From Phorcus lineatus (Eukaryota > Mollusca > Gastropoda > Trochida > Trochidae), in the NCBI GenBank assembly GCA_921293015.1, contig OV121095.1, positions 32,337,484 to 32,401,483 on the forward strand: 64,000 nt of DNA, given 5' to 3'. A model generated the notes under the pieces. That model ran no database searches, was not told the origin of the DNA, and was given only the letters and a program-made list of their open reading frames with translations. This document shows, in pieces, positions 1 through 64,000 of the stretch (position 1 is its first letter; every line of letters starts with the position of its first letter). The translations under genes and the position numbers were made by a program.

Positions 1-600
1 TGTCAGACATTCATAAAGGTTTCATCACATTTGAAAGGGTCTTAAATATATAATCTAATATTACAGCTTACCTTTTCGTTGAGGTCTTACCGAGAAGCTT
101 TCCAGGTCTCTGTTTGAACTGTGAGAAAGCAGGTGCACATTTATGCTCCATGGTAATTAACAGTTCGTTAACTAGTCTAGCCGGCAATCAAGGATGTCTC
201 TCTGATCTCAACTTGACAATAAACTTGTTGGGCAGGATACGGGTGCGTGTGAGAGGGAGTCACCAATAGAAGTGACAGGCGCTAAGCAGACGTGCCTGAC
301 ACACAAAAATTAACGAGATTGAAATCAGAAGTTAAATATACAAAAGAGCATCTTTTCCCCACCATAGTATGCCAATGATTTCATTAAAAATGAAGAACGA
401 AAGTATTAATTAGTCTGTATACTGTACCACCTAAAGAAACTGATGTTACCAAGTCACTCTAGGAATCAATATTGAATAATCGTGAATATTAGAAAGGTAG
501 CTTATTTCAATGAATGTGTTCATTCAAAAATTAATGCATCGGGTCATTACATTACATTGTTTCGTCCATACAATTCAAACATAAGAAATGAAGTTTATAG
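1..600. other. Intergenic DNA, nothing recognised
   Basis: AT-rich sequence with no open frame, RNA gene or repeat structure that I can support. Confidence 0.5.
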
Positions 601-1010
601 ATTCAGATTCAGATTTGTTTATTCAGTATTTCAGGCCTAAAGGCCTATAGTACAAGTACAGTTGAAGTATTAAGTGGTACATGTGGCGGTGACATTTCTT
701 ACAAGGAATAAATGTTTTAAATAGATTGCGAGAGATTTAATAACATCAGTATTTTTAGAATTTAGCAGATGGGACAAAAGTTGTTTATCTCTAACTGGAA
801 GTGATACAAAAGATAAATATCTGCTTCTTAAATGGGAATACATTGAACATACAAACAATACATGAAATTCATCTTCAAAATGGCCCGAGTTACAATTTCT
901 GCAAAAACTTATCTTTATATCTATAAATACACCATTTTTTTGTCGTAGGGAATTGATTCTAAAATCATGTAAACTAATTCTAAATTTACATAGTGCCCGT
1001 CTTAAAGATT
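601..1010 (-). mobile_element. Decayed 3' end of a CR1/L2-type LINE
   Basis: Read on the minus strand, one frame stays open from about 1010 down to 670. It gives the usual carboxy end of a non-LTR retrotransposon reverse transcriptase protein: a KFRISLHDFRI segment, then CRNC, then FEDEFHVLFVC (a CCHC-like knuckle), then a leucine-rich LLSHLLNSKNTDVIKSLA tail. It is followed near 601-626 by a short microsatellite-like tail built on AATCTG, as in CR1/L2-like families that end in microsatellites. No reverse transcriptase or endonuclease domain is present here, so this is a 5'-truncated copy. The family name is inferred from the tail motifs only. Confidence 0.75.
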
Positions 1011-1260
1011 TATCTTATGAATTCATGATATAAAACTCGGGTTCTAACAAAGATTTATGGTGTAAACATATTTATTCAGAGAAAAACTGATTGGATTGGC
1101 AAACTCTCCCGACAATATACAAATATAAACTTTCATGAAATGATGACGTTCACAAAACATTGAAGAACAGATCATATATGCATGTACATTTGCAGGCTTA
1201 CATACTATGATTTAAAGATAAATTCTTTTAAAATTTCGCAAGGCAATTGAAGAACGTAAT

Positions 1261-1464
1261 GTAAGTTGGTTAAGACAAATCTGAAAATCTTTTAGAGGAA
1301 ACTATGTAATTATGGACAGATTTTAAAAGTTTGTTATTATGTTGATCAGTAGAGCCAGAGTTGCCGTAAAGGATAGATGGTAGATTATAACCTTTTTGAA
1401 AAAAGTATGTGTTTAGTCTTAATTTGTGGTAATTGGGACAAATTAGGAAGAAAGATGTAGACAA
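1261..1464 (-). mobile_element. Second LINE carboxy-terminal fragment
   Basis: The minus-strand frame reads FFLICPNYHKLRLNTYFF and later LLKSVHNYIVSSKRFSDL, then a stop. This is the same terminal region as the neighbouring LINE fragment (compare its FHVLFVCSMYSHLR) but from a different, more diverged subfamily. It is therefore a separate insertion and not a continuation. Only about 60 codons survive. Confidence 0.6.
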
Positions 1465-2172
1465 GAGTAGTGTTCTAGATACCTTGAATAATTAATTGAC
1501 ATGGACCATTCCTGGTAGCAAATATCTTGAAGAAGTTTACATTTACTAAGAATGTTCAATTGTCTATTGTATCGGACTTACATCAAATTAAAACTCATTG
1601 CACGCAAATAATTCATTTCGTTGAATACATAGGATTTTTTCCCTTGCTTTCTGATTATATTTATTTCAATGATATATGTATTGAATACATAACTGGAAAG
1701 GTATTAATATAACACTTCTATATCAATCGATAGTCGATAGTTTGTTGAATAAGAATAAGTTTGCATCAAATCATATCAAAGATCATTCTAAAGCAACAAT
1801 ATTAGCTTGCTTGCTTGAGTTGAGAGTTTGAAAATATCAGGCAGTATTTTTTCTTTTAGTAATAATAATGATTAAAGTCAATCGGAAAGCGACAGTTCTT
1901 ACAGACAACAAGTCCTACCTTCATTCAGACATTGAGACGCCAAGGTAATTAGTTTACGACAATTGACTTTTTCGGTGCTTTATGGTCACCTAATCAAAGG
2001 AGATATGCCAATTAGTGTCAGCGACCAATCTGTATGCATATCAACCTGTTTAGTGCCAGAGCCCATCACCACTGCCGAATTATATAATCAGCGCTATTCA
2101 TTTTGCTCTAGTTTTAGATACGGGCCAGAAGGCCCGTGTAAAAATCACAACACAATATACCACATCTCCACA
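1465..2172. other. Intergenic DNA, nothing recognised
   Basis: No supported gene. Short open frames here have no recognisable protein features. Confidence 0.4.
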
Positions 2173-2198
2173 CCCCCCCCCCCCCCCCCCCCCCCCCC
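2173..2198. repeat. Poly-C tract (26 C)
   Basis: Uninterrupted run of 26 cytosines within a pyrimidine-rich stretch. The length may be unreliable in the assembly. Confidence 0.95.
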
Positions 2199-5100
2199 TC
2201 TTCTCCCTTCCCTCTCAACTCCCTTAACCTAGGCATACCAAAAATTCCAAATTTCTAATAATTCAAAAAAGTATTACCCCCAGCTTTTAGACCAGGCTTA
2301 CAAAAATACCCCCCACTTTTTTTTCAAAACTTTAGGCACTTTTATAAAGGCTGCGGCCCGAGCGTGACATCAGCTATCGCTTGAAAGCGCTCGTAAAACT
2401 CTCAACTTAAGTAAGTAAGTAAGATTTTGCTTTACTAAGAGATCGGAAATATTCGGTGAAATTTTGATTATTTACATCCCTTTGGTTATTTAACTCCATT
2501 TCTAAATTGACTTTCCCATTCACATAAAGATTAACATAACAACGTCAGCAAAATTACCTCATTGTGTAAGCAGTTAAGAAATGACACAGATTATTCGATT
2601 TGGTTTTAACATTTATTGTTTCATAAATTGAACAGAAAACAACGTCTTTGTAATCAAATGCAAGAGCGATATCAACATTATCATAAAGTTGTAGGGGATG
2701 CCTAATGACTGGCTGGTGCTTAAAGTTAATTGATATGAGTTGTGCTTTGGAACGATGTTACTTTTACTTATTAACTGGTGTAAAAAGTTTATTCTTTGTA
2801 AATAGTAACTGCAAATTGAATTATTTATTGAACATTACAACATATTCTGAGAAAAACAATAAATAAATTATCAAGTATAAAATTCCACTATGTTATCCAC
2901 AGTGTGTTCCTTTTGTCTAAAAGAGTGGGGAATATGGAAAGGAAGAAGTGTGTAGTATATATTTCATTTAAATGTAGATGCCAATAAGAAAAAAATAATA
3001 TGTGTGATCTACAGAGAAGCATATAATCAAAATCTTTATAGCAACAACCTGAGAAAGACGTTTGTAAAACTGTCCCGGTATTTAACATTTCCTGTTGTTT
3101 GACGATGGAGATTTGAGGATTAAGGTTAACGAGCCCACTCATGATAATAGTTATGAAAACAATTAAACGTATTAAAATCCTTCACTCACTTTGAATATCA
3201 TCGTGACCACATGCTGTTTTGATGTGTACCGTATACCACTGTTCACTAGTTTTGCTCCAAGAAATAATACAAAGATGAAAGCTGTCTTCTACGCCTCAGA
3301 TAGGTCAGGTAAGAGTATTTATATATCAATCTTCAATGCTCTTTTGGCCTCTATTTGTTTATGCCAAGTTTCAAAATTTAATCTAACAAAATGTCATGTG
3401 ACATGCTTTTTTCAAAATATAGACATATTTCTGGCAACCTATTCCCATGATATCGTGTAACATGAAATATATCTTCTATCTATATTTTGGACAATAATAA
3501 GTAAGGGATATTTAACTTTTGATAAGTATTTTATCAATATGTAAATAATTGAAATTATCATAATTCATGTTATAAACAATTACATTTGAATCACATCCCT
3601 AACTTTATTATCTAATTTATTATGCATTGTTATTTTGAATAGGAAAATGTGTTGCTAATTAAGATTTTCATTAGGCACCAAACTTTGACAGATGATTATA
3701 GAAGCGGTAGATATTATCTATGAATTGTCATTATTGAATCATTGTCGCTATACATATCAATTTCTTATAGGTAGTGAGTTCAATGCTAGCCGTGAAAGAC
3801 ACATTTCAAGCACAAGTTAAGAAGCGTCCGTAGTAAGAAATTTTGATTTTCTGTAAAGAGTTGTAATGACGTATTTCCCCTACACTTTTGATAGATTTGG
3901 GTCTAAACAAAGAGCACAATTAACTTTAAAATTCTACATTAATCCCTTCTTACTGATTGTTATGAAATAGTGCTTTAATTTGCTTTAAATACACTGTCTG
4001 TGATATCTTATCTAGATTCCAGATAGATATCAATTTTTAATAGCAAAAGTAGTAATTGATTGATCTTTGAATCTCTTGCGTCTTACAATGAAAGCAACAT
4101 TTGTCATTACAGTCAAAACCCTTTGAAGTTTCACCGAAGGTTACTTACGTTGTTTTAATGGATTAAAACGTTTGGTTATAATGCAGAAATGAATATATAC
4201 GAATTTTCGCTCACCCTGACTGAAAGCACTGACTACTCACTGATTGACTTTTCGATTTTAACTCACCAATTACCTCTATTGTTCGCGAGATGCAGTTGGC
4301 CAGTATAATCCCCTGGTCTGTTAGTTTAAACATCAGAAATGTTGCTTTCCCGGTAATGAACCGAATCACTTTAGGAATCTGTGCAAGATTCACAAAATGT
4401 GAAATATACTTAGGTATACATTTTCAAGATAACTGTCACCTTGTTTCTTAGCCTCATTACTTGATTATTTTAAGGGTGATTATTGCTTGTATTTATTTCG
4501 CGTAAACGATAAACTGTTTACATCTAAACTTTGTTCATTGTTGTTGGGTTGGGGTTTAAGCGTCTACTTGTTTAAAACAAGCTTTACCAATTATTTGTAT
4601 AGGTTCCTGCAAACCGGAAAACACCAGTCATGCCGACAAAAATGAAGACATGCACAGACGCAGTCCCTGTTAAATCAGCGCCAAAACCCCTTTCTTTCAC
4701 TTATAGGTGATTCAAAAGAATATCAATGATAGCAATGATACACACAAATGATCATGGCTCATAGGTAAACTGTAATAGTCTGTACCAAATTAAACTGCAA
4801 ACAAATGTCGTTGAAAACAATTATACATCTATGAACTGTAAATATTAATTTTATTTTCACTACATATATTCTATACAGAAATAAAGCATTGTTTTCACAG
4901 AGACGGTATTTGTTTTGTTAGTGTCTGTTTCCATTCAGACAAGTCACTCAGACCAATTACGTGCCATACGGTGACCACTCGTTAGATAGATGTCAAGGAC
5001 GCTGTATAAACACATGCAGGTGCAAAGAGGTGACCCCCTCTAAATCTCTATGTCATTAGGATGGCGCGTCACGTGACTGCTTTATAAAAACAAAAAGTAA

Positions 5101-6214
5101 CTCAACATTAACAAGTTGTCCAATGAGATCTCATGGGCTAAATAATAACCAATGAACTTTAGTAAGCATTAGACAGTCATAGAATTTGTTCAAGATTTGT
5201 CATAATGTGAAAAAACTTTGGTCGTGGTAGATTAAACTTTCTGCCGTCAACTTGTGCTATCAATGATCAGTCATAATAGTTGAATATGTGTTCTTACCTA
5301 TAACAGGATTTGGATATTTGTGTTTGTATGGATACATTCTCTGAAAAAGGTACGTTTCATATGTTTGTTTTGCAGCTGAACTATCAGTATACTTGCTTTG
5401 ATTATATAAATTATGTATATACGGTTTATTTGCATTTCATTTGTAGAACTTATTTTGAATGTAGTCTTCAGTCACAGCCATGAGCATTTACTAAGTTTTG
5501 TCACCGCGCTACGCAATGTCTCCAATAACATCCATGAATTGAACTAAAAACTAAAATCATATTTCTATGTTGTAAATTATAGATTATGCCTATGAATGAA
5601 AGGTACCATTTATCCCTTTAATACACCAGTACAAACCCTTTAATTTTTCATTTCACTTAGTAGAGCATATGGTTAGAATATAAAATTCAATTAATGCTTC
5701 TTATCACTATCTATGTAATTTAATAAACATTTTTATATATAAATATTTATTCAGAGTGTTTAAGTATCTTTTTTTCATTTGTACAACAAAGATACACCAA
5801 AATTCTCTAACAGGACATAACTTATTATTTCATGTTATCTCTGCTAAACATTTCTTCAACACATAATCAATGCAAATAATAATTTTCAACTTGACACAAA
5901 CACAAACATTTCCTGCAGTTTCCTCTAGTTTAATTAAGTTTCATGGCATTTCCTTCGCTGAGGAAATTCCCTGGTTAATGCTGATGAAATGTCATTAAAC
6001 GCCTAGGGTTTCCCCCAGAGGAAATTGCATTAAACTCTTAGGGTTTAATGCCGTATAATGCATGAGGAAACCCAACCTTTTCTTGCAGTGTATTTCTCGG
6101 TTGTGCATCATCCTCAAAGGTCGACTCCAATATCAAAAACTGTAATCCTCTAGATAGATCACGTGATTAGACTGTTTTTGGGGTTTGTTACTAAACATCC
6201 TCAACCTTCTATTG
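2199..6214. other. Intergenic DNA, no gene seen
   Basis: Four kilobases of AT-rich sequence with no coding region that I can support. At 5910-6080 a GAGGAAA motif recurs next to TTAAAC and TAGGGTTT words, including CCTAGGGTTT and CTTAGGGTTTAATGC. This looks like a small decayed inverted or tandem repeat of unknown type. Confidence 0.4.
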
Positions 6215-6512
6215 GTGAGGTGAGTTGGAGTTTAACGCAGCTTTCGAGATTAATTCACTTATATTGCGGCTACTAGCTAGTATTATTGCAGGGAGAGAGC
6301 CCGCATCATCATGGTGGCTATGCATTGCGGTAAATCCTGCGAGCATTGGCTGTAAGTACCGCTGAAATTCAGTGTAGCCTTACTCCCACACCTGATTGCG
6401 TATAGAACAGTTTCTATTACAGACATAGTTGGCGAGCCCCTGGCGGTATTCGATCCTCATACTTGATCCGAAGCCGAATTCGAACGCGCTACCCACTGTG
6501 CTACCTCTGAGA
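6215..6512 (-). mobile_element. tRNA-derived SINE
   Basis: The minus strand has a tRNA-like head at the right end (TAGCACAGTGGGTAGCG, an A-box-like word, near 6500), a body, and at the left end a core ending in GCTGCGTTAAAC with a short GT-rich tail. The same core occurs at 29899-29960 and 30590-30762, so it is a dispersed family. The family name is not known to me. Confidence 0.6.
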
Positions 6513-6939
6513 GAGATTTGCAAATTTATACTTTCATGTCAATATTTCCTTGGCAGTGTCGAGAATAAAAATTACGAAATTCAAATAATCTATGTATCTA
6601 GTTAAAATATTTGTTGTATGATAATAAAGTATATAAGTATCTATTTTATGGTAAATTACATTTTACTCTTTGACCTTGAAATTGATAAAAACACGATAAA
6701 AAGTTGATTTGTTTCAACAAAAGTTATCTCCCCTGGATTGACAATTTTACAGATAAGGAGTATTTGATTGTGAATGTCTATGCTATCCTTTGGTAACATA
6801 TAATGTTTTTGTTCTTGCATATTATTTAAGTGTGAAAATACAATAAAAAGTTTCATTTACAAATTTCTCATAATACAAAAAACAATATATATTATTCACA
6901 TATTTTATTCAAATAAATGTATTTTGAACGCTACTTCAA
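6513..6939. other. Intergenic DNA, nothing recognised
   Basis: AT-rich, no supported gene or repeat. Confidence 0.4.
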
Positions 6940-7290
6940 GTGTGATTTATCCCATAGGGCCTCTTTGTTGCCTTTGTTTGTTTTACATAGGTCTTTATCA
7001 TATTTTACCGTAATACATAAATAGAACAATGTAAACTTAATATTAATTACTAAATTTGTACTAATGTTTTTTGGGCCTTGCCTCATTGTCCAATCGTGAT
7101 AGTCATAAGGTCTCAAAACCATCAAGTCATCTTATCGACAAACGGAAAATCAATTCATCGGTTGTATAAATAAGATTTGATGATTAAATGACCGAATTAT
7201 CCATTGGAGTCACAATGTGAATGCATGAATCATAAATATGTAAATATTCACAGACCTTCAATTTGTGCACGAAAAGTCAAAATTCGGATT
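6940..7290. repeat. Module A, first copy
   Basis: Direct repeat of 26385-26730. Shared words include GGAGTCACAAT, CATCAAGTCATCT, CATCGGTTGTATAA and TTGTGCACGAAAAGTCAAAAT, with many scattered substitutions. In both places the module leads into a degenerate palindrome array (GTGCAACTA..., TTGACACAGGCTTTGATCG). Confidence 0.75.
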
Positions 7291-7500
7291 CACCGCCTTC
7301 ACAAATACGCCGGATACAGAAAGGTGCAACTAGTTTCACAACGCATGGACGAGTTGACACAGGCTTTGATCGAGTCGTAGAGTTCGAACAAAATTACTGA
7401 ATGGCTTGTTGAAAATGTAGCTGAGTTGAGAACGGCATTATCAGTTTCAAATGTATTCGTTGTGCTATGATCTAACATGTAAAATGTTTGGGAAACGTGG

Positions 7501-7548
7501 AACATGTTCTGCAAACCGTAAACTAGTTGCTGTAAGCTTGAACGCGTT
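7501..7548. repeat. Phased palindrome array (3 cores)
   Basis: AACATGTT at 7501, AACTAGTT at 7521 and AACGCGTT at 7541: three cores exactly 20 bp apart. Confidence 0.85.
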
Positions 7549-8439
7549 TTAGGCTGTCACTTGATCACGAGGTCCAAAATGCGAACTAGTTTAAACGAGG
7601 TCTGAGCGAGTTGTTGAGTCGGAAGTATTTTAGATTTTGGGAAGAGATCACCAACAATGCAGTTGAACCTAATATGCTGTTTTTCAACCAAATGGTGTCC
7701 GTGTGTGTAGCCAAAAGCAATCCTTAACCTTGAAACTTTAGAACAATTGTGATTTTTTTTAATCCGAAAAAGAGTTTTAGGTTTCACATTCAAGTATTAG
7801 AATTAAGAACACGTTATGTTACATACTTCTAAAATCCACAAAACATATCTAGGTAAATTTAAAGCGTTTGCTTGACGTGGAAAGGATACTTCCACATAAT
7901 TGGTTTGTTAGGCTTGTCAGTTGGATGTGCGTTTTAGCGTCTTAATGTGCATAGCGTGGAACGAGTTTTATAGACGCGATTTAGTTGGTAGAGAAAGAAA
8001 AATCTTTTACAATAATTTAGGTAAAAGTTGAAAGTTTTGAAGTAATTTTTTGTTGAAAACGTGGAACGGCTTTTAGAAGTGGAATTATGTTGATGCGTAG
8101 AATGTGTTGGAGATTGGTGATTTAGTTTGTGAAGGTTTTGAACGAGCTGTTGAATTTTAGAGTACTTTGATGCGCAGAACGAGTTGTGGAATTGATATAA
8201 GTTTGGTGAGAGCAGAGCCTTCAATTATTACAATGGTTTTGTTTATCCCTTTGAATTATAATGTCTCCAATAATACAAACTCTTGTATATCTCCGAGCCT
8301 ATTCGTGTTCGGGATTCGAAAGCAAAACTTCAGAGTCAGGCGACACAGCCAGTTCTCAACAACTCGACTAAAAGGGCCTCGACAAAAGTCAGAATGCGTG
8401 ACATGTACAACTAGTTCTAGAAATGCTGATAATCGGGTA

Positions 8440-8830
8440 ATTTGACAGCATATCATATCGAGAGAAAATTATGAGCGAAAACATTTACGTGATCTAATGT
8501 AAAATGGATAACTGTGTCAGTAAAAATTAAGTTGATTTCAGTGATACACCTCTCCTCTTGTCCTACAACTGTTCAACTAGTTCGGCGAGACGATGAACTA
8601 GTTCGCAAGAGCGTGAACTAGTTGTTGAAAAGTCGGAACGAGTTCTACCTCTGGTCGTACAGCAGATTTAAATCAATCATGTTTCATTTGTCTATGAAAT
8701 AACAGGAATCCTACATGTACCTTGATGTCAAAGGGGGAATGAGTTTAGAGTCTTGCGAACTAGTTGTAAAAAGTCAAAACGCGTTCTAGACATTTGCAAC
8801 TAGTTCTAGAAATGTTGTTAATTGGGTAAC
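8440..8830. repeat. Module P, copy 1, with phased arrays
   Basis: Contains AACTAGTT at 8575, 8596 and 8616 and AACGAGTT at 8637 (spacings 21, 20, 21), then AACTAGTT at 8758, AACGCGTT at 8778 and AACTAGTT at 8798 (20, 20). Between the arrays lies an AT-rich stretch with TCAATCATGTTTCATTTGTC. The same order occurs at 9895-10250, 31240-31640 and 34760-34930, and inverted at 17480-17960. Confidence 0.85.
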
Positions 8831-9894
8831 TTGAAAGCAAATCATATCGAGAGAATATTACGAGCAAAAGGATGTACATGATCTAATGTAAAATCGAAAA
8901 CTGTGTCAGCAAAAATTAAGTTGAATCCCGTGATACACTTCTCCTTTTATCCTACAACTGTTCGGCGAGACAACAATCTCATTCAAATGCTCCACTACAT
9001 TACCGAAACTTTCAGACTGTTTTCCGAATGTCGAACTGCCTAAATTTCCGAATGAATGTATTTTATGTACTTTCAATCTACCCCAGCTTAGTTTGGTGGA
9101 CAAAAAAGTCAAATCGAAGCTATGGAGTTATCTTTCGCAAAGCAAACTCTGCATACCTCAACGTTATCCTTTAGTAGACGGTACTAAATCAAAATGCGTC
9201 TTATGGAAACAGATACGTTGAATAAAAGTTTCGTCTTTAGTTTGTAGTAATCGTTTAATAATTTTTAATTTCGGGATAAAATTATATCATAAACATGCTG
9301 AAAAAAGAATATCCCCAAAACATGTGCAAATACGATTAAGAAATTTCTTGATGATTATATATTAGTCACTTGCAACGTATATATGCAAATGAGATTGACC
9401 CCTGTTTCGTCAATGACTGACAGGTTATAAATAACTCTGCTGTATGGGTAATCGTAAATAGAGTGAGACAAATTATCTCAACTTCATTTCCGTAATATCA
9501 TAATGTTGTAATAGTGTCTCAAAACTCATTTCCGATCATGATGTAGATCATTGAGTGGCACGCATGATGATAGTATTTAGGTATCTGCTGAAAGCCAATG
9601 AGAGTTACAGGGCAGAAGTTAACCTGACGGCTTGAGTAAAAGAGCTCAGTGAGATGTATAACCTGCGTAACGTAGAGCAGCAATAATATATTTTAATCAA
9701 TGAGATTGGCGGGAAGATGAACTTGTTCTCAAGAGCGTGAACTAGTTGTTGAAAAGTCGCAACGAGTTGTTGAAAAGTCGGAACGAGTTCTACCTCTGGT
9801 CGTATTGCACATTTAAATGAATCATGTTTCATTTTTCTGTGAAAACCTACACATACCTTGATGTCAAATACAGAATGAGTTTAGAGTCTTGTCC

Positions 9895-10250
9895 TAGAAA
9901 TGTTGATAATCGGGTAACTTGACAGCAAACCATCTGAGAGAATATTACGAGCAAAAACATTTACGTGATCTAATGTAAAATCCTACAACTGTTCAACTAG
10001 TTCGGCGAGACGATGAACTAGCTCGCAAGAACGTGAACTAGTTGTGAACTAGTTGTTGAAAAGTCGGAACGAGTTCTACCTCTGGTCGTATTGCAGATTT
10101 AAATCAATCAATCATGTTTCATTTGTCTATGAAATAACAGGAATCCTACATGTACCTTGATGTCAAAGGGGGAATGAGTTAAAATCTGGACATTTACAAC
10201 TAGTTCCAGAAATGTTGAACTAGTTCTCGAATCCTTAAACGAGTTATTTT
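9895..10250. repeat. Module P, copy 2
   Basis: Direct copy of the 8440 module: CGATGAACTAG, GAACTAGTTGTTGAAAAGTC, ATCATGTTTCATTTGTCTAT and CTACATGTACCTTGATGTCA all recur. It carries a small internal duplication (GTGAACTAGTT twice near 10031-10052). Confidence 0.8.
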
Positions 10251-10289
10251 GGTATTCATTTTTTCCAGTCCAAGTGATACGAAATCGAG

Positions 10290-10800
10290 TTTGTTGAATG
10301 TGAAATCGTTTAATGATTATTAACAGCTTTGCATAAATAATTAATTTGTCAGCAATATCAGGCGATCTGTTACTTATCTACATGTATTTTGACCCCTTAA
10401 CAACTTGACATGAACGCGAGAACTAGTTCTAGAGCAATGATCGAGTTGTTGCAAGGCTGACCCCAGTTCCACCTGTATGATTAATCAACTGGAAGTATTT
10501 CATTAATAACTATTTTAGATATCGGTTGTATCTTTCATATTTGAATCTTAAACTTTACAAGTCTTTTTGATTTTAAGGACCAAAATTCTGATAACGTACA
10601 ACAGTTTTATGAATAATCTTGTAGCTTCTAAGTCTTTTCAGAAAGAAAGATTGAAAGATATTTTCTATGATAAATGAAAATCGACAGCATAAATACTTTC
10701 AAATAGAACAGATTGCGATATTGGGTTCCGCTCCGCATAACACGTGCAAAACGTGGAACGCGTTTAGCAAAGTTTTCAGGGGACGCAACTGATTTATTTG
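10290..10800. repeat. Module B, copy 1
   Basis: Diverged direct repeat of about 31640-32060, sharing AGTCCAAGTGATAC just upstream, GAATATTGTAGCTTC-like words and CGTGCAAAACGTG. No coding potential. Confidence 0.6.
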
Positions 10801-12582
10801 AAGAAATTAATCATGATTTCATTGAAGAACAATGATGAAGTTTGTGAGAAGAAATGAATATTTTAACAAAAGTGTTATATTTTCTGTCCGAGTTGAAATA
10901 GTGTTATTTATTGTGTGGTTAAAGCAATACAACAAATGTTTAATGGTGAATACTATTTCATAGGAATACACAAGTACAAAGTAATCATTTGATTTTTAAA
11001 AAGTGCAAACGGCAAGGGCAACAGTTTTTGTTAGCAAATGCAATGGCGTCTTTCAAAATTGATTCATTTAAAAAATGGTTTCAGTATTGTGGAAATTATG
11101 TTTTCGTCGACTTGCATGAGTTGGTTTCACGAGATTGTAATATGAAGAGTTAGCTTTAACAAAATTATTTGGGTATATTATTGTGAAATTAAGTGGACAA
11201 TAGAAGGTTGGAAGATTCGTTTTGGGAGATTTTGAGACGGGGATTTTTGTCGACCTACTTCAACTGGTTGAAGTATCGTTGTCAACCAATATCATAGAAT
11301 GTTGTGAAAGTTGCCCGAAGCGTTGTACATTTTAGAAAGAGTATTGCTCACTGATCATGTTGATAAATATAACTATCGGTATACTGTTTTGAAAAACTGA
11401 AATAGTTGAAGTTGAACCATGTTGTTGTTGAACATTGCGTTATGCTTTTCGTTCAGTGTATTCAAAACATAAGTTTGCTAGTAGTGCTAAAAATAAAAAT
11501 ATTTTAGGAGGTTATTAGATTTTCAGAAAAGGTTTAGCGGAAAATACAATTATCTTGCGCGTTTTGAATCTAATCTGTTTGCCTCTCATACTACTAAGGA
11601 CCTACATGTAACAAACTGTGCGAACTGCGGTACACGTTCCAAAAAGCGTGAACTACATGTAGTTAGGAGCTGGAAAACTTCGTAGAGTTATTACGCGTTT
11701 TTGATTTTTGGATTGAGCTATTTCATATTCCAAATAGGATTTTTTTTCGAATACCACGTTTTTACACGCGCAAGGAAAACGGGCTTACAAGCCATGATAG
11801 GCTTTGTCTTAGCATGAAATTGCATCCTTACGGACGCGTTGTATTCAGTCGAAACACGTTCTGTGTTCCTTGAACTAGTTGTGAGAAAATGAACTAGTTC
11901 CACTAAGTAAGAACGCAATTTTGCGCGAGTCAAGAGAATATTTCAAAATGTCAAGTGAGGATTTCGAAATAAATAGATAATTCAAACTAAAACTAAAACG
12001 CCATCATGAAAGTTGATGAAAACAAACAAATAATTCCGTCCTTATCTTCAAAGTTTGCACCGGATCGTCTTGTGTGTTTGTTAAGATGCGTTAAGCTTGA
12101 ATTGATACTAGTCTTCATTTACTATTGACAGATAAGTGTTCTTAAGATATAATTCATTGTTGGGACATCACCAAAACTCAATATTTTGACAATCATTTAA
12201 AAGTGTGGTTTTTTAGCTTTGATACGTATTAACATATTTGAATTTATATTATCGACAAATGCCAGTCTATGGGAATAACTTGATTCCATTTTTTAAAACT
12301 TTTGTGTGAGGAGCAGATATTTTACGTCCCGTTTACATGTTTACTAGTCACATAGCTTATTTGAAACTTCAAACTCAAATGTCTCTAATTGTAAGATAGG
12401 TTTTCTTTTGAGTGATCGGTGAGCGCCAGAAACAAAATATAAAGACGCAGATAAACTAAACTGATTAAACTTGAAATAGTCAAGTAAATACTTAAAACAA
12501 TTAATTAAAAGCATATCGGCTTAATCTTAATCTACCCGTAGCCTCTCCCTGTCCCTGCTCCTTTCTGTCGATCTGTCCGCCT

Positions 12583-12693
12583 GCGTGTCTGTCTGTCTGT
12601 CTCTCTCCGTCTGTCTGTCTGTGTTTCTGTCTGTCTGTCTCTGTCCCTCTCTCTCTCTCTGTCTCTCTCTCTCTCTGTGTCTCTGTCTCTGTC

Positions 12694-12764
<71 letters not shown>
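12583..12764. repeat. (TGTC)n and (TC)n microsatellite
   Basis: A TGTC-rich segment grades into pure TC from about 12706 to 12764. The long open frame across it is only a translation of the repeat. Confidence 0.95.
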
Positions 12765-12768
<4 letters not shown>

Positions 12769-12963
12769 ACAACATGAAATCTAAAAATAAAATAATCAAA
12801 ATCATTTTCCGTTTCTTTAGACTGACACAGTTTTATGATATTTCAAATATCATGTCTTTGTTCGTTTCTTTACACTCTCAGTATTTTGAGTTAACCGCAA
12901 CTGTCACTACGTTCTAGCTGGGGACTTAACTGTTCTGTTTAACGCGTCGTTTACCCTTTGATG

Positions 12964-13011
12964 AACGCGTTCATAGGCTCTAGAACGCGTTCATAGACTT
13001 TAGAACGCGTT
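12964..13011. repeat. Homotypic AACGCGTT array, exact 20-bp period
   Basis: AACGCGTT at 12964, 12984 and 13004, each flanked as GAACGCGTTC. A further related AACGCGTC lies at 12941. About 35 bp downstream comes TGTCACCTTAGGGGCTCGAT, the same terminal word found after the last array at about 42069. Confidence 0.9.
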
Positions 13012-13189
13012 CGGCTTAATATTTTCTCTATATAAACTGAAATGTCACCTTAGGGGCTCGATATAAATCCGCTAGAATATTATATGGAATTAAAGAAAAA
13101 AATTCTATTTCGTATATTTCTTTACATTTTTCAACTGCTACAAATATACTTTTTTAAACATTAGTATTATTTAGCTTTATGAGCGTGTG

Positions 13190-13770
13190 GAAGTTTCTAT
13201 CATGGGAATATCTTAACCAAGTGAAATCTTCAATACGACCAGAATTTGAGAACTACATGTACTTCCACCCTCTTTGCAACTAGTTCACGCTTTTGGCGAA
13301 CTAGTTCACGGTCACCCAACTAATCAACCGGTTGTTTATCCAGATGCTACATTAGATATAGTGTACATGTTTTTGTATTGTACTGCCATCTCATTTTCAC
13401 AATGAAATAGGAAATAATGTTATTAGAACATATAACACAGTATACGCACGGTGTACAAAACCGGAAACTTAGTAATAATAATGATGTAAACATAGTGAAT
13501 TACAGGTTATATTATGACTATAAATGAGGTTAGGAATTTCTTATGCAGTTACAAATGGTTGTCATGCTGTACTTCGTTTGATATTTCATTAAGAAATAGA
13601 AGACGAGTTGGTGTGCTTCTATCGTTGAATAAAACATAGCAAGGAGCATAAAACACGAAGGGCGTTCATTTCCGATTAAAGTAGAATCCAATTTGCGTTT
13701 TATTCTTGGTTTTACCCATCTCTAATCAGTCTGATTTATCAGAAGGATGTTTATCAACATCAATACAATG
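13190..13770. repeat. Module C, plus copy
   Basis: Inverted relative to 23810-24430. Shared words, allowing for strand, include AATACGACCAGAATTTGAGA, CACCCTCTTTGCAACTAGTT, TAGAAGACGAGTTG and AACCAAGAATAAAACGCAAA. The first part also matches 28650-28765. Confidence 0.8.
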
Positions 13771-13933
13771 CAACATGTTGTTGAGAGGAAATGTTAATGA
13801 TACACAAGAGAAGGAGCAGTAGTGTTTTTTAAAGGCCGAGTTGCAGAAGCGAAAAAGGTAAGTAGGTTGTCGAAGTCATGAAACATGATGAAGATTGGTG
13901 ACGTAAATGTTTAGAGTTCGGAACCAGTTGTAG

Positions 13934-14122
13934 AACTAGTTCGATTTTTTCTACAACGCGTTCACCAGTTGTAGAACTAGTTCAAACTTCCCGCAACACG
14001 TTCGCCAGTTGTAGAACTAGTTCGATTTTTTCAACAACGCGTTCACCAGTTGTAGAACTAGTTCAAACTTCCCGAAACACGTTCGCCAGTTACACAACTC
14101 GTTCCACATTTTTTAACTGGTA
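13934..14122. repeat. Phased palindrome array, 10 cores at about 20.1 bp
   Basis: Cores begin at 13934, 13955, 13975, 13995, 14015, 14036, 14056, 14076, 14096 and 14115 (spacings 21,20,20,20,21,20,20,20,19). The early cores alternate AACTAGTT with AACGCGTT or AACACGTT. A half-motif CCAGTTG sits about 10 bp before each AACTAGTT, near one helical turn. The 81-bp double unit is itself repeated, with only a few changes. Confidence 0.92.
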
Positions 14123-14580
14123 TTTCTTACAAATGATGAATTTCAAATCATACAGCCAGGTACATATTCTGTAAAGTTAAAGTATCATCCGCCAAAATTT
14201 AATAAAATCAACAACTATTTGTCTCGCCGATGAACAAGTTCAACGTTTATTGAGCCCGATTGTTCGACAGTAATTGTGAAGATTGTTTTCACACAGATTT
14301 ATCGACTCTCCTGTATCGAAAGACATACATTTATTACAGCTGAATATCCACGTCTAGTTTCCAAATCTTCCACACAGTCCAACTCATCATTATCAAGCCT
14401 GAGTCAACTATAGTTCTTTCTTAGGGGAACTTTTTCAACTTTTGCAAAACTTGTTTTGATTACAAGATGAAATGCAGCGATATGAAAGTATTTTTTCCTA
14501 CCAAGTTTGATTTGTCACAGATAAATTTTTAATTACTATTGAAGATGGGTGAGATTTTTATAAAGCTAATACCTTGAAGA
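14120..14580. repeat. Module Y, copy 1
   Basis: Direct repeat of 27500-27990 and inverted repeat of parts of 25170-25470 and 32700-33120. Shared words include CATACAGCCAGGTAC-like, TAATAAAATCAACAACTATTT, ATTTATTACAGCT and GATATGAAAGTATTT. Confidence 0.75.
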
Positions 14581-14607
14581 TTAATTAATTATTAATCTAG
14601 TGTCTTC

Positions 14608-14840
14608 GGTTCTGTTACGTTTCCATGGAAACTGGTAAAAATAAAAAAGCAAAGAAGTTGAAAACCCCAAAAGGCACATCTCCGCATGATGCCCGTTGCA
14701 CATACCAAGTTTCGTCGAGATAGGTCTCACCGTTTTGGAGTTGTGCTCCGGAAAAGAAATCCTATGTTACGTTTCCATGGAAACGAGTAAAAATAAAAAT
14801 GCAAAGAAGTTGAAAACCCCAAAAGGCACATAGGTTTTAA
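14608..14840 (-). repeat. Inverted copy of the 152-bp mollusc tandem repeat
   Basis: Reverse complement of about one and a half units of the repeat at 40156-40835: GTTACGTTTCCATGGAAAC twice, GGTCTCACCGTTTTGGAG, GCACATCTCCGCATGATGCC. It lies between module Y and the long degenerate array. Confidence 0.85.
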
Positions 14841-15019
14841 TTTCCAATAAATTTTCTTAAAACTCCTGTCACGTTCCCGAAATTCAGATCTAACTTCTAC
14901 AAGTCGTTCCATTCATCAAACATATAAATCATTTTTAAAACTTAGATTCAGATATAGCCAATCTGCAGATATCTAACTTACACTACTCGTGCATCATACA
15001 AAAAAACGTCCACTTTGCC

Positions 15020-17460
15020 AACTCTTTGCTAGACGCAGATGTTGCTTCCACAACGCGTTCCTACTTCTCAACAACTATAAAGCACCCTTCTGTAACACGT
15101 TCAACTTATTCAAGAAACAATAAGACCTATCAAACTCTGCATTCGATCTATGCTATCAACAACTACATCACCTATGATCAACATGAGAAATAGGTTAAAA
15201 ACAATATCAAGATAACAATAGCGAAATATGATTCCTTGTTCCTCCCTCACAAAATCAACTATCTTTTTGTTTTCAGCTTTCGTTAACCAAAATGCCTTTT
15301 GTAAAACTTCTACAACGCGTTCCATGCTCTAATATGCATGCACGTCTTCGCCTCTCAACAACTTTACAACAACTACATTTTTTAAACACGTGGAACATTT
15401 TTACAACAAAGTCACAAATGTATCTTTCGTCCCATGCTGGTAGTAACCATATCTTCAACACTTTTTTAAACTTTTAATAAAACACACTTCTAATCATTTT
15501 ATAAAACTTATCCTTCGTTGTTCCTTGCTAATTCAAGCTCTAAACAAGTAGATCCGCGCTCTAAACAACTAAATCACTTTCTCTACAATTCGTCTTAAGC
15601 TTTTAACAACCAGATCACACTTCTACGATACGATCAACGCTCCAATGCTTGAAAAGCCAGTTTCACGCCCCCAAAAACTTAACAAAACTTGGGCAATGCG
15701 ATCCATAATTGCAACGACGAAAATAGGCTTCAACCACTTATTTTACGCTCTCGCCAACTAACTTACACGTCACAAATCAACAAATAAATCATACTTCTAC
15801 AACAAGACCCACGCTCTCAAAAACTAAATCATGCTTAGATAATGCGATGTATGATTTGAACAACTACATCACACTTGGACAACGCGATCCTCGCTTTCAA
15901 CAACTAAATTTCACTTGGACAACGTAATCCACGCTCTCAACAACTACATGACACTTCAACAACGTGATTGAAGCCCTAAAATCACACTTAGATCTGAACA
16001 ACACGATCTACGCTATGAACAACTAACTCACACGTCGACAACGCGTTACATGTTTTAAACAACTAAATCATACTTGCAAAACGCAATCCATGCTCTCAAC
16101 AACACTCTCACACTTCTAAAACGCGATCCACGCTCTCAACAAAAAAAATCCTCTCCTCCGACGCGATCTTATCAAATAACTCACTTTGAGCAAAGCGATC
16201 CACCCTTTCTTTGACTAAATCACTCTTATACGAGCCGATCCACGCTCCAAAAAAAATAAATCTCACGTGTACAACACGATCAATACCCTCCACATTGAAA
16301 AACACATCTTCTACGTTGCTACCTACGCTCTCAACAACTGAATAAAATTGAACAACACCAACCACGCCATCAACAACTAAATCATATTTGTATAACGCGA
16401 TCCCCGCTTTCAACAACAAAATTACTTTTGCAAAAATGCAAATCATTCTGTAAACAACTTGATTACAATTCGAAAACGTCATTCACGCTCTCAATAATCC
16501 AATCACACTAACTAACTCGTTACACGCTCGCAACATTCAGAAATTATTCATCCACATCTACATCACATTTGCACACGTTCTATGTTCCAAACGATCAACT
16601 ACATCACGTACGCTTGAAAAAATCACCACTCTCCAACATCTAAAACAATGTTGTGTAACTCGCTTCTTGCAGTAGACAACTATAAACCACATATAGGAAA
16701 CTTTACTGACATGTTAAATGTTATTCTGATAGACCCCGATTTTCAGCAGAGGCGGCCTCTACATTCTTACTTAGCACAGAATTTATTTGTGTTAACTCTA
16801 ATGAAATGACAATCTGATTCTGTATCCATTATGACACGGGGATGGCCATCAACACTATTTTAATATCGTTCAAAGTTACCGAGAAATTGACGAAAACAAT
16901 ATTTTAAAAAATGTCGGGCCTTATTAGTGCTTCAAACATGTAGATCAAACTCTTACAATCCGTATCCTGCATCCGTCAACGAAATCATAATTGAACAATT
17001 CGTCTACACTATAGCTATCAAAAGCAACACCGCGCGTGTATATCTCGCCTTGTTCATTCAATATTTAAATCCCACTTATAAAACTCTTCCACGCTCTCAA
17101 CAATTAAAACCACCAATATTAAACATGTTGAAGGCACTAAAACTTAAAAAGTATCGTACAACACGAAGTCATTGTTCAACAACGCGTTCAAAGTTCGCAA
17201 CATGCACATTCTACGAAGCGTCTTGTACATCATCTAATTCACTTTTCAACGTTCTCAAAACTAAATCGCACTTGAACAACTTGTTCCAGGCTCTCAAAAC
17301 TAAATTAGCTTTATAAAACTCGTTCCGCTCTAAACATGTAGGTCAAATTCTGAAACTCCCAACTCATGTAAGCTATCCTCAACGCAGTCCTTTCTCTCAA
17401 CAAGAGTATCAAAATTCTACAACGCGTACAGACTTTCAACAACTAGTTCACGCTCTTGCG
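15020..17460. repeat. Long degenerate phased array with decayed right half-sites
   Basis: About 2.4 kb in which CAACTA and ACAACGCG alternate with a 40-bp double period. Three successive 40-bp units are clear at 15859-15978. The left half of each core (CAACTA, CAACGCG) is kept, while the right half is usually AATC or ATCC in place of GTTC. A few full cores remain, such as AACGCGTT near 15312 and 17182 and AACTAGTT near 17441. Open frames in this stretch are translations of the repeat and not genes. Confidence 0.75.
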
Positions 17461-17479
17461 AACAAAATTCATCGTCTTA

Positions 17480-17960
17480 CCGAAATAGTAGAAAAGTTGT
17501 ATGACAAATGAAGAGGTGAAACACGAAATTCAACTTAATTTTTTACTGGCACGGTTTTCGATTTACATTAGATCACGTACATGTTTTTGCTCGTAATGTT
17601 CTATCAATATGATTTGCTGTCAAGTCACCCGATAATCAACACTTATAGAACTTGTACATGTCTATAACGCGTTCTGACTTTTTACAACTACAGTGTAGTT
17701 CTCAAGACTCTAAACTCATTCCGTATTTGACATCAAGGCACAGGTAGGTTTCGTGTTATTTCATAGACAAATGAAATTATTATTGATTTATATCTGCAAT
17801 ACGACCAGAGGAAGAACTCGTTCCGATTTTTCAACAACTCGTTCCGACTTTTCAACAACTAGTTCAAAACTGGTTTACAACTAGTTAACAACTAGTTCAC
17901 GCTCTTGAGAACACGTTCATCGTCTCGCCGAGCTAGTTGAACAGTTGTAGGACAAAAGGA
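17480..17960 (-). repeat. Module P, inverted copy
   Basis: Reverse complement of the 8440 module, including ATTACATTAGATCACG-like sequence, CTCATTCCGTATTTGACATC, AATACGACCAGAGG and the array CAACTCGTT ... CAACTAGTT. AACTAGTT occurs near 17859, 17878 and 17888. Confidence 0.8.
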
Positions 17961-18049
17961 GAGGTGTATCCACAGAATACCAAAATATTAAGACAACCAT
18001 ATGTAAAAAAGCTATCATTAGGGTAAGGTCATCAGGAAGATACTCAAAT

Positions 18050-18515
18050 TATTTATTCAACAGGAGGTGCGCTCATCATGGAAAACATGCAACTAGTTCT
18101 GCAACGCGTGAACGAGTTGACACAGACTGTGATCGCGTTGTCGAGTTCTAACACGTTGTAGACTTGTACATTGTTGTACATGAAAATGTACTAAATGAAA
18201 AATTGGAAATGCATTAAATAGTTTCATTTTCAAGTACCTCCTGACACTTTTCAACAACTCGAGAATAATTTAATGAAACGAACTAGTTGTACAAAGTCGC
18301 GTTCTAGATTTTTGGAACTAGTTCACGAAACTTTTTTACTTTTTCTCAGTCAGTTACAAAGTTGCGATCGAATAAAAAGGCATACGCTATCAGTAAGTAA
18401 GAGGCACCCTCGAATAAAACAGCGTGACGGACATGTCACTAGTAGAGGAAATGAGGAACACGTTCTGCAAAGCGTGAACTAGTTGATGCAAGCTTGAACG
18501 CGTTGTAGTATTGTA
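18050..18515. repeat. Module D, left copy
   Basis: Inverted repeat of about 38075-38865. Shared words include GCGCTCATCATGGAAAACAT, TCAAGTACCTCCTGACACTT, GAACACGTTCTGCAAAGCGT and TAGTAGAGGAAATGAGGAAC. The pair brackets about 20 kb of the cluster. Confidence 0.8.
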
Positions 18516-19439
18516 GCTTCATCATGCTGTACGTCTGTTGAGAATAGACTACAACATTTTCTCAGATATGTGTTTCAGATGAATGTTTGCCGGGACCTAT
18601 CTCCTCATATTTCACCAACTTGGGAACAAGTTTAAGAGTACCCATCGAGTTGAAAAGTTGTAAGAGTTATATTATAATACAATAATTTTGTAATTTTTCA
18701 AGTTTTTAATTTGATGACGCCCTAAACAAATTTCAGGTTAGATAGGAAATAGTCATGATTTACTATATTTCAGATGTTTATGGAACGTGTAACTATTCAC
18801 CGAAGCGCGAACTAGTTGATGTGTAACCAAAAGTATTGCGGTAACAGTTGTAGGTTTCACTATAAGTTAGGGTTAAAACACGATAACGAGGTTATGCTTG
18901 GGTTTTCAAAACCTGAGGAAAGAAAGCTTGGTGGAAAGTAAGACTGAAAGCGAGAAGCCGTAATTAAACATTAATTAACAACCCTCAGGCATTTATCCAT
19001 ACTGTTGTGTTCGTAAACATATTTATTGACTGATTATAAAAAGATGTTCGTCGAATTTGTCGAACATTCATTATTGGATTAAATAGCATCATAATTTCGT
19101 TTTAATTCTGAATAAAATGCACTGTAAATTAGTTTCCTCTTAAAGCAAACATTTACTCTTTGTAATTGACATGGCACAAAATGCACGTGGAAAGCATTCT
19201 TCGTGGCGTAAGGTGTACAAATTACAATGGACAAGTCATGTGGTTGATACCGTTTTTGGATCCTATAAATTTATCGCAGGTAAAAAGGTGTCCCACTATT
19301 TTTATGACTTATCAATGTTTGTATGCATTTAAAAATGGAAATTAAAGAGCGATTAGATATCAAAAAACTTTTGGACCGATTTTTTAAAATTGAAAATTTA
19401 ACCTCAATCATTAGATTGTTAAACTAAGCCTTGAATTCT

Positions 19440-19560
19440 GTCTGACCCGTAAGACTAGTGGTTAGGGCGCTCGCTTACGGTTTAGAGGGTTGGGGGTTCG
19501 AATCCACCTTGGAAGGTTGCAAGTTTTGAATTTTCCAAAAGACTGTAGTATGGGGGAAAA
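19440..19560 (+). mobile_element. tRNA-derived SINE head
   Basis: GACTAGTGGTTAGGGCGC resembles a tRNA A box region, and GGTTCGAATCC is a perfect B box 30-40 bases on. The acceptor and anticodon stems do not pair convincingly, and the unit runs on into an unrelated body, so it is a SINE or pseudo-tRNA and not a working tRNA gene. Confidence 0.65.
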
Positions 19561-20740
19561 GAAAATATAAAAACCTTCCACACTCAGGGTAGGTCATACA
19601 TATGAAAAAATGCCTCGACTGTCCAATGTAAAACTTCCTGGTAGGTTATTATGAGAAAACAAGAGACCTCCGAAACAACAGACGAAATCCCCTATATAGG
19701 TCTCTAAGCTCTGAAAATGTTAGAACCAGTTCTCAAAAAGGTTTCATTAGCACGGTTAACAGTTCATATAATAGAAAAGCGTTGTATAGATGTTAAATCG
19801 AAAAATTCCAAAATAGTGTCGATGGAAATCAGTATGGTCAGCAGAGAATACTTTCTCATCGGAAATATGGCGAAGCTGCTTTCAGCTTCGAAGAAAAACA
19901 TGTTATGCTAAATGTGAACGCGTTCCAGCAAAGCTAAACTAGTTGATGAACTGTTTCTAAAATAAATAACTGTTTTCTGTTACTACATTCATTCTTTCAA
20001 GCAAATTATAGCGGTGACTCAGGGTGAAGACAATCGAGACAATGTAAATTGAACTATTTCGATAAACGTGGAAGTAGTGCCACAATGTGAGTATGTTGAA
20101 AAGTCTTGCAAATGTGTTGGAAAAAAGGGGACTGGTTTTACAACTGATGAACGCGTTGCAGAGAACGAGGAACTCGTAACATAACCGATAAACGAATTGA
20201 AAAATTCGAACTCCTACTGCAACTGCATGGCTAATGTGTAACAAGAAATGTTGAACTAGGTGCATAACAGGCGAACTTGTTGCGAGAAAGGTCCAATTCA
20301 ATTTACCTGGTCAACCTGAGAGAGTGATAAAAATGTCCTTATCAGTTTCTGCTGCATTCGTAGTGCTCTTCTTTGTAGATCTAATGTGGTGAAAGGAAAT
20401 ATGTTTAAGTTTGAAAAAAACAGTCCCAGACCCTCTAACGTTATTATCTTACAACACGTCTGTATCATTTTAAACATATTCCCTTTTCAATACTAGAACT
20501 TTAATTCTATATGCCTGAAATCACAATTCAGATTAAAATAAACAAGGTATTCTCATTTGACCAAAGGATTCGTTGAGAAAAACGTGCAATTGTTCTACAT
20601 CCCGTGAACGAGTTAATGTAGGCCTGAATCTCGTTGTAGAGTCCGAACGCCTTCTAGTCACGTGGAAATGAAAAAAGGAAAGACATACTGAGTGACAACT
20701 TAGTTTTGCATGAACTCTGCTAAACTTTCAGTTTGTCACG

Positions 20741-21841
20741 CAGTTCGAGCGTGCGACCTATTTCTCGCCTCTCCTCTAATGTACTTTCATAAAATATCAT
20801 CAATTATTGTATATATCGAAAGTACATATTATGTACTTTACATTCATGTATCTATTTTTATCATTCATGTCTTTATTCGCCGACTGTGGCTATTTTTATA
20901 TGTTCAAATGTCATTTTCATGCTCCATTTATCAGCCTTATTACATGTAGCATTTATATGCCAATACTCATGATATATATATATTTATATGTTCTTGTAGA
21001 GGAGTTTACTCCCTTTACAATAAGCCATTGTAGGGCTCCATACCTTAACTATTAATGTAGCTAGGGATAGTTTAGTTTCGCAAAGAAACACAGATTCACG
21101 ATATCCTTAGATAAGCTACCATCTCCTCGGCCTTGTCTTCACTGACGTCCGAACTTAACCAATAATTAGCCGAGCGAGCTCTGGTACCAGTAGTCCTGGC
21201 TTGATCCTTGCGGGGAGAGGTCACGGGTGACCTGGGACGTTGGAGGTGAATTGGTGAGGTTGATATTCCTTATTTCCTCTTTACCTTTCTGGAGTATGTG
21301 ATCACTTCCTTTAAGAACTTACAGTTTTAACCTTACCTTCCCTCCAATTATTTGATAAGTTCTACTATACCTTATCTAGTGTTCTTATTCATTTACTCAC
21401 TCAAGTAGTGATTAGGGATAATCTAAAGTACTGTGTGCTTGATTTTTATACATCCCTATTGTTAGGTCACCCGGGCCCCGTTCCCTTCTTTTGTATATTC
21501 GCCAAGTGTTGATTTGTCTTATGAATGCTATTTCGTTAAGACGGCCATTAGCTTATCTTGTTATTACAACGTGTGGGGGTATATTTGAGTGATTCCCTAC
21601 AGTTTGTCTATTTGTTTATTCATGGGTTGTTGACTTCCTTAATTAGTTGTTAACTCCTGTTGAGTGGATTACGGGTAGCTTGTTGCTGTACCCGGTTATC
21701 GTCTTGTGTTGACTGCAAATAAATCACTTGATTCACGGATTGGCTTCTCTCTAGTTATTTATTGGCCTGATTATTTTCTTTTATTATCTTCCTGTCGGAT
21801 AACGGGTCTCACCTGAGTTTAGATATCGTTACACCGTGACA
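20741..21841 (+). mobile_element. Probable solo LTR (Gypsy-like)
   Basis: The right end reads GTTACACCGTGACA, a typical LTR terminus ending in CA. AATAAA lies near 21718, about 120 bases before the end, as expected for U3-R-U5. A candidate left end is TGTCACGC at 20741. I could not find a matching 4-6 base target duplication, and no gag or pol sequence is present, so the left limit is uncertain. Just outside the right end the palindrome-family word GTTGACACAG resumes, suggesting insertion into that family. Confidence 0.45.
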
Positions 21842-22550
21842 GGAGTTGACACAGTCACTTCAAATGTTTGTTATAAAACAAGAACGAAGTTAGGTCCAAT
21901 GAACTAGTTTCACATTTTGATAACACGTTCTAAAACATTAGAACTACTTCTATAAAATATATTTCTATATATTTCTATATTTCTTCATATGATTCAGCAA
22001 AATGTAAGGTTAGAATAAGTTTGAAGATTTGAAAAAATGTGATGCAGTTGTTGAGATCGTGCTGAATGTTTTGTAGGTAAGTTGTTCACCTACTGGTAGA
22101 CGGTAAACTGCAAGTTTGTATATATGCGAAGCGTTTTCTTGTTGCACACTATTAGCAAGTGTTAGTTTCCGTAGATTTTAGCGTTAAACTACTTGGTGAT
22201 TTCACTCTCTGGGTGAGAGGGGTCAATCGGTCGAACAACTGACTGTCTATATAAAGCTATTTGCTATGACGTCCCCCCCTTGGAATTTGGAAGACAATTA
22301 CAATGTTATATACGTGATGACAAAACAGGTGTAAGCGAAATATCAAAGGGATATGTCATCAAACGAGGGGTAGATAATGACTTTTAATATGTTTGATTTG
22401 AGATATCACAACTTCAACAAATCAAATGTCTTTAACAACCAACTCAAGGTTCTATAACGCGCAAACATGAACATTTCCTTCTATAACTCTACCCGTGGAT
22501 CTCACAGCTGTAAATCACGCGTTCACATCTCGTATCAGGCCACCAGCAAT

Positions 22551-22998
22551 TTAAAGAGCCACTCAGTGATTTTCAGAAAATATTATTCACCTTTGTTACG
22601 AACCAAAATGAAATATGTTATGATATAGAATCAAAACATCTTGATTTTTCATGTCCAAAAGACATATATATGGCAAACACTGGTTTTCCACGAAAATCTA
22701 AAAATAGCCTTAAAAATGCACAGAGGCAGATATCACACGTTCAGTTTACATGGATACTAGTTATATAAACTAACAAACACTATCAACACCAAACTGACCT
22801 CTAAAATTACGTTTGGCTGTTTGACGCGCGCCACTGTCCGGCTTTCGATCATAATTCCTTCCCTTCGTATTGTCACTGTACAAAACCAATTAGCTTTTAA
22901 ACGATACTTTTTGGTAACAGTCGATACTTCGCGATCGAATGACACCATTGATTAATTTGCCATATTTGACTCCAACAACTCACGGAGTGGCTCTTTAA
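22551..22998. mobile_element. MITE with TTAA target duplication
   Basis: A 440-bp element lies between TTAA at 22551-22554 and TTAA at 22995-22998. The terminal inverted repeats are AGAGCCACTCAGTGA and its near-complement TCACGGAGTGGCTCT (one mismatch in 15). TTAA duplication points to a piggyBac- or Kolobok-type transposase acting in trans. No transposase is encoded. Part of the interior recurs at about 41600-41810. Confidence 0.8.
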
Positions 22999-23809
22999 TA
23001 ACTAACACTTTTCATACAACTTATTTACATTTGTCAAACTCATTCCTCGGACTGAATATCAAAATGCCCCTTATTCAACTCGTTCGAAACTAAACGACTT
23101 GATCACATTTTTCCCTTCAACAAAATCAGATTTGTTTCACCCATACAAGCCTCTTATCAAATAGTACGTTTACAACTCGTTCAACGTCATTAATACCGAT
23201 CTCCAACACGCTCCACAAACTCAAAAACTAAACCACACTTGCACATCTCGTTCGTCGCTCACAGCTTCTAAATCATTTTCCACCAACGCGTTCCACGCTA
23301 ACATAACTCAGGAAATCTAACTTGGCACGAACGAACTTTTTTCTTTTCCCGCTTCACGGGTGAATCCAACAACAAAAGATTGAGCTTGATTGCGCCTTTA
23401 GAAAACACTACTGCTTCGTCTCGTGTGTATCATTAACACTTCCTCTCAACAACATGTTGTATTGTTTACATTCAAGTCTCAAATTTGTATCCTGCAACTG
23501 ATGAACTAGTTGTGTGAGACGACGAACAAGTTCACAAAAGCCTGAAGTAGTTGATCTGCGCGTGGAAAGAGTTCTGTAATTCTTGACGCGATATATGTTT
23601 GTACCAGAAATTATATGGAGATCTGATAATAAGAGATGACTGAAGTTAAACTACATGAATATCATGTGATATCGTGTGATAAATGAATAATCTAGAAATT
23701 AAATAAATTTGTTCATCCCTCAAGTAACCGTATTCAATTGACACAAACGGAACAGTTGGCTAAATGTTTAAAGTAAAATGGTATTGAACCTCATTATGTT
23801 AAGACTTCT

Positions 23810-24430
23810 GGTTTATGTTGATAAACACCCTTCTGATTAATCAGACTGATTAGTGATGGGTAAAACCAAGAATAAAACGCAAATTGGATTCTACGTTAAT
23901 CAGAAATGAACACCCGTCGTGTTTTATGCTACCTGCTATGTTTTATTCAACGATAGATGCACAGCAACTCGTCTTCTATTTCTTAATGAAATATCAAACG
24001 AAGTACAGCAAAACAACCATTTGTAACTGAATAAGAAATTCCTAACCTCATTTATTGTCATAATATAACCTGTAATTCACTATGTTCACATCATTATGCA
24101 ACTAAGTTTCCGGTTTTGTACACCGTGCGTACTATGTAATATGTTCCAATAAATTATTTCCTATCTTATTGTGAAAATGAAATGGCAGTACAATAAAAAA
24201 ACAAAAAAAAACATGTACACTATCTAATGTAGCATCTGAATAACCATGAAATTTCAAGTTAAATTTCTGTGCCTCACAACCGGTGGATTAGTTGGGCGAC
24301 CATGAACTAGTTCGCCAAAAGCGTGAACTAGTTGCAAAGAGGGTGGGAGTAGTTCTCAAATTCTGGTCGTAATGAAGATTTCACGTGGTTAAGATATTCA
24401 TATGATAGCAACTTGCCCACGCTCATAAAG
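23810..24430 (-). repeat. Module C, minus copy
   Basis: Reverse complement of 13190-13770, with substitutions and short indels. At 24306 and 24326 it keeps two AACTAGTT cores 20 bp apart. Confidence 0.8.
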
Positions 24431-25890
24431 CTAAATAATACTAATGTTTAAAAAAGTATATTTGTAGCAGTTGAAAAATGTAAAGAAATGTAAAGAAATA
24501 AAATTTTCTTCTTTAATTCCATATACTATTTAAGTGAATTTATATACTAGTTATAATATTGTTGAAACCCGGCATGCAATCGAGAATTTAATTACTACGA
24601 TTGAAAAGTCAAAGATATAAATAAAGATTCAACAGTACCTGAGAAAGGTCACAACGGCTACACACGTTGGAATGCGCGATGACCTTGCACGCTGTGAACC
24701 TTTTTTGTTACTAACATGTCTCATGTATTTTGAAACAATCATCTAATGCATAATCGATCAAATATGTTTCATTTGTCTGTAAAATACCTTCCAACCTATC
24801 GTGTCTTCTAAAATGGAAAAAAACCTTTAGATATTGCGAACTAGTTGTACAAAGTCGGAACACGTTCAAACTTTGGAGAACTAGTTCATCAACGCTTGAA
24901 CGCGTTGCTTATTTGGAATCGTTTTGTTTAGTTCTAGCGGACCAAAAGGGTTCGATTTCATTTGAAATGGTCCAACAGTATGACAGAATAACATTATTGT
25001 TAATTTTGTCATCAATATAACGTCAGCAGATCCTTTTTAAACTTAGTTTCATTACAAATTTACATCAACTCGTGAACTAGTTCTAGAGCGCTGATCGAGT
25101 TGTTGAAGAGTTGACCGAGTTGTATCAGTGTGAACTGCCTTCTCATTGATAGCCAATGACTAGATTAATAATTAATCAATTTCCAAGGTAATAGCTTTAT
25201 TAAAATCTCACCCATCTTCAATAGTAATTACAAATTCACCTCTGACAAATCAAACTTTGTAGAAGAAAATACTTTCATATCGCTGCATTTCATCTTGTAA
25301 TCAAAACAAGATTTTGTTGAACAATCAAGCTAAAAAACGTGTAACTCGTTCCCCGGAGAGACAAATAGTTGTTGATTTTATACATTTTGGCGGATGATAT
25401 TTTAACTTTGCAGAATATGTACCTTGCTTTATGATTTGAAATTCATCATTCGTAAGAAATACCTGGCGAACGTGTTGCTAAAATGATGAACTAGTTCTAC
25501 AACTGGTGAACGCGTTGTTGAACAAATCTAACTAGTTCTACAACTGGCGAAAGTGTTTGCGGGAAGTTAGAACTACTTCTACAACTGGTGATCGTGTTGG
25601 AGGAAGAAATGTAGCTGTGTAACTGGCGAGTGGCGAACGTGTTGCTTAAACTTAACTGACTCTGACCTGCAAGGAATTAAGGAAAGGGATGAAATTAAAT
25701 CAAAATGTGTTGATTGTTTCGTTTTTACCGAAATGTACACTGAGTTTAGTAAATAATATTCATTGAAATTAACTGAACTATGTCCATTTTATGTAGAATA
25801 ATTTGAAATGGATTAATCCAAGTTCGTGCATTGGCATTTTTTTCTCTTCGATGTGATTGAAAGGTAATTCTACGTGCTTTAATAAATTAA
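24290..25890 (+). repeat. Left arm of a large inverted repeat
   Basis: This 1.6-kb segment is matched, inverted, by 27000-28770. Evidence runs along the whole length: the ends (GGCGAACTAGT and ACCAGAATTTGAGAACTAG on the other strand), the arrays at 25469-25600, and the distal module with TGAAATGGATTAATCC and GATTGAAAGGTAATTCTACG. The arms are diverged. The spacer of about 1.1 kb contains module A. A direct copy of the right part lies at 32580-34060. Confidence 0.75.
25469..25600. repeat. Phased palindrome array, 7 cores
   Basis: Core starts at 25469, 25489, 25509, 25530, 25550, 25571 and 25591 (spacings 20,20,21,20,21,20). They alternate AACGTGTT or AACGCGTT types with AACTAGTT types; later ones are mutated (AAAGTGTT, AACTACTT, ATCGTGTT) yet keep the spacing. 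Confidence 0.88.
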
Positions 25891-26384
25891 TTATACATGT
25901 CCTCGACGTGATCTCCGCGCGTTACCCACCAGCCGACGAACGGAAGATTTTACGAACAAAGTAACCCGCCTTATGTGTCAGGTCCACGCGGCCGTGTGGA
26001 TATAATCTCTACGTCATCAATCGGGAGGTTGTTCGAAGCTTGAAAGGCACATATTCCCTAAAGTTAAATTTCAAATTCAAGACATTTTAGACTTAACCAT
26101 CCTTGAAGGCTATGAGTGTAGCCTATATTAAGGAAGAAATTTTAAAAACCTCACACCCCTGATAAGCGGAAAAAATAGCAGTGGAATCTTGAAAAAATCA
26201 TCCATTAAAATTCAATACAGTGACATTATCATCTTGTGTTAACGTACAATTAATGGGATTAACACATAACATTTCAAAATTCTACAATAACTGTACATAA
26301 TAACTGACTGTACATAATCCTCTAGGTTTTCGCCTTATTTGACTCAATAATCAAACTGAGACATTCCCTCTTCTTGAACGCGAA

Positions 26385-26830
26385 TTCATGTGTGATTTAT
26401 CTGATATTGTCTGGTTGTTGCATTTTATTACATAAGTCTTTTTCAATGCCACAACACCTCAACAGAAAAATATAATCTGAAAAATGATAACAAAATTTAA
26501 CTCAATGTTTTTGGCCTGATATCATTGTCGAATTGTGAAAGTCATAAGCTGTCAAAACCATCAAGTCATCTGACGAACATATGGAAAAACACTTCATCGG
26601 TTGTATAATTTAGATTTGATGATTGAATTACCAAATAATCCATTGGAGTCACAATTAGAATGTATGAATCCTAAATAGGTAAAATATTCACAGAGCTTCA
26701 ATTTGTGCACGAAAAGTCAAAATGCGGATGAAAATCACCTGTGATACATACGCCCGATGTAGAAAGGTGCAACTACTTATACATCGCATGAACTAGTTGA
26801 CACAGGCTTTGATCGCGTTCGAGTTCGAAC
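26385..26830. repeat. Module A, second copy
   Basis: Diverged direct copy of 6940-7290, followed by the same degenerate array opening (GTGCAACTA, GAACTAGTTGACACAGGC, TTTGATCGCGTT). It forms most of the spacer between the two large inverted arms. Confidence 0.75.
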
Positions 26831-26999
26831 ACGTATAAGACAATCGCAAGAAACGCGGCTTTTAAACAAAGCATGCATAAGATATTTCATTTGCGAGGCG
26901 CACAACTCCAAATATTTGTAATGAAACACGAAGGTGGTTAGATAAGACGGACTGGTTGTACAGAGTTGTACACAATTACAACTAGTCCTAAAAGATCAT

Positions 27000-28770
27000 G
27001 TATAATTGATTGAAGCGCGTAGAGTTACCTTTCAATGACATCTCGAAGCGAAACAAATGTCAATGCACGAGTATGGATGAATCCATTTAAGCTCATTCCT
27101 ACATAAAATGGACATACCTCTATTAATTTCAATTAACTTTCTTTACTTAACTCACTATACAATTCTATAATTAAGAAACAATCAACACGTTTTGGTTAAA
27201 TTTCACCCCTTCCCTTTATTCACATAAGTCAGAGCCAGTCTACTTCACAACGTTCGCCTGTTACACAACCAGTTCAACATTCCTTCCAACACGGTCATCA
27301 GTTGTAAGATAAGTTCCAACTTATGGGAACAGATTCTCCTTTTAAAGAACTAGTTCGGTTCCCCTGCGATGAACTAGTTCTAACTTCCTGCAACACGTTC
27401 GCCAGCTGTTGAACTAGTTCATCCTTTTCCAACAACGCGTTCACCAGTTGAAGAACTACTTCATTTCTTTTCGCAACACGTTCGCCAGTAAAACAACTAT
27501 ACTTCCACATTTTTTAACTGGTACATCTTACGAATAATAAATTTCAAATCATAAAGCCAGGTACGTACTCTGCAACGTTAAAGTATCATCCGGCAAAATG
27601 TAATAAAATCAACAACTATTTGTCCCACAGAGGAACGAGTTCCACGTTTATAGGGCTTGATCGTTCAACAGAAATTGTGTAGATTCTTTTTCACCCTGAT
27701 TTTACGAGTCTCCTGTAATGAAAGAGATACATGTATTACAGCTCAATGTCAACGTATTGTTTGCAAATCTTCCTAACAGTCCAACTCAACATTATCAAGC
27801 CTAAGTCAACTAGTTCTGTTTGAAGAGAACTTGTTTAACTTTTCCAAAACTTGATTACAATGTGAAACGCAGCGATATGAAAGTATTTCTACCGAGTTTG
27901 AATTGTCACGGGTAAATTTGTACTTATAATCGAAGATGCATAAAATCTTAATATAGCTAATACCTTGAAAAGGTATGAATTTGAATCTGGTCATTTGCTA
28001 TAAATAAACAGTTCACACTATTACAACTTGGTCAACTTTTCAACAACTCGATCAGCGCTCTAGAACTAGTTCACGAGTTGATGTAAATTTTGTATTGAGA
28101 CCAAAGTTAAAAAGTGTCTGCTAACGTTTGTGCTGATGGCAATTTTTATCAAATATGTTATTTTGCCATAATGTTGAACCATTTCAAACAAAAGCGAACC
28201 CGTTTTGGTCTGCTTGAACTGAAAAACGATTCCAAATATGCGCGAGCCTTGATGAAGTAGTTCCATATGTTGAGAACTAGTTCACCAAAGTTTGAACATG
28301 TTCCGGATTTGTACATCTAGTTCGCAATATCTAAAGTTTTTCCATTTTGGAAGACAGGATTGGTTGCAGGGTATTTTTCAGAGAGATGAAAAGTATTTGA
28401 TCAATAAGTCATTCGATGATTGTTTAAAAATGCATTAAACATGTACATGTATGTAACAATAATGTGTTCACAGCGTGTCGAGTCCTCGCACATTTCAAAG
28501 TCTGTAGCAGCTGTGACTATTTGCAGCTACTGTTGAACCTTTCAATATATCTTTGTAATATCTTTGACTTTTTCCATCGTAGTAATTTACAATTTTTCTC
28601 AACACTGCTAAAAAGTTGTTTTTATAAACATCAGTGTGCAAGTTTTTATCATTTGAACATCTTAACCGAGTGAAATCTTCAATACGACCAGAATTTGAGA
28701 ACTAGTTTCACCCTCTTTACAACTAAGGATTTCACTTTTGGCGAACTAGTCCACGGCTGTGAGAGAGATA
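27000..28770 (-). repeat. Right arm of a large inverted repeat
   Basis: Reverse complement of 24290-25890. It carries arrays at 27348-27502, 28015-28090 and 28260-28330, and module Y at 27500-27990. The last part (AATACGACCAGAATTTGAGA, TTTTGGCGAACTAGTCC) also matches the plus copy at 13225-13310. Confidence 0.75.
27348..27502. repeat. Phased palindrome array, 8 cores
   Basis: Core starts at 27348, 27372, 27392, 27412, 27434, 27454, 27475 and 27495 (spacings 24,20,20,22,20,21,20). It alternates AACTAGTT with AACACGTT or AACGCGTT, with decayed members AACTACTT and AACTATAC still in phase. Confidence 0.88.
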
Positions 28771-29898
28771 ACAATTTCTATCCTTTTCAAGGCAATTCGT
28801 TGCTGAATGGAAGTCATATTTCTCTCCCAAAATGTACAAAGCGTTCCGACTAATCAACGCGTGTCGAGTTTTCCGCAAATATATATTCGGAACCGACCTT
28901 CAAGTACTGATAGCCTTTTTGATAAGTACATGTACAATTTGTCAAGATTTTAAAGGCTCAGTGCGTTTGATTCTGTTAGAATAAATATGATGCTGAAGCT
29001 TAATGCAGAAGCCAATTTTCATGAAATTGTCATGTATGTCAACATAAAAAAGGTGTCGTACCATGATGAGAATGCAATTTAATTGTAAACATTTTAGCCC
29101 GCTGTTTTGTTTGTGTCAATTGAGTATGGTAACATGAGGGGTGCGCAAATTAACTTCCTTAGTATTCATGTATCACTTCATACGGAAGTTATTTAATTCA
29201 TTCAACCTCTGCTTATCAGGTCACCATTTCATTTATGGAAATGCATGTCACGGCATCGGAAGCACTACGAATTAGAGAACTCTTTCAACGCGCCCACTCT
29301 TTCTCAGGCCTCAACAAGTTCGTCTTCTCGCACAACGAGTTCATCAGTTGCAGGATTCAAACGACGAAAACTATCGTGAAAACGTGATGAGGATAGTTGA
29401 CGTAAATGTTTTGGAACGAAGCGCAATCTAGTTGTTCGCTGCACCCGTGAACGTTTTAACGTGGAACATTATTGAAATGCTGTGGGTTAGGAACTAGATG
29501 TGCAAGATGTTTTTTATATTTTTTTCTGTGTGGACCGTGGTAGAGATTGTTGTTAATGAAGTTGGCGGATTTATAAACGTATTATTTCATTAGTGTATGG
29601 TCGAGACGATTTGTATACGTTTTTCGGAGCGTTGGACTCATTGCGCAATTGTGATCGTGTTGTCGAAAGGCTTTAAGGGGTACAACAAGTCGGATTCAAA
29701 AGTAAAGAAATGTGGTCAAGTTGTTGAGATTTTCGAACGAGTTGAACATGTATCATTTTGTTCTTTAATATAAGGAACGAGTTTTACAAATAGTTGTCAA
29801 ATGTGTAAAACAAACTGTTAGATAATAAGTTTTAAGTTATTTAGTTGCTGGTGGTTTTTAACGAGATATAATTATCTGAACGGGACGAGTTGTAGATG

Positions 29899-29960
29899 TG
29901 ATGTGAGGTGAGGTTTAACGCCGCTTTCAATAGTTTTTCACTTATATCGCGGCTGCTATT
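29899..29960 (-). mobile_element. Truncated SINE 3' core
   Basis: GGTTTAACGCCGCTTTCAA and ATCGCGGCTGC match the cores at 6215 and 30590. Only the distal part is present, with a GTGAGGTGAG tail. Confidence 0.6.
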
Positions 29961-30589
29961 ATATGGAAACAAGTTTGGGCTCTTTTGGCTTGACCATGAT
30001 ATAGGCGCTCTATAAATGAATTCTTTTGTTATTCAGGATTCAGCCTTAATTGTTATTGGCGTGTTCAGCAAGTTTCTAAAATCATTATTATTTCACCGAT
30101 TTTATAGAGCATATTTATCGAAAAGGACTGATGCTATAACAGCAAACATTTCTAGTCGACCTGTGGTGAAAGCTTTTGGGCCTAATCGGTTATTGCATAA
30201 AAAGCCCAGTTCGACTTATAGTCAAAAAAAAGTATGTCGAGACGAAGTCGTTCAATGTGAGTCATTTTACTATCTTTGTCAATTAACCCTATCTGTCCTC
30301 TCATTTTATTATTTGAATCAGTCGATTTCTTACTGCACTGAACACAGCAAGATGACATGACATTTATGATATATGAAGTTTAAGTTTCTTTCATTTCTTT
30401 TTTCTCTGGGTATGACCTAGTTTAGAGGAGTATGGCTGGAGTGGAGTGCAAGTACATTAGCAAATGTAATTTGTTCACATTTTTGTCACGCATACATTAG
30501 GTTCAGCACGTTTCAAATGACGTTATGAAATATGTGCGTTTGGAAGAATTATTTTAGCTTAGTAAGGAATGTAGATCTCACTGCGCGTG

Positions 30590-30762
30590 CATTGGTGTTT
30601 ATCGCCGCTTTCAAGATTATTTCACTTGTAGCGCGGCTGCAGTAATATCCAGGGAGAAAGCCCGCATCACCATTGTGGGATGCGCCACGGACCTTCTGAT
30701 CCAAGGCGTAACGCTCTCACCACTGGGCAATCTCGCTCCTAACCGCGCGGGCGCACCGTGGC
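30590..30762 (-). mobile_element. tRNA-derived SINE
   Basis: On the minus strand the tRNA-like head TTGCCCAGTGGTGAGAGCG lies near 30745, followed by a body with GTGATGCGGGCTTTCTCCC and a core ending in GCGGCGATAAAC. Same family as 6215-6512. Confidence 0.65.
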
Positions 30763-31239
30763 TATGTACTAACATCCCGGAATAATTATATAACATTCAA
30801 GGAATGCTAATTTGAATATTTCATATTTACATGTATTGAAACATTTTCAATTATGCATTTATGCATTAGGTTTTAAATCTCTGAGATGGGATTTTATATA
30901 AAAATTAGGTCCTTTTTAAAATTATTATATGTTTTTCCATGATGACATTTTGTAAACAACATGCAAAGTTTTTATAATAAAGGCTTGTGATAATTAGATC
31001 TATGTGGTAATCGAAAATCTTTGTTCCCAAGGAAACGATAACGTTTGAACATTGAAATTCAAAAAAAAAACCATAAAAATTAAACATAACGTTTTGTCAA
31101 TATACCTCGATTCAATGACCTAAACATCATATTAATTCAGTTCTGATCCTAAAACAATATTTGTAAATATTAAAATAAGTAACATGTTGGTACTTTGTAT
31201 TGTGTTTAAACAAACCTAATTCTTATTTCATTACGAAAA

Positions 31240-31640
31240 TGACTTGACAGCAATGCATATTGATAGAATATTTAAGCAAAAACATGTACGTGATCCTATT
31301 TAAAGTCGAAAACCGAGTCGGGAAGTAAAGTTAAATTCCGTATAATACTCCTCTCCTTTTGTCCTGCAACTGTTCAACTAGTTCGGCGAGAGGATGAACT
31401 AGTTCGCAAGACTTGAACCAGTTGTTGAAAAGACGGTATGACTTCTGCCTCTGGTGGGTAGTATTGGGTAGTATGTTTGTTTTGTCTATGAAATAACACG
31501 AAACCTGTATGTACATAGTTGTCAAATTCGGAATGAGTTGAAGATCTTGCGAACTAGTTGTAAAAAGTCAGAACACGTTCAAGACATTTACAACTAGTTC
31601 TAGACATGTTGAACTAGTTCAATCCTTATACGAGTCCAAG
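31240..31640. repeat. Module P, copy 3
   Basis: Direct copy of 8440-8830: GTTCAACTAGTTCGGCGAGA, GATGAACTAGTTCGCAAG, GCGAACTAGTTGTAAAAAGT and ACAACTAGTTCTAGACATG are all present. Confidence 0.85.
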
Positions 31641-33146
31641 TGATACATAACCGAGTTTGTCTAGTGTAAAATTGTTTGTTTACCCAATTGATTTATTCAA
31701 ACCACCGAAAATATTGCATTAGAAACATATTTAAGATCTCGGTCCCATTAAGTGAACGATTCCAACATGAAAGATAAATATTCTACTTTATTTTACTATT
31801 ATTACTAGTAATATTACTATTTACTTTACTATTTATACTAATATCGAGTGAATAATTTCGATTACAAAAATCAGTATTATGAAGAATATTGTAGCTTCAA
31901 AGGTTGTTTAGAAAAAAATAACAAATTAACAGGTTATTTCCTCTTTTCGTCATCAGAAAAACTTTCACATTGAACAAATTGCAATATAGAGTTCTGCTCC
32001 TCATAAAAACGTGCAAAACGTGAAACGCGTTCATCAATGGTGAAGTAGTCGATGTAGGCCAGGTCGGGTTGTAGAGTTTGTTTAGGGATTATAGAGGTAT
32101 ACCTGTAATAAAATAGAAAAATGTAGCACTTGCGTCTTCAAGTATGGGCTGTCCGCGAAATCCGGTGAAGACAATCGAGACAGTGTGTGTTGGAACAAGC
32201 TCGTTTATTGTGAAACTTGTTCCACAATGTGTGAAATCTTTGTTGATTAAATATAAGCTGTGACAATACAAAATTATTTCACATGTAGAGGATATAAACC
32301 TTGCTTTATAAATGTGATTAAGATATTCCAAAGATCATATGGCAAAACGATATTGTAACTAGTTCCACAACTTGAAACGCGTTCATGAAAAACTCGAACT
32401 GGTTTAACAATTGCGAATGTGATGCAGGTAATGTTGAAATGTATCGAGTTTATTCATCAATGTCACTCGTACTATTTATGGAGGTGTTTCCGAATTTTGC
32501 ATGTATTAATTCCAAGAGAGACTGACTATCTACTAGTATTTCAAAAGTTTTATAAGTCTGGTCAAATTCACATCAACTTGTGAACTAGTTCTAATTACAT
32601 CAACTCGTGAACTAGTTCTCGAGCGCTGATTGAGTTGTTGAAAAGTTGACCGAGTTGTATCAGTGTGAACTGCCTTCTACTGTAACGCGAGTGACTAAAT
32701 TCGGTCATGATTTTTTAAGGTACAAGGTTTATATATTTCTTACCTGTGACATATTAAACTCGTTTGCAGAAATACTTTCATATCGCTACTTTTCATCATG
32801 TAAGCAAAACAAGTTGTGCTAAACTTAAACACGCTCTCCAACACAAACGGTCTAGTTAGGGTCAGGCTTTATCATGTTGAATTAAACTGCATGTGTCTAA
32901 GATTGGGAAACATGACGTGAATATAGAAAACTGTAATACCTGTATGTCTTTTGATACAACACAGCCGTGAATCAGGAGAAAATCAAACTGAAAAACGTTG
33001 AACTCGTTCCTCGGTGAGACACAAATAATTTTAAAAAAATATTTTATCATATTTTACCGGATGATACTTTAACCTTGCAGAATATGTACATGGTTTTATG
33101 GTTTGAATTTCATTATTAATAACAAAAAAATGTTTAAAAAGTGGGG

Positions 33147-33486
33147 AACATGTTGTTAAACTGGCGAACGTGTTGTTGAAAATTGAACTAGTTCTACAAC
33201 TGACGAACGTGTTTTTGAAAATTGAACTAGTTCTACAACTGGCGAACGTGTTGTTGAAAATTTAACTAGTTCTACAACTTGCGAACGTGTTGTTGAAAAT
33301 TGAACTAGTTCTACAACTGGCGAACGTGTTGTTGAAAATTGAACTAGTTCTTCAACTGGAGAACGTGATGTTAAAAATTGAACTAGTTCCACAACTGGCG
33401 AACTTGTAGTTGAAAATTCAATTAGTTCTTCAACTTGCGAATGTGTTGTCGAAAATACAACTAGTTCCACAACTGGCGAACGCGTT
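33147..33486. repeat. Best-preserved phased palindrome array, 18 cores
   Basis: Core starts are 33147, 33167, 33186, 33206, 33225, 33245, 33264, 33284, 33303, 33323, 33342, 33362, 33381, 33401, 33420, 33440, 33459 and 33479. After the first gap, spacings alternate 19 and 20 without exception, giving a 39-bp unit in which AACTAGTT alternates with AACGTGTT, ending in AACGCGTT. Each AACTAGTT is followed by CTACAACTGGCG and each AACGTGTT by GTTGAAAATT. Because 39 is a multiple of 3, a minus-strand open frame with a 13-residue repeat (ELVQFSTTRSPVV) results; I do not regard it as a gene. Confidence 0.95.
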
Positions 33487-34759
33487 GCTTGGACTTGCTC
33501 TGACCTGCTACTAAGCAGGTAAATACATGTACTAGAAACATTTCACTCAAAATGTGTTAATATTTTCGTTTTATAGAGAAAGGGAATTAAGTAAAGAATG
33601 TTAATTGTAATTAATTGACGTATCTCAATTTTATGTAGGAATAAGTTGAAATGGTTTCATCCAAGCTCGGGATTGTCATTTTTTCGCTTCGAGGTGATTG
33701 AAAGGCTATTCTACGTGCTTCAATTCTACCATCTTCCCACGGCAAAGTGAAAACGTATCGATATAGACTATCAATTTTCTCGGAGCGGGACGAGTTTGTA
33801 ATCTTCGGGTTCCAGTCGTGACGTTGTTAAGATGCGTCTCTATGTACCTTTCCACCCACTGACGAATACAAGATTTAAATTGACAAAGTAGCTCTCCTTT
33901 TGTTTTAGCCGTACATCGTTGCGTGGATAGAATTGCTACGTTCGATTAAAGTTATATTTCAAATTCAAAACATTTAAGATTTAGTGAAGCCTATAAGTAG
34001 ATTCTAAATTAACGACAAAATTTTAAACCCTAACACCCCTCGTGTTGAAAAAACAACCACTAAGAACGCAAAACAGAGACGTCCATGTTTTTGTAACTCT
34101 CCGTTGGAGGAATAAAGAATATAATTATCACATTGGATTAACGTAATTGTTAAATTACCATTTACCCTCTGAATACCTAGTGCCGCTAACATTTTGTGCG
34201 AAAACAAGATAGTGGGCAACGTTGTACAAAACTTTCACTGAGGCGTTAAAAAATGCTCAGAAGATAATAAAAATTCAACTGTAGTGTGCTGAAATGAATG
34301 TGATTGGGTCGAGGTCTTTTTCACGAGAAAATTCAAATAAAGATGAAAATGCGTTGATTATAAACGGAAAAGCGCAATGGACGTGAACTGTTACTCCATT
34401 GTTTCATTGGCTGTAATTAACCTATTGTTTTTAAAAGCGCAATTCAATTGTTATTATTCAAGAGACAAAATGACAGTGATCATGATGGAATGTTTACATC
34501 CTATGTTTACGACCGATTGTTCGTGAGATAATATAAGTTATCTTTTTGTAATCATTTTGTTGAACATATAGTTTCATATTGACGTCACGCGGAACAAAGT
34601 GCAGGAAAATGGACTTTGCATGGAAATACCTCCTGATGTTTCACAATAAAAGTGGGATAGTGACTGAATTTTCAACGACTGATAGTTATTTTTTCTATCT
34701 TGAAAACGGCAACTGTTCAACAACATTTAAGGTTGCTTTCATTAGCCCTCCCACTTGAT

Positions 34760-34930
34760 TTCAGTGATACACTTCTTCTTTTGTCCTACAACAGTTCAAC
34801 TAGTTCGGCGAGAGCGTGAACTAGTTGTGAACTAGTTGTTGAAAAGTCGGAACGAGTTCTACCTCTGGTCGTATTGCATATTTAAATCAATCAATCATGT
34901 TTCATTTGTCTTAGAAGTAACTATCGAGCC
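34760..34930. repeat. Module P, copy 4 (truncated)
   Basis: Direct copy of the 8530-8700 part of module P, with AACTAGTT near 34798, 34818 and 34829. It breaks off near 34920 at TATCGAGCCCCTGAGTTGAC, which resembles the inverted terminal word seen at 13040 and 42069. Confidence 0.8.
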
Positions 34931-36867
34931 CCTGAGTTGACGTTGACTAAATTATTTAACATTTAATGACTTACACATATTGAACATTTTAAAGTTATTT
35001 GTAAAACTAGTTCCTTGGACTGAACAAGAAAATGACACTTGTTCAAATCGTTTGAAACTCTCAAAAACTTGATCACAAACAGTCCACAACGCGATCCAAC
35101 GCGTTAAACGTTTTTCACAACTTGCTTTTGTTAGAAGCTGAGAGTAACTTCTTTCTCTGGTGACGATTTTGATCAAGAACAGTATAAAAAGCAATTCTTA
35201 TGCTGAATTGATATTGTAGATACATGATTGTTCAAAAAACAATTGAACGCTAAAATAATAGGTTCGAATTCATTCACTCAGGACTAGTAAAAAAAAGTTA
35301 AGTTCGAGATCTAAATCTTAAACTAATTACCAAAACAGATCTGAATTATTTAAGGTAACTTAATGAACTAGAGAGATGTTTATTGGATCATCGTGTTAAG
35401 ACTTTCAAAGTATAAGGCAGTTCGCACTGATACAACTCGATAAACTTTTCAACAACTCGATCAGCGCTATACAACTAGTTCACGAGTTTTAATGAGATCA
35501 AACTAAATAAGAATCATTTCTCCTTAATGATTACAAAGTTTATAACAAATGGTTTCAACAAATCCACAACTCGTTAGATGTTCGGAGAACTAGTTCGATA
35601 TGTCGAGAACTAGTTGTAAATGTCTAGAACGCGCTATGACTTTTTACAACTAGTTCGCAACGTCGTCAGCTATGTCTGTTTAAAACAACAAGGTAGGTTC
35701 CAACGTATTTCTTAAACAAATAAAACATGTCTTATGAAAGGAATAACTTATTTTATCCTACTGTGGTCATTAATATTCAAACTTTGCTCACATTCTTCCG
35801 AGTCCTCAACGCGATTTTACGAGAGCACATGTGGTGAACTTTTTGTTTCTTGTTGAATCTTAACACCGTTGCACTTTTCGGGGTGACTGTAGTAATAATG
35901 TATTGTTGATTGTTACAGCTTACCATTCTTTGATGATTCTTTTGAATTAAAAGAAAATGTAAATTCAGCAGCTCTTTTCGATTTTTTATACTTATATTTT
36001 CCTCTCAAAACATAAAATAAATGATTTGATAAATAGTAGCGATATCTAAAATTCAAAGAGTGTTTGCAAAATTTGCTTTTTACCAGCTAAAATCAACAAT
36101 GGGATTTTCCGGACTTTCAGCAACTAGTTCATGCCTTTCTGGACTTGTTCATCGTCTCGCTCAATTAGTTCAACAGTTTAGGGCACAGGAGAAATTGAAA
36201 ATTGCATTGTTTCGTTTTTAGTGTTATACACTTCTTTACGTTGGGTAACGTTAGTGGGATTTATTCGGTCAATATTGATAACTCTCATCCCATGTTCTAC
36301 GGGGTCTTTTTCATCTTCTGCTCCAGAAGCAAAAGGCCTGTACAGAGTTCTTACCTGATGAGGATTATCATAAAAGAATTTGGTGACGGATATAAGTCCT
36401 TATACTTTTCATCCCCAGACACAGCGAATCTGACAGGTCATATTTAAATTATCTCCGTCTCAGCTTTTCTCAACTATAAAACCATAAGGCCTAGTTAAAT
36501 TAACATATTGAACAATGATAATTTGTGGCTGAGCCTTTTGGAAATTTCATTTAATGAAACCTATATTTTGGTTTCCGTTTGCATAGAAACACATCCAGGA
36601 AATTTGTTTCCGTTGCAGAACGGAAAACTCATGTACCCAAGTCACAAAAACGTATAGGTTTTATTGCAGTTGAAAGGATATATCGACATGTAGGTAGACA
36701 TGCGTCGAGATAAATGTAAACCAAAGATTTCTTTCCTAAGACTATTTTCCGGGTTTTATTAAAATTTAAAATTGAAGAAATTATTTTATGTCGTCCATTT
36801 TAAATGCTTATTCTCCGTTCGGAGTAGCCTTTTAATGTAACTCTTGAGCTACTTAAATATATAGAGA

Positions 36868-36998
36868 TTATTACCCGAGGAGGTGTGTTGTAAGATTTTT
36901 ACGAAACGAGTGAGATTTTTTTTATTCTCGCTCGGGTTATATACACATTTGAAAGAGATTCGTAAGTGTCATATGATACACTTCCGAGGGTAATAACT
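36868..36998. mobile_element. Short foldback element
   Basis: Ends AGATTATTACCCGAGG and CGAGGGTAATAACTT are inverted repeats. Inside, GAAACGAGTGAGA faces TCTCGCTCGGGTT. Likely a small non-autonomous DNA element. It is related in style to those at 39340 and 39961. Confidence 0.55.
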
Positions 36999-37379
36999 TC
37001 TTAATACCGAGTCTATTCTATTTCAACCGCGTGTGTATTCGACGACCCGTAATAGTGGCGTCATGAATAATCGTCACATCACATCAAAATACGGTAACTC
37101 GCGCTGAATCAATCATTGCTTGGCAAAAGTTATGTGGGATTATTTCACACTCTTGCAATATTTCTATTATTTACATTTTTGAAATCTTTAACTTCAAAAG
37201 CTATGTTTATTGAATTTTTCAATGATATAAAACAATACAGTTGGAATTCGGCTTCGCTGCCCTATACAGGGTGATGAACATGATACATGCACGTCAGTGT
37301 TTGGTAATTCCTTCATGTGTTTTAGTTAAGTTTAATTTTGGTGCAATATCGCAAGACCTCAAAAATACACTGAGCCGAT

Positions 37380-38000
37380 GTTCAGCCAACAACTAAATAT
37401 CACTTGAACAAGTTGTTCAACGCTCTCGAAAACTAAATCTCATCTTTACATCATGTCCAGGCTTTCTACAATTAAATCTCTCTCAAACAACTCCTTTTAC
37501 GTACACGATAACGTACACAAATGCTGAGGCAACAACTTACTCAAATTTCTACAAATCGTTCACAACTTAATAACCCTCGAACATGCAAAAAAGTCTATGC
37601 TTTCAACACCTTAATAACACGTCTACAACGCTATTCGCACTCACAACATGCAGATCCAACTTTTAGAACTTGAAGATAAGCCAACAACTAAATAAAAAAT
37701 ATACAACTAGTTTGCCGTTATTTATACTAATTCACATATCTTCAACATTTATACCTTTGTTCAACTCGATATATGCTATCACTCCCTACAACTAAATCAC
37801 GCTTGTATAACGCGTTCCGCACTCTTAACATGCACAAATATATAAATTCTACGTCTCATCCTGTGCTTCAACTCACTAAATCACACATATACAACTCATT
37901 CCACGTACTCAACAACTAACAAATAGATCTACAAAATGTACAAGTGGTTTCCATCTGTCAAAGTCCAATTATAACATACATACAACTTGTATTAGATATA
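37380..38000. repeat. Second degenerate half-site array
   Basis: Same type as 15020-17460: CAACAACTAAATC and ACAACGCGTTCC-like words alternate at roughly 40 bp. Most right half-sites are lost. Confidence 0.65.
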
Positions 38001-38074
38001 CCCACACTTCCCGAGTTGTATCGCTCAATACACCTCCTGTTTGAATCGTGGGTCTCCGAGGCGTAGCGTTCAAA

Positions 38075-38865
38075 CTTGCATCAACTAGTTCACGCTTTGC
38101 AGAACGTGTTCCTCATTTCCTCTACTAGTGACATGTCGTTCACGCTGTTTTATTCGAGGGGTCCTCGTGCTTACTGAGTTGGTTTTAGCGGATGACATCA
38201 AGGATATATACACAACGAACAGATGGAGAATAAAATGGAGATTTGCACTATGTTCATCTTGAGTAATACTCAAGTAGTTGTTCTTTAAATGCAGTGACCT
38301 TGACAAGAAGTTTTTTTCTTTTTTCCACCATGGTAATAAAGATTAAAATAAATCTCTAAAAAAACCTTTGCAAATGGACAGTATAGTCTTTAGGGATGAA
38401 ATAAAGTTCAAACTGATGATACGCATACTCGGTCAAGTTTTCAACAACTCGATCACCACTCAAGAACTTGTTACCGAGTTGTTTAACACACATTTTCTTT
38501 ATGAAGAACCATTTTGTTGCATAATGTAGTAATGCTTTTCGTACGGAAGCTGATCGCAACTTTGCAACTGAATGAGAACAAGTTAAATCTTCCTGGAAAT
38601 AGTTCTAAATATCTAGAACGCGTTTTTATTTTGTACAACTAGTTCGTTTGACTAAATTATTCTCGAGTTGTTGAAAAGTGTCAGGAGGTACTTGAAAAAG
38701 AAACTATTTAATTCATTTCCAATTGTTCATTAAGTACATTATCATCTACAACAATGTACAGGTCTACAACGTGTTGGGACTCGACAACGCGACCACAGTC
38801 TGTGTCAACTCGTTCACGCGTTGGAGAACTAGTTGCATGTTTTCCATGATGAGCGCACCTGTTGA
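38075..38865 (-). repeat. Module D, right copy
   Basis: Inverted copy of 18050-18515, with an extra AT-rich segment (38170-38450) not seen in the left copy. AACTAGTT lies near 38082, 38636 and 38827. Confidence 0.8.
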
Positions 38866-39247
38866 ATTAAGTAAATGAATATATTACCCATATGGGAAGA
38901 TGGACACAGGGTAATATTTTTCCTGTAAGTCACACGGGAGTTACACATTTTCTTGGCATTTGATTGGTTGATGTGAACCAATGAAAAAGAACGTAGTGCC
39001 GGGACTATTTCATTCATCTTTCAAAGTTGTCCCGACTGGTAAGTTGTTTACCCTTAGACTGAATTTTAACAATGTATATTTATTCCATGTAGTTGCCAGT
39101 CGTCATTTCTCAGATGTGCCGCCACAAACAACATGAAATAAGCCTGCCACATTGCACAAAAGCATAGAAATTATCAATTACTAAATTAGTTCTTCATCAC
39201 GTTAAGCTAACAGTCGCGAAGAAGCGCCTGGTTCCGTTCTAACGTAA

Positions 39248-39587
39248 TGACGTCATAGACACGAGCGGCTATGACGTCACAGTGTCATAAGTTACGTCAC
39301 GAGTTCAGCCGTCTTGTACATAGAGAATACTAAACGACGTCCCGTTTAATAACATATTTATGAAACGAGTGTATGGTTTGGTATTTAACGAGCGAAAGCG
39401 AGTTAGATACCGATACCATTCACGAGTTTCATAAAAATGTAATTATACGGGACTGAGTTTAGTATTTTATTTATTACTCGCTGAATTATATCAAAGAAAA
39501 ATCATACAGATCGCCAGGATAGCCATTGTCGTTGCCTCGCTAACATTGTGACGTCATGTTTAACGATTGTGACGTCATGTGACGTCA
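39248..39587. promoter_or_regulatory. Cluster of CRE palindromes TGACGTCA
   Basis: Perfect TGACGTCA octamers at 39248, 39272, 39549, 39570 and 39580, plus TTACGTCA at 39292. This word is the consensus site of CREB/ATF bZIP factors. No gene start is visible nearby. The cluster surrounds a foldback element and may belong to it, so a regulatory role is only possible. Confidence 0.5.
39340..39455. mobile_element. Foldback element with inverted arms
   Basis: The left arm CCCGTTTAATAACATATTTA / TGAAACGAGTGTATGGT is mirrored by ACCATTCACGAGTTTCATAA / AAATGTAATTATACGGG. The centre is GAGCGAAAGCGAG. No coding sequence. Confidence 0.65.
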
Positions 39588-39960
39588 ATCAACACGCGAT
39601 GTTATTACACAATGTGTAATAACTTTGTAGATTTATTAAACAGCGGTATCTTCAACGGGAGAGTAATAAATGTAGTATTACTATAGGGCGTCGCTGACCT
39701 CTTCAAATTAACACAAAACTGTGAAATGTAATTATTTTGAATGACGGTTATGAAAACAGGAATAAACGTTCAAAAATAACTACTTTTAGCTATTTTTTTG
39801 AAACTTTTTCACAAATTACAATTTAACCGTGCGTAGGTAAGTGTCAAGCAAAACCACAGCACACGCGTATGAATTTTGAAATTCGCAACCCTAATCCTTT
39901 ATAGAGGAACGATTATTTCTATCATATTCGAGTTTTAATATTTTGAAAATCATATAGGTA

Positions 39961-40118
39961 ATATAAACAATAACCAACTCGTGACGGAAATGACAGATTA
40001 TCTTTCCCTCGTTATATTAATTGTGTAATTCTCTCGCCAAGGCTCGAGAATTACGAAATTAATATAACTCGGGAAAGATAATCTGTCATTCCCCGTCACT
40101 CGTTAGTTATTGTCTATA
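39961..40118. mobile_element. Near-perfect hairpin foldback element
   Basis: The left arm (from ATATAAACAATAACCAACTC, through GACAGATTATCTTTCCC, to TAATTGTGTAATTCTC) is repeated inverted up to 40118, about 75 bp per arm with few mismatches and a loop around GCCAAGGC. The DNA could form a long hairpin. Typical of a MITE or foldback element. Confidence 0.75.
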
Positions 40119-40155
40119 TCTCCCTCATGACCATGCCCATAAAATGGTTGCTTTT

Positions 40156-40835
40156 TATCCCCCGCCCCAACGTAGTTGGCGGGGCATATTGAAATGGTCT
40201 CCGCCCGTCCGTCCGTCCTTCCGTTCGTCCGTCCGTCCCGATAATGTTTCCGGAGCTCAACTCCAAAACGGTGAGACCTATCTCGACAAAACTTGGTATG
40301 TGCAACGGGCATCATGCGGAGATGTGCCTTTTTGGGGTTTTCAACTTCTTTTCATTTTTATTTTTAACTGTATCCATGGAAACGTAACATAAGATTTTGT
40401 TTCCGGAGCACAACTCCAAAATGGTTAGACCTATCTCGACGAAACTTGGTATGTGCAACGGGCATCATGCGGAGATGTGCCTTTTCGGATTTTCAACTTC
40501 TTTGCATTTTAATTTTTACCCGTATCCATGGAAACGTAACATAGGATTTTGTTTCCGGAGCACAACTCCAAAACGGTGAGACCTATCTCGACGAAACTTG
40601 GTATGTGCAACGGGCATCATGCGGAGATGTGCCTTTTGGGGTTTTCAACTTCTTTGCATTTTTATTTTTACCCGTTTCCATGGAAATGAAATATAGGATT
40701 TCGTTTCCGGAGCACAACTCCAAAACGGTGAGACCTATCTCGACGAAATTTGGTATGTGCAACGGGAATCATGCGGAGATGTGCCTTTTGGGGTTTTCAA
40801 CTTCTTTGCATTTTTATTTTTACCCGTATCCATGC
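40156..40835 (+). repeat. 152-bp tandem repeat, about four units
   Basis: The unit starts GGTGAGACCTATCTCGAC at 40270, 40423 (variant), 40575 and 40727, spacings 153, 152 and 152. Each unit contains ATCATGCGGAGATGTGCC, TTTGCATTTTTATTTTTACC and TCCATGGAAACGTAACAT. Upstream is CCCCAACGTAGTTGGCGGGG, a 20-base hairpin, followed by a CCGTCCGTCC tract. An inverted copy is at 14608-14840, so it is dispersed. Open frames across it are repeat translations; 152 is not a multiple of 3. Confidence 0.92.
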
Positions 40836-41599
40836 TTGTTTCTTGATACACTGAACAACTTGTTGAAGGTAGGATGATTCAGTTGCTTACAGCACAGTAC
40901 TTGATGTAGATGAAGGTTGGGAGTAAAACATCAGTTAAAGAAGCGTAATGTTTTTGTGTGTCCCTTATCCGAGGCCAGGTGATCATCAAATCTATTTTAT
41001 AATTCCTAGTCTGGTCTAAAAGGTTTCAGTTGTATGACCTTTCTCTTGATTTTCTTTTTAGAAATTCATTTTTGTTTAGCCCGAGAGGTGGAAAGCTTCA
41101 AAATATATAGTTCGAAATATGTCAGGGAAGACGTTCGATGCTTTTGTTTTAATCAGTATTTATTTTTTATCCAAATTAGCTAAGGAGTCTGAACACACGA
41201 TTTCACATATCAAGAACATTTCACTTCTAGAGAAGGAAGCGAAAGGGGAAAAATTCCCTAAGACCGTTTTAAGATCGGGGACAAACTCTATTATCTATGT
41301 TACGATCAGTAATATGTACACCGGAAATCAGATCCCAGGCCATTTGATTCTAGAGAAAGCGAGAATGATTTAGTCTTTAATAGGGACCACAGAGTCACCA
41401 AAACTATAAATGAGAATTCTTATTAGCAATCAGTCTTTACACAAGAGTTCGAATTCGTAGGGTTAGTGGTGTTTGAGAACAAGTAAAAAAAACCGTTTAT
41501 GGAAGGACGGACACTTGACGTCTTATCATGCCATGAGCCCGTCGGCCTTTTCCGGCCTAAATAGCTAAAAAGGACATACCTGAACAAATACGTATACAT

Positions 41600-41810
41600 G
41601 GATACTAGTTACATAACCTTACTAACACTATATAACCTAACTAACACTATGAACTCCTAACTGCCCTCCTGGCTGTTTCAGATAAGTCTCCAAAATTACT
41701 TTTGACTATTAAACGCGCTCCACTGTCCGCTTTTCGATCATAATTGCGACGTTCTACCTTCATATTGTCATTGTAAAAAACCAATCCGTTTCCGTTTTTT
41801 ATCGAGAAGG
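41600..41810. repeat. Partial relative of the 22.5-kb TTAA MITE
   Basis: ACATGGATACTAGTTA, CACTGTCCGCTTTTCGATCA and TATTGTCATTGTA match the interior at 22749-22880. Terminal repeats are not seen, so it is a decayed or truncated copy. Confidence 0.65.
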
Positions 41811-42137
41811 AGTTTTGAATGACCTTTTTGGATATCTTTTAAATCTCAATTTTTAATTTATTGACAATTTTAATCCGTTTCCGTTTTTAAACGAGGAGGT
41901 GTTTTTGAATTTTCATTTTGTGTATATCTGTATTCGTTTTAATTTATTTCGAGTTTTTAGTGTAACCAGAACAAAGACATCAACTACTTGTTGAAGCATA
42001 ATGAACGCATTCATAACAGTCAAAACGTACCCCGAACGCGTTCTGTGATAAAAACAACTAGTTGAAGAATGTCACCTTAGGGGCTCGATACTTAACAGTT
42101 AGCATTCAGCTTTTTCGTCTGGAAATATTTATGATTG

Positions 42138-43954
42138 AGAACGTCCTCCGACTTGAGAGGGCAGTCAGGGAGAGAGTTGGAAGTTGTAGCTCACCAAGGC
42201 AAACTTAGAAACCACCAAATCTGACCTGGCCAGCACAAAACAGAACTTTGCAATTGTCATATATAGATCAAAGACTCGAGGAAATAACCAACTTTACAGA
42301 GAAAAAAGGTAGGTAAGATTTTTTGGCATTGGCGGCCAGTTGCTAGCGATTTTTAACTGTTTTGTTTCCTGTTCATACGTTAGTAGCTCCTAGCACATGC
42401 TTTAATTTTGGACATTTCGATACATCTGAACAGGGTTCTTACTTTTGGGAAGATGTTTGGATTGCAGGGATCGAATATAGTGATAATAAGTAAGGTTACA
42501 AAATTATTTCTGTTGCCTTCGTTTAAGGTCTTTTAATGTTTCTGCTAGCTCGTCTTCTGTTCAAGTCATATGAGTTGTAGGGGGGGCTTAATTACGAAGG
42601 GATCTGAGCTCGACTTACTGTTCAGCTAATTCATTTTAGTGGCCGATTCCAAGATTGTAAAGGACTTCTAGTTCATCTTAACGATAATATTATTGAGTAT
42701 AGGAGTTGATTCCTAGATAGTGAAGGGCTATCTGTCATCAACAGTCATTTTATGAATCGATTCTTGGATTTTGAAGAGGGATCGGCGTGCCTTTATGTTA
42801 AAATAAATGAGTTTCGGAGTGAATTCCTAGATTGTTAAGGACATTCAGCTCGGTCTTTGTTCAGTTTAATGAGTTAAGGGCTCGATTCCTAAATTGCAAA
42901 AATCTTTAAGCTGATTTTCATGTTCAAGTTTATCGAATAAAGAGGTCAATTCTAATATTGTGAGGATCTTTCAGTCCGTAATGATCTTAAACTCTTCAAT
43001 TTCTACTGATAAAGCAACTGATTATGGTTCTACAGCTGCTTAACAAACTGCTTTCATAACTTTCAAATTTAGTGCAACTATCATGAAATTCGGTGTTCAC
43101 TTAAGATCAATCAAGCATCATTTATCAAAAAGTTACGATTTTTTGAGAATGTGAAGACAAAAAACATTCATTTTACATACATGTACGTAAATACTACGCA
43201 CAGCACTACAGGTACACATTTGGCTGGATGTTTTGCAACTTTGGGGTCCAAAAGAAAACAACTCATTTTCTTGATTATCTTGTCATTCGAAATAATGTTT
43301 TGTAAAAACCTCTAATATATCCCAATGGTAACTCTGTTGACTATTTAACAAGATACTTGTCGAAAAAGGGTTTAAATAATATTTTATTTCAGAAATACGA
43401 AAATCTTAATTTTCAATGTTTGACCCGAGGCTCATTTTGAGGAATGCCAAAATTGTTACTCACCCCATATCTTCCTGGTTTACCTAAACATTGAAAACAT
43501 TGTACATTAAAATATGACTCATTTAACGTAGATTCAACTCTAGTTTTTGGCTTTTTTAGGAATGAAGGAAATCGGCTTCCAAGTCAAGCAAGCCAAGGGT
43601 GCCTACACTCCTGGTAATCAAGAACCCCTCAAGTTCGATACTTTCATGCTAAATGAGGATGATGGTTACAATCCAAATTCTGGTATCTTCACAGTACCAA
43701 GAACAGGAACCTACTTTTGTTGGGCAAATGTTTTGCCAGATAATATCATTTCTTTCTTTTTGAAGTTGATAAAAGAAGGACAAGAGATTGTGAGAAGTTA
43801 CACTGGACAGAGACCTGGATCCGCAGCAATTATTGTCCTTATGAAATTTGATAAGGGAGAACATGTCTGGTTTGATCTCAGGAAAAAACATACACTAGAG
43901 ATTGAGGGGCACAACGCTTGCAGTTATGGCTGTTGCTTGATGAACGTTAAATAA
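42138..43954 (+). pseudogene. C1q-domain gene with broken 5' exon and intact 3' exon
   Basis: Exon 2 (43560-43954) is intact. It starts after the acceptor CTTTTTTAG and encodes a full C1q domain of about 131 residues, beginning MKEIGFQVKQAKGAYTPG, with NPNSGIFTVPRTGTYFCWAN and ending ACSYGCCLMNVK. The frame joins in phase to a 5' exon ending GAGAAAAAAG at 42308 followed by the donor GTAGGT. That 5' exon is recognisable (ENVLRLERAV, then LETTKSDLASTK in another frame) but carries a stop and at least one frameshift. No signal peptide or start is visible, because the phased-repeat cluster ends at about 42089, just before it. AATAAA overlaps the stop. The intact domain exon might still be used by another transcript. 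Sister of the complete gene at 46269. Confidence 0.85.
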
Positions 43955-46169
43955 AGTTTTGTTACATCTCATATATATCTGAGACTAAATACTAATAAAT
44001 GTAGTGTAATATATTGTTTGTTACAGGATATTAATTAACACCATACAGATGGATAGATGGATCGTATTGCATCCTAAAATCACTTTTTTAATGAATATAT
44101 ATAAAAGTAAACTGTTTAACTAATACACAACAAACGACTTATTGTTGATAGTTCAAGTATATAGATGTATGGCGTTCTGTTTGCCTGTGGATAACCAAAT
44201 CCTTGATTCGTTGTTTCATCATTTTAAAATTCATTGAAAATATCAATTATCAAGAGAAAGATAAAGATACAGGCATTTTATTTTCAAGTTCACATTTAAT
44301 GTGCAAACACAACATAACATGTATGAAATTTTAAATGTAAATGAAAGGTGCACCTCAAAATACACTTTCAATCCATGCGCAAAAATGTATGAGTTGTTGG
44401 ATAAGGATCATTCCTTTTAAACGTTACAGATGCTCGTTTGAATTTTGTATCAAAACCATCAAGGCTCCAAGTTTTGTCTGGATAAGATGCACTTATGGTA
44501 TTGAGATACCTTTCTCATTACTCTAAACTATACCTTGTTATGATATCATCTTACAAGGAGATTATCAATGGCTAGAACATCATCGGAGACATCATTGATC
44601 TTCTCTTTGTACCTCAAGAGTCTACATTTGTTCCCCTTTGAACATGTATAGGACCGATAAAAGATCTAATCTGGACCGAAGTCCACCTTCACAATCGCAA
44701 ATTTAAATACTTTATACATTTTGATATATTTCCCTAGTATGAATCACATTTTTGAAAATGAGAAGGTGAAAAATTACACCATATAACACGATTGGATATT
44801 AAGGCAAGTGTTGACGCATGTTTTAGAAAGAATTAAACTCAATATCATTCATGAACATTGTGAAGTACCACTTTTAATTGGTACAACTTCCATTAGGACT
44901 CATTCCTTACTTACCGGGAAGGCAGTTTGGAGGCTAAGTTATTAACAGTAGATATAAAGATGTTCCGTGATTTATTGTCAAATGTACATAAGTGCTTTTA
45001 AAAACTTGGATAGTTCTTGCGGCAAAGGGCAAAGATGAAGTTTTACGAGCTTTAATTTTCATTCTCCTTGCCCTGTGCTGCTGAGCGTCCCTTCAGTATC
45101 GGATATTTCTTTCTGCACATCTTGTATCAAGGCTGATCGTTTGATTGTTGTTGTTCCCAATTTGTTCTGGTCAATGTTTAAGGCTTTAAGAACCATCTAG
45201 CATACATCTTGATTGGTTTGCCATTTGGTAATGGAAGTAACCCTAAACTAGAGACCCGCATACAGAACTAATGGTTTGTTTACGTATTCTTGCTCGCGTG
45301 ATCGGGAGGTATGAACTTCGAATTAAAGCTATCATATCCATTAATTAGATAAAAAGAATTATTAAGCTAATTGGAAAACTAAATTCAAATTTTGACGTCC
45401 TTACTTTGCTAAAAATATCAAGAAAACACCATACTAACATTTTGAGATGATACTTTATACTTTCAATAACTATTCAAATGTTCCCAAATACTATACTTCA
45501 TAGATCTCCATATAAATGTTATCTTTAATGTAACACATTCCAATTAATATTCAAAATGAATAAAAGCGGCAGTAACACATCCCAAATATTTAAAAAAATA
45601 GCATTAAATAACATGTGAAAAAGAATGGGATGATATTCATTACTTAAATGTAGGTATTAACACGTGGGTATTTAATCACAGACAAAATATAACTACTATC
45701 TTAGTCTGCATCCACGTAGTTTTGGTTCGGTAATTTATTTAAATCAAATGCCTTAAGAGAAATGAAATAGCTTAGCAGTAATAACGGAAATTAAGAACGT
45801 TATGATAAACCAAACTTTGCCATTTGTGTTACATAAAATTCATCATTTAAAGCAGTGTATACAGCAAGTTTCAGGACACTTATGAAAATCAAAGATAATA
45901 AAATATATAAGGATATCGGCAACCTTTTGTTAAAATAACATTTCAAATAACAGAGACAATGTGTCAAATTTTAACTTCAGATCTAGATTGATTGATGGGG
46001 TCTGTAGTAATTCGATACATCACATATTTTTCACAACATTCGCAAACATGTGCTATATTGATTTGATAGAGGCGTTGGGATATGTTATCCCCAACCAAAT
46101 CAACCACACATTGAAATGTGATCCGGTCAGGTGTTGAACTTATATACCCTTCAATCGGACATGTTGTTC
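43955..46169. other. Intergenic DNA between C1q genes
   Basis: AT-rich, no gene or repeat supported. Confidence 0.5.
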
Positions 46170-46177
46170 TATAAAAG
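46170..46177 (+). promoter_or_regulatory. TATA box of the complete C1q gene
   Basis: TATAAAAG lies 92-99 bases upstream of the ATG, so transcription would begin near 46200 and leave a short leader. Confidence 0.65.
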
Positions 46178-46202
46178 CTACAGCTAACAAAGCTGGAACC
46201 AC

Positions 46203-46240
46203 AAAGTAGTCCATACTTTGGGAAAGTAGTCCATACTTTG
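46203..46240 (+). repeat. 18-bp direct duplication in the leader
   Basis: AAAGTAGTCCATACTTTG occurs at 46203 and again at 46223, between the TATA box and the ATG. Probably a recent local duplication within the 5' leader. Confidence 0.9.
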
Positions 46241-46268
46241 TGAATTGAGAAAATACATTTAAATCGAA

Positions 46269-48291
46269 ATGGAATCCTCTTTATTCATTGTAATGTTTCT
46301 TGTCTTCTTTGTGAAAGGCTCTTACTCTGAAACTGCTATTGCCAGTCGGGCATCCAACTCGGGCGCTACATGTGGTCCTTTGCTAGACAACATCCTCCGT
46401 TTAGAGAGGACTGTTATGAACATGAGTTCGGAGTTGGAATTTACGAAGACAGAAATGAAGAAAAACTTTGAGACCACTTATTCTGTACTAAAGACCACAA
46501 AAACTGACTTGAAGACTGCCATTGATCAATTGGAGACGACTAAAAACGACCTTGTTTCAACGAAGACTGCTCTGAAATCCACAGAACAGAAGTTGGCATC
46601 AGCCCTTTCCAGATTAACTCTTGTGGATACCATTAATGATCGGGTCGACGAAATTGCCAATATAACAGAAAAACTAGGTAAGTATTTTTAACATTTAACA
46701 TTTAGTTCACATGTTTTTCAATATATTTCTTTTCGTCTTCTGAAATTGTTGTGTACAGCAAATTAGATTTCATTTTCATTGTAAGTCTTCGGCTACCATG
46801 CCGGGAATGTGTCAAAAGTTGTGTTTTTAAATCTTTTTGTTCATTTCTTTTACATAGTTGTACATTTGTTAGCATACAGAGTCATCAGATTACAGAACAT
46901 GATGAAGCATTCATAAATTATAGGTATTGGTCACGATTGTAAAACAGTGATTAGAGCTTTCCAAATGACATCGAATGATAGCAGAGTATTGTTTTTACAT
47001 GCTATTATTCTTTCAACATTGCAAACATCTTTGACAATACTTATAAACAGTTGTTAAAGGGTAATTTGCTTTTCTTTAGATATGCATGTATGTTTTAGCT
47101 ATTAGAATGATATGTGATACCAGAATCTGACAGAATTATTACAAAATAGAATATCTAAGTCAAAAATAGCAATATTCATATGCGTAATGTGATGATTCAT
47201 ACAGATTTCAACTTTTCTCCAGAATTTATACACAAACTTGCATTTAAAGGTTTCTTTCATTTTTTTTACTTTTTTACATCCAAAGTTACATCTTTAATGT
47301 ACATCCTACTCTGAATTGTTCTACAAGAAATGTGATCCATGTTTTAACATGCCAGGGATGTGAGGAACAAAAAATAGGCCAAACTGAGTATCTGAGAGAC
47401 AGACTTCGCCTTCACAAATAGCAGAATAAGGAATCTCAAACCAGATGTATCCTAATCAGTGAACATTTAGACACATGCAATACCAAGAAGGAGATAGGAT
47501 TTACAATCTTACCATTTTATAAAATGACAGATGCAAACGCAATAATGCATAATATAAAGAACGTTTATGCACACATCATGACCTTAAAGTTGCCATTGCT
47601 TAACCTTCAAATTCCTGCAAACATTTTGTATTGGCTTGTTGATAAAAACGTTGCAGGCGTATTCACATTATGGCCATGAGAAATGTCAAGGACTTGAAAA
47701 CCAGGCTATGAGAAGTTAAGTCAAGGACTTGAAAACCGGCATATAGTAAAACATTTATTATGGGAGTTTAGTCTTACTGATCAATTAAAATGTTCTCAAT
47801 TATAAGCCAAAAGTTACGTTTTTGCTTGGCATAGATGATACATAGATGATACCATACCGGATTAATTGTAAGGAAGCTCTATGTAATTTTTCATTTCAGG
47901 CCTGAACAGGGAAATTTCCTTCCAAGTCAAGCAGATTAAGCGTCCTTACACGCCTAGTCCCTTCGAACCTCTCAAGTTTGATGACGTCACACTGAACATA
48001 GGTGCAGCTTACAACCCCACTTCCGGTATCTTCATTGTTCCAATAACTGGATCCTATCTTTGCTGGGCTAATATGTTAGCTCATCAAAGAAATAGTTTCG
48101 CTCTGGCACTGATGAAAGAAGGAAAACAGCTTGTGAGAGGTTACACAGGACATGAGGTAGGGTCTGGAACTGCCACTGTCACCTACTTGATGAGGTTTAA
48201 CAAGGGTGATCATGTCTGGTTTGCTGTCTCTGATGGTCCCTTGAGCATTGGTGGAGACAAACTCTCGAGTTACGGATGTCATCTGATGTAG
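46269..48291 (+). CDS. Secreted C1q-domain-containing protein (two exons)
   Basis: The CDS is join(46269..46677, 47900..48291), 266 residues. Residues 1-20 form a signal peptide (MESSLFIVMFLVFFVKGSYS). Residues about 42-135 are a coiled coil rich in K, T, L and E with TTKTDLK-like heptads, replacing the collagen stem of vertebrate C1q. Residues 138-266 are the C1q jelly-roll domain: FQVKQIKRPYTPSPFEPLKF, then NPTSGIFIVPITGSYLCWAN, then SSYGCHLM at the end. Splice sites are CTAG/GTAAGT and TTTCAG/GC, phase 1. AATAAA follows at 48307. Proteins of this kind are secreted, trimerise through the C1q domain and in bivalves act as lectin-like recognition proteins of innate immunity; the ligand is unknown here. 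The 1,222-base intron carries a Penelope-like relic. The ATG is the first one after the TATA box. Confidence 0.93.
47346..47650 (+). mobile_element. Penelope-like element relic (GIY-YIG endonuclease end)
   Basis: The plus frame reads KIGQTEYLRDRLRLHK, then after one stop ILISEHLDTC, then IGFTILPFYKMTDANA. The order IGQT, LRxRLxxH, SEHLxxC, FxILPFYKM is that of the carboxy-terminal GIY-YIG endonuclease of Penelope-like retroelements. It lies in the C1q intron in sense orientation, is disrupted by a stop, and has lost the reverse transcriptase. Confidence 0.8.
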
Positions 48292-48306
48292 TTTAACATT
48301 CAGTGT

Positions 48307-48312
48307 AATAAA
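48307..48312 (+). terminator. Poly-A signal of the C1q gene
   Basis: AATAAA 16 bases after the stop codon of the complete C1q gene. Confidence 0.75.
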
Positions 48313-48654
48313 TGAAAATAAAAACAAACATTGTCAGTTAAATATTGTTTGAAGACTATGATTTATACAAAATGACCAAATGTACCGAAAAGAAAAATGT
48401 ACATCCACATTTTGTTAAGAAAGCATTTTACTAGAACATGCAACTGAATGTTATTAAACTATAGGCTGAAAATAACTAACCCATTCGAAGTACGTATCCT
48501 TTCTTGAATGTATTACATTCTTTTTTTTCAAATGAAGATCAGAGACACAGAAATAACGGTGCCATTTTAAAACCTGCCTGTGACAAACAGTTGATTTTTA
48601 ATTATTTCCATAATTTAAAGGTAGAACTGTTTCAGATGTCATCAAAGATTTTCA

Positions 48655-48750
48655 TTTCAAATCACGCAATTAAAGCATTCTTACACCCCTGGTGAAAATG
48701 GAACTCTCAAGTTTGAAGACTTGGTGCTAGCTCAAAACACGCTATAGTAA
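48655..48750 (+). pseudogene. C1q exon fragment
   Basis: The plus strand encodes KHSYTPGENGTLKFEDLVLA and then a stop, matching KRPYTPSPFEPLKFDDVTLN of the gene just upstream. Before it, TTTTCATTTCAAATCA resembles the TTTTTCATTTCAGG acceptor of the neighbour, but with AG lost. Only the first quarter of the domain is here. The missing later part may be the scrap at 53.15/58.85 kb, which would make both one split pseudogene; this is an inference. Confidence 0.75.
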
Positions 48751-51006
48751 AATACCTTTAAATGGTATATAAGGTATATTACGTATATTAAGGGTAAGAC
48801 GAACTGCATGTATGCCATGTAAAATGCCATAATTGCTTTTGTCTGATTCGATCTAGAGACGGGCTTATTTAGAGAAGAACAGCTGAACTATTAATTTCAC
48901 AATAGTGACATTCCAGTATATATTCTTATATCATTTGCAAGCATCTGCAAATAAGACGTTGTCAATCACTCATTTTGTAGCAGTGACATAGTGGCAAAGA
49001 ATCAACAAGCCCGAATATTTTTCGAGCGACGCCAAAAAAATAATTATACTTTTCATTTATATCAAGACCAGATTATTCATAGCCATTTGATGATTTTTTT
49101 TTAAGATAATATATCCACATAGGGGGTACGATTAGAGGAAATACTTCATAACATAGTTAAGAATAAATATCAACAACTATTTAGGTTCACGTCCACCTGA
49201 AATAGTAGAAAAAACGTGTTTTATAGACACTTCCGGAAAACAGACGCCAAACGTTTTATTAGCCAATCAGGTGCTAGGGGGGTTGTGACGACATAGACAG
49301 GACTCGTTAACGACTGGCTGATCTGTGTCATTGTTTACAATATAGATTCCAGCGGTCGTGAACGTATATTGTACTTATAAAAAGCCCCTATGTCACCAAA
49401 GCTATTAATATCAATACATCGACATATTCTGTTAACTTAATTAACTTGTTATTTGTTTGGGTTGTTAATCTCCGATAATGCTGCTCGCGTGAACCCAAAC
49501 TGATATTTGCCGCCATTGTGACTGTTTTTTGTTTGAACATCTAGACAAATCGATTACCCCCCTGTGTAGTAGATTGACCATTGTATATGTAGAATATTTG
49601 TTACTACTTTGTGCCATTTTTAAGTGTCAACTCAATATCGTAACTCTGTGTTCCTGCTTTGCATGACTGTAACAATGAGATCTCGCCTTTGATGGACTGC
49701 CTCTCGGCAACTTCCGGATCTCGGAATAGGATACGACGGTTCCGAACAGCTGTTTTTGGGCTTATTAACCAGTTGATAATGAAGATCAAATTTGTTATGT
49801 GCTTAGTAAATGTACTTCTTGATTTTCCACCTTTTTAAAAACTTAGACTTACGTACTAATGTATATTGCATAGTAAGGATACAGATTATTGTTGTTTTGT
49901 GTGAGTTAATGATCAGTGTTTTAGATGAAGAATGTGGTACTAATCTAGAGTGACGTAAGCCAATATTGTCAATAATAACAAAACATTTATTGTTGATTGT
50001 GATGTAAGTTAAAGCCTGCTTGGAAATATATTGTTAATATGAAATTCTTTTTCAGTTTAAAGTATTTCAACCAAATGAAAATATTAACGCTGAAAAGCAT
50101 ATTATTTCCATATCCTTCGGTACTTTAGTACCGGTATTTTACCAGAGAGAGGTTTTTAGTTACCTAACACTACTTTTTCACACCAGACAATATAGTCATA
50201 AAGTTATTACCTAACAGTCTAAATGAAATGACGCACACCTGAATATTATGGCAATTAAGCAATAAACTTAATGACCTCAGCACCTGGCACATTTCCAAAA
50301 GGTAATACACAAGACACTCATTAGTTATCTAACTTTATCCTCACACATGATCAACAGCCTTTATTGAAACTTGATAAAGATCATAAGGTTTGTCAATAAA
50401 CGTGACACATGACAAAATAAACATATCTGTGTAACTAAATATATTATTTCATACTGAAATGTTTATCAATATCAAATAGGTTATAAATTATCCACTGTAA
50501 GGCTACATAAAACGGTAAATGTTTCTCCGGGGCAGCTTTATGACTTTAATTTTACTTATTGTTGCTTCTAAAGTGAAGCTGTAGCAAGAAATTTTAATTT
50601 TTCATAAATGTTATAACCAAACATTGATTTCTGTCAACATACAAACATAAGTGACGTGCCCACATTTTTGTATGTATCCTTAGAGAAATCAGCACCAACA
50701 TATATATAATACCCCAAAACTAGTAATGAAACAAACTACAAACCTGTCACTGTGTACCATTTACAGATCTATCTATGTATTTATCTATCTTTCTATCTAT
50801 ATATGCACCTTATTTCATAATACTCTCCAACATTTTAAATAACTATTTAGTACTACTCGATGAATTTTCAACCCCATATGTAATCAAATACTAAAATTGT
50901 AAACTATTGTTGGGGTTTGAATAAATAATTTTTGCGACTAATCTAAGACATAAATTCATACTGCAGATAAAAACTCAACATTCGTCTGCAAAATCATCAA
51001 CTAAAG
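48751..51006. other. Intergenic DNA with a promoter-like patch
   Basis: No coding region supported. Between 49225 and 49750 there are words typical of housekeeping promoters: CTTCCGG at 49230 and near 49714 (ETS family), AGCCAATCAGG near 49260 (CCAAT box) and GCCGCCATTGTG near 49510 (YY1-like). No open frame starting there looks like a protein. Confidence 0.35.
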
Positions 51007-51411
51007 TCAACTCCCCAAAAGTTTCATGATTATTCGTTCCCTCTTCTCAAAGTATTCCGTCCGTTTTCTCTTCCGATACGGTTGACTGTCATATCTCACT
51101 GGACAGGCGGGTAGCGGGCGTATTTTCATCTTTATCTGTTTATTAACTGTTGGTACGGCATTTTTGACGAGTCTTTTCCTTTGTGGGGCAAGTCCAAAGT
51201 CCGTTTTGAAATCGTAGGAAAGATCATAACAGTCCTCTGTGAAATGATCGGAGCAGATGACAGGCCTGTCATTGGGACTCCACTTCGCTCTTTTCTGACT
51301 AACTAACTTTGTCCTATTCGCGAATTTGACAGGTTCCCTCGGAAACTGATGCAGTTGAATGTCTCCTGATTTCTTATTAGTACAGTTGGCAGCAACGCAT
51401 GAAGAAGGCAT
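51007..51411 (-). CDS. THAP-domain DNA-binding protein
   Basis: Single open frame of 134 residues. Residues 1-90 fit a THAP zinc finger: MPSSCVAANC supplies the first Cys pair (C5, C10), LHQFPREP the conserved proline loop, KWSPNDRPVICSDHF the invariant Trp and the C-x2-H pair, and NAVPTV the AVPxI/V end. The rest is basic (RKRKRTEYFEKRER) and could be a nuclear localisation signal or the start of a coiled coil. THAP proteins bind DNA in a zinc-dependent way. They are transcription or chromatin factors, or derive from P-element-like transposases; no transposase domain follows here. The ATG at 51411 begins the canonical MPxxC start. A CRE-like site lies about 95 bases upstream. It could also be one exon of a longer gene, but the in-frame stop argues against that. 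Confidence 0.88.
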   Translation of the reverse strand: MPSSCVAANCTNKKSGDIQLHQFPREPVKFANRTKLVSQKRAKWSPNDRPVICSDHFTEDCYDLSYDFKTDFGLAPQRKRLVKNAVPTVNKQIKMKIRPLPACPVRYDSQPYRKRKRTEYFEKRERIIMKLLGS

Positions 51412-51502
51412 GTCTCATTCTCAAAGAAAACGTAGACGAATGCGACCCATGTCTGCATTGATATATACTTGTTTACAAACAAACGCGGAGCGAGTCCTGT
51501 CT

Positions 51503-51512
51503 ATTACGTCAC
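51503..51512 (-). promoter_or_regulatory. CRE-like site upstream of the THAP gene
   Basis: ATTACGTCAC on the plus strand (GTGACGTAAT on the gene strand) lies 92-101 bases before the THAP start codon, a usual distance for a CREB/ATF site. Confidence 0.45.
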
Positions 51513-51599
51513 ATCTGCCAAAGGAGAGCTCAGGCCACTCTATGGACTGTTTTAATTGGGATTTTGAGGTGGCCAATTTCTACGCACTTTGAACCGTTT

Positions 51600-52611
51600 A
51601 ATCTTTTTAATTAAAGGACGCATCGAAACTTTGTTTGGTGTTTTATTTACTTGAATGTATTGTCTTTATGAAAATGGGGATTGAAGTCGGATACAAAACT
51701 GGGATATAATATCTTTAAAGAATAACGTTTTCTATTGACAGAGACTTTTCCAACTCCGTTATTAACAACTGGTTTCAATTCAAACTTCATTACAGAAAAA
51801 AATATTACTCATTTTGATATTATAAACTCAACATTTCTTCAAGCAAATTTATTCAATCAGTATACATTTTTGCTTATATTTAACAAAACAATCAATATTT
51901 TCTTTCACTCTCACTCTAAACATCTTTACATTTGCTTACTATTGAAATTCAACGTGGTTTTAAAGTCATAAAGGTAAGCAAATTCAATTTGGGTACAACT
52001 CCTAATAAACTCTTAATGAAATTACATAGAAAGGCATCAAAGACACAATATTTTACACACATAGAAAATGACAAGAGGATCAGAATTTACAGAACATGCC
52101 CACAGTTCAACCCATTTAGAAGTGGAATCTCCAATAATAATTTTTGACAAGTTGGTAGTCGTTTATGTTTATGTTAAAAACACATTTGATATTAAGAGTA
52201 TTTAAAGAAATGGGTATTTCTATCTATCAGGGAAACATCTGTTTATAGTATGATTTCTTTATCAAAATCGATTTTAGTTGCGTTTTTTTCTAAGCCTAGG
52301 TTAATTCCCTTAAATGTGGTAAATTTACCTTTTTATTCTTTAAAAGTAAACTATTTTCATATATTCATTTGTCAATTGTATCAAACATTATAAATAAAAA
52401 AAGTTAAAATGTCGGTAGAGTTTATATGATGTCTTGACATTAGTGTTTTAAATCAGAAATTCATTGATACAGTTGTTTCCATTTAATTTCAAGCTGGCTG
52501 AAACATGCCTTTCGTACAGCTCATCTTACATTAATGTCAGAGTATTTGGTCGGGAAAGTCTGTATGATGAGATATTTAATCCAAATCCTACCAGGTGACA
52601 TTGGGTCTACA
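51600..52611. other. Intergenic DNA, nothing recognised
   Basis: Very AT-rich, no gene supported. Confidence 0.4.
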
Positions 52612-53150
52612 AAAATGAGTTTATTTCAAATGATGAGATATAATTTACAATAACATTGGCTCACGTTATAGTTTTAAATGGCGTAATTTTCCCATCTAAC
52701 AAAGCAAATTCAACAATTCTGTCTATTTTGTTTGGCGAGCAAACTCTATAAATATGTTTTATATTATTGTCAAATGATGAAATTGAAAAAAGACTCCCAT
52801 ATTCGGCATGAAGGTAAGTTAGCACAATAAAGTAGATTCATGTCCTCGAATTATTTGAGGCTAGCCCTAAATGACTTAGTTGGTTCATCTACATAAACTA
52901 GTTTATTTCAAATGATAAGATCTAGTTTATGACAACATTGATCCATGTATTAGACTTAGAAGGCATAATGATTAAACAAACATCAGCAATTGTCTTTTAT
53001 GTAGGCACGAAAACCTCATACACATGTTTAATATTATTGTCAAATTAAAAAAGATTTCCTCATACGGCATTGAAAGTAAGACAATAAAATGGATACATTT
53101 CCTCGAGTTATTAGAGGCTAGCTCGAAATGACCTAATGGGTTCATCTGGG
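52612..53150 (+). repeat. Diverged tandem repeat, unit about 260-280 bp
   Basis: GTTTATTTCAAATGATgAGA at about 52619 recurs at 52901. CTCGAATTATTTGAGGCTAGC at about 52845 recurs as CTCGAGTTATTAGAGGCTAGC near 53103, and GGTTCATCT at 52882 recurs at 53139. The last unit runs directly into the C1q scrap. Confidence 0.8.
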
Positions 53151-53158
53151 TCACTGTA

Positions 53159-53166
53159 CACCGGGA
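53159..53166. repeat. Target-site duplication, left copy
   Basis: CACCGGGA directly abuts the left terminal repeat CACAGGGGCGTG. The identical octamer follows the right end at 58850. Confidence 0.85.
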
Positions 53167-53710
53167 CACAGGGGCGTGTATCGCTTAGAAATAGCTTTAG
53201 AAAGACATATATACCCATAGACCCTACCCTACTACTATATAAAAGGAAAGGGATGTAACGACCAAACCACCCCATGCTCGAACTAAGTCAGTTTTCGCAT
53301 TCAAAATAATTTTTCTGGACAAATTGTTCACTACGATTCGAAAGCTAAATGATTTCCCTACAAAACGAGCTATGGATTGTCAAAATCGGGTACTTATTTC
53401 AAAAGTTACATGCAACGACACCCCGAAAATCGCTACCGCCAGATTTTCAGGCCAAAATCCCCACTCACGAAAAACAGCAAAAACTCACCGTTTAACATCG
53501 TTTATTGATTCCAGCAATGTTGACAACACCAATGTAGAGCTCGATTCGATCGGCGACATCGAACTACATGTTCACAATATGAGAACAGCACCTAATTATT
53601 ATTTCTACGAGTGCTAGCAGACATTATATAAAAAATCATCTGCCTTGCGGTTGTCTTGTCCACCATAACAGTGGCCTTGACATTCATTTGACCTCGTAGC
53701 CGCAGCAAAT
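53167..53710 (+). repeat. Left terminal inverted repeat
   Basis: 544 bp, ending inward at GTAGCCGCAGCAAAT. Contains the 97-codon frame at 53324-53617 on the plus strand. Confidence 0.9.
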
Positions 53711-56262
53711 TTACAAATTAAAGGATTTGGTAGAAATTAACATTGAGTATTTTCTTTTAAATTCCCTTCTGCAGTCATGTGTGTTTTAATGAGTCCAAAA
53801 TATTAAATAAACTTGTTCTTTATAACTATGGGTCAAATTATAATTTTTTGTAAACGTTCCAGAAATATTTAATTAGTCAACTGGCAAATGTCAAAATTTC
53901 AAACGAATCGTTAGAAAAACGAAATATTACCTTTGATTTAATTGACAATAATTTTTTAAAATAATTTATGTAGAACAATATACTTATTAGTATGATTTTT
54001 AATGATTTATTAAAGAATATTAACAACTTTTACTCGGTTTACCTAAAAATATTGTTTTGATCTTTTCTCCAAAAAGTGATGGCATATATAATATGAACCT
54101 GTTACCTACATTAACTTAATACATTTTGCTATCCTTCTAAATTAAAGCATATATTTTTAAAACTCACTTATTTTTTATAATTGGAAAAGAAAATATTCAA
54201 AAATTAAAAGAATTTGTAAAGAGGTTTGAATCTCAAAGGCAAATTTGAAAGCAACTCCTAATTCTCGATAAACTACTTCCATGTTGAATATTTGATGTGC
54301 AGTTCAGATACATTATTTAATAAAATAAGTTTACCATTAGATAGGTGATTTAATTTTATTTCTTCAAACAATAGTGATATAATTTAAAGATTATCAAAAC
54401 TGTGTTCGACAAAAAAAGGGATATTTATTTTTCAGAGGTCAGACAGAATTATATATTTTTTTATCAATATTGGCTTGGCTCAGGAGTGAGATCATGTAAA
54501 TAATAAAAGATGTGGATAGCAATCATTGATAATGACTTGTATTTTGTAATTCATACTGTTCAAACACCCTGGTGGTTAGGGGCATACATGCAATGCCTCG
54601 CTTGGAAGGTTACCTTAGTTTTCTTTATTGGAAGCAATTTTGATTTTCATAGTTAAAAGATTAAAATAACAAAAACAAATTAAGTAACAACATGCTGCAT
54701 TAAAACTTATTAACAGTTATGTATAATCATGTTGAAAAAAATAACTTTTCTTATAACTTCAATTGAAAGGTACAGATATTTATGCCTCATTAAAAGGTGA
54801 ATTGATTAAGTTGAGAACAAATAGTCATGTTGGCAGAGAGAATTCAATGATAGGTATCTTTTTACTAAAATGAGGCCTGTCTCTCCCCGATAAAGGAACA
54901 AACATTAACAGTGTGTCCAATAAATAAGAGAATAAATTGCATTCTGAAAGTGATCAGTATATTTTTTATGTATAAGGTCAAAAAAAGCATGTCTGAAGTG
55001 ATAGATCTCCAGACTGGCACAGTACTTGTATCTTTAATTGCTGTTTCAAATGCAATAAATCTGATTTAGTTATATTTTTTAGAATATTTGCGTATGGGGG
55101 CATTTCCCCCAAAATGTCCAGAATTTGTTTGCCTTGCAAGCAATAAACTCTTTAGTTTCATAAACATGTCTGTAATGGTAATGGTAATCAAATGATGTCT
55201 CTACCTTTTTTACACTTCAAAGAAATTATTTATGCTCACTGAAATTAATTTGAGTTGAGCTTGATATAATAACACAAACCTTAACAGTGATACACACTCA
55301 ACCTTTTTACAAGGTTCACAGGCGCAGAGGCACATCAGTTCTGTAATATTTTTCTCAGTTTTAAAAGAATAGAGTCATGACCCTGGAGCTGATCAGGTTT
55401 TAGGAGGCCTTTCTTAGGTCACCAAATTAATAAATCTAGATCCTTAGTAGTCAAGGAATTGATACTCAAAATTATATTAGGACACTGTCCCATGTCAGGC
55501 TAGATGAGGTGAAAAGTGAAATTGAATCAGTTGCAGTATAATTCAATTGGCATTGAATATTTGATGTAGAAATTATAATTGAAAATCTAAAAACACATTC
55601 TTTGTACATCATCTGTTATATATCCAGAACGAAACAGACAGATTTGATTTGTAGCCCATACTTCACCTACTGTTAAGCACTCATTACAAGTTGTGCCAAA
55701 ATAAACTTTCCTTGCCTATTATTGTGTATATTATAGTCATAAAAGTATTCGTATTCAGTATGGAACATCCTTTAAAATTTACCAACTCAACCTTTTAAAT
55801 ATTCATAAAAACATCATGAAAGGCTTTTATGAAGTACAACCTACTGATCATCTAAGTTATGCAAAGTCTTAACAATTACTCATGGTTAATGGTATTAAAC
55901 TAAAACTTTGAAAAGGGAGGTGTTATCCATAGGTGGCTAGAATTCATGTATTAAACACATGAAATAACTATTTTATACTCCCCAAAACACACATTGAGTT
56001 CTTTGAAGGTTAATGGCACCTATAATGATCACATATCAAATAATAAGAATCAATTGAATTCAATACAATCAATATAATTGGATATAAGGGATGAAAGTAA
56101 ATGTATTTTTTTCTTAATTGGGGATTCCCTTGTATGTCTGTATATATACAAAAACATATTAAAGAATCCTCACAAATAAATTCATTGATAGTCAATTTAT
56201 TTATATTATTTGAAGATTTTATTGAATTACAATAGCAGAAAATTTTCAAGAGTGTCCATGTA
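53711..56262. other. Interior of the transposon, no gene seen
   Basis: Strongly AT-rich sequence without a supportable coding region or transposase motif on either strand. Confidence 0.45.
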
Positions 56263-58023
56263 TTAGAGATTCTTTTCCATGTATGCAGCAAGGATATTCT
56301 CCAGATTAAACTGTCCCCTCTTGATATCGAATCTTGTAACTGAAAAATATAAATTGGAACCAAATTAAATATGAGGCAAAAAAAGATTGTTCCATTGTCA
56401 TTATAGCTCCTCAAGTACTGCAATATTAATTGTATTTATTTTAAATAACAAAGTATAGTAAAAGTGGTTTCTCTCATAATACAAACAATCATGGAACTTA
56501 ATATTTGGTTAATCATAATCTACATTGGTAAAGGTGTGTTGTATAAACATCTATGATTACAACATTTTGCTTTTAAGATAGCTGAAACAAATAGGTTTTA
56601 GATTTAAGTTGGATTTCTTTTGCCTCTTTTACAGAATTGCTCAATCAAACTCTAGAAACAAAGTGACACTTTTCACCTAAAAAGTTTCATACAGCATTAA
56701 CAACAGCTTGAGACATGGTACCTAACCAATAACCCTAAAGCCCCCTTGTTATCTGCTAATTCCCCCCCCCCCCCCCCCCCCCCCTATGGTTAGGCCCTTC
56801 CACTACCTCTCCTCCCATTAAACCTGTTGTGACAATTGTCTTCCCTTTTCTCACTCATGCTAAAATAATATATCTAAAAAATTACCTTGAGAAACATATT
56901 TCAAATGGATCATGTCTCAGTGGCATATATCTAAAACTCTACATTATCTGCTGAAATACATTAACAGATAATTTTAAAAAGTATTCAAATCTTTAGATTG
57001 TGGCTGTTGTGCTTACCTGGAACTTTCAAATAATGATGGAAAAGTGTCTCCACACTCTCTCCTCCTGTATTGAGACATATGCCTGAGAAGAGAGAATCAT
57101 TTTTGAAAAAACACTTCTATATTTTAAACAATGTACATTTCATCGCTTTATTTCTTAAATTAATTTTTGTTTGGATAATTCTAGGCTACGTCATGTATTT
57201 GTGCTTGTCAAATTAAAACCATACTTGCTCTGCTACTCTCTTTAGAAACTTTTACCTGAATGAATAGATATGTACATGATCATATATTTGATATTTACTA
57301 CAAAAAGCCAGAAGGCTATTAACCAGCTGTCACCATCATAATATGTAAGGCTCAATCTTTTATCTACATGTATAAAAATGATATTACAAAATGGAAATAA
57401 TTCAGGTATTCTAACAGTCTTGAATAAAAATCAAATATTTAGCAGCTTATAAATAGAAGTGCTGGTAAATACATTTGATGGTGTTATATCAAATTGATAA
57501 CCAGATCATTAAAATGACATAAATTCTCAATCAAATACTTACTGTTTATGTCTGTGACATGCCTTCATCTGAAATCCAAAATAAAAATCATGACTTAGAC
57601 TTTTGTTAAAATGGTTTCAAACTTAATTTAACTTATCATTTACCTATTCTAGTTTCACATATATATTTTATAATCATATACAGATATAGCACCTTCAAAT
57701 TTTCAAAAGGCATGCATACCTAATCAATAAAGTTGGTATTATTGTTAAATGTTAAAAGAAATGGCACTTTCATCTAAAATCAATAATCAATCATGCCTGT
57801 ATTATTGGGTTTTTTTAAATGTAATATTGGCAAAGTAATTACATTTATAAATAACTTTTTATGATGTTTAGATGTATAAACAATCACTTAAGTAAAATAA
57901 TAAATTGATGTTAAAATGATAGATTGATGGCAATTAAAGAAAAAAATATAATTATCAGTGAAAACATCGTATACGCCGATGCTTACCTGATGGAGGCTTC
58001 GCAATTTGAAGGCAAGGGTCCAT
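56263..58023 (-). CDS. Candidate small spliced gene inside the transposon
   Basis: Three minus-strand exons join in frame: 58023-57987 (MDPCLQIAKPPS), 57082-57017 (ICLNTGGESVETLFHHYLKV) and 56339-56263 (TRFDIKRGQFNLENILAAY, ending MEKNL and a stop), 59 residues in all. Both donors are CAG/GTAAGC; acceptors are TTCTCAG and TTTTTCAG. A further well-spliced 26-base exon at 57576-57551 (TTTCAG before, GTAAGT after) would cause a stop if included after this start, but opens another frame of about 40 residues starting in that exon. No family recognised. No homology evidence, so coding status rests on splice signals and the open frame. It could be a captured host gene piece, an element-encoded protein or a non-coding transcript. 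Confidence 0.4.
56762..56784. repeat. Poly-C tract (23 C)
   Basis: Uninterrupted run of 23 cytosines in the transposon interior, within an intron of the candidate spliced gene. Confidence 0.95.
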
Positions 58024-58306
58024 TAATTATTCCCAGCAGCGGAGAGAAGTGATTCGAAGCGCCTGGAGTTGGAGAATCGTTTTTTTCTTTTGCCGATTCA
58101 GACATAAAAATTTAAACTCTTACAAAAGGCTCTTTAAATTACCATATGTGACTAATTTCCAAAAAATAACAGCTCCAGTTGCTTGTGGTAAGGTGGACAC
58201 GTCTAAAAATCCTAAACGTTTTTCGACCACGTTGTGTTGTTTACAAACATGGTATTGAAAGGACTGTGAGGAGTTCGATCAGAGTTCGGAGTTCGCTCAC
58301 TTACTT

Positions 58307-58849
58307 ATTTGCTGCGGCTACGAGGTCAAATGAATGTCAAGGCCACTGTTATGGTGGACAAGACAACCGCAAGGCAGATGATTTTTTATATAATGTCTGC
58401 TAGCACTCGTAGAAATAATAATTAGGTGCCGTTCTCATATTGTGAACATGTAGTTCGATGTCGCCGATCGAATCGAGCTCTACATTGGTGTTGTCAACAT
58501 TGCTGGAATCAATAAACGATGTTAAACGGTGAGTTTTTGCTGTTTTTCGTGAGTGGGGATTTTGGCCTGAAAATCTGGCGGTAGCGATTTTCGGGGTGTC
58601 GTTGCATGTAACTTTTGAAATAAGTACCCGATTTTGACAATCCATAGCTCGTTTTGTAGGGAAATCATTTAGCTTTCGAATCGTAGTGAACAATTTGTCC
58701 AGAAAATTATTTTGAATGCGAAAACTGACTTAGTTCGAGCATGGGGTGGTTTGGTCGTTACATCCCTTTCCTTTTATATAGTAGTAGGGTAGGGTCTATG
58801 GGTATATATGTCTTTCTAAAGCTATTTCTAAGCGATACACGCCCCTGTG
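58307..58849 (-). repeat. Right terminal inverted repeat
   Basis: 543 bp, inverted copy of 53167-53710. The same 97-codon frame lies at 58400-58693 on the minus strand and reads inward, towards the candidate spliced gene. Confidence 0.9.
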
Positions 58850-58857
58850 CACCGGGA
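58850..58857. repeat. Target-site duplication, right copy
   Basis: CACCGGGA immediately after the right terminus CACGCCCCTGTG. Confidence 0.85.
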
Positions 58858-58972
58858 CTATCTCACTATTCTACTTGATGACCTGCGAAGAGAAGAAACA
58901 TGTCTGGCTTGTAATGTAAGGCAGTTCCTTTGCGGAAATGGCTATTCAAAATATGGCTGTGACCTATTTTAA

Positions 58973-59640
58973 AATACTAAATGGTATCCGTCTCACAGGT
59001 TGATATCACTCTGTTCAAGTTTTATGTTATAACATTTTATCTTTAGAATACGTTAAAATCCTGACAATAAGATCTTGCATTACAATTCAAGAAGGGCTGG
59101 CAGCATTGGTGGTACTGAACTGAAATTCAGTGTACCTTTGTATTCTGACTACCTTGCAGGCTTCAAATACAGGTCCTCTTGTCACGAAGCACATATTGAT
59201 CGGGCGTGTCTAGACACAATGTACACCCTATAGTGGTTAATATACTTAATAGAAACTTTCCTTATAGTTGTGATTTTAAAGACTGTCAGAAATTATACCA
59301 TAACTTACTATTGACTCTAGTTAATAGTTTACTGTAATAAAAAAACAAATCAACTACATACCACTTATTTTTCTTCTTATATTTTACTGGATAGTTGATG
59401 ATAATTTTAAACGTTGATTTAAGATTTATGATATATAAAACAATATAATCAAATAGTTATGGTAAAATAGTAGAAAAGGTACTCCTACTAACATGTGTAC
59501 AACTAGCAATCCACTCTCACGATGTTGCCAAGTACCTATCCTTGACGTAGTGCGGGTGTGAAAAGTCGATTTATGCATATGTAATATCATGAAATCATTT
59601 CTAAAAATATACAAACAGTGTTAATCTCAAAGGTATCATA
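58973..59640. other. Intergenic DNA, nothing recognised
   Basis: AT-rich, no gene supported. Confidence 0.4.
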
Positions 59641-62111
59641 AATAGACTGATCCATTAAGCCCCGCACCTTCAGGTTTTCGACCAATCAGCACGCCGTATT
59701 TTTTACCTACCTTACCGCGATCGCTTCCTCGGACATCAACAGGCAACATGGCGGGCTATCTACATGACACAGGATTTGCGTCCAGACATTTTACGAGGAA
59801 ATTGCAGTAAAATCAAGTCAATAAAGTCGATGGCAGTGTTTAAAACATCGAAAAAAGGGTCCTTTCTTTCGGAAATATACATATAGTTATTTTCCGACTC
59901 ATATCGGAGATGTATCAATAAAATAATGAGAGGTGAGTGCACCATGCTCGGTTTGTTGACATAAATAAAAGTGCATTTTGGGGGTAATTTCAAGTAAAGC
60001 TTTTCCAGTACAGTAAAATTAGTTGAATTAATTTCAAAGTAAGTTTGCCTCAGACGAAGTGAATAAACAGAATCCAATATTTTATTTTCCTATAATAAAT
60101 TTCTAAAGGCTTAAAGGAAATCTATCGATAACAGGCATGTGTTCCCCGACAGGTTGGGGTTGAAACAAATATCCAAATGATTCTAATCAAACAATAACAA
60201 AATTTAAAGCTAAATAGATCTATGAATTGAAATTTCATAGACAAAAAACTAAATTAATGATATTTTTCCAGGTTTCCATTAGATGTGATACCTATACATA
60301 GGATGTCAGATAAAATCAACTAAATATATGAAAACATTGATGAAATAGCCATAGGAATAGGCCTAGTTATAACCCATTAAAATCTAGACATATATTAATG
60401 ATATTCTCTTTATGAATATCTAATTGTTAAATAAGTGTTTAACAAAGGTGAAACAATTAAATGAAAATTACCCTATATAGACACACAATCGCTATGTCTG
60501 TATAAAATATTAAAAAACATAACCAGCAAGTGGAACATTCTAACAAATTCTTTCAGTTTGTATTGCTGGATCTATAATAATGATAATTTGGTCAGACTAG
60601 TTATTTTATCTGATTTGATAACACTGACTTTGTCAAAATGTCTACCTAATAAGTTTAATAAATTTCTTCTTATGTGAACTTACAAAATTCTTGACAGGCT
60701 GTTATCACTATCATCAAACCATACACTCTTTTATTTATGTGATTTTGCAAACCATCTATTAGAACATTTTGAGGTTTACACTTACCGGTATATCAAATGT
60801 TAGATGGAAAGAAAATATGTAAAGTAATTTGATGCATGAATAAAACACATTCATAATAACAGCTTGTGTTCCTTTTTTCAGACACAAGGAGTCAATGGGA
60901 TTTGATACATCTCCAAATTATTGATGAGTAGCAGACGTAAAAACAGTATGACATTGGGAAATTAAAGCAGCATTGGAAAATAGACCTATATTTAAAAAAT
61001 AAATAATGATGCAAGTAAAATAATTGTTTTCTCATATTTTAAATAAAATATTTTAAATACTTCAGCAAAATAGTTTAGAAAGTAATCTGACTGTATCTGA
61101 GCAGTATAATTTACAGTCCTATCCATACACACATGTTGTGACAATTTCTATAGTAATAATTATATAAAGGTACTTATGAGAGTTCTTGTTTTTAGGCATG
61201 ATTCATTTTTTTAATGTACATGTAAGTTATTTCTAATATTTTCTTTTTGCAGAAATGCTTACTGAATTGAATTAATTGGTTCTGTTCTTCATCAAATGAT
61301 ATTATAAAAAAAGCACATATATCACATTCTCCCTATGAAATGAGAAGCTATATACTTAACTATTGATAGTTATCACAATTTTCATGAGTAAAAACAATTA
61401 TATCTATTCTAAATAAAGGTACTATACAGTCACTGAAGGAATGGTTTATCCAAAGTACATTTTTATAATGATTAAAACAGTCAAAATATTACATGGTAGA
61501 ACACTATATATCAAGGGAGATAACTGACATGTTAATCTGTGTCCACATAAATGAAGATGGTTTTTTTCACTGATGCTTGATTTAATTCAGCAAAATACGA
61601 CTGTGTTGTAGGCTAATACAATTTTAGGAGAGATCAGTCAGCGAGATGAAAATTATGTGATGATCCAGTCCGTGTTGCTATAAATGGGCAGTGCACACAC
61701 AGATAATTTTGAACCACAGCTTATAAAGATTTTTTCAGGGTCATATCCGTTCAGTAAATATTCCAACATCTAATTCACTAACCTGCAGTTCTTAGAAATA
61801 AAAAACACATGAAACCATCATCAGCAAATTTATTGTTGCTTGGTTTCATAACATAGAATTCAGGCCCACTGACGCGACAGTACCTGTTTTTGTGTAAGCA
61901 AATATTTTCAAACAGTTATTTTGTTCAAAATTCTGTATTTATAAAATCAATAGACTGTATTTTCAATATTTCAACGTTTCTGGGACATGACAAAACTCTA
62001 ATAGGCCGGAGTCGTCGGCAGAATACTCGTACTCGACAACACATGTGTCGGACACTTCCGCATGTTTGTCCGAGGTTTGCTGTTACTAGGGGCTTAATGG
62101 ATCGGTCTATT
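59641..62111. mobile_element. Possible 2.5-kb element with 23-bp inverted ends
   Basis: AATAGACTGATCCATTAAGC followed by CCC at 59641-59663 is the inverted complement, with one mismatch, of the stretch at 62089-62111 (GGGGCTTAATGGATCGGTCT then ATT). Further in, CCTCGGACA recurs in both ends (59731 and, inverted, about 62069). No target duplication is visible. The interior (59664-62088) has no supportable gene. The GC-rich left end has a CCAAT box (GACCAATCAGC near 59679) and a YY1-like CAACATGGCGG near 59743, so the ends could instead be related promoters. Confidence 0.35.
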
Positions 62112-64000
62112 GTGAGCATGGACGGTGTTGAGGTGATTAGCAACAGTCCTGATTTAAACTATTAAAAACTTGAATAACTGAAAAAGTTTCTGATGCACTC
62201 TGTGACAGTTTTATATTTGTCATCGTCTAAAATAAGAAAACGACTTCATTCTGTTTTTACTATATTATTTAAAGTATGTAAAACTTAAACGTCAAAAATA
62301 GTAATGTCAACAATAAAAACATGGCTGATTGCTGACTGCAAATCTACTGTTCATATATGAGATTTTGAAATATCATTGTTATAAAAAAAAAAAGATCAAG
62401 CCACAATTATTTAAGATGATAAGATTTTGATATCGTTCCAGACTGGTTGAAAAACATGCATATACTGAAATCTCAAGTTTAAAATTATGAAAACATGATA
62501 TGCCACTGTAATAGATTCGATCATTGCCATTACACTAGTACCGTTTGCAATCTTCCTTATTTCTTTGGCATGTACTCAATTACCCAGTGTTCCTAATCCC
62601 ATTCAGCAAAATGCTTCCGGCACAATTTCTTTTCACGTGTAAGTTACCTATACTTAATATCTTGTAAGATAACATAAAAATTAGATGTTTCATCATTTAA
62701 TCATCCAATTTATCTATTTCATTTATTTATCAAATCTTGTGTAATATTACTACATTTTGGACTCACATTCATCTTAATGGGTTGTTTTTTTAGCGTTTTA
62801 TTTATTTTCTGAGGATACCGTACATATAGTCATTTATTATACATTCTCAACATTTACATTGAATATTTTTCAGGTAGGCATGATTGTACTTATATAGTAT
62901 AGATTCTCACCCAAATATAATCTAACATTGTCTTATGGCATATCGTGAATAGGGGGTATCTACTCTTTGTGAGAGTGATGTGTTTACAAGGACTGGTCAG
63001 TTGGTGTGTAAAGAAGCAAATTCCACCAACATCATACAATTTACAACCTCAATACTATGACAGTTGAAATATGTTTATTTATGATCAATGGAAGTAAAAA
63101 AAATCAGATCCTCATTTTCATACATCACTTTGACAGATACAAGATCAACATAAACCTATGTCCAAAGTCAAAAACATTTTATTTACATCTGCATAATATC
63201 ATGTTGTTGAAGAGTATTACAAAATTAGAAAATCATATAGGAGGTGTATGTTCACTGAAACATTGAAAGAATGTTATGTTATAATGTAAAATGGTAATTA
63301 TGTCTTCACAATACAATTTACACAGAAATGGAATCACTTTCTAAATATTTTCTGGGTTGCAATCAAGTTTACTATTTAAATCGATTAATGTACATTGTTT
63401 AACAGGTAAACCATAAACAGCAACATTGTTTGCAGGATTTTTTTATTAAATCGTTAAATATTGGAATTGTAGCAAGTTTGAAAAATATTTTACCAAAATA
63501 ATTTAGATTTGAATACAAATGAAAATGATGTGAATGAAATATATTTCTCTCAATCAATTTAATTCAAATGTAATGTATTACTATTTGTGTAGAGATTTTT
63601 ATAATAAACAATGAAAATTCAATCCTAAAAACAACAATTGTAAAACATTGCCCATAAATATATTAACATGTGATTATAATACAGTTTCACTCCATCAATT
63701 TCATTTTTATATTGATTCAGATTCATTAATAAACCCAAGATATGCATTGTGATTGTTATGAGCTCGAATGATTTGAAAAAATGCAGCAGTGAGAAGAGTT
63801 GGACACCTGTTAATTTATTTTACCTATTGTGTAATTGGTTTTTATTTTACCATTTTCAATCAAGAAAGAGGAGCATCTCATATGAAATGTCAAGAGGTTT
63901 TTGCTTATGATAAGAAATGTTGACAGTGCCATGTGTTAATATCATCCTTTGGTCCAAAATAAAATGGCAAATTTTAATTAGTTAGTTAAAAAGGCAAGAT
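62112..64000. other. Intergenic DNA, nothing recognised
   Basis: AT-rich to the window end. No gene, RNA or repeat supported. Confidence 0.45.

Follow-up and report, generated by a model that had tools for sequence, protein, structure and literature searches.

The window analysed here, a 64,000-bp stretch of the Phorcus lineatus genome, contains one copy, in rearranged form, of a giant DNA transposon whose family is dispersed through the 958-Mb genome (Table 1). The element inserts whole, duplicates 6 bp of its target and has recently spread over many contigs. We place the probability that this block is a copy of a giant, apparently gene-less, non-autonomous DNA transposon at roughly 0.8. The initial annotation, made from the window alone, had offered three interpretations of the block. 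An undescribed non-autonomous element family is borne out by inverted termini, 6-bp target duplications and the absence of detectable genes, whereas an old satellite-like locus is refuted; a regional chromatin or pairing element, as a function of this locus, is unsupported because the block is mobile. The end proposed for the block (42089) was near-exact, the element finishing at 42088 plus TA, but its start (6940) lay too far inside, with element DNA present from 6091.

The family is delimited by inverted termini of 23 bp (TATCGAGCCCCTAAGGTGACATT), composed of a 21-bp terminal repeat plus TA and beginning TATCGAG. A 19-nt terminus pattern allowing up to two mismatches matched 40 sites across 958 Mb, 28 without any mismatch (0 and 1 for the reversed control), and a 20-nt pattern (18 specified positions, at most one mismatch) at 44 places (control, 0). 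Inverted termini bound a unit in 11 pairs, 35.9–76.3 kb apart, and 6-bp target duplications were identical in 10 of 12 end pairs versus none of 121 cross pairings; the two failures were C25:30.61M and C15:26.91M, the latter with both termini on one strand rather than inverted. TA follows the termini of giant-copy pairs, an older copy at C1:25.63M having AA in its place, and is missing after the termini of three loci with two mismatches and no element sequence inside (L069, L071, L072). Several termini are solitary (e.g. C12:23.368M and C7:6.908M), and C1:41.58M holds element DNA but yielded no terminus in either pattern scan. The TA flanking the giant-copy termini could suggest the target duplication of a Tc1/mariner-type element. 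However, the six bases outside the TA are duplicated as well in 10 of the 12 pairs, so that the TA is part of the terminus, and the chance that this is an element with a 2-bp TA duplication is practically nil.

Ten copies were verified by their duplications. Seven of these are 36–45 kb long; the shortest measure 35.9 and 36.9 kb and the longest 54, 58 and 76 kb, with duplications intact. The complete copy at C1:30,176,591–30,217,087 (40.5 kb; hereafter the full copy) has perfect termini and is the sole copy read end to end. The family is young and recently active, since the window differs from the full copy by 357 substitutions in 32,121 aligned bases (1.1%) and its right end is identical to that of another copy. 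A search with the 307-bp right end, for which all 16 candidates were scored, gave 17 matches, of which 12 were full-length (98–100% identity); all 12 finish in the family terminus, and no other full-length end was found. CpG observed/expected is 1.06 in the element and 0.63–0.84 in four sampled flanks. Four loci (C37:5.03M, C16:46.18M, C16:32.81M and C13:48.57M) carry element DNA that is near-identical among them and lacks known termini, in two of them in a different order, which suggests that some of the spread followed another route.

Self-comparison of the window recovered repeated modules of 58–94% identity in both orientations. This agrees with the varied order and orientation described initially but not with the claim that modules are always joined through AACnnGTT arrays, as many matches cross array-free DNA. 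Modules as divergent as 58%, together with 20-bp and 40-bp periodicity and a plausible 20-bp ancestral unit, would be expected of an old satellite or minisatellite locus in which a 20-bp tandem repeat was amplified locally, inverted and degraded without ever moving; we read the degenerate 40-bp tandem array (Table 1) as related to this 20-bp unit. Such an origin for the locus is nevertheless highly improbable given the discrete termini, the duplicated targets at 10 of the 12 end pairs and near-identical copies on at least nine contigs, the left-arm piece 6091–7400 matching 14 of 16 other copies at 97–99% and the remaining two at 91–93%. Nor does the block consist of long uniform tandem arrays with undefined ends. 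Old minisatellite DNA may instead be raw material within the transposon.

Part of the disorder of the block is specific to the window copy, in which the left arm is inverted relative to the full copy. Positions 13938–38891 and 40116–42090 are collinear with the full copy, mostly at 97–98% identity (93% over 40935–41784), and the 984-bp spacing between 7400 and 8384 in the left arm also occurs at C1:48.95M and C25:8.97M. A left target duplication matching the CTTAACAG flank of the right terminus was looked for and not found. The internal variant terminus recurs inside six other giant copies, 5–7 kb from their right ends, and is absent elsewhere among the 44 places found with the 20-nt pattern. 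A nested second full copy is an unlikely source of the inverted arm, with no further left-arm match on C32 among the candidates scored (40 of 149 and 40 of 4604). We propose that a misdirected reaction within one element molecule produced the window copy, linking the left terminus to an element-internal site and so inverting the left arm. A second self-joining product is the copy at C1:48.92M, which has a left-type terminus 70 bp inside its right outer end and is flanked as a whole by a perfect duplication.

Table 1 Features of the giant element copy and its surroundings in the window (C1:30.18M, the full copy).
Feature	Position	Strand	Remark
Giant element, rearranged copy	6091..42090	.	Left arm inverted and ~1.9 kb missing relative to C1:30.18M copy
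Left arm	6091..13061	-	Inverted relative to C1:30.18M copy; 2.65 kb absent at 8384/8387
Left-type terminus, 21-bp terminal inverted repeat plus TA	13041..13063	+	Abuts element-internal sequence TATAAATCCGC
Rest of element	13064..42067	+	
Right terminus, 21-bp terminal inverted repeat plus TA	42068..42090	+	Flank CTTAACAG next
Internal variant terminus TATCGAGCCCCTGAGTTGAC	34922..34941	+	
Flank, a different, abundant repeat	1..6090	.	Sharp boundary 6090/6091; search covered 5001-6090
AACnnGTT array, 20-21-bp spacing	8575..8644	+	
AACnnGTT array, 81-bp higher-order unit	13923..14103	+	
AACnnGTT array, 39-bp higher-order period	33147..33487	+	
Degenerate 40-bp tandem array	15777..16142	+	
Large imperfect inverted repeat, left arm	22995..25889	+	Partner 27003-29828; from self-comparison
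152-bp tandem repeat	40245..40834	+	Also at 14610-14831

The element is apparently gene-less, in keeping with the initial reading that the block has no coding sequence: open reading frame (ORF), Pfam, Rfam, tRNA and indel-frame checks revealed no gene. Pfam searches of 125 of the 163 window ORFs (52 aa or longer, after exclusion of those with strongly biased composition) returned six single hits with E-values up to 0.05, about the number expected by chance, and an earlier run on 10 block ORFs returned one (Headcase, E 0.076); no Rfam family reached its gathering score, and no tRNA was found. An autonomous element, with a transposase in short spliced exons missed by the ORF scan or in the additional sequence carried by the longest copies, is unlikely. 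The 54-, 58- and 76-kb copies with intact duplications could hold genes in their added DNA, and ORFs of 80 aa or more number 41, beyond what any of 60 simulations produced (mean 26.9, maximum 37), a surplus that may stem from simple and tandem repeats. However, the Pfam hits are at chance level, of 54 indels only 10 have a length divisible by three, the longest ORF (128 aa) is shorter than the simulated mean of 143, and the 35.9- and 36.9-kb copies moved without the extra DNA. In the absence of detectable genes, the giant element is probably mobilised in trans.

PMC10045372 describes IS3EU/GingerRoot transposons as ending in TA..TA and as mostly producing target duplications of 6 bp, a length that it also reports for Polintons. 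TA..TA termini and a 6-bp duplication are both present here, and on just these two characters the element would fit the IS3EU/GingerRoot transposons. It differs from them in lacking a detected transposase, in its length (36–45 kb in 7 of 10 verified copies) and in carrying phased palindromes throughout. No IS3/IS481-like DDE transposase was present among the 125 of 163 window ORFs, and neither these ORFs nor the right-end search of the genome revealed a partner element or transposase.

Polintons are tens of kilobases long, similar to the element, and have long inverted repeats with AG..TC ends. A gutted Polinton/Maverick, its gene-less copies mobilised by a Polinton integrase that also yields 6-bp duplications, was considered on these grounds of length and duplication, and Polintons do occur in the same genome: a putative capsid-like protein has 75 matches, five at 99–100% (with no Pfam or PHROGs hits and none significant among PDB sequences), and at C1:3.72M an integrase with a chromodomain and an adenovirus-type protease (both Pfam) adjoin element DNA. 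The four other close copies of this Polinton, however, match it only up to this junction and then share other sequence, which makes the contact at C1:3.73M a breakpoint and not part of the element's anatomy. As the element has TA..TA ends with 23-bp repeats rather than long AG..TC repeats, and no integrase, capsid, protease, ATPase or PolB gene was seen among the 125 of 163 window ORFs, we regard this origin as quite improbable and reject it.

The hand count of roughly 80 perfect octamers in the initial annotation survived counting by script, which gave 80 AACTAGTT between 6940 and 42089 (81 in the whole window); the genome-wide total of 20,303 in 957.8 Mb corresponds to 0.75 per 35 kb. The degenerate form AACnnGTT occurs 201 times in the window and 215 times in the full copy, versus a mean of 20.2 (maximum 32) in 100 first-order Markov simulations of the latter. 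Spacings peak at 20, 40, 21 and 39 bp, and in the full copy 177 of the 215 palindromes have a partner (at most one mismatch) at 19–21 or 39–41 bp (random positions: mean 30.6, maximum 49), a spacing of about two helical turns. AACnnGTT might be read as a p53-, Grainyhead- or Myb-like site; the Grainyhead-like reading fits poorly, its form AACCGGTT occurring once in the window. In six viral contigs with a three-site array pattern, inspection pointed to iterons or simple tandem repeats that have no relation to the element.

The palindromes may themselves serve to bind protein. AAC..GTT was kept between internal repeats in 350 of 569 comparisons in the window and in 468 of 598 in the full copy, pooled permuted words reaching 40% in the latter analysis; the counts are non-independent, as one module can enter many pairs and each pair is scored in both directions. 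Alternatively, the palindromes would be neutral baggage left from a minisatellite that the element captured, their apparent retention being an artefact of in-register array alignment, and the chance of this is not far short of even. Recent copies showed no significant protection of the palindrome core (Fisher p 0.24, 0.54 and 0.19), the excess of retention versus two relatives is small (77 of 106 versus 59%; 21 of 39 versus 43%), and some permuted words match or almost match this retention (as much as 97% of 29 cases in one analysis and 54% of 52 in another). Neutral baggage sits less easily with old internal repeats (50–75% identity class), where the six fixed positions are 84–88% conserved versus 56–80% at flanking positions, with a register kept across differing linkers, and with AACnnGTT sites less than 100 bp from both termini. 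A tentative and rather doubtful reading is that the cargo is a protein-binding landscape, in which some 200 helically phased palindromes would recruit a host or helper protein over 40 kb, allowing a unit well beyond ordinary cargo sizes to undergo compaction, synapsis and movement in trans, or to avoid silencing, the last in line with the higher CpG ratio of the element than of its sampled flanks.

Teratorn, Starships and Terminons are likewise tens of kilobases long and mobile as single units; Teratorn is described as a transposon–herpesvirus fusion and Starships as carrying cargo genes, whereas no genes are apparent here. MITEs and Pack-MULEs share with the element inverted repeats without a transposase and mobilisation in trans, but the element reaches at least 36 kb in nature, beyond MITE sizes. 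Unlike Helentrons, it ends in inverted terminal repeats and is flanked by target duplications. The bivalve Helentrons carrying satellites, as introduced in PMC7492417, resemble it in being mobile with tandem repeats. According to a review (PMC6431247), which also includes Terminons, one study met no Pack-MULE longer than 7 kb, and transposition of DNA falls above 6 kb of cargo, although artificial constructs of 100–200 kb have been moved; the present element is larger than any natural non-autonomous DNA transposon that section 5 of that review names. Among the literature matches listed for AACTAGTT, giant and non-autonomous transposons, IS3EU/GingerRoot and bivalve satellites, no title or opening of an abstract described such an element.

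Based on these features, we hypothesise that the TA..TA ends are the substrate of an IS3EU/GingerRoot-type DDE transposase or integrase provided in trans. Least certain is the role of the phased palindromes, which may be cis-acting sites for loading a dimeric protein along one face of the DNA; the bound protein could then aid synapsis, replication or escape from silencing of so long a unit. An apparently gene-less unit of at least 36 kb has thus entered ten verified sites in one piece, in several cases recently. If phased palindromes do enable this movement, they would represent a natural answer to the problem of transposing very long DNA, and the AACnnGTT motif is short enough for direct testing. 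More generally, what looks like a scrambled old satellite can hide young mobile DNA.

Alignment of the window with C1:30.165-30.219M defined one complete unit, 40,497 bp long, whose inverted repeats are perfect over 21 bp and have TA at their flanks. We interpret this element as a giant DNA transposon that apparently lacks genes, has ends of the IS3EU/GingerRoot type and carries densely arrayed, phased palindromes. Its terminus pattern occurs genome-wide at 40 places with at most two mismatches, 28 of them perfect (control, 0 and 1), and a second terminus pattern at 44 places (control, 0). Flank pairing used 34 short stretches around termini; the 12 end pairs comprise 11 drawn from these stretches and the full copy at C1:30.18M. 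Identical 6-bp duplications lie outside TA..TA in 10 of the 12 pairs and in none of 121 cross pairings. With TA included, the lengths of the ten verified units are 35.9, 36.9, 40.5, 42.1, 43.6, 44.1, 45.1, 54.2, 58.4 and 76.3 kb. No matching 6-bp duplication was found at C25:30.61M, a 38.4-kb pair whose termini carry 2 and 1 mismatches, or at C15:26.91M, where both termini lie on one strand, and the remaining termini occur singly, without a partner. The element is thus well established as a mobile unit; the enzyme moving it is something we infer.

At C13:46260659 (stretch L074), just the last 29 bp of the right end adjoin DNA that has no match to the element at that point; this may be the scar of an excision. 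A relative at C1:10.135-10.143M (L075) has a one-mismatch terminus and parts in common with the element near 20.3, 28.6-30.0 and 39.9 kb.

Segments of the window copy are widely dispersed. Window positions 8384-8963 (580 bases) have at least 89 genome matches (40 of 149 candidates scored), the best non-self ones being two full-length at 100% and seven at 99%, with a further match of 99% over 524 of the 580 bases. Positions 1-6090 belong to an abundant repeat that breaks off sharply at 6090, and homology among element copies ends sharply at 6091, where this other repeat starts. With 40 of the 4604 candidates scored, for a query that included the last 1090 bases of the 1-6090 repeat, 6091-7400 has at least 16 further matches: 14 of 97-99% identity, one of 93% and one of 91%.

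Between the window and the full copy at C1:30.18M we counted 357 substitutions in 32,121 aligned bases in seven collinear blocks, with 13063-13938 and 38891-41782 excluded. The right-end 307 bp of the window are identical in C1:48.92M and have 17 genome matches (all 16 candidates scored), 12 of them full-length at 98-100%, window included. All 12 coincide with termini of the 40-place pattern, and for one, C12:23.368M, no partner terminus was found. Partial matches lie at C25:30.61M (254 bp) and in a diverged relative at C7:6.907M (86%); of the last three, two are short and fall within known copies, and one covers 49 bp at C1:28.05M. A 2.65-kb deletion is common to the window, C1:48.95M and C25:8.97M (from match coordinates, a spacing of 984 bp versus 3555-3640 bp in C11, C12 and C1:30.18M), so the deleted form has itself spread. 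The CpG observed/expected ratio is 1.06 in the full copy, compared with 0.63-0.84 in four sampled flanks.

The window copy has an inverted left arm, with the terminus of that arm now joined to a site within the element, and about 1.9 kb are absent. C1:48.92M carries a left-type terminus 70 bp inward of its right outer end, with the whole still bounded by a perfect duplication. Both rearrangements look as if a terminus had attacked its own element. Seven giant copies contain an internal variant terminus, TATCGAGCCCCTGAGTTGAC, at 5-7 kb from their right end, and the rest of the 44 second-pattern places lack it; the full copy holds a shortened form. This confinement to giant copies suggests that the giant element is probably composite. 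The loci C37:5.03M, C16:46.18M, C16:32.81M and C13:48.57M are 99.9-100% identical to one another over 1.5 kb, with no terminus of either genome-wide pattern nearby; the first two are 99.3% identical over 3.5 kb, with element DNA in another order.

Affiliation with Polintons was also considered, since element DNA at C1:3.72M has as neighbours an rve-chromodomain integrase and a protease of the adenovirus type. A neighbouring protein, read as putatively capsid-like, has no significant database match; it has 75 genome matches, five at 99-100% (C1:3.72M, C1:77.51M, C41:7.29M, C32:0.42M and C32:4.34M, all Polinton-like copies, the first interrupted by element DNA). The four other close copies match this locus (L034) only up to its position 9659, beyond which they have other sequence in common. 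The junction with element DNA is thus a breakpoint, and we do not class the element as a Polinton. The stretch C1:3713001-3720000 (L080) contains a long coding-like tandem repeat with a unit near PSEVFTVPDRVVVEGTPV.

The initial annotation had reported no coding sequence, and no gene was found: 163 ORFs of 52 aa or more remained once very biased ones were removed, and the 125 of them that were searched gave six single Pfam matches at E ≤0.05, about the chance number. However, the 41 ORFs of at least 80 aa exceed every one of 60 simulations (26.9 on average, at most 37), an excess for which tandem and simple repeats among the longest frames may partly account. ORFs of at least 100 aa number 10 versus 7.4 simulated, the longest has 128 aa versus a simulated mean of 143, and 10 of 54 indels between copies are multiples of three. 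The inverted copies beyond the element contain frames of 124 and 109 aa, alike at the end, NMRTAPNYYFYEC.

Features of the window outside the element
Feature	Window positions	Remark
C1q-domain frames (two) and THAP-domain frame	43544-43954, 47887-48291, 51007-51414	adjoin element; domains suggestive of a bivalve
Inverted copies, 99.3% identical	53161-53710 and 58307-58855	self-comparison

A hand count of about 80 perfect octamers was borne out by script, which found 80 AACTAGTT in 6940-42089, compared with one per 47 kb genome-wide (958 Mb, 74 contigs; window at C32:32,337,484), and 201 AACnnGTT in the whole window. The full copy contains 89 AACTAGTT (simulated 1.35, maximum 4) and 215 AACnnGTT (simulated mean 20.2, maximum 32), 177 of the latter with an in-register neighbour, where random positions average 30.6. 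AACnnGTT sites are spread along nearly the whole element, to less than 100 bp from both termini, at spacings of 20, 40, 21 and 39 bp, with weaker peaks at 11-12, 32 and 52-53 bp when one mismatch is permitted. Genome-wide, AACnnGTT-N12-AACnnGTT pairs number 1392 versus 327 for the reversed control, with three 8-12 kb clusters among the matches listed (all C1). Four AACGCGTT repeats in a viral contig (L003, 521-588), apparently upstream of a reading frame, are unrelated to the element, yet have the same 20-bp geometry.

Retention was also scored between internal repeats, where cases are not independent. In the window, AACnnGTT is kept in 350 of 569 cases, compared with 15 of 35 for the gapped palindrome that comes second and 54% of 52 for the best permuted word. 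In the full copy it is kept in 468 of 598, compared with 40% for 67 permuted words taken together, a few of which, with small numbers, attain 78-97%. Comparison with two relatives shows a small excess (77 of 106 against 59%; 21 of 39 against 43%), and comparison of recent copies no significant one; if there was any constraint on the palindromes, it would therefore have operated in the moving lineage. The palindromes may have a role in the element.
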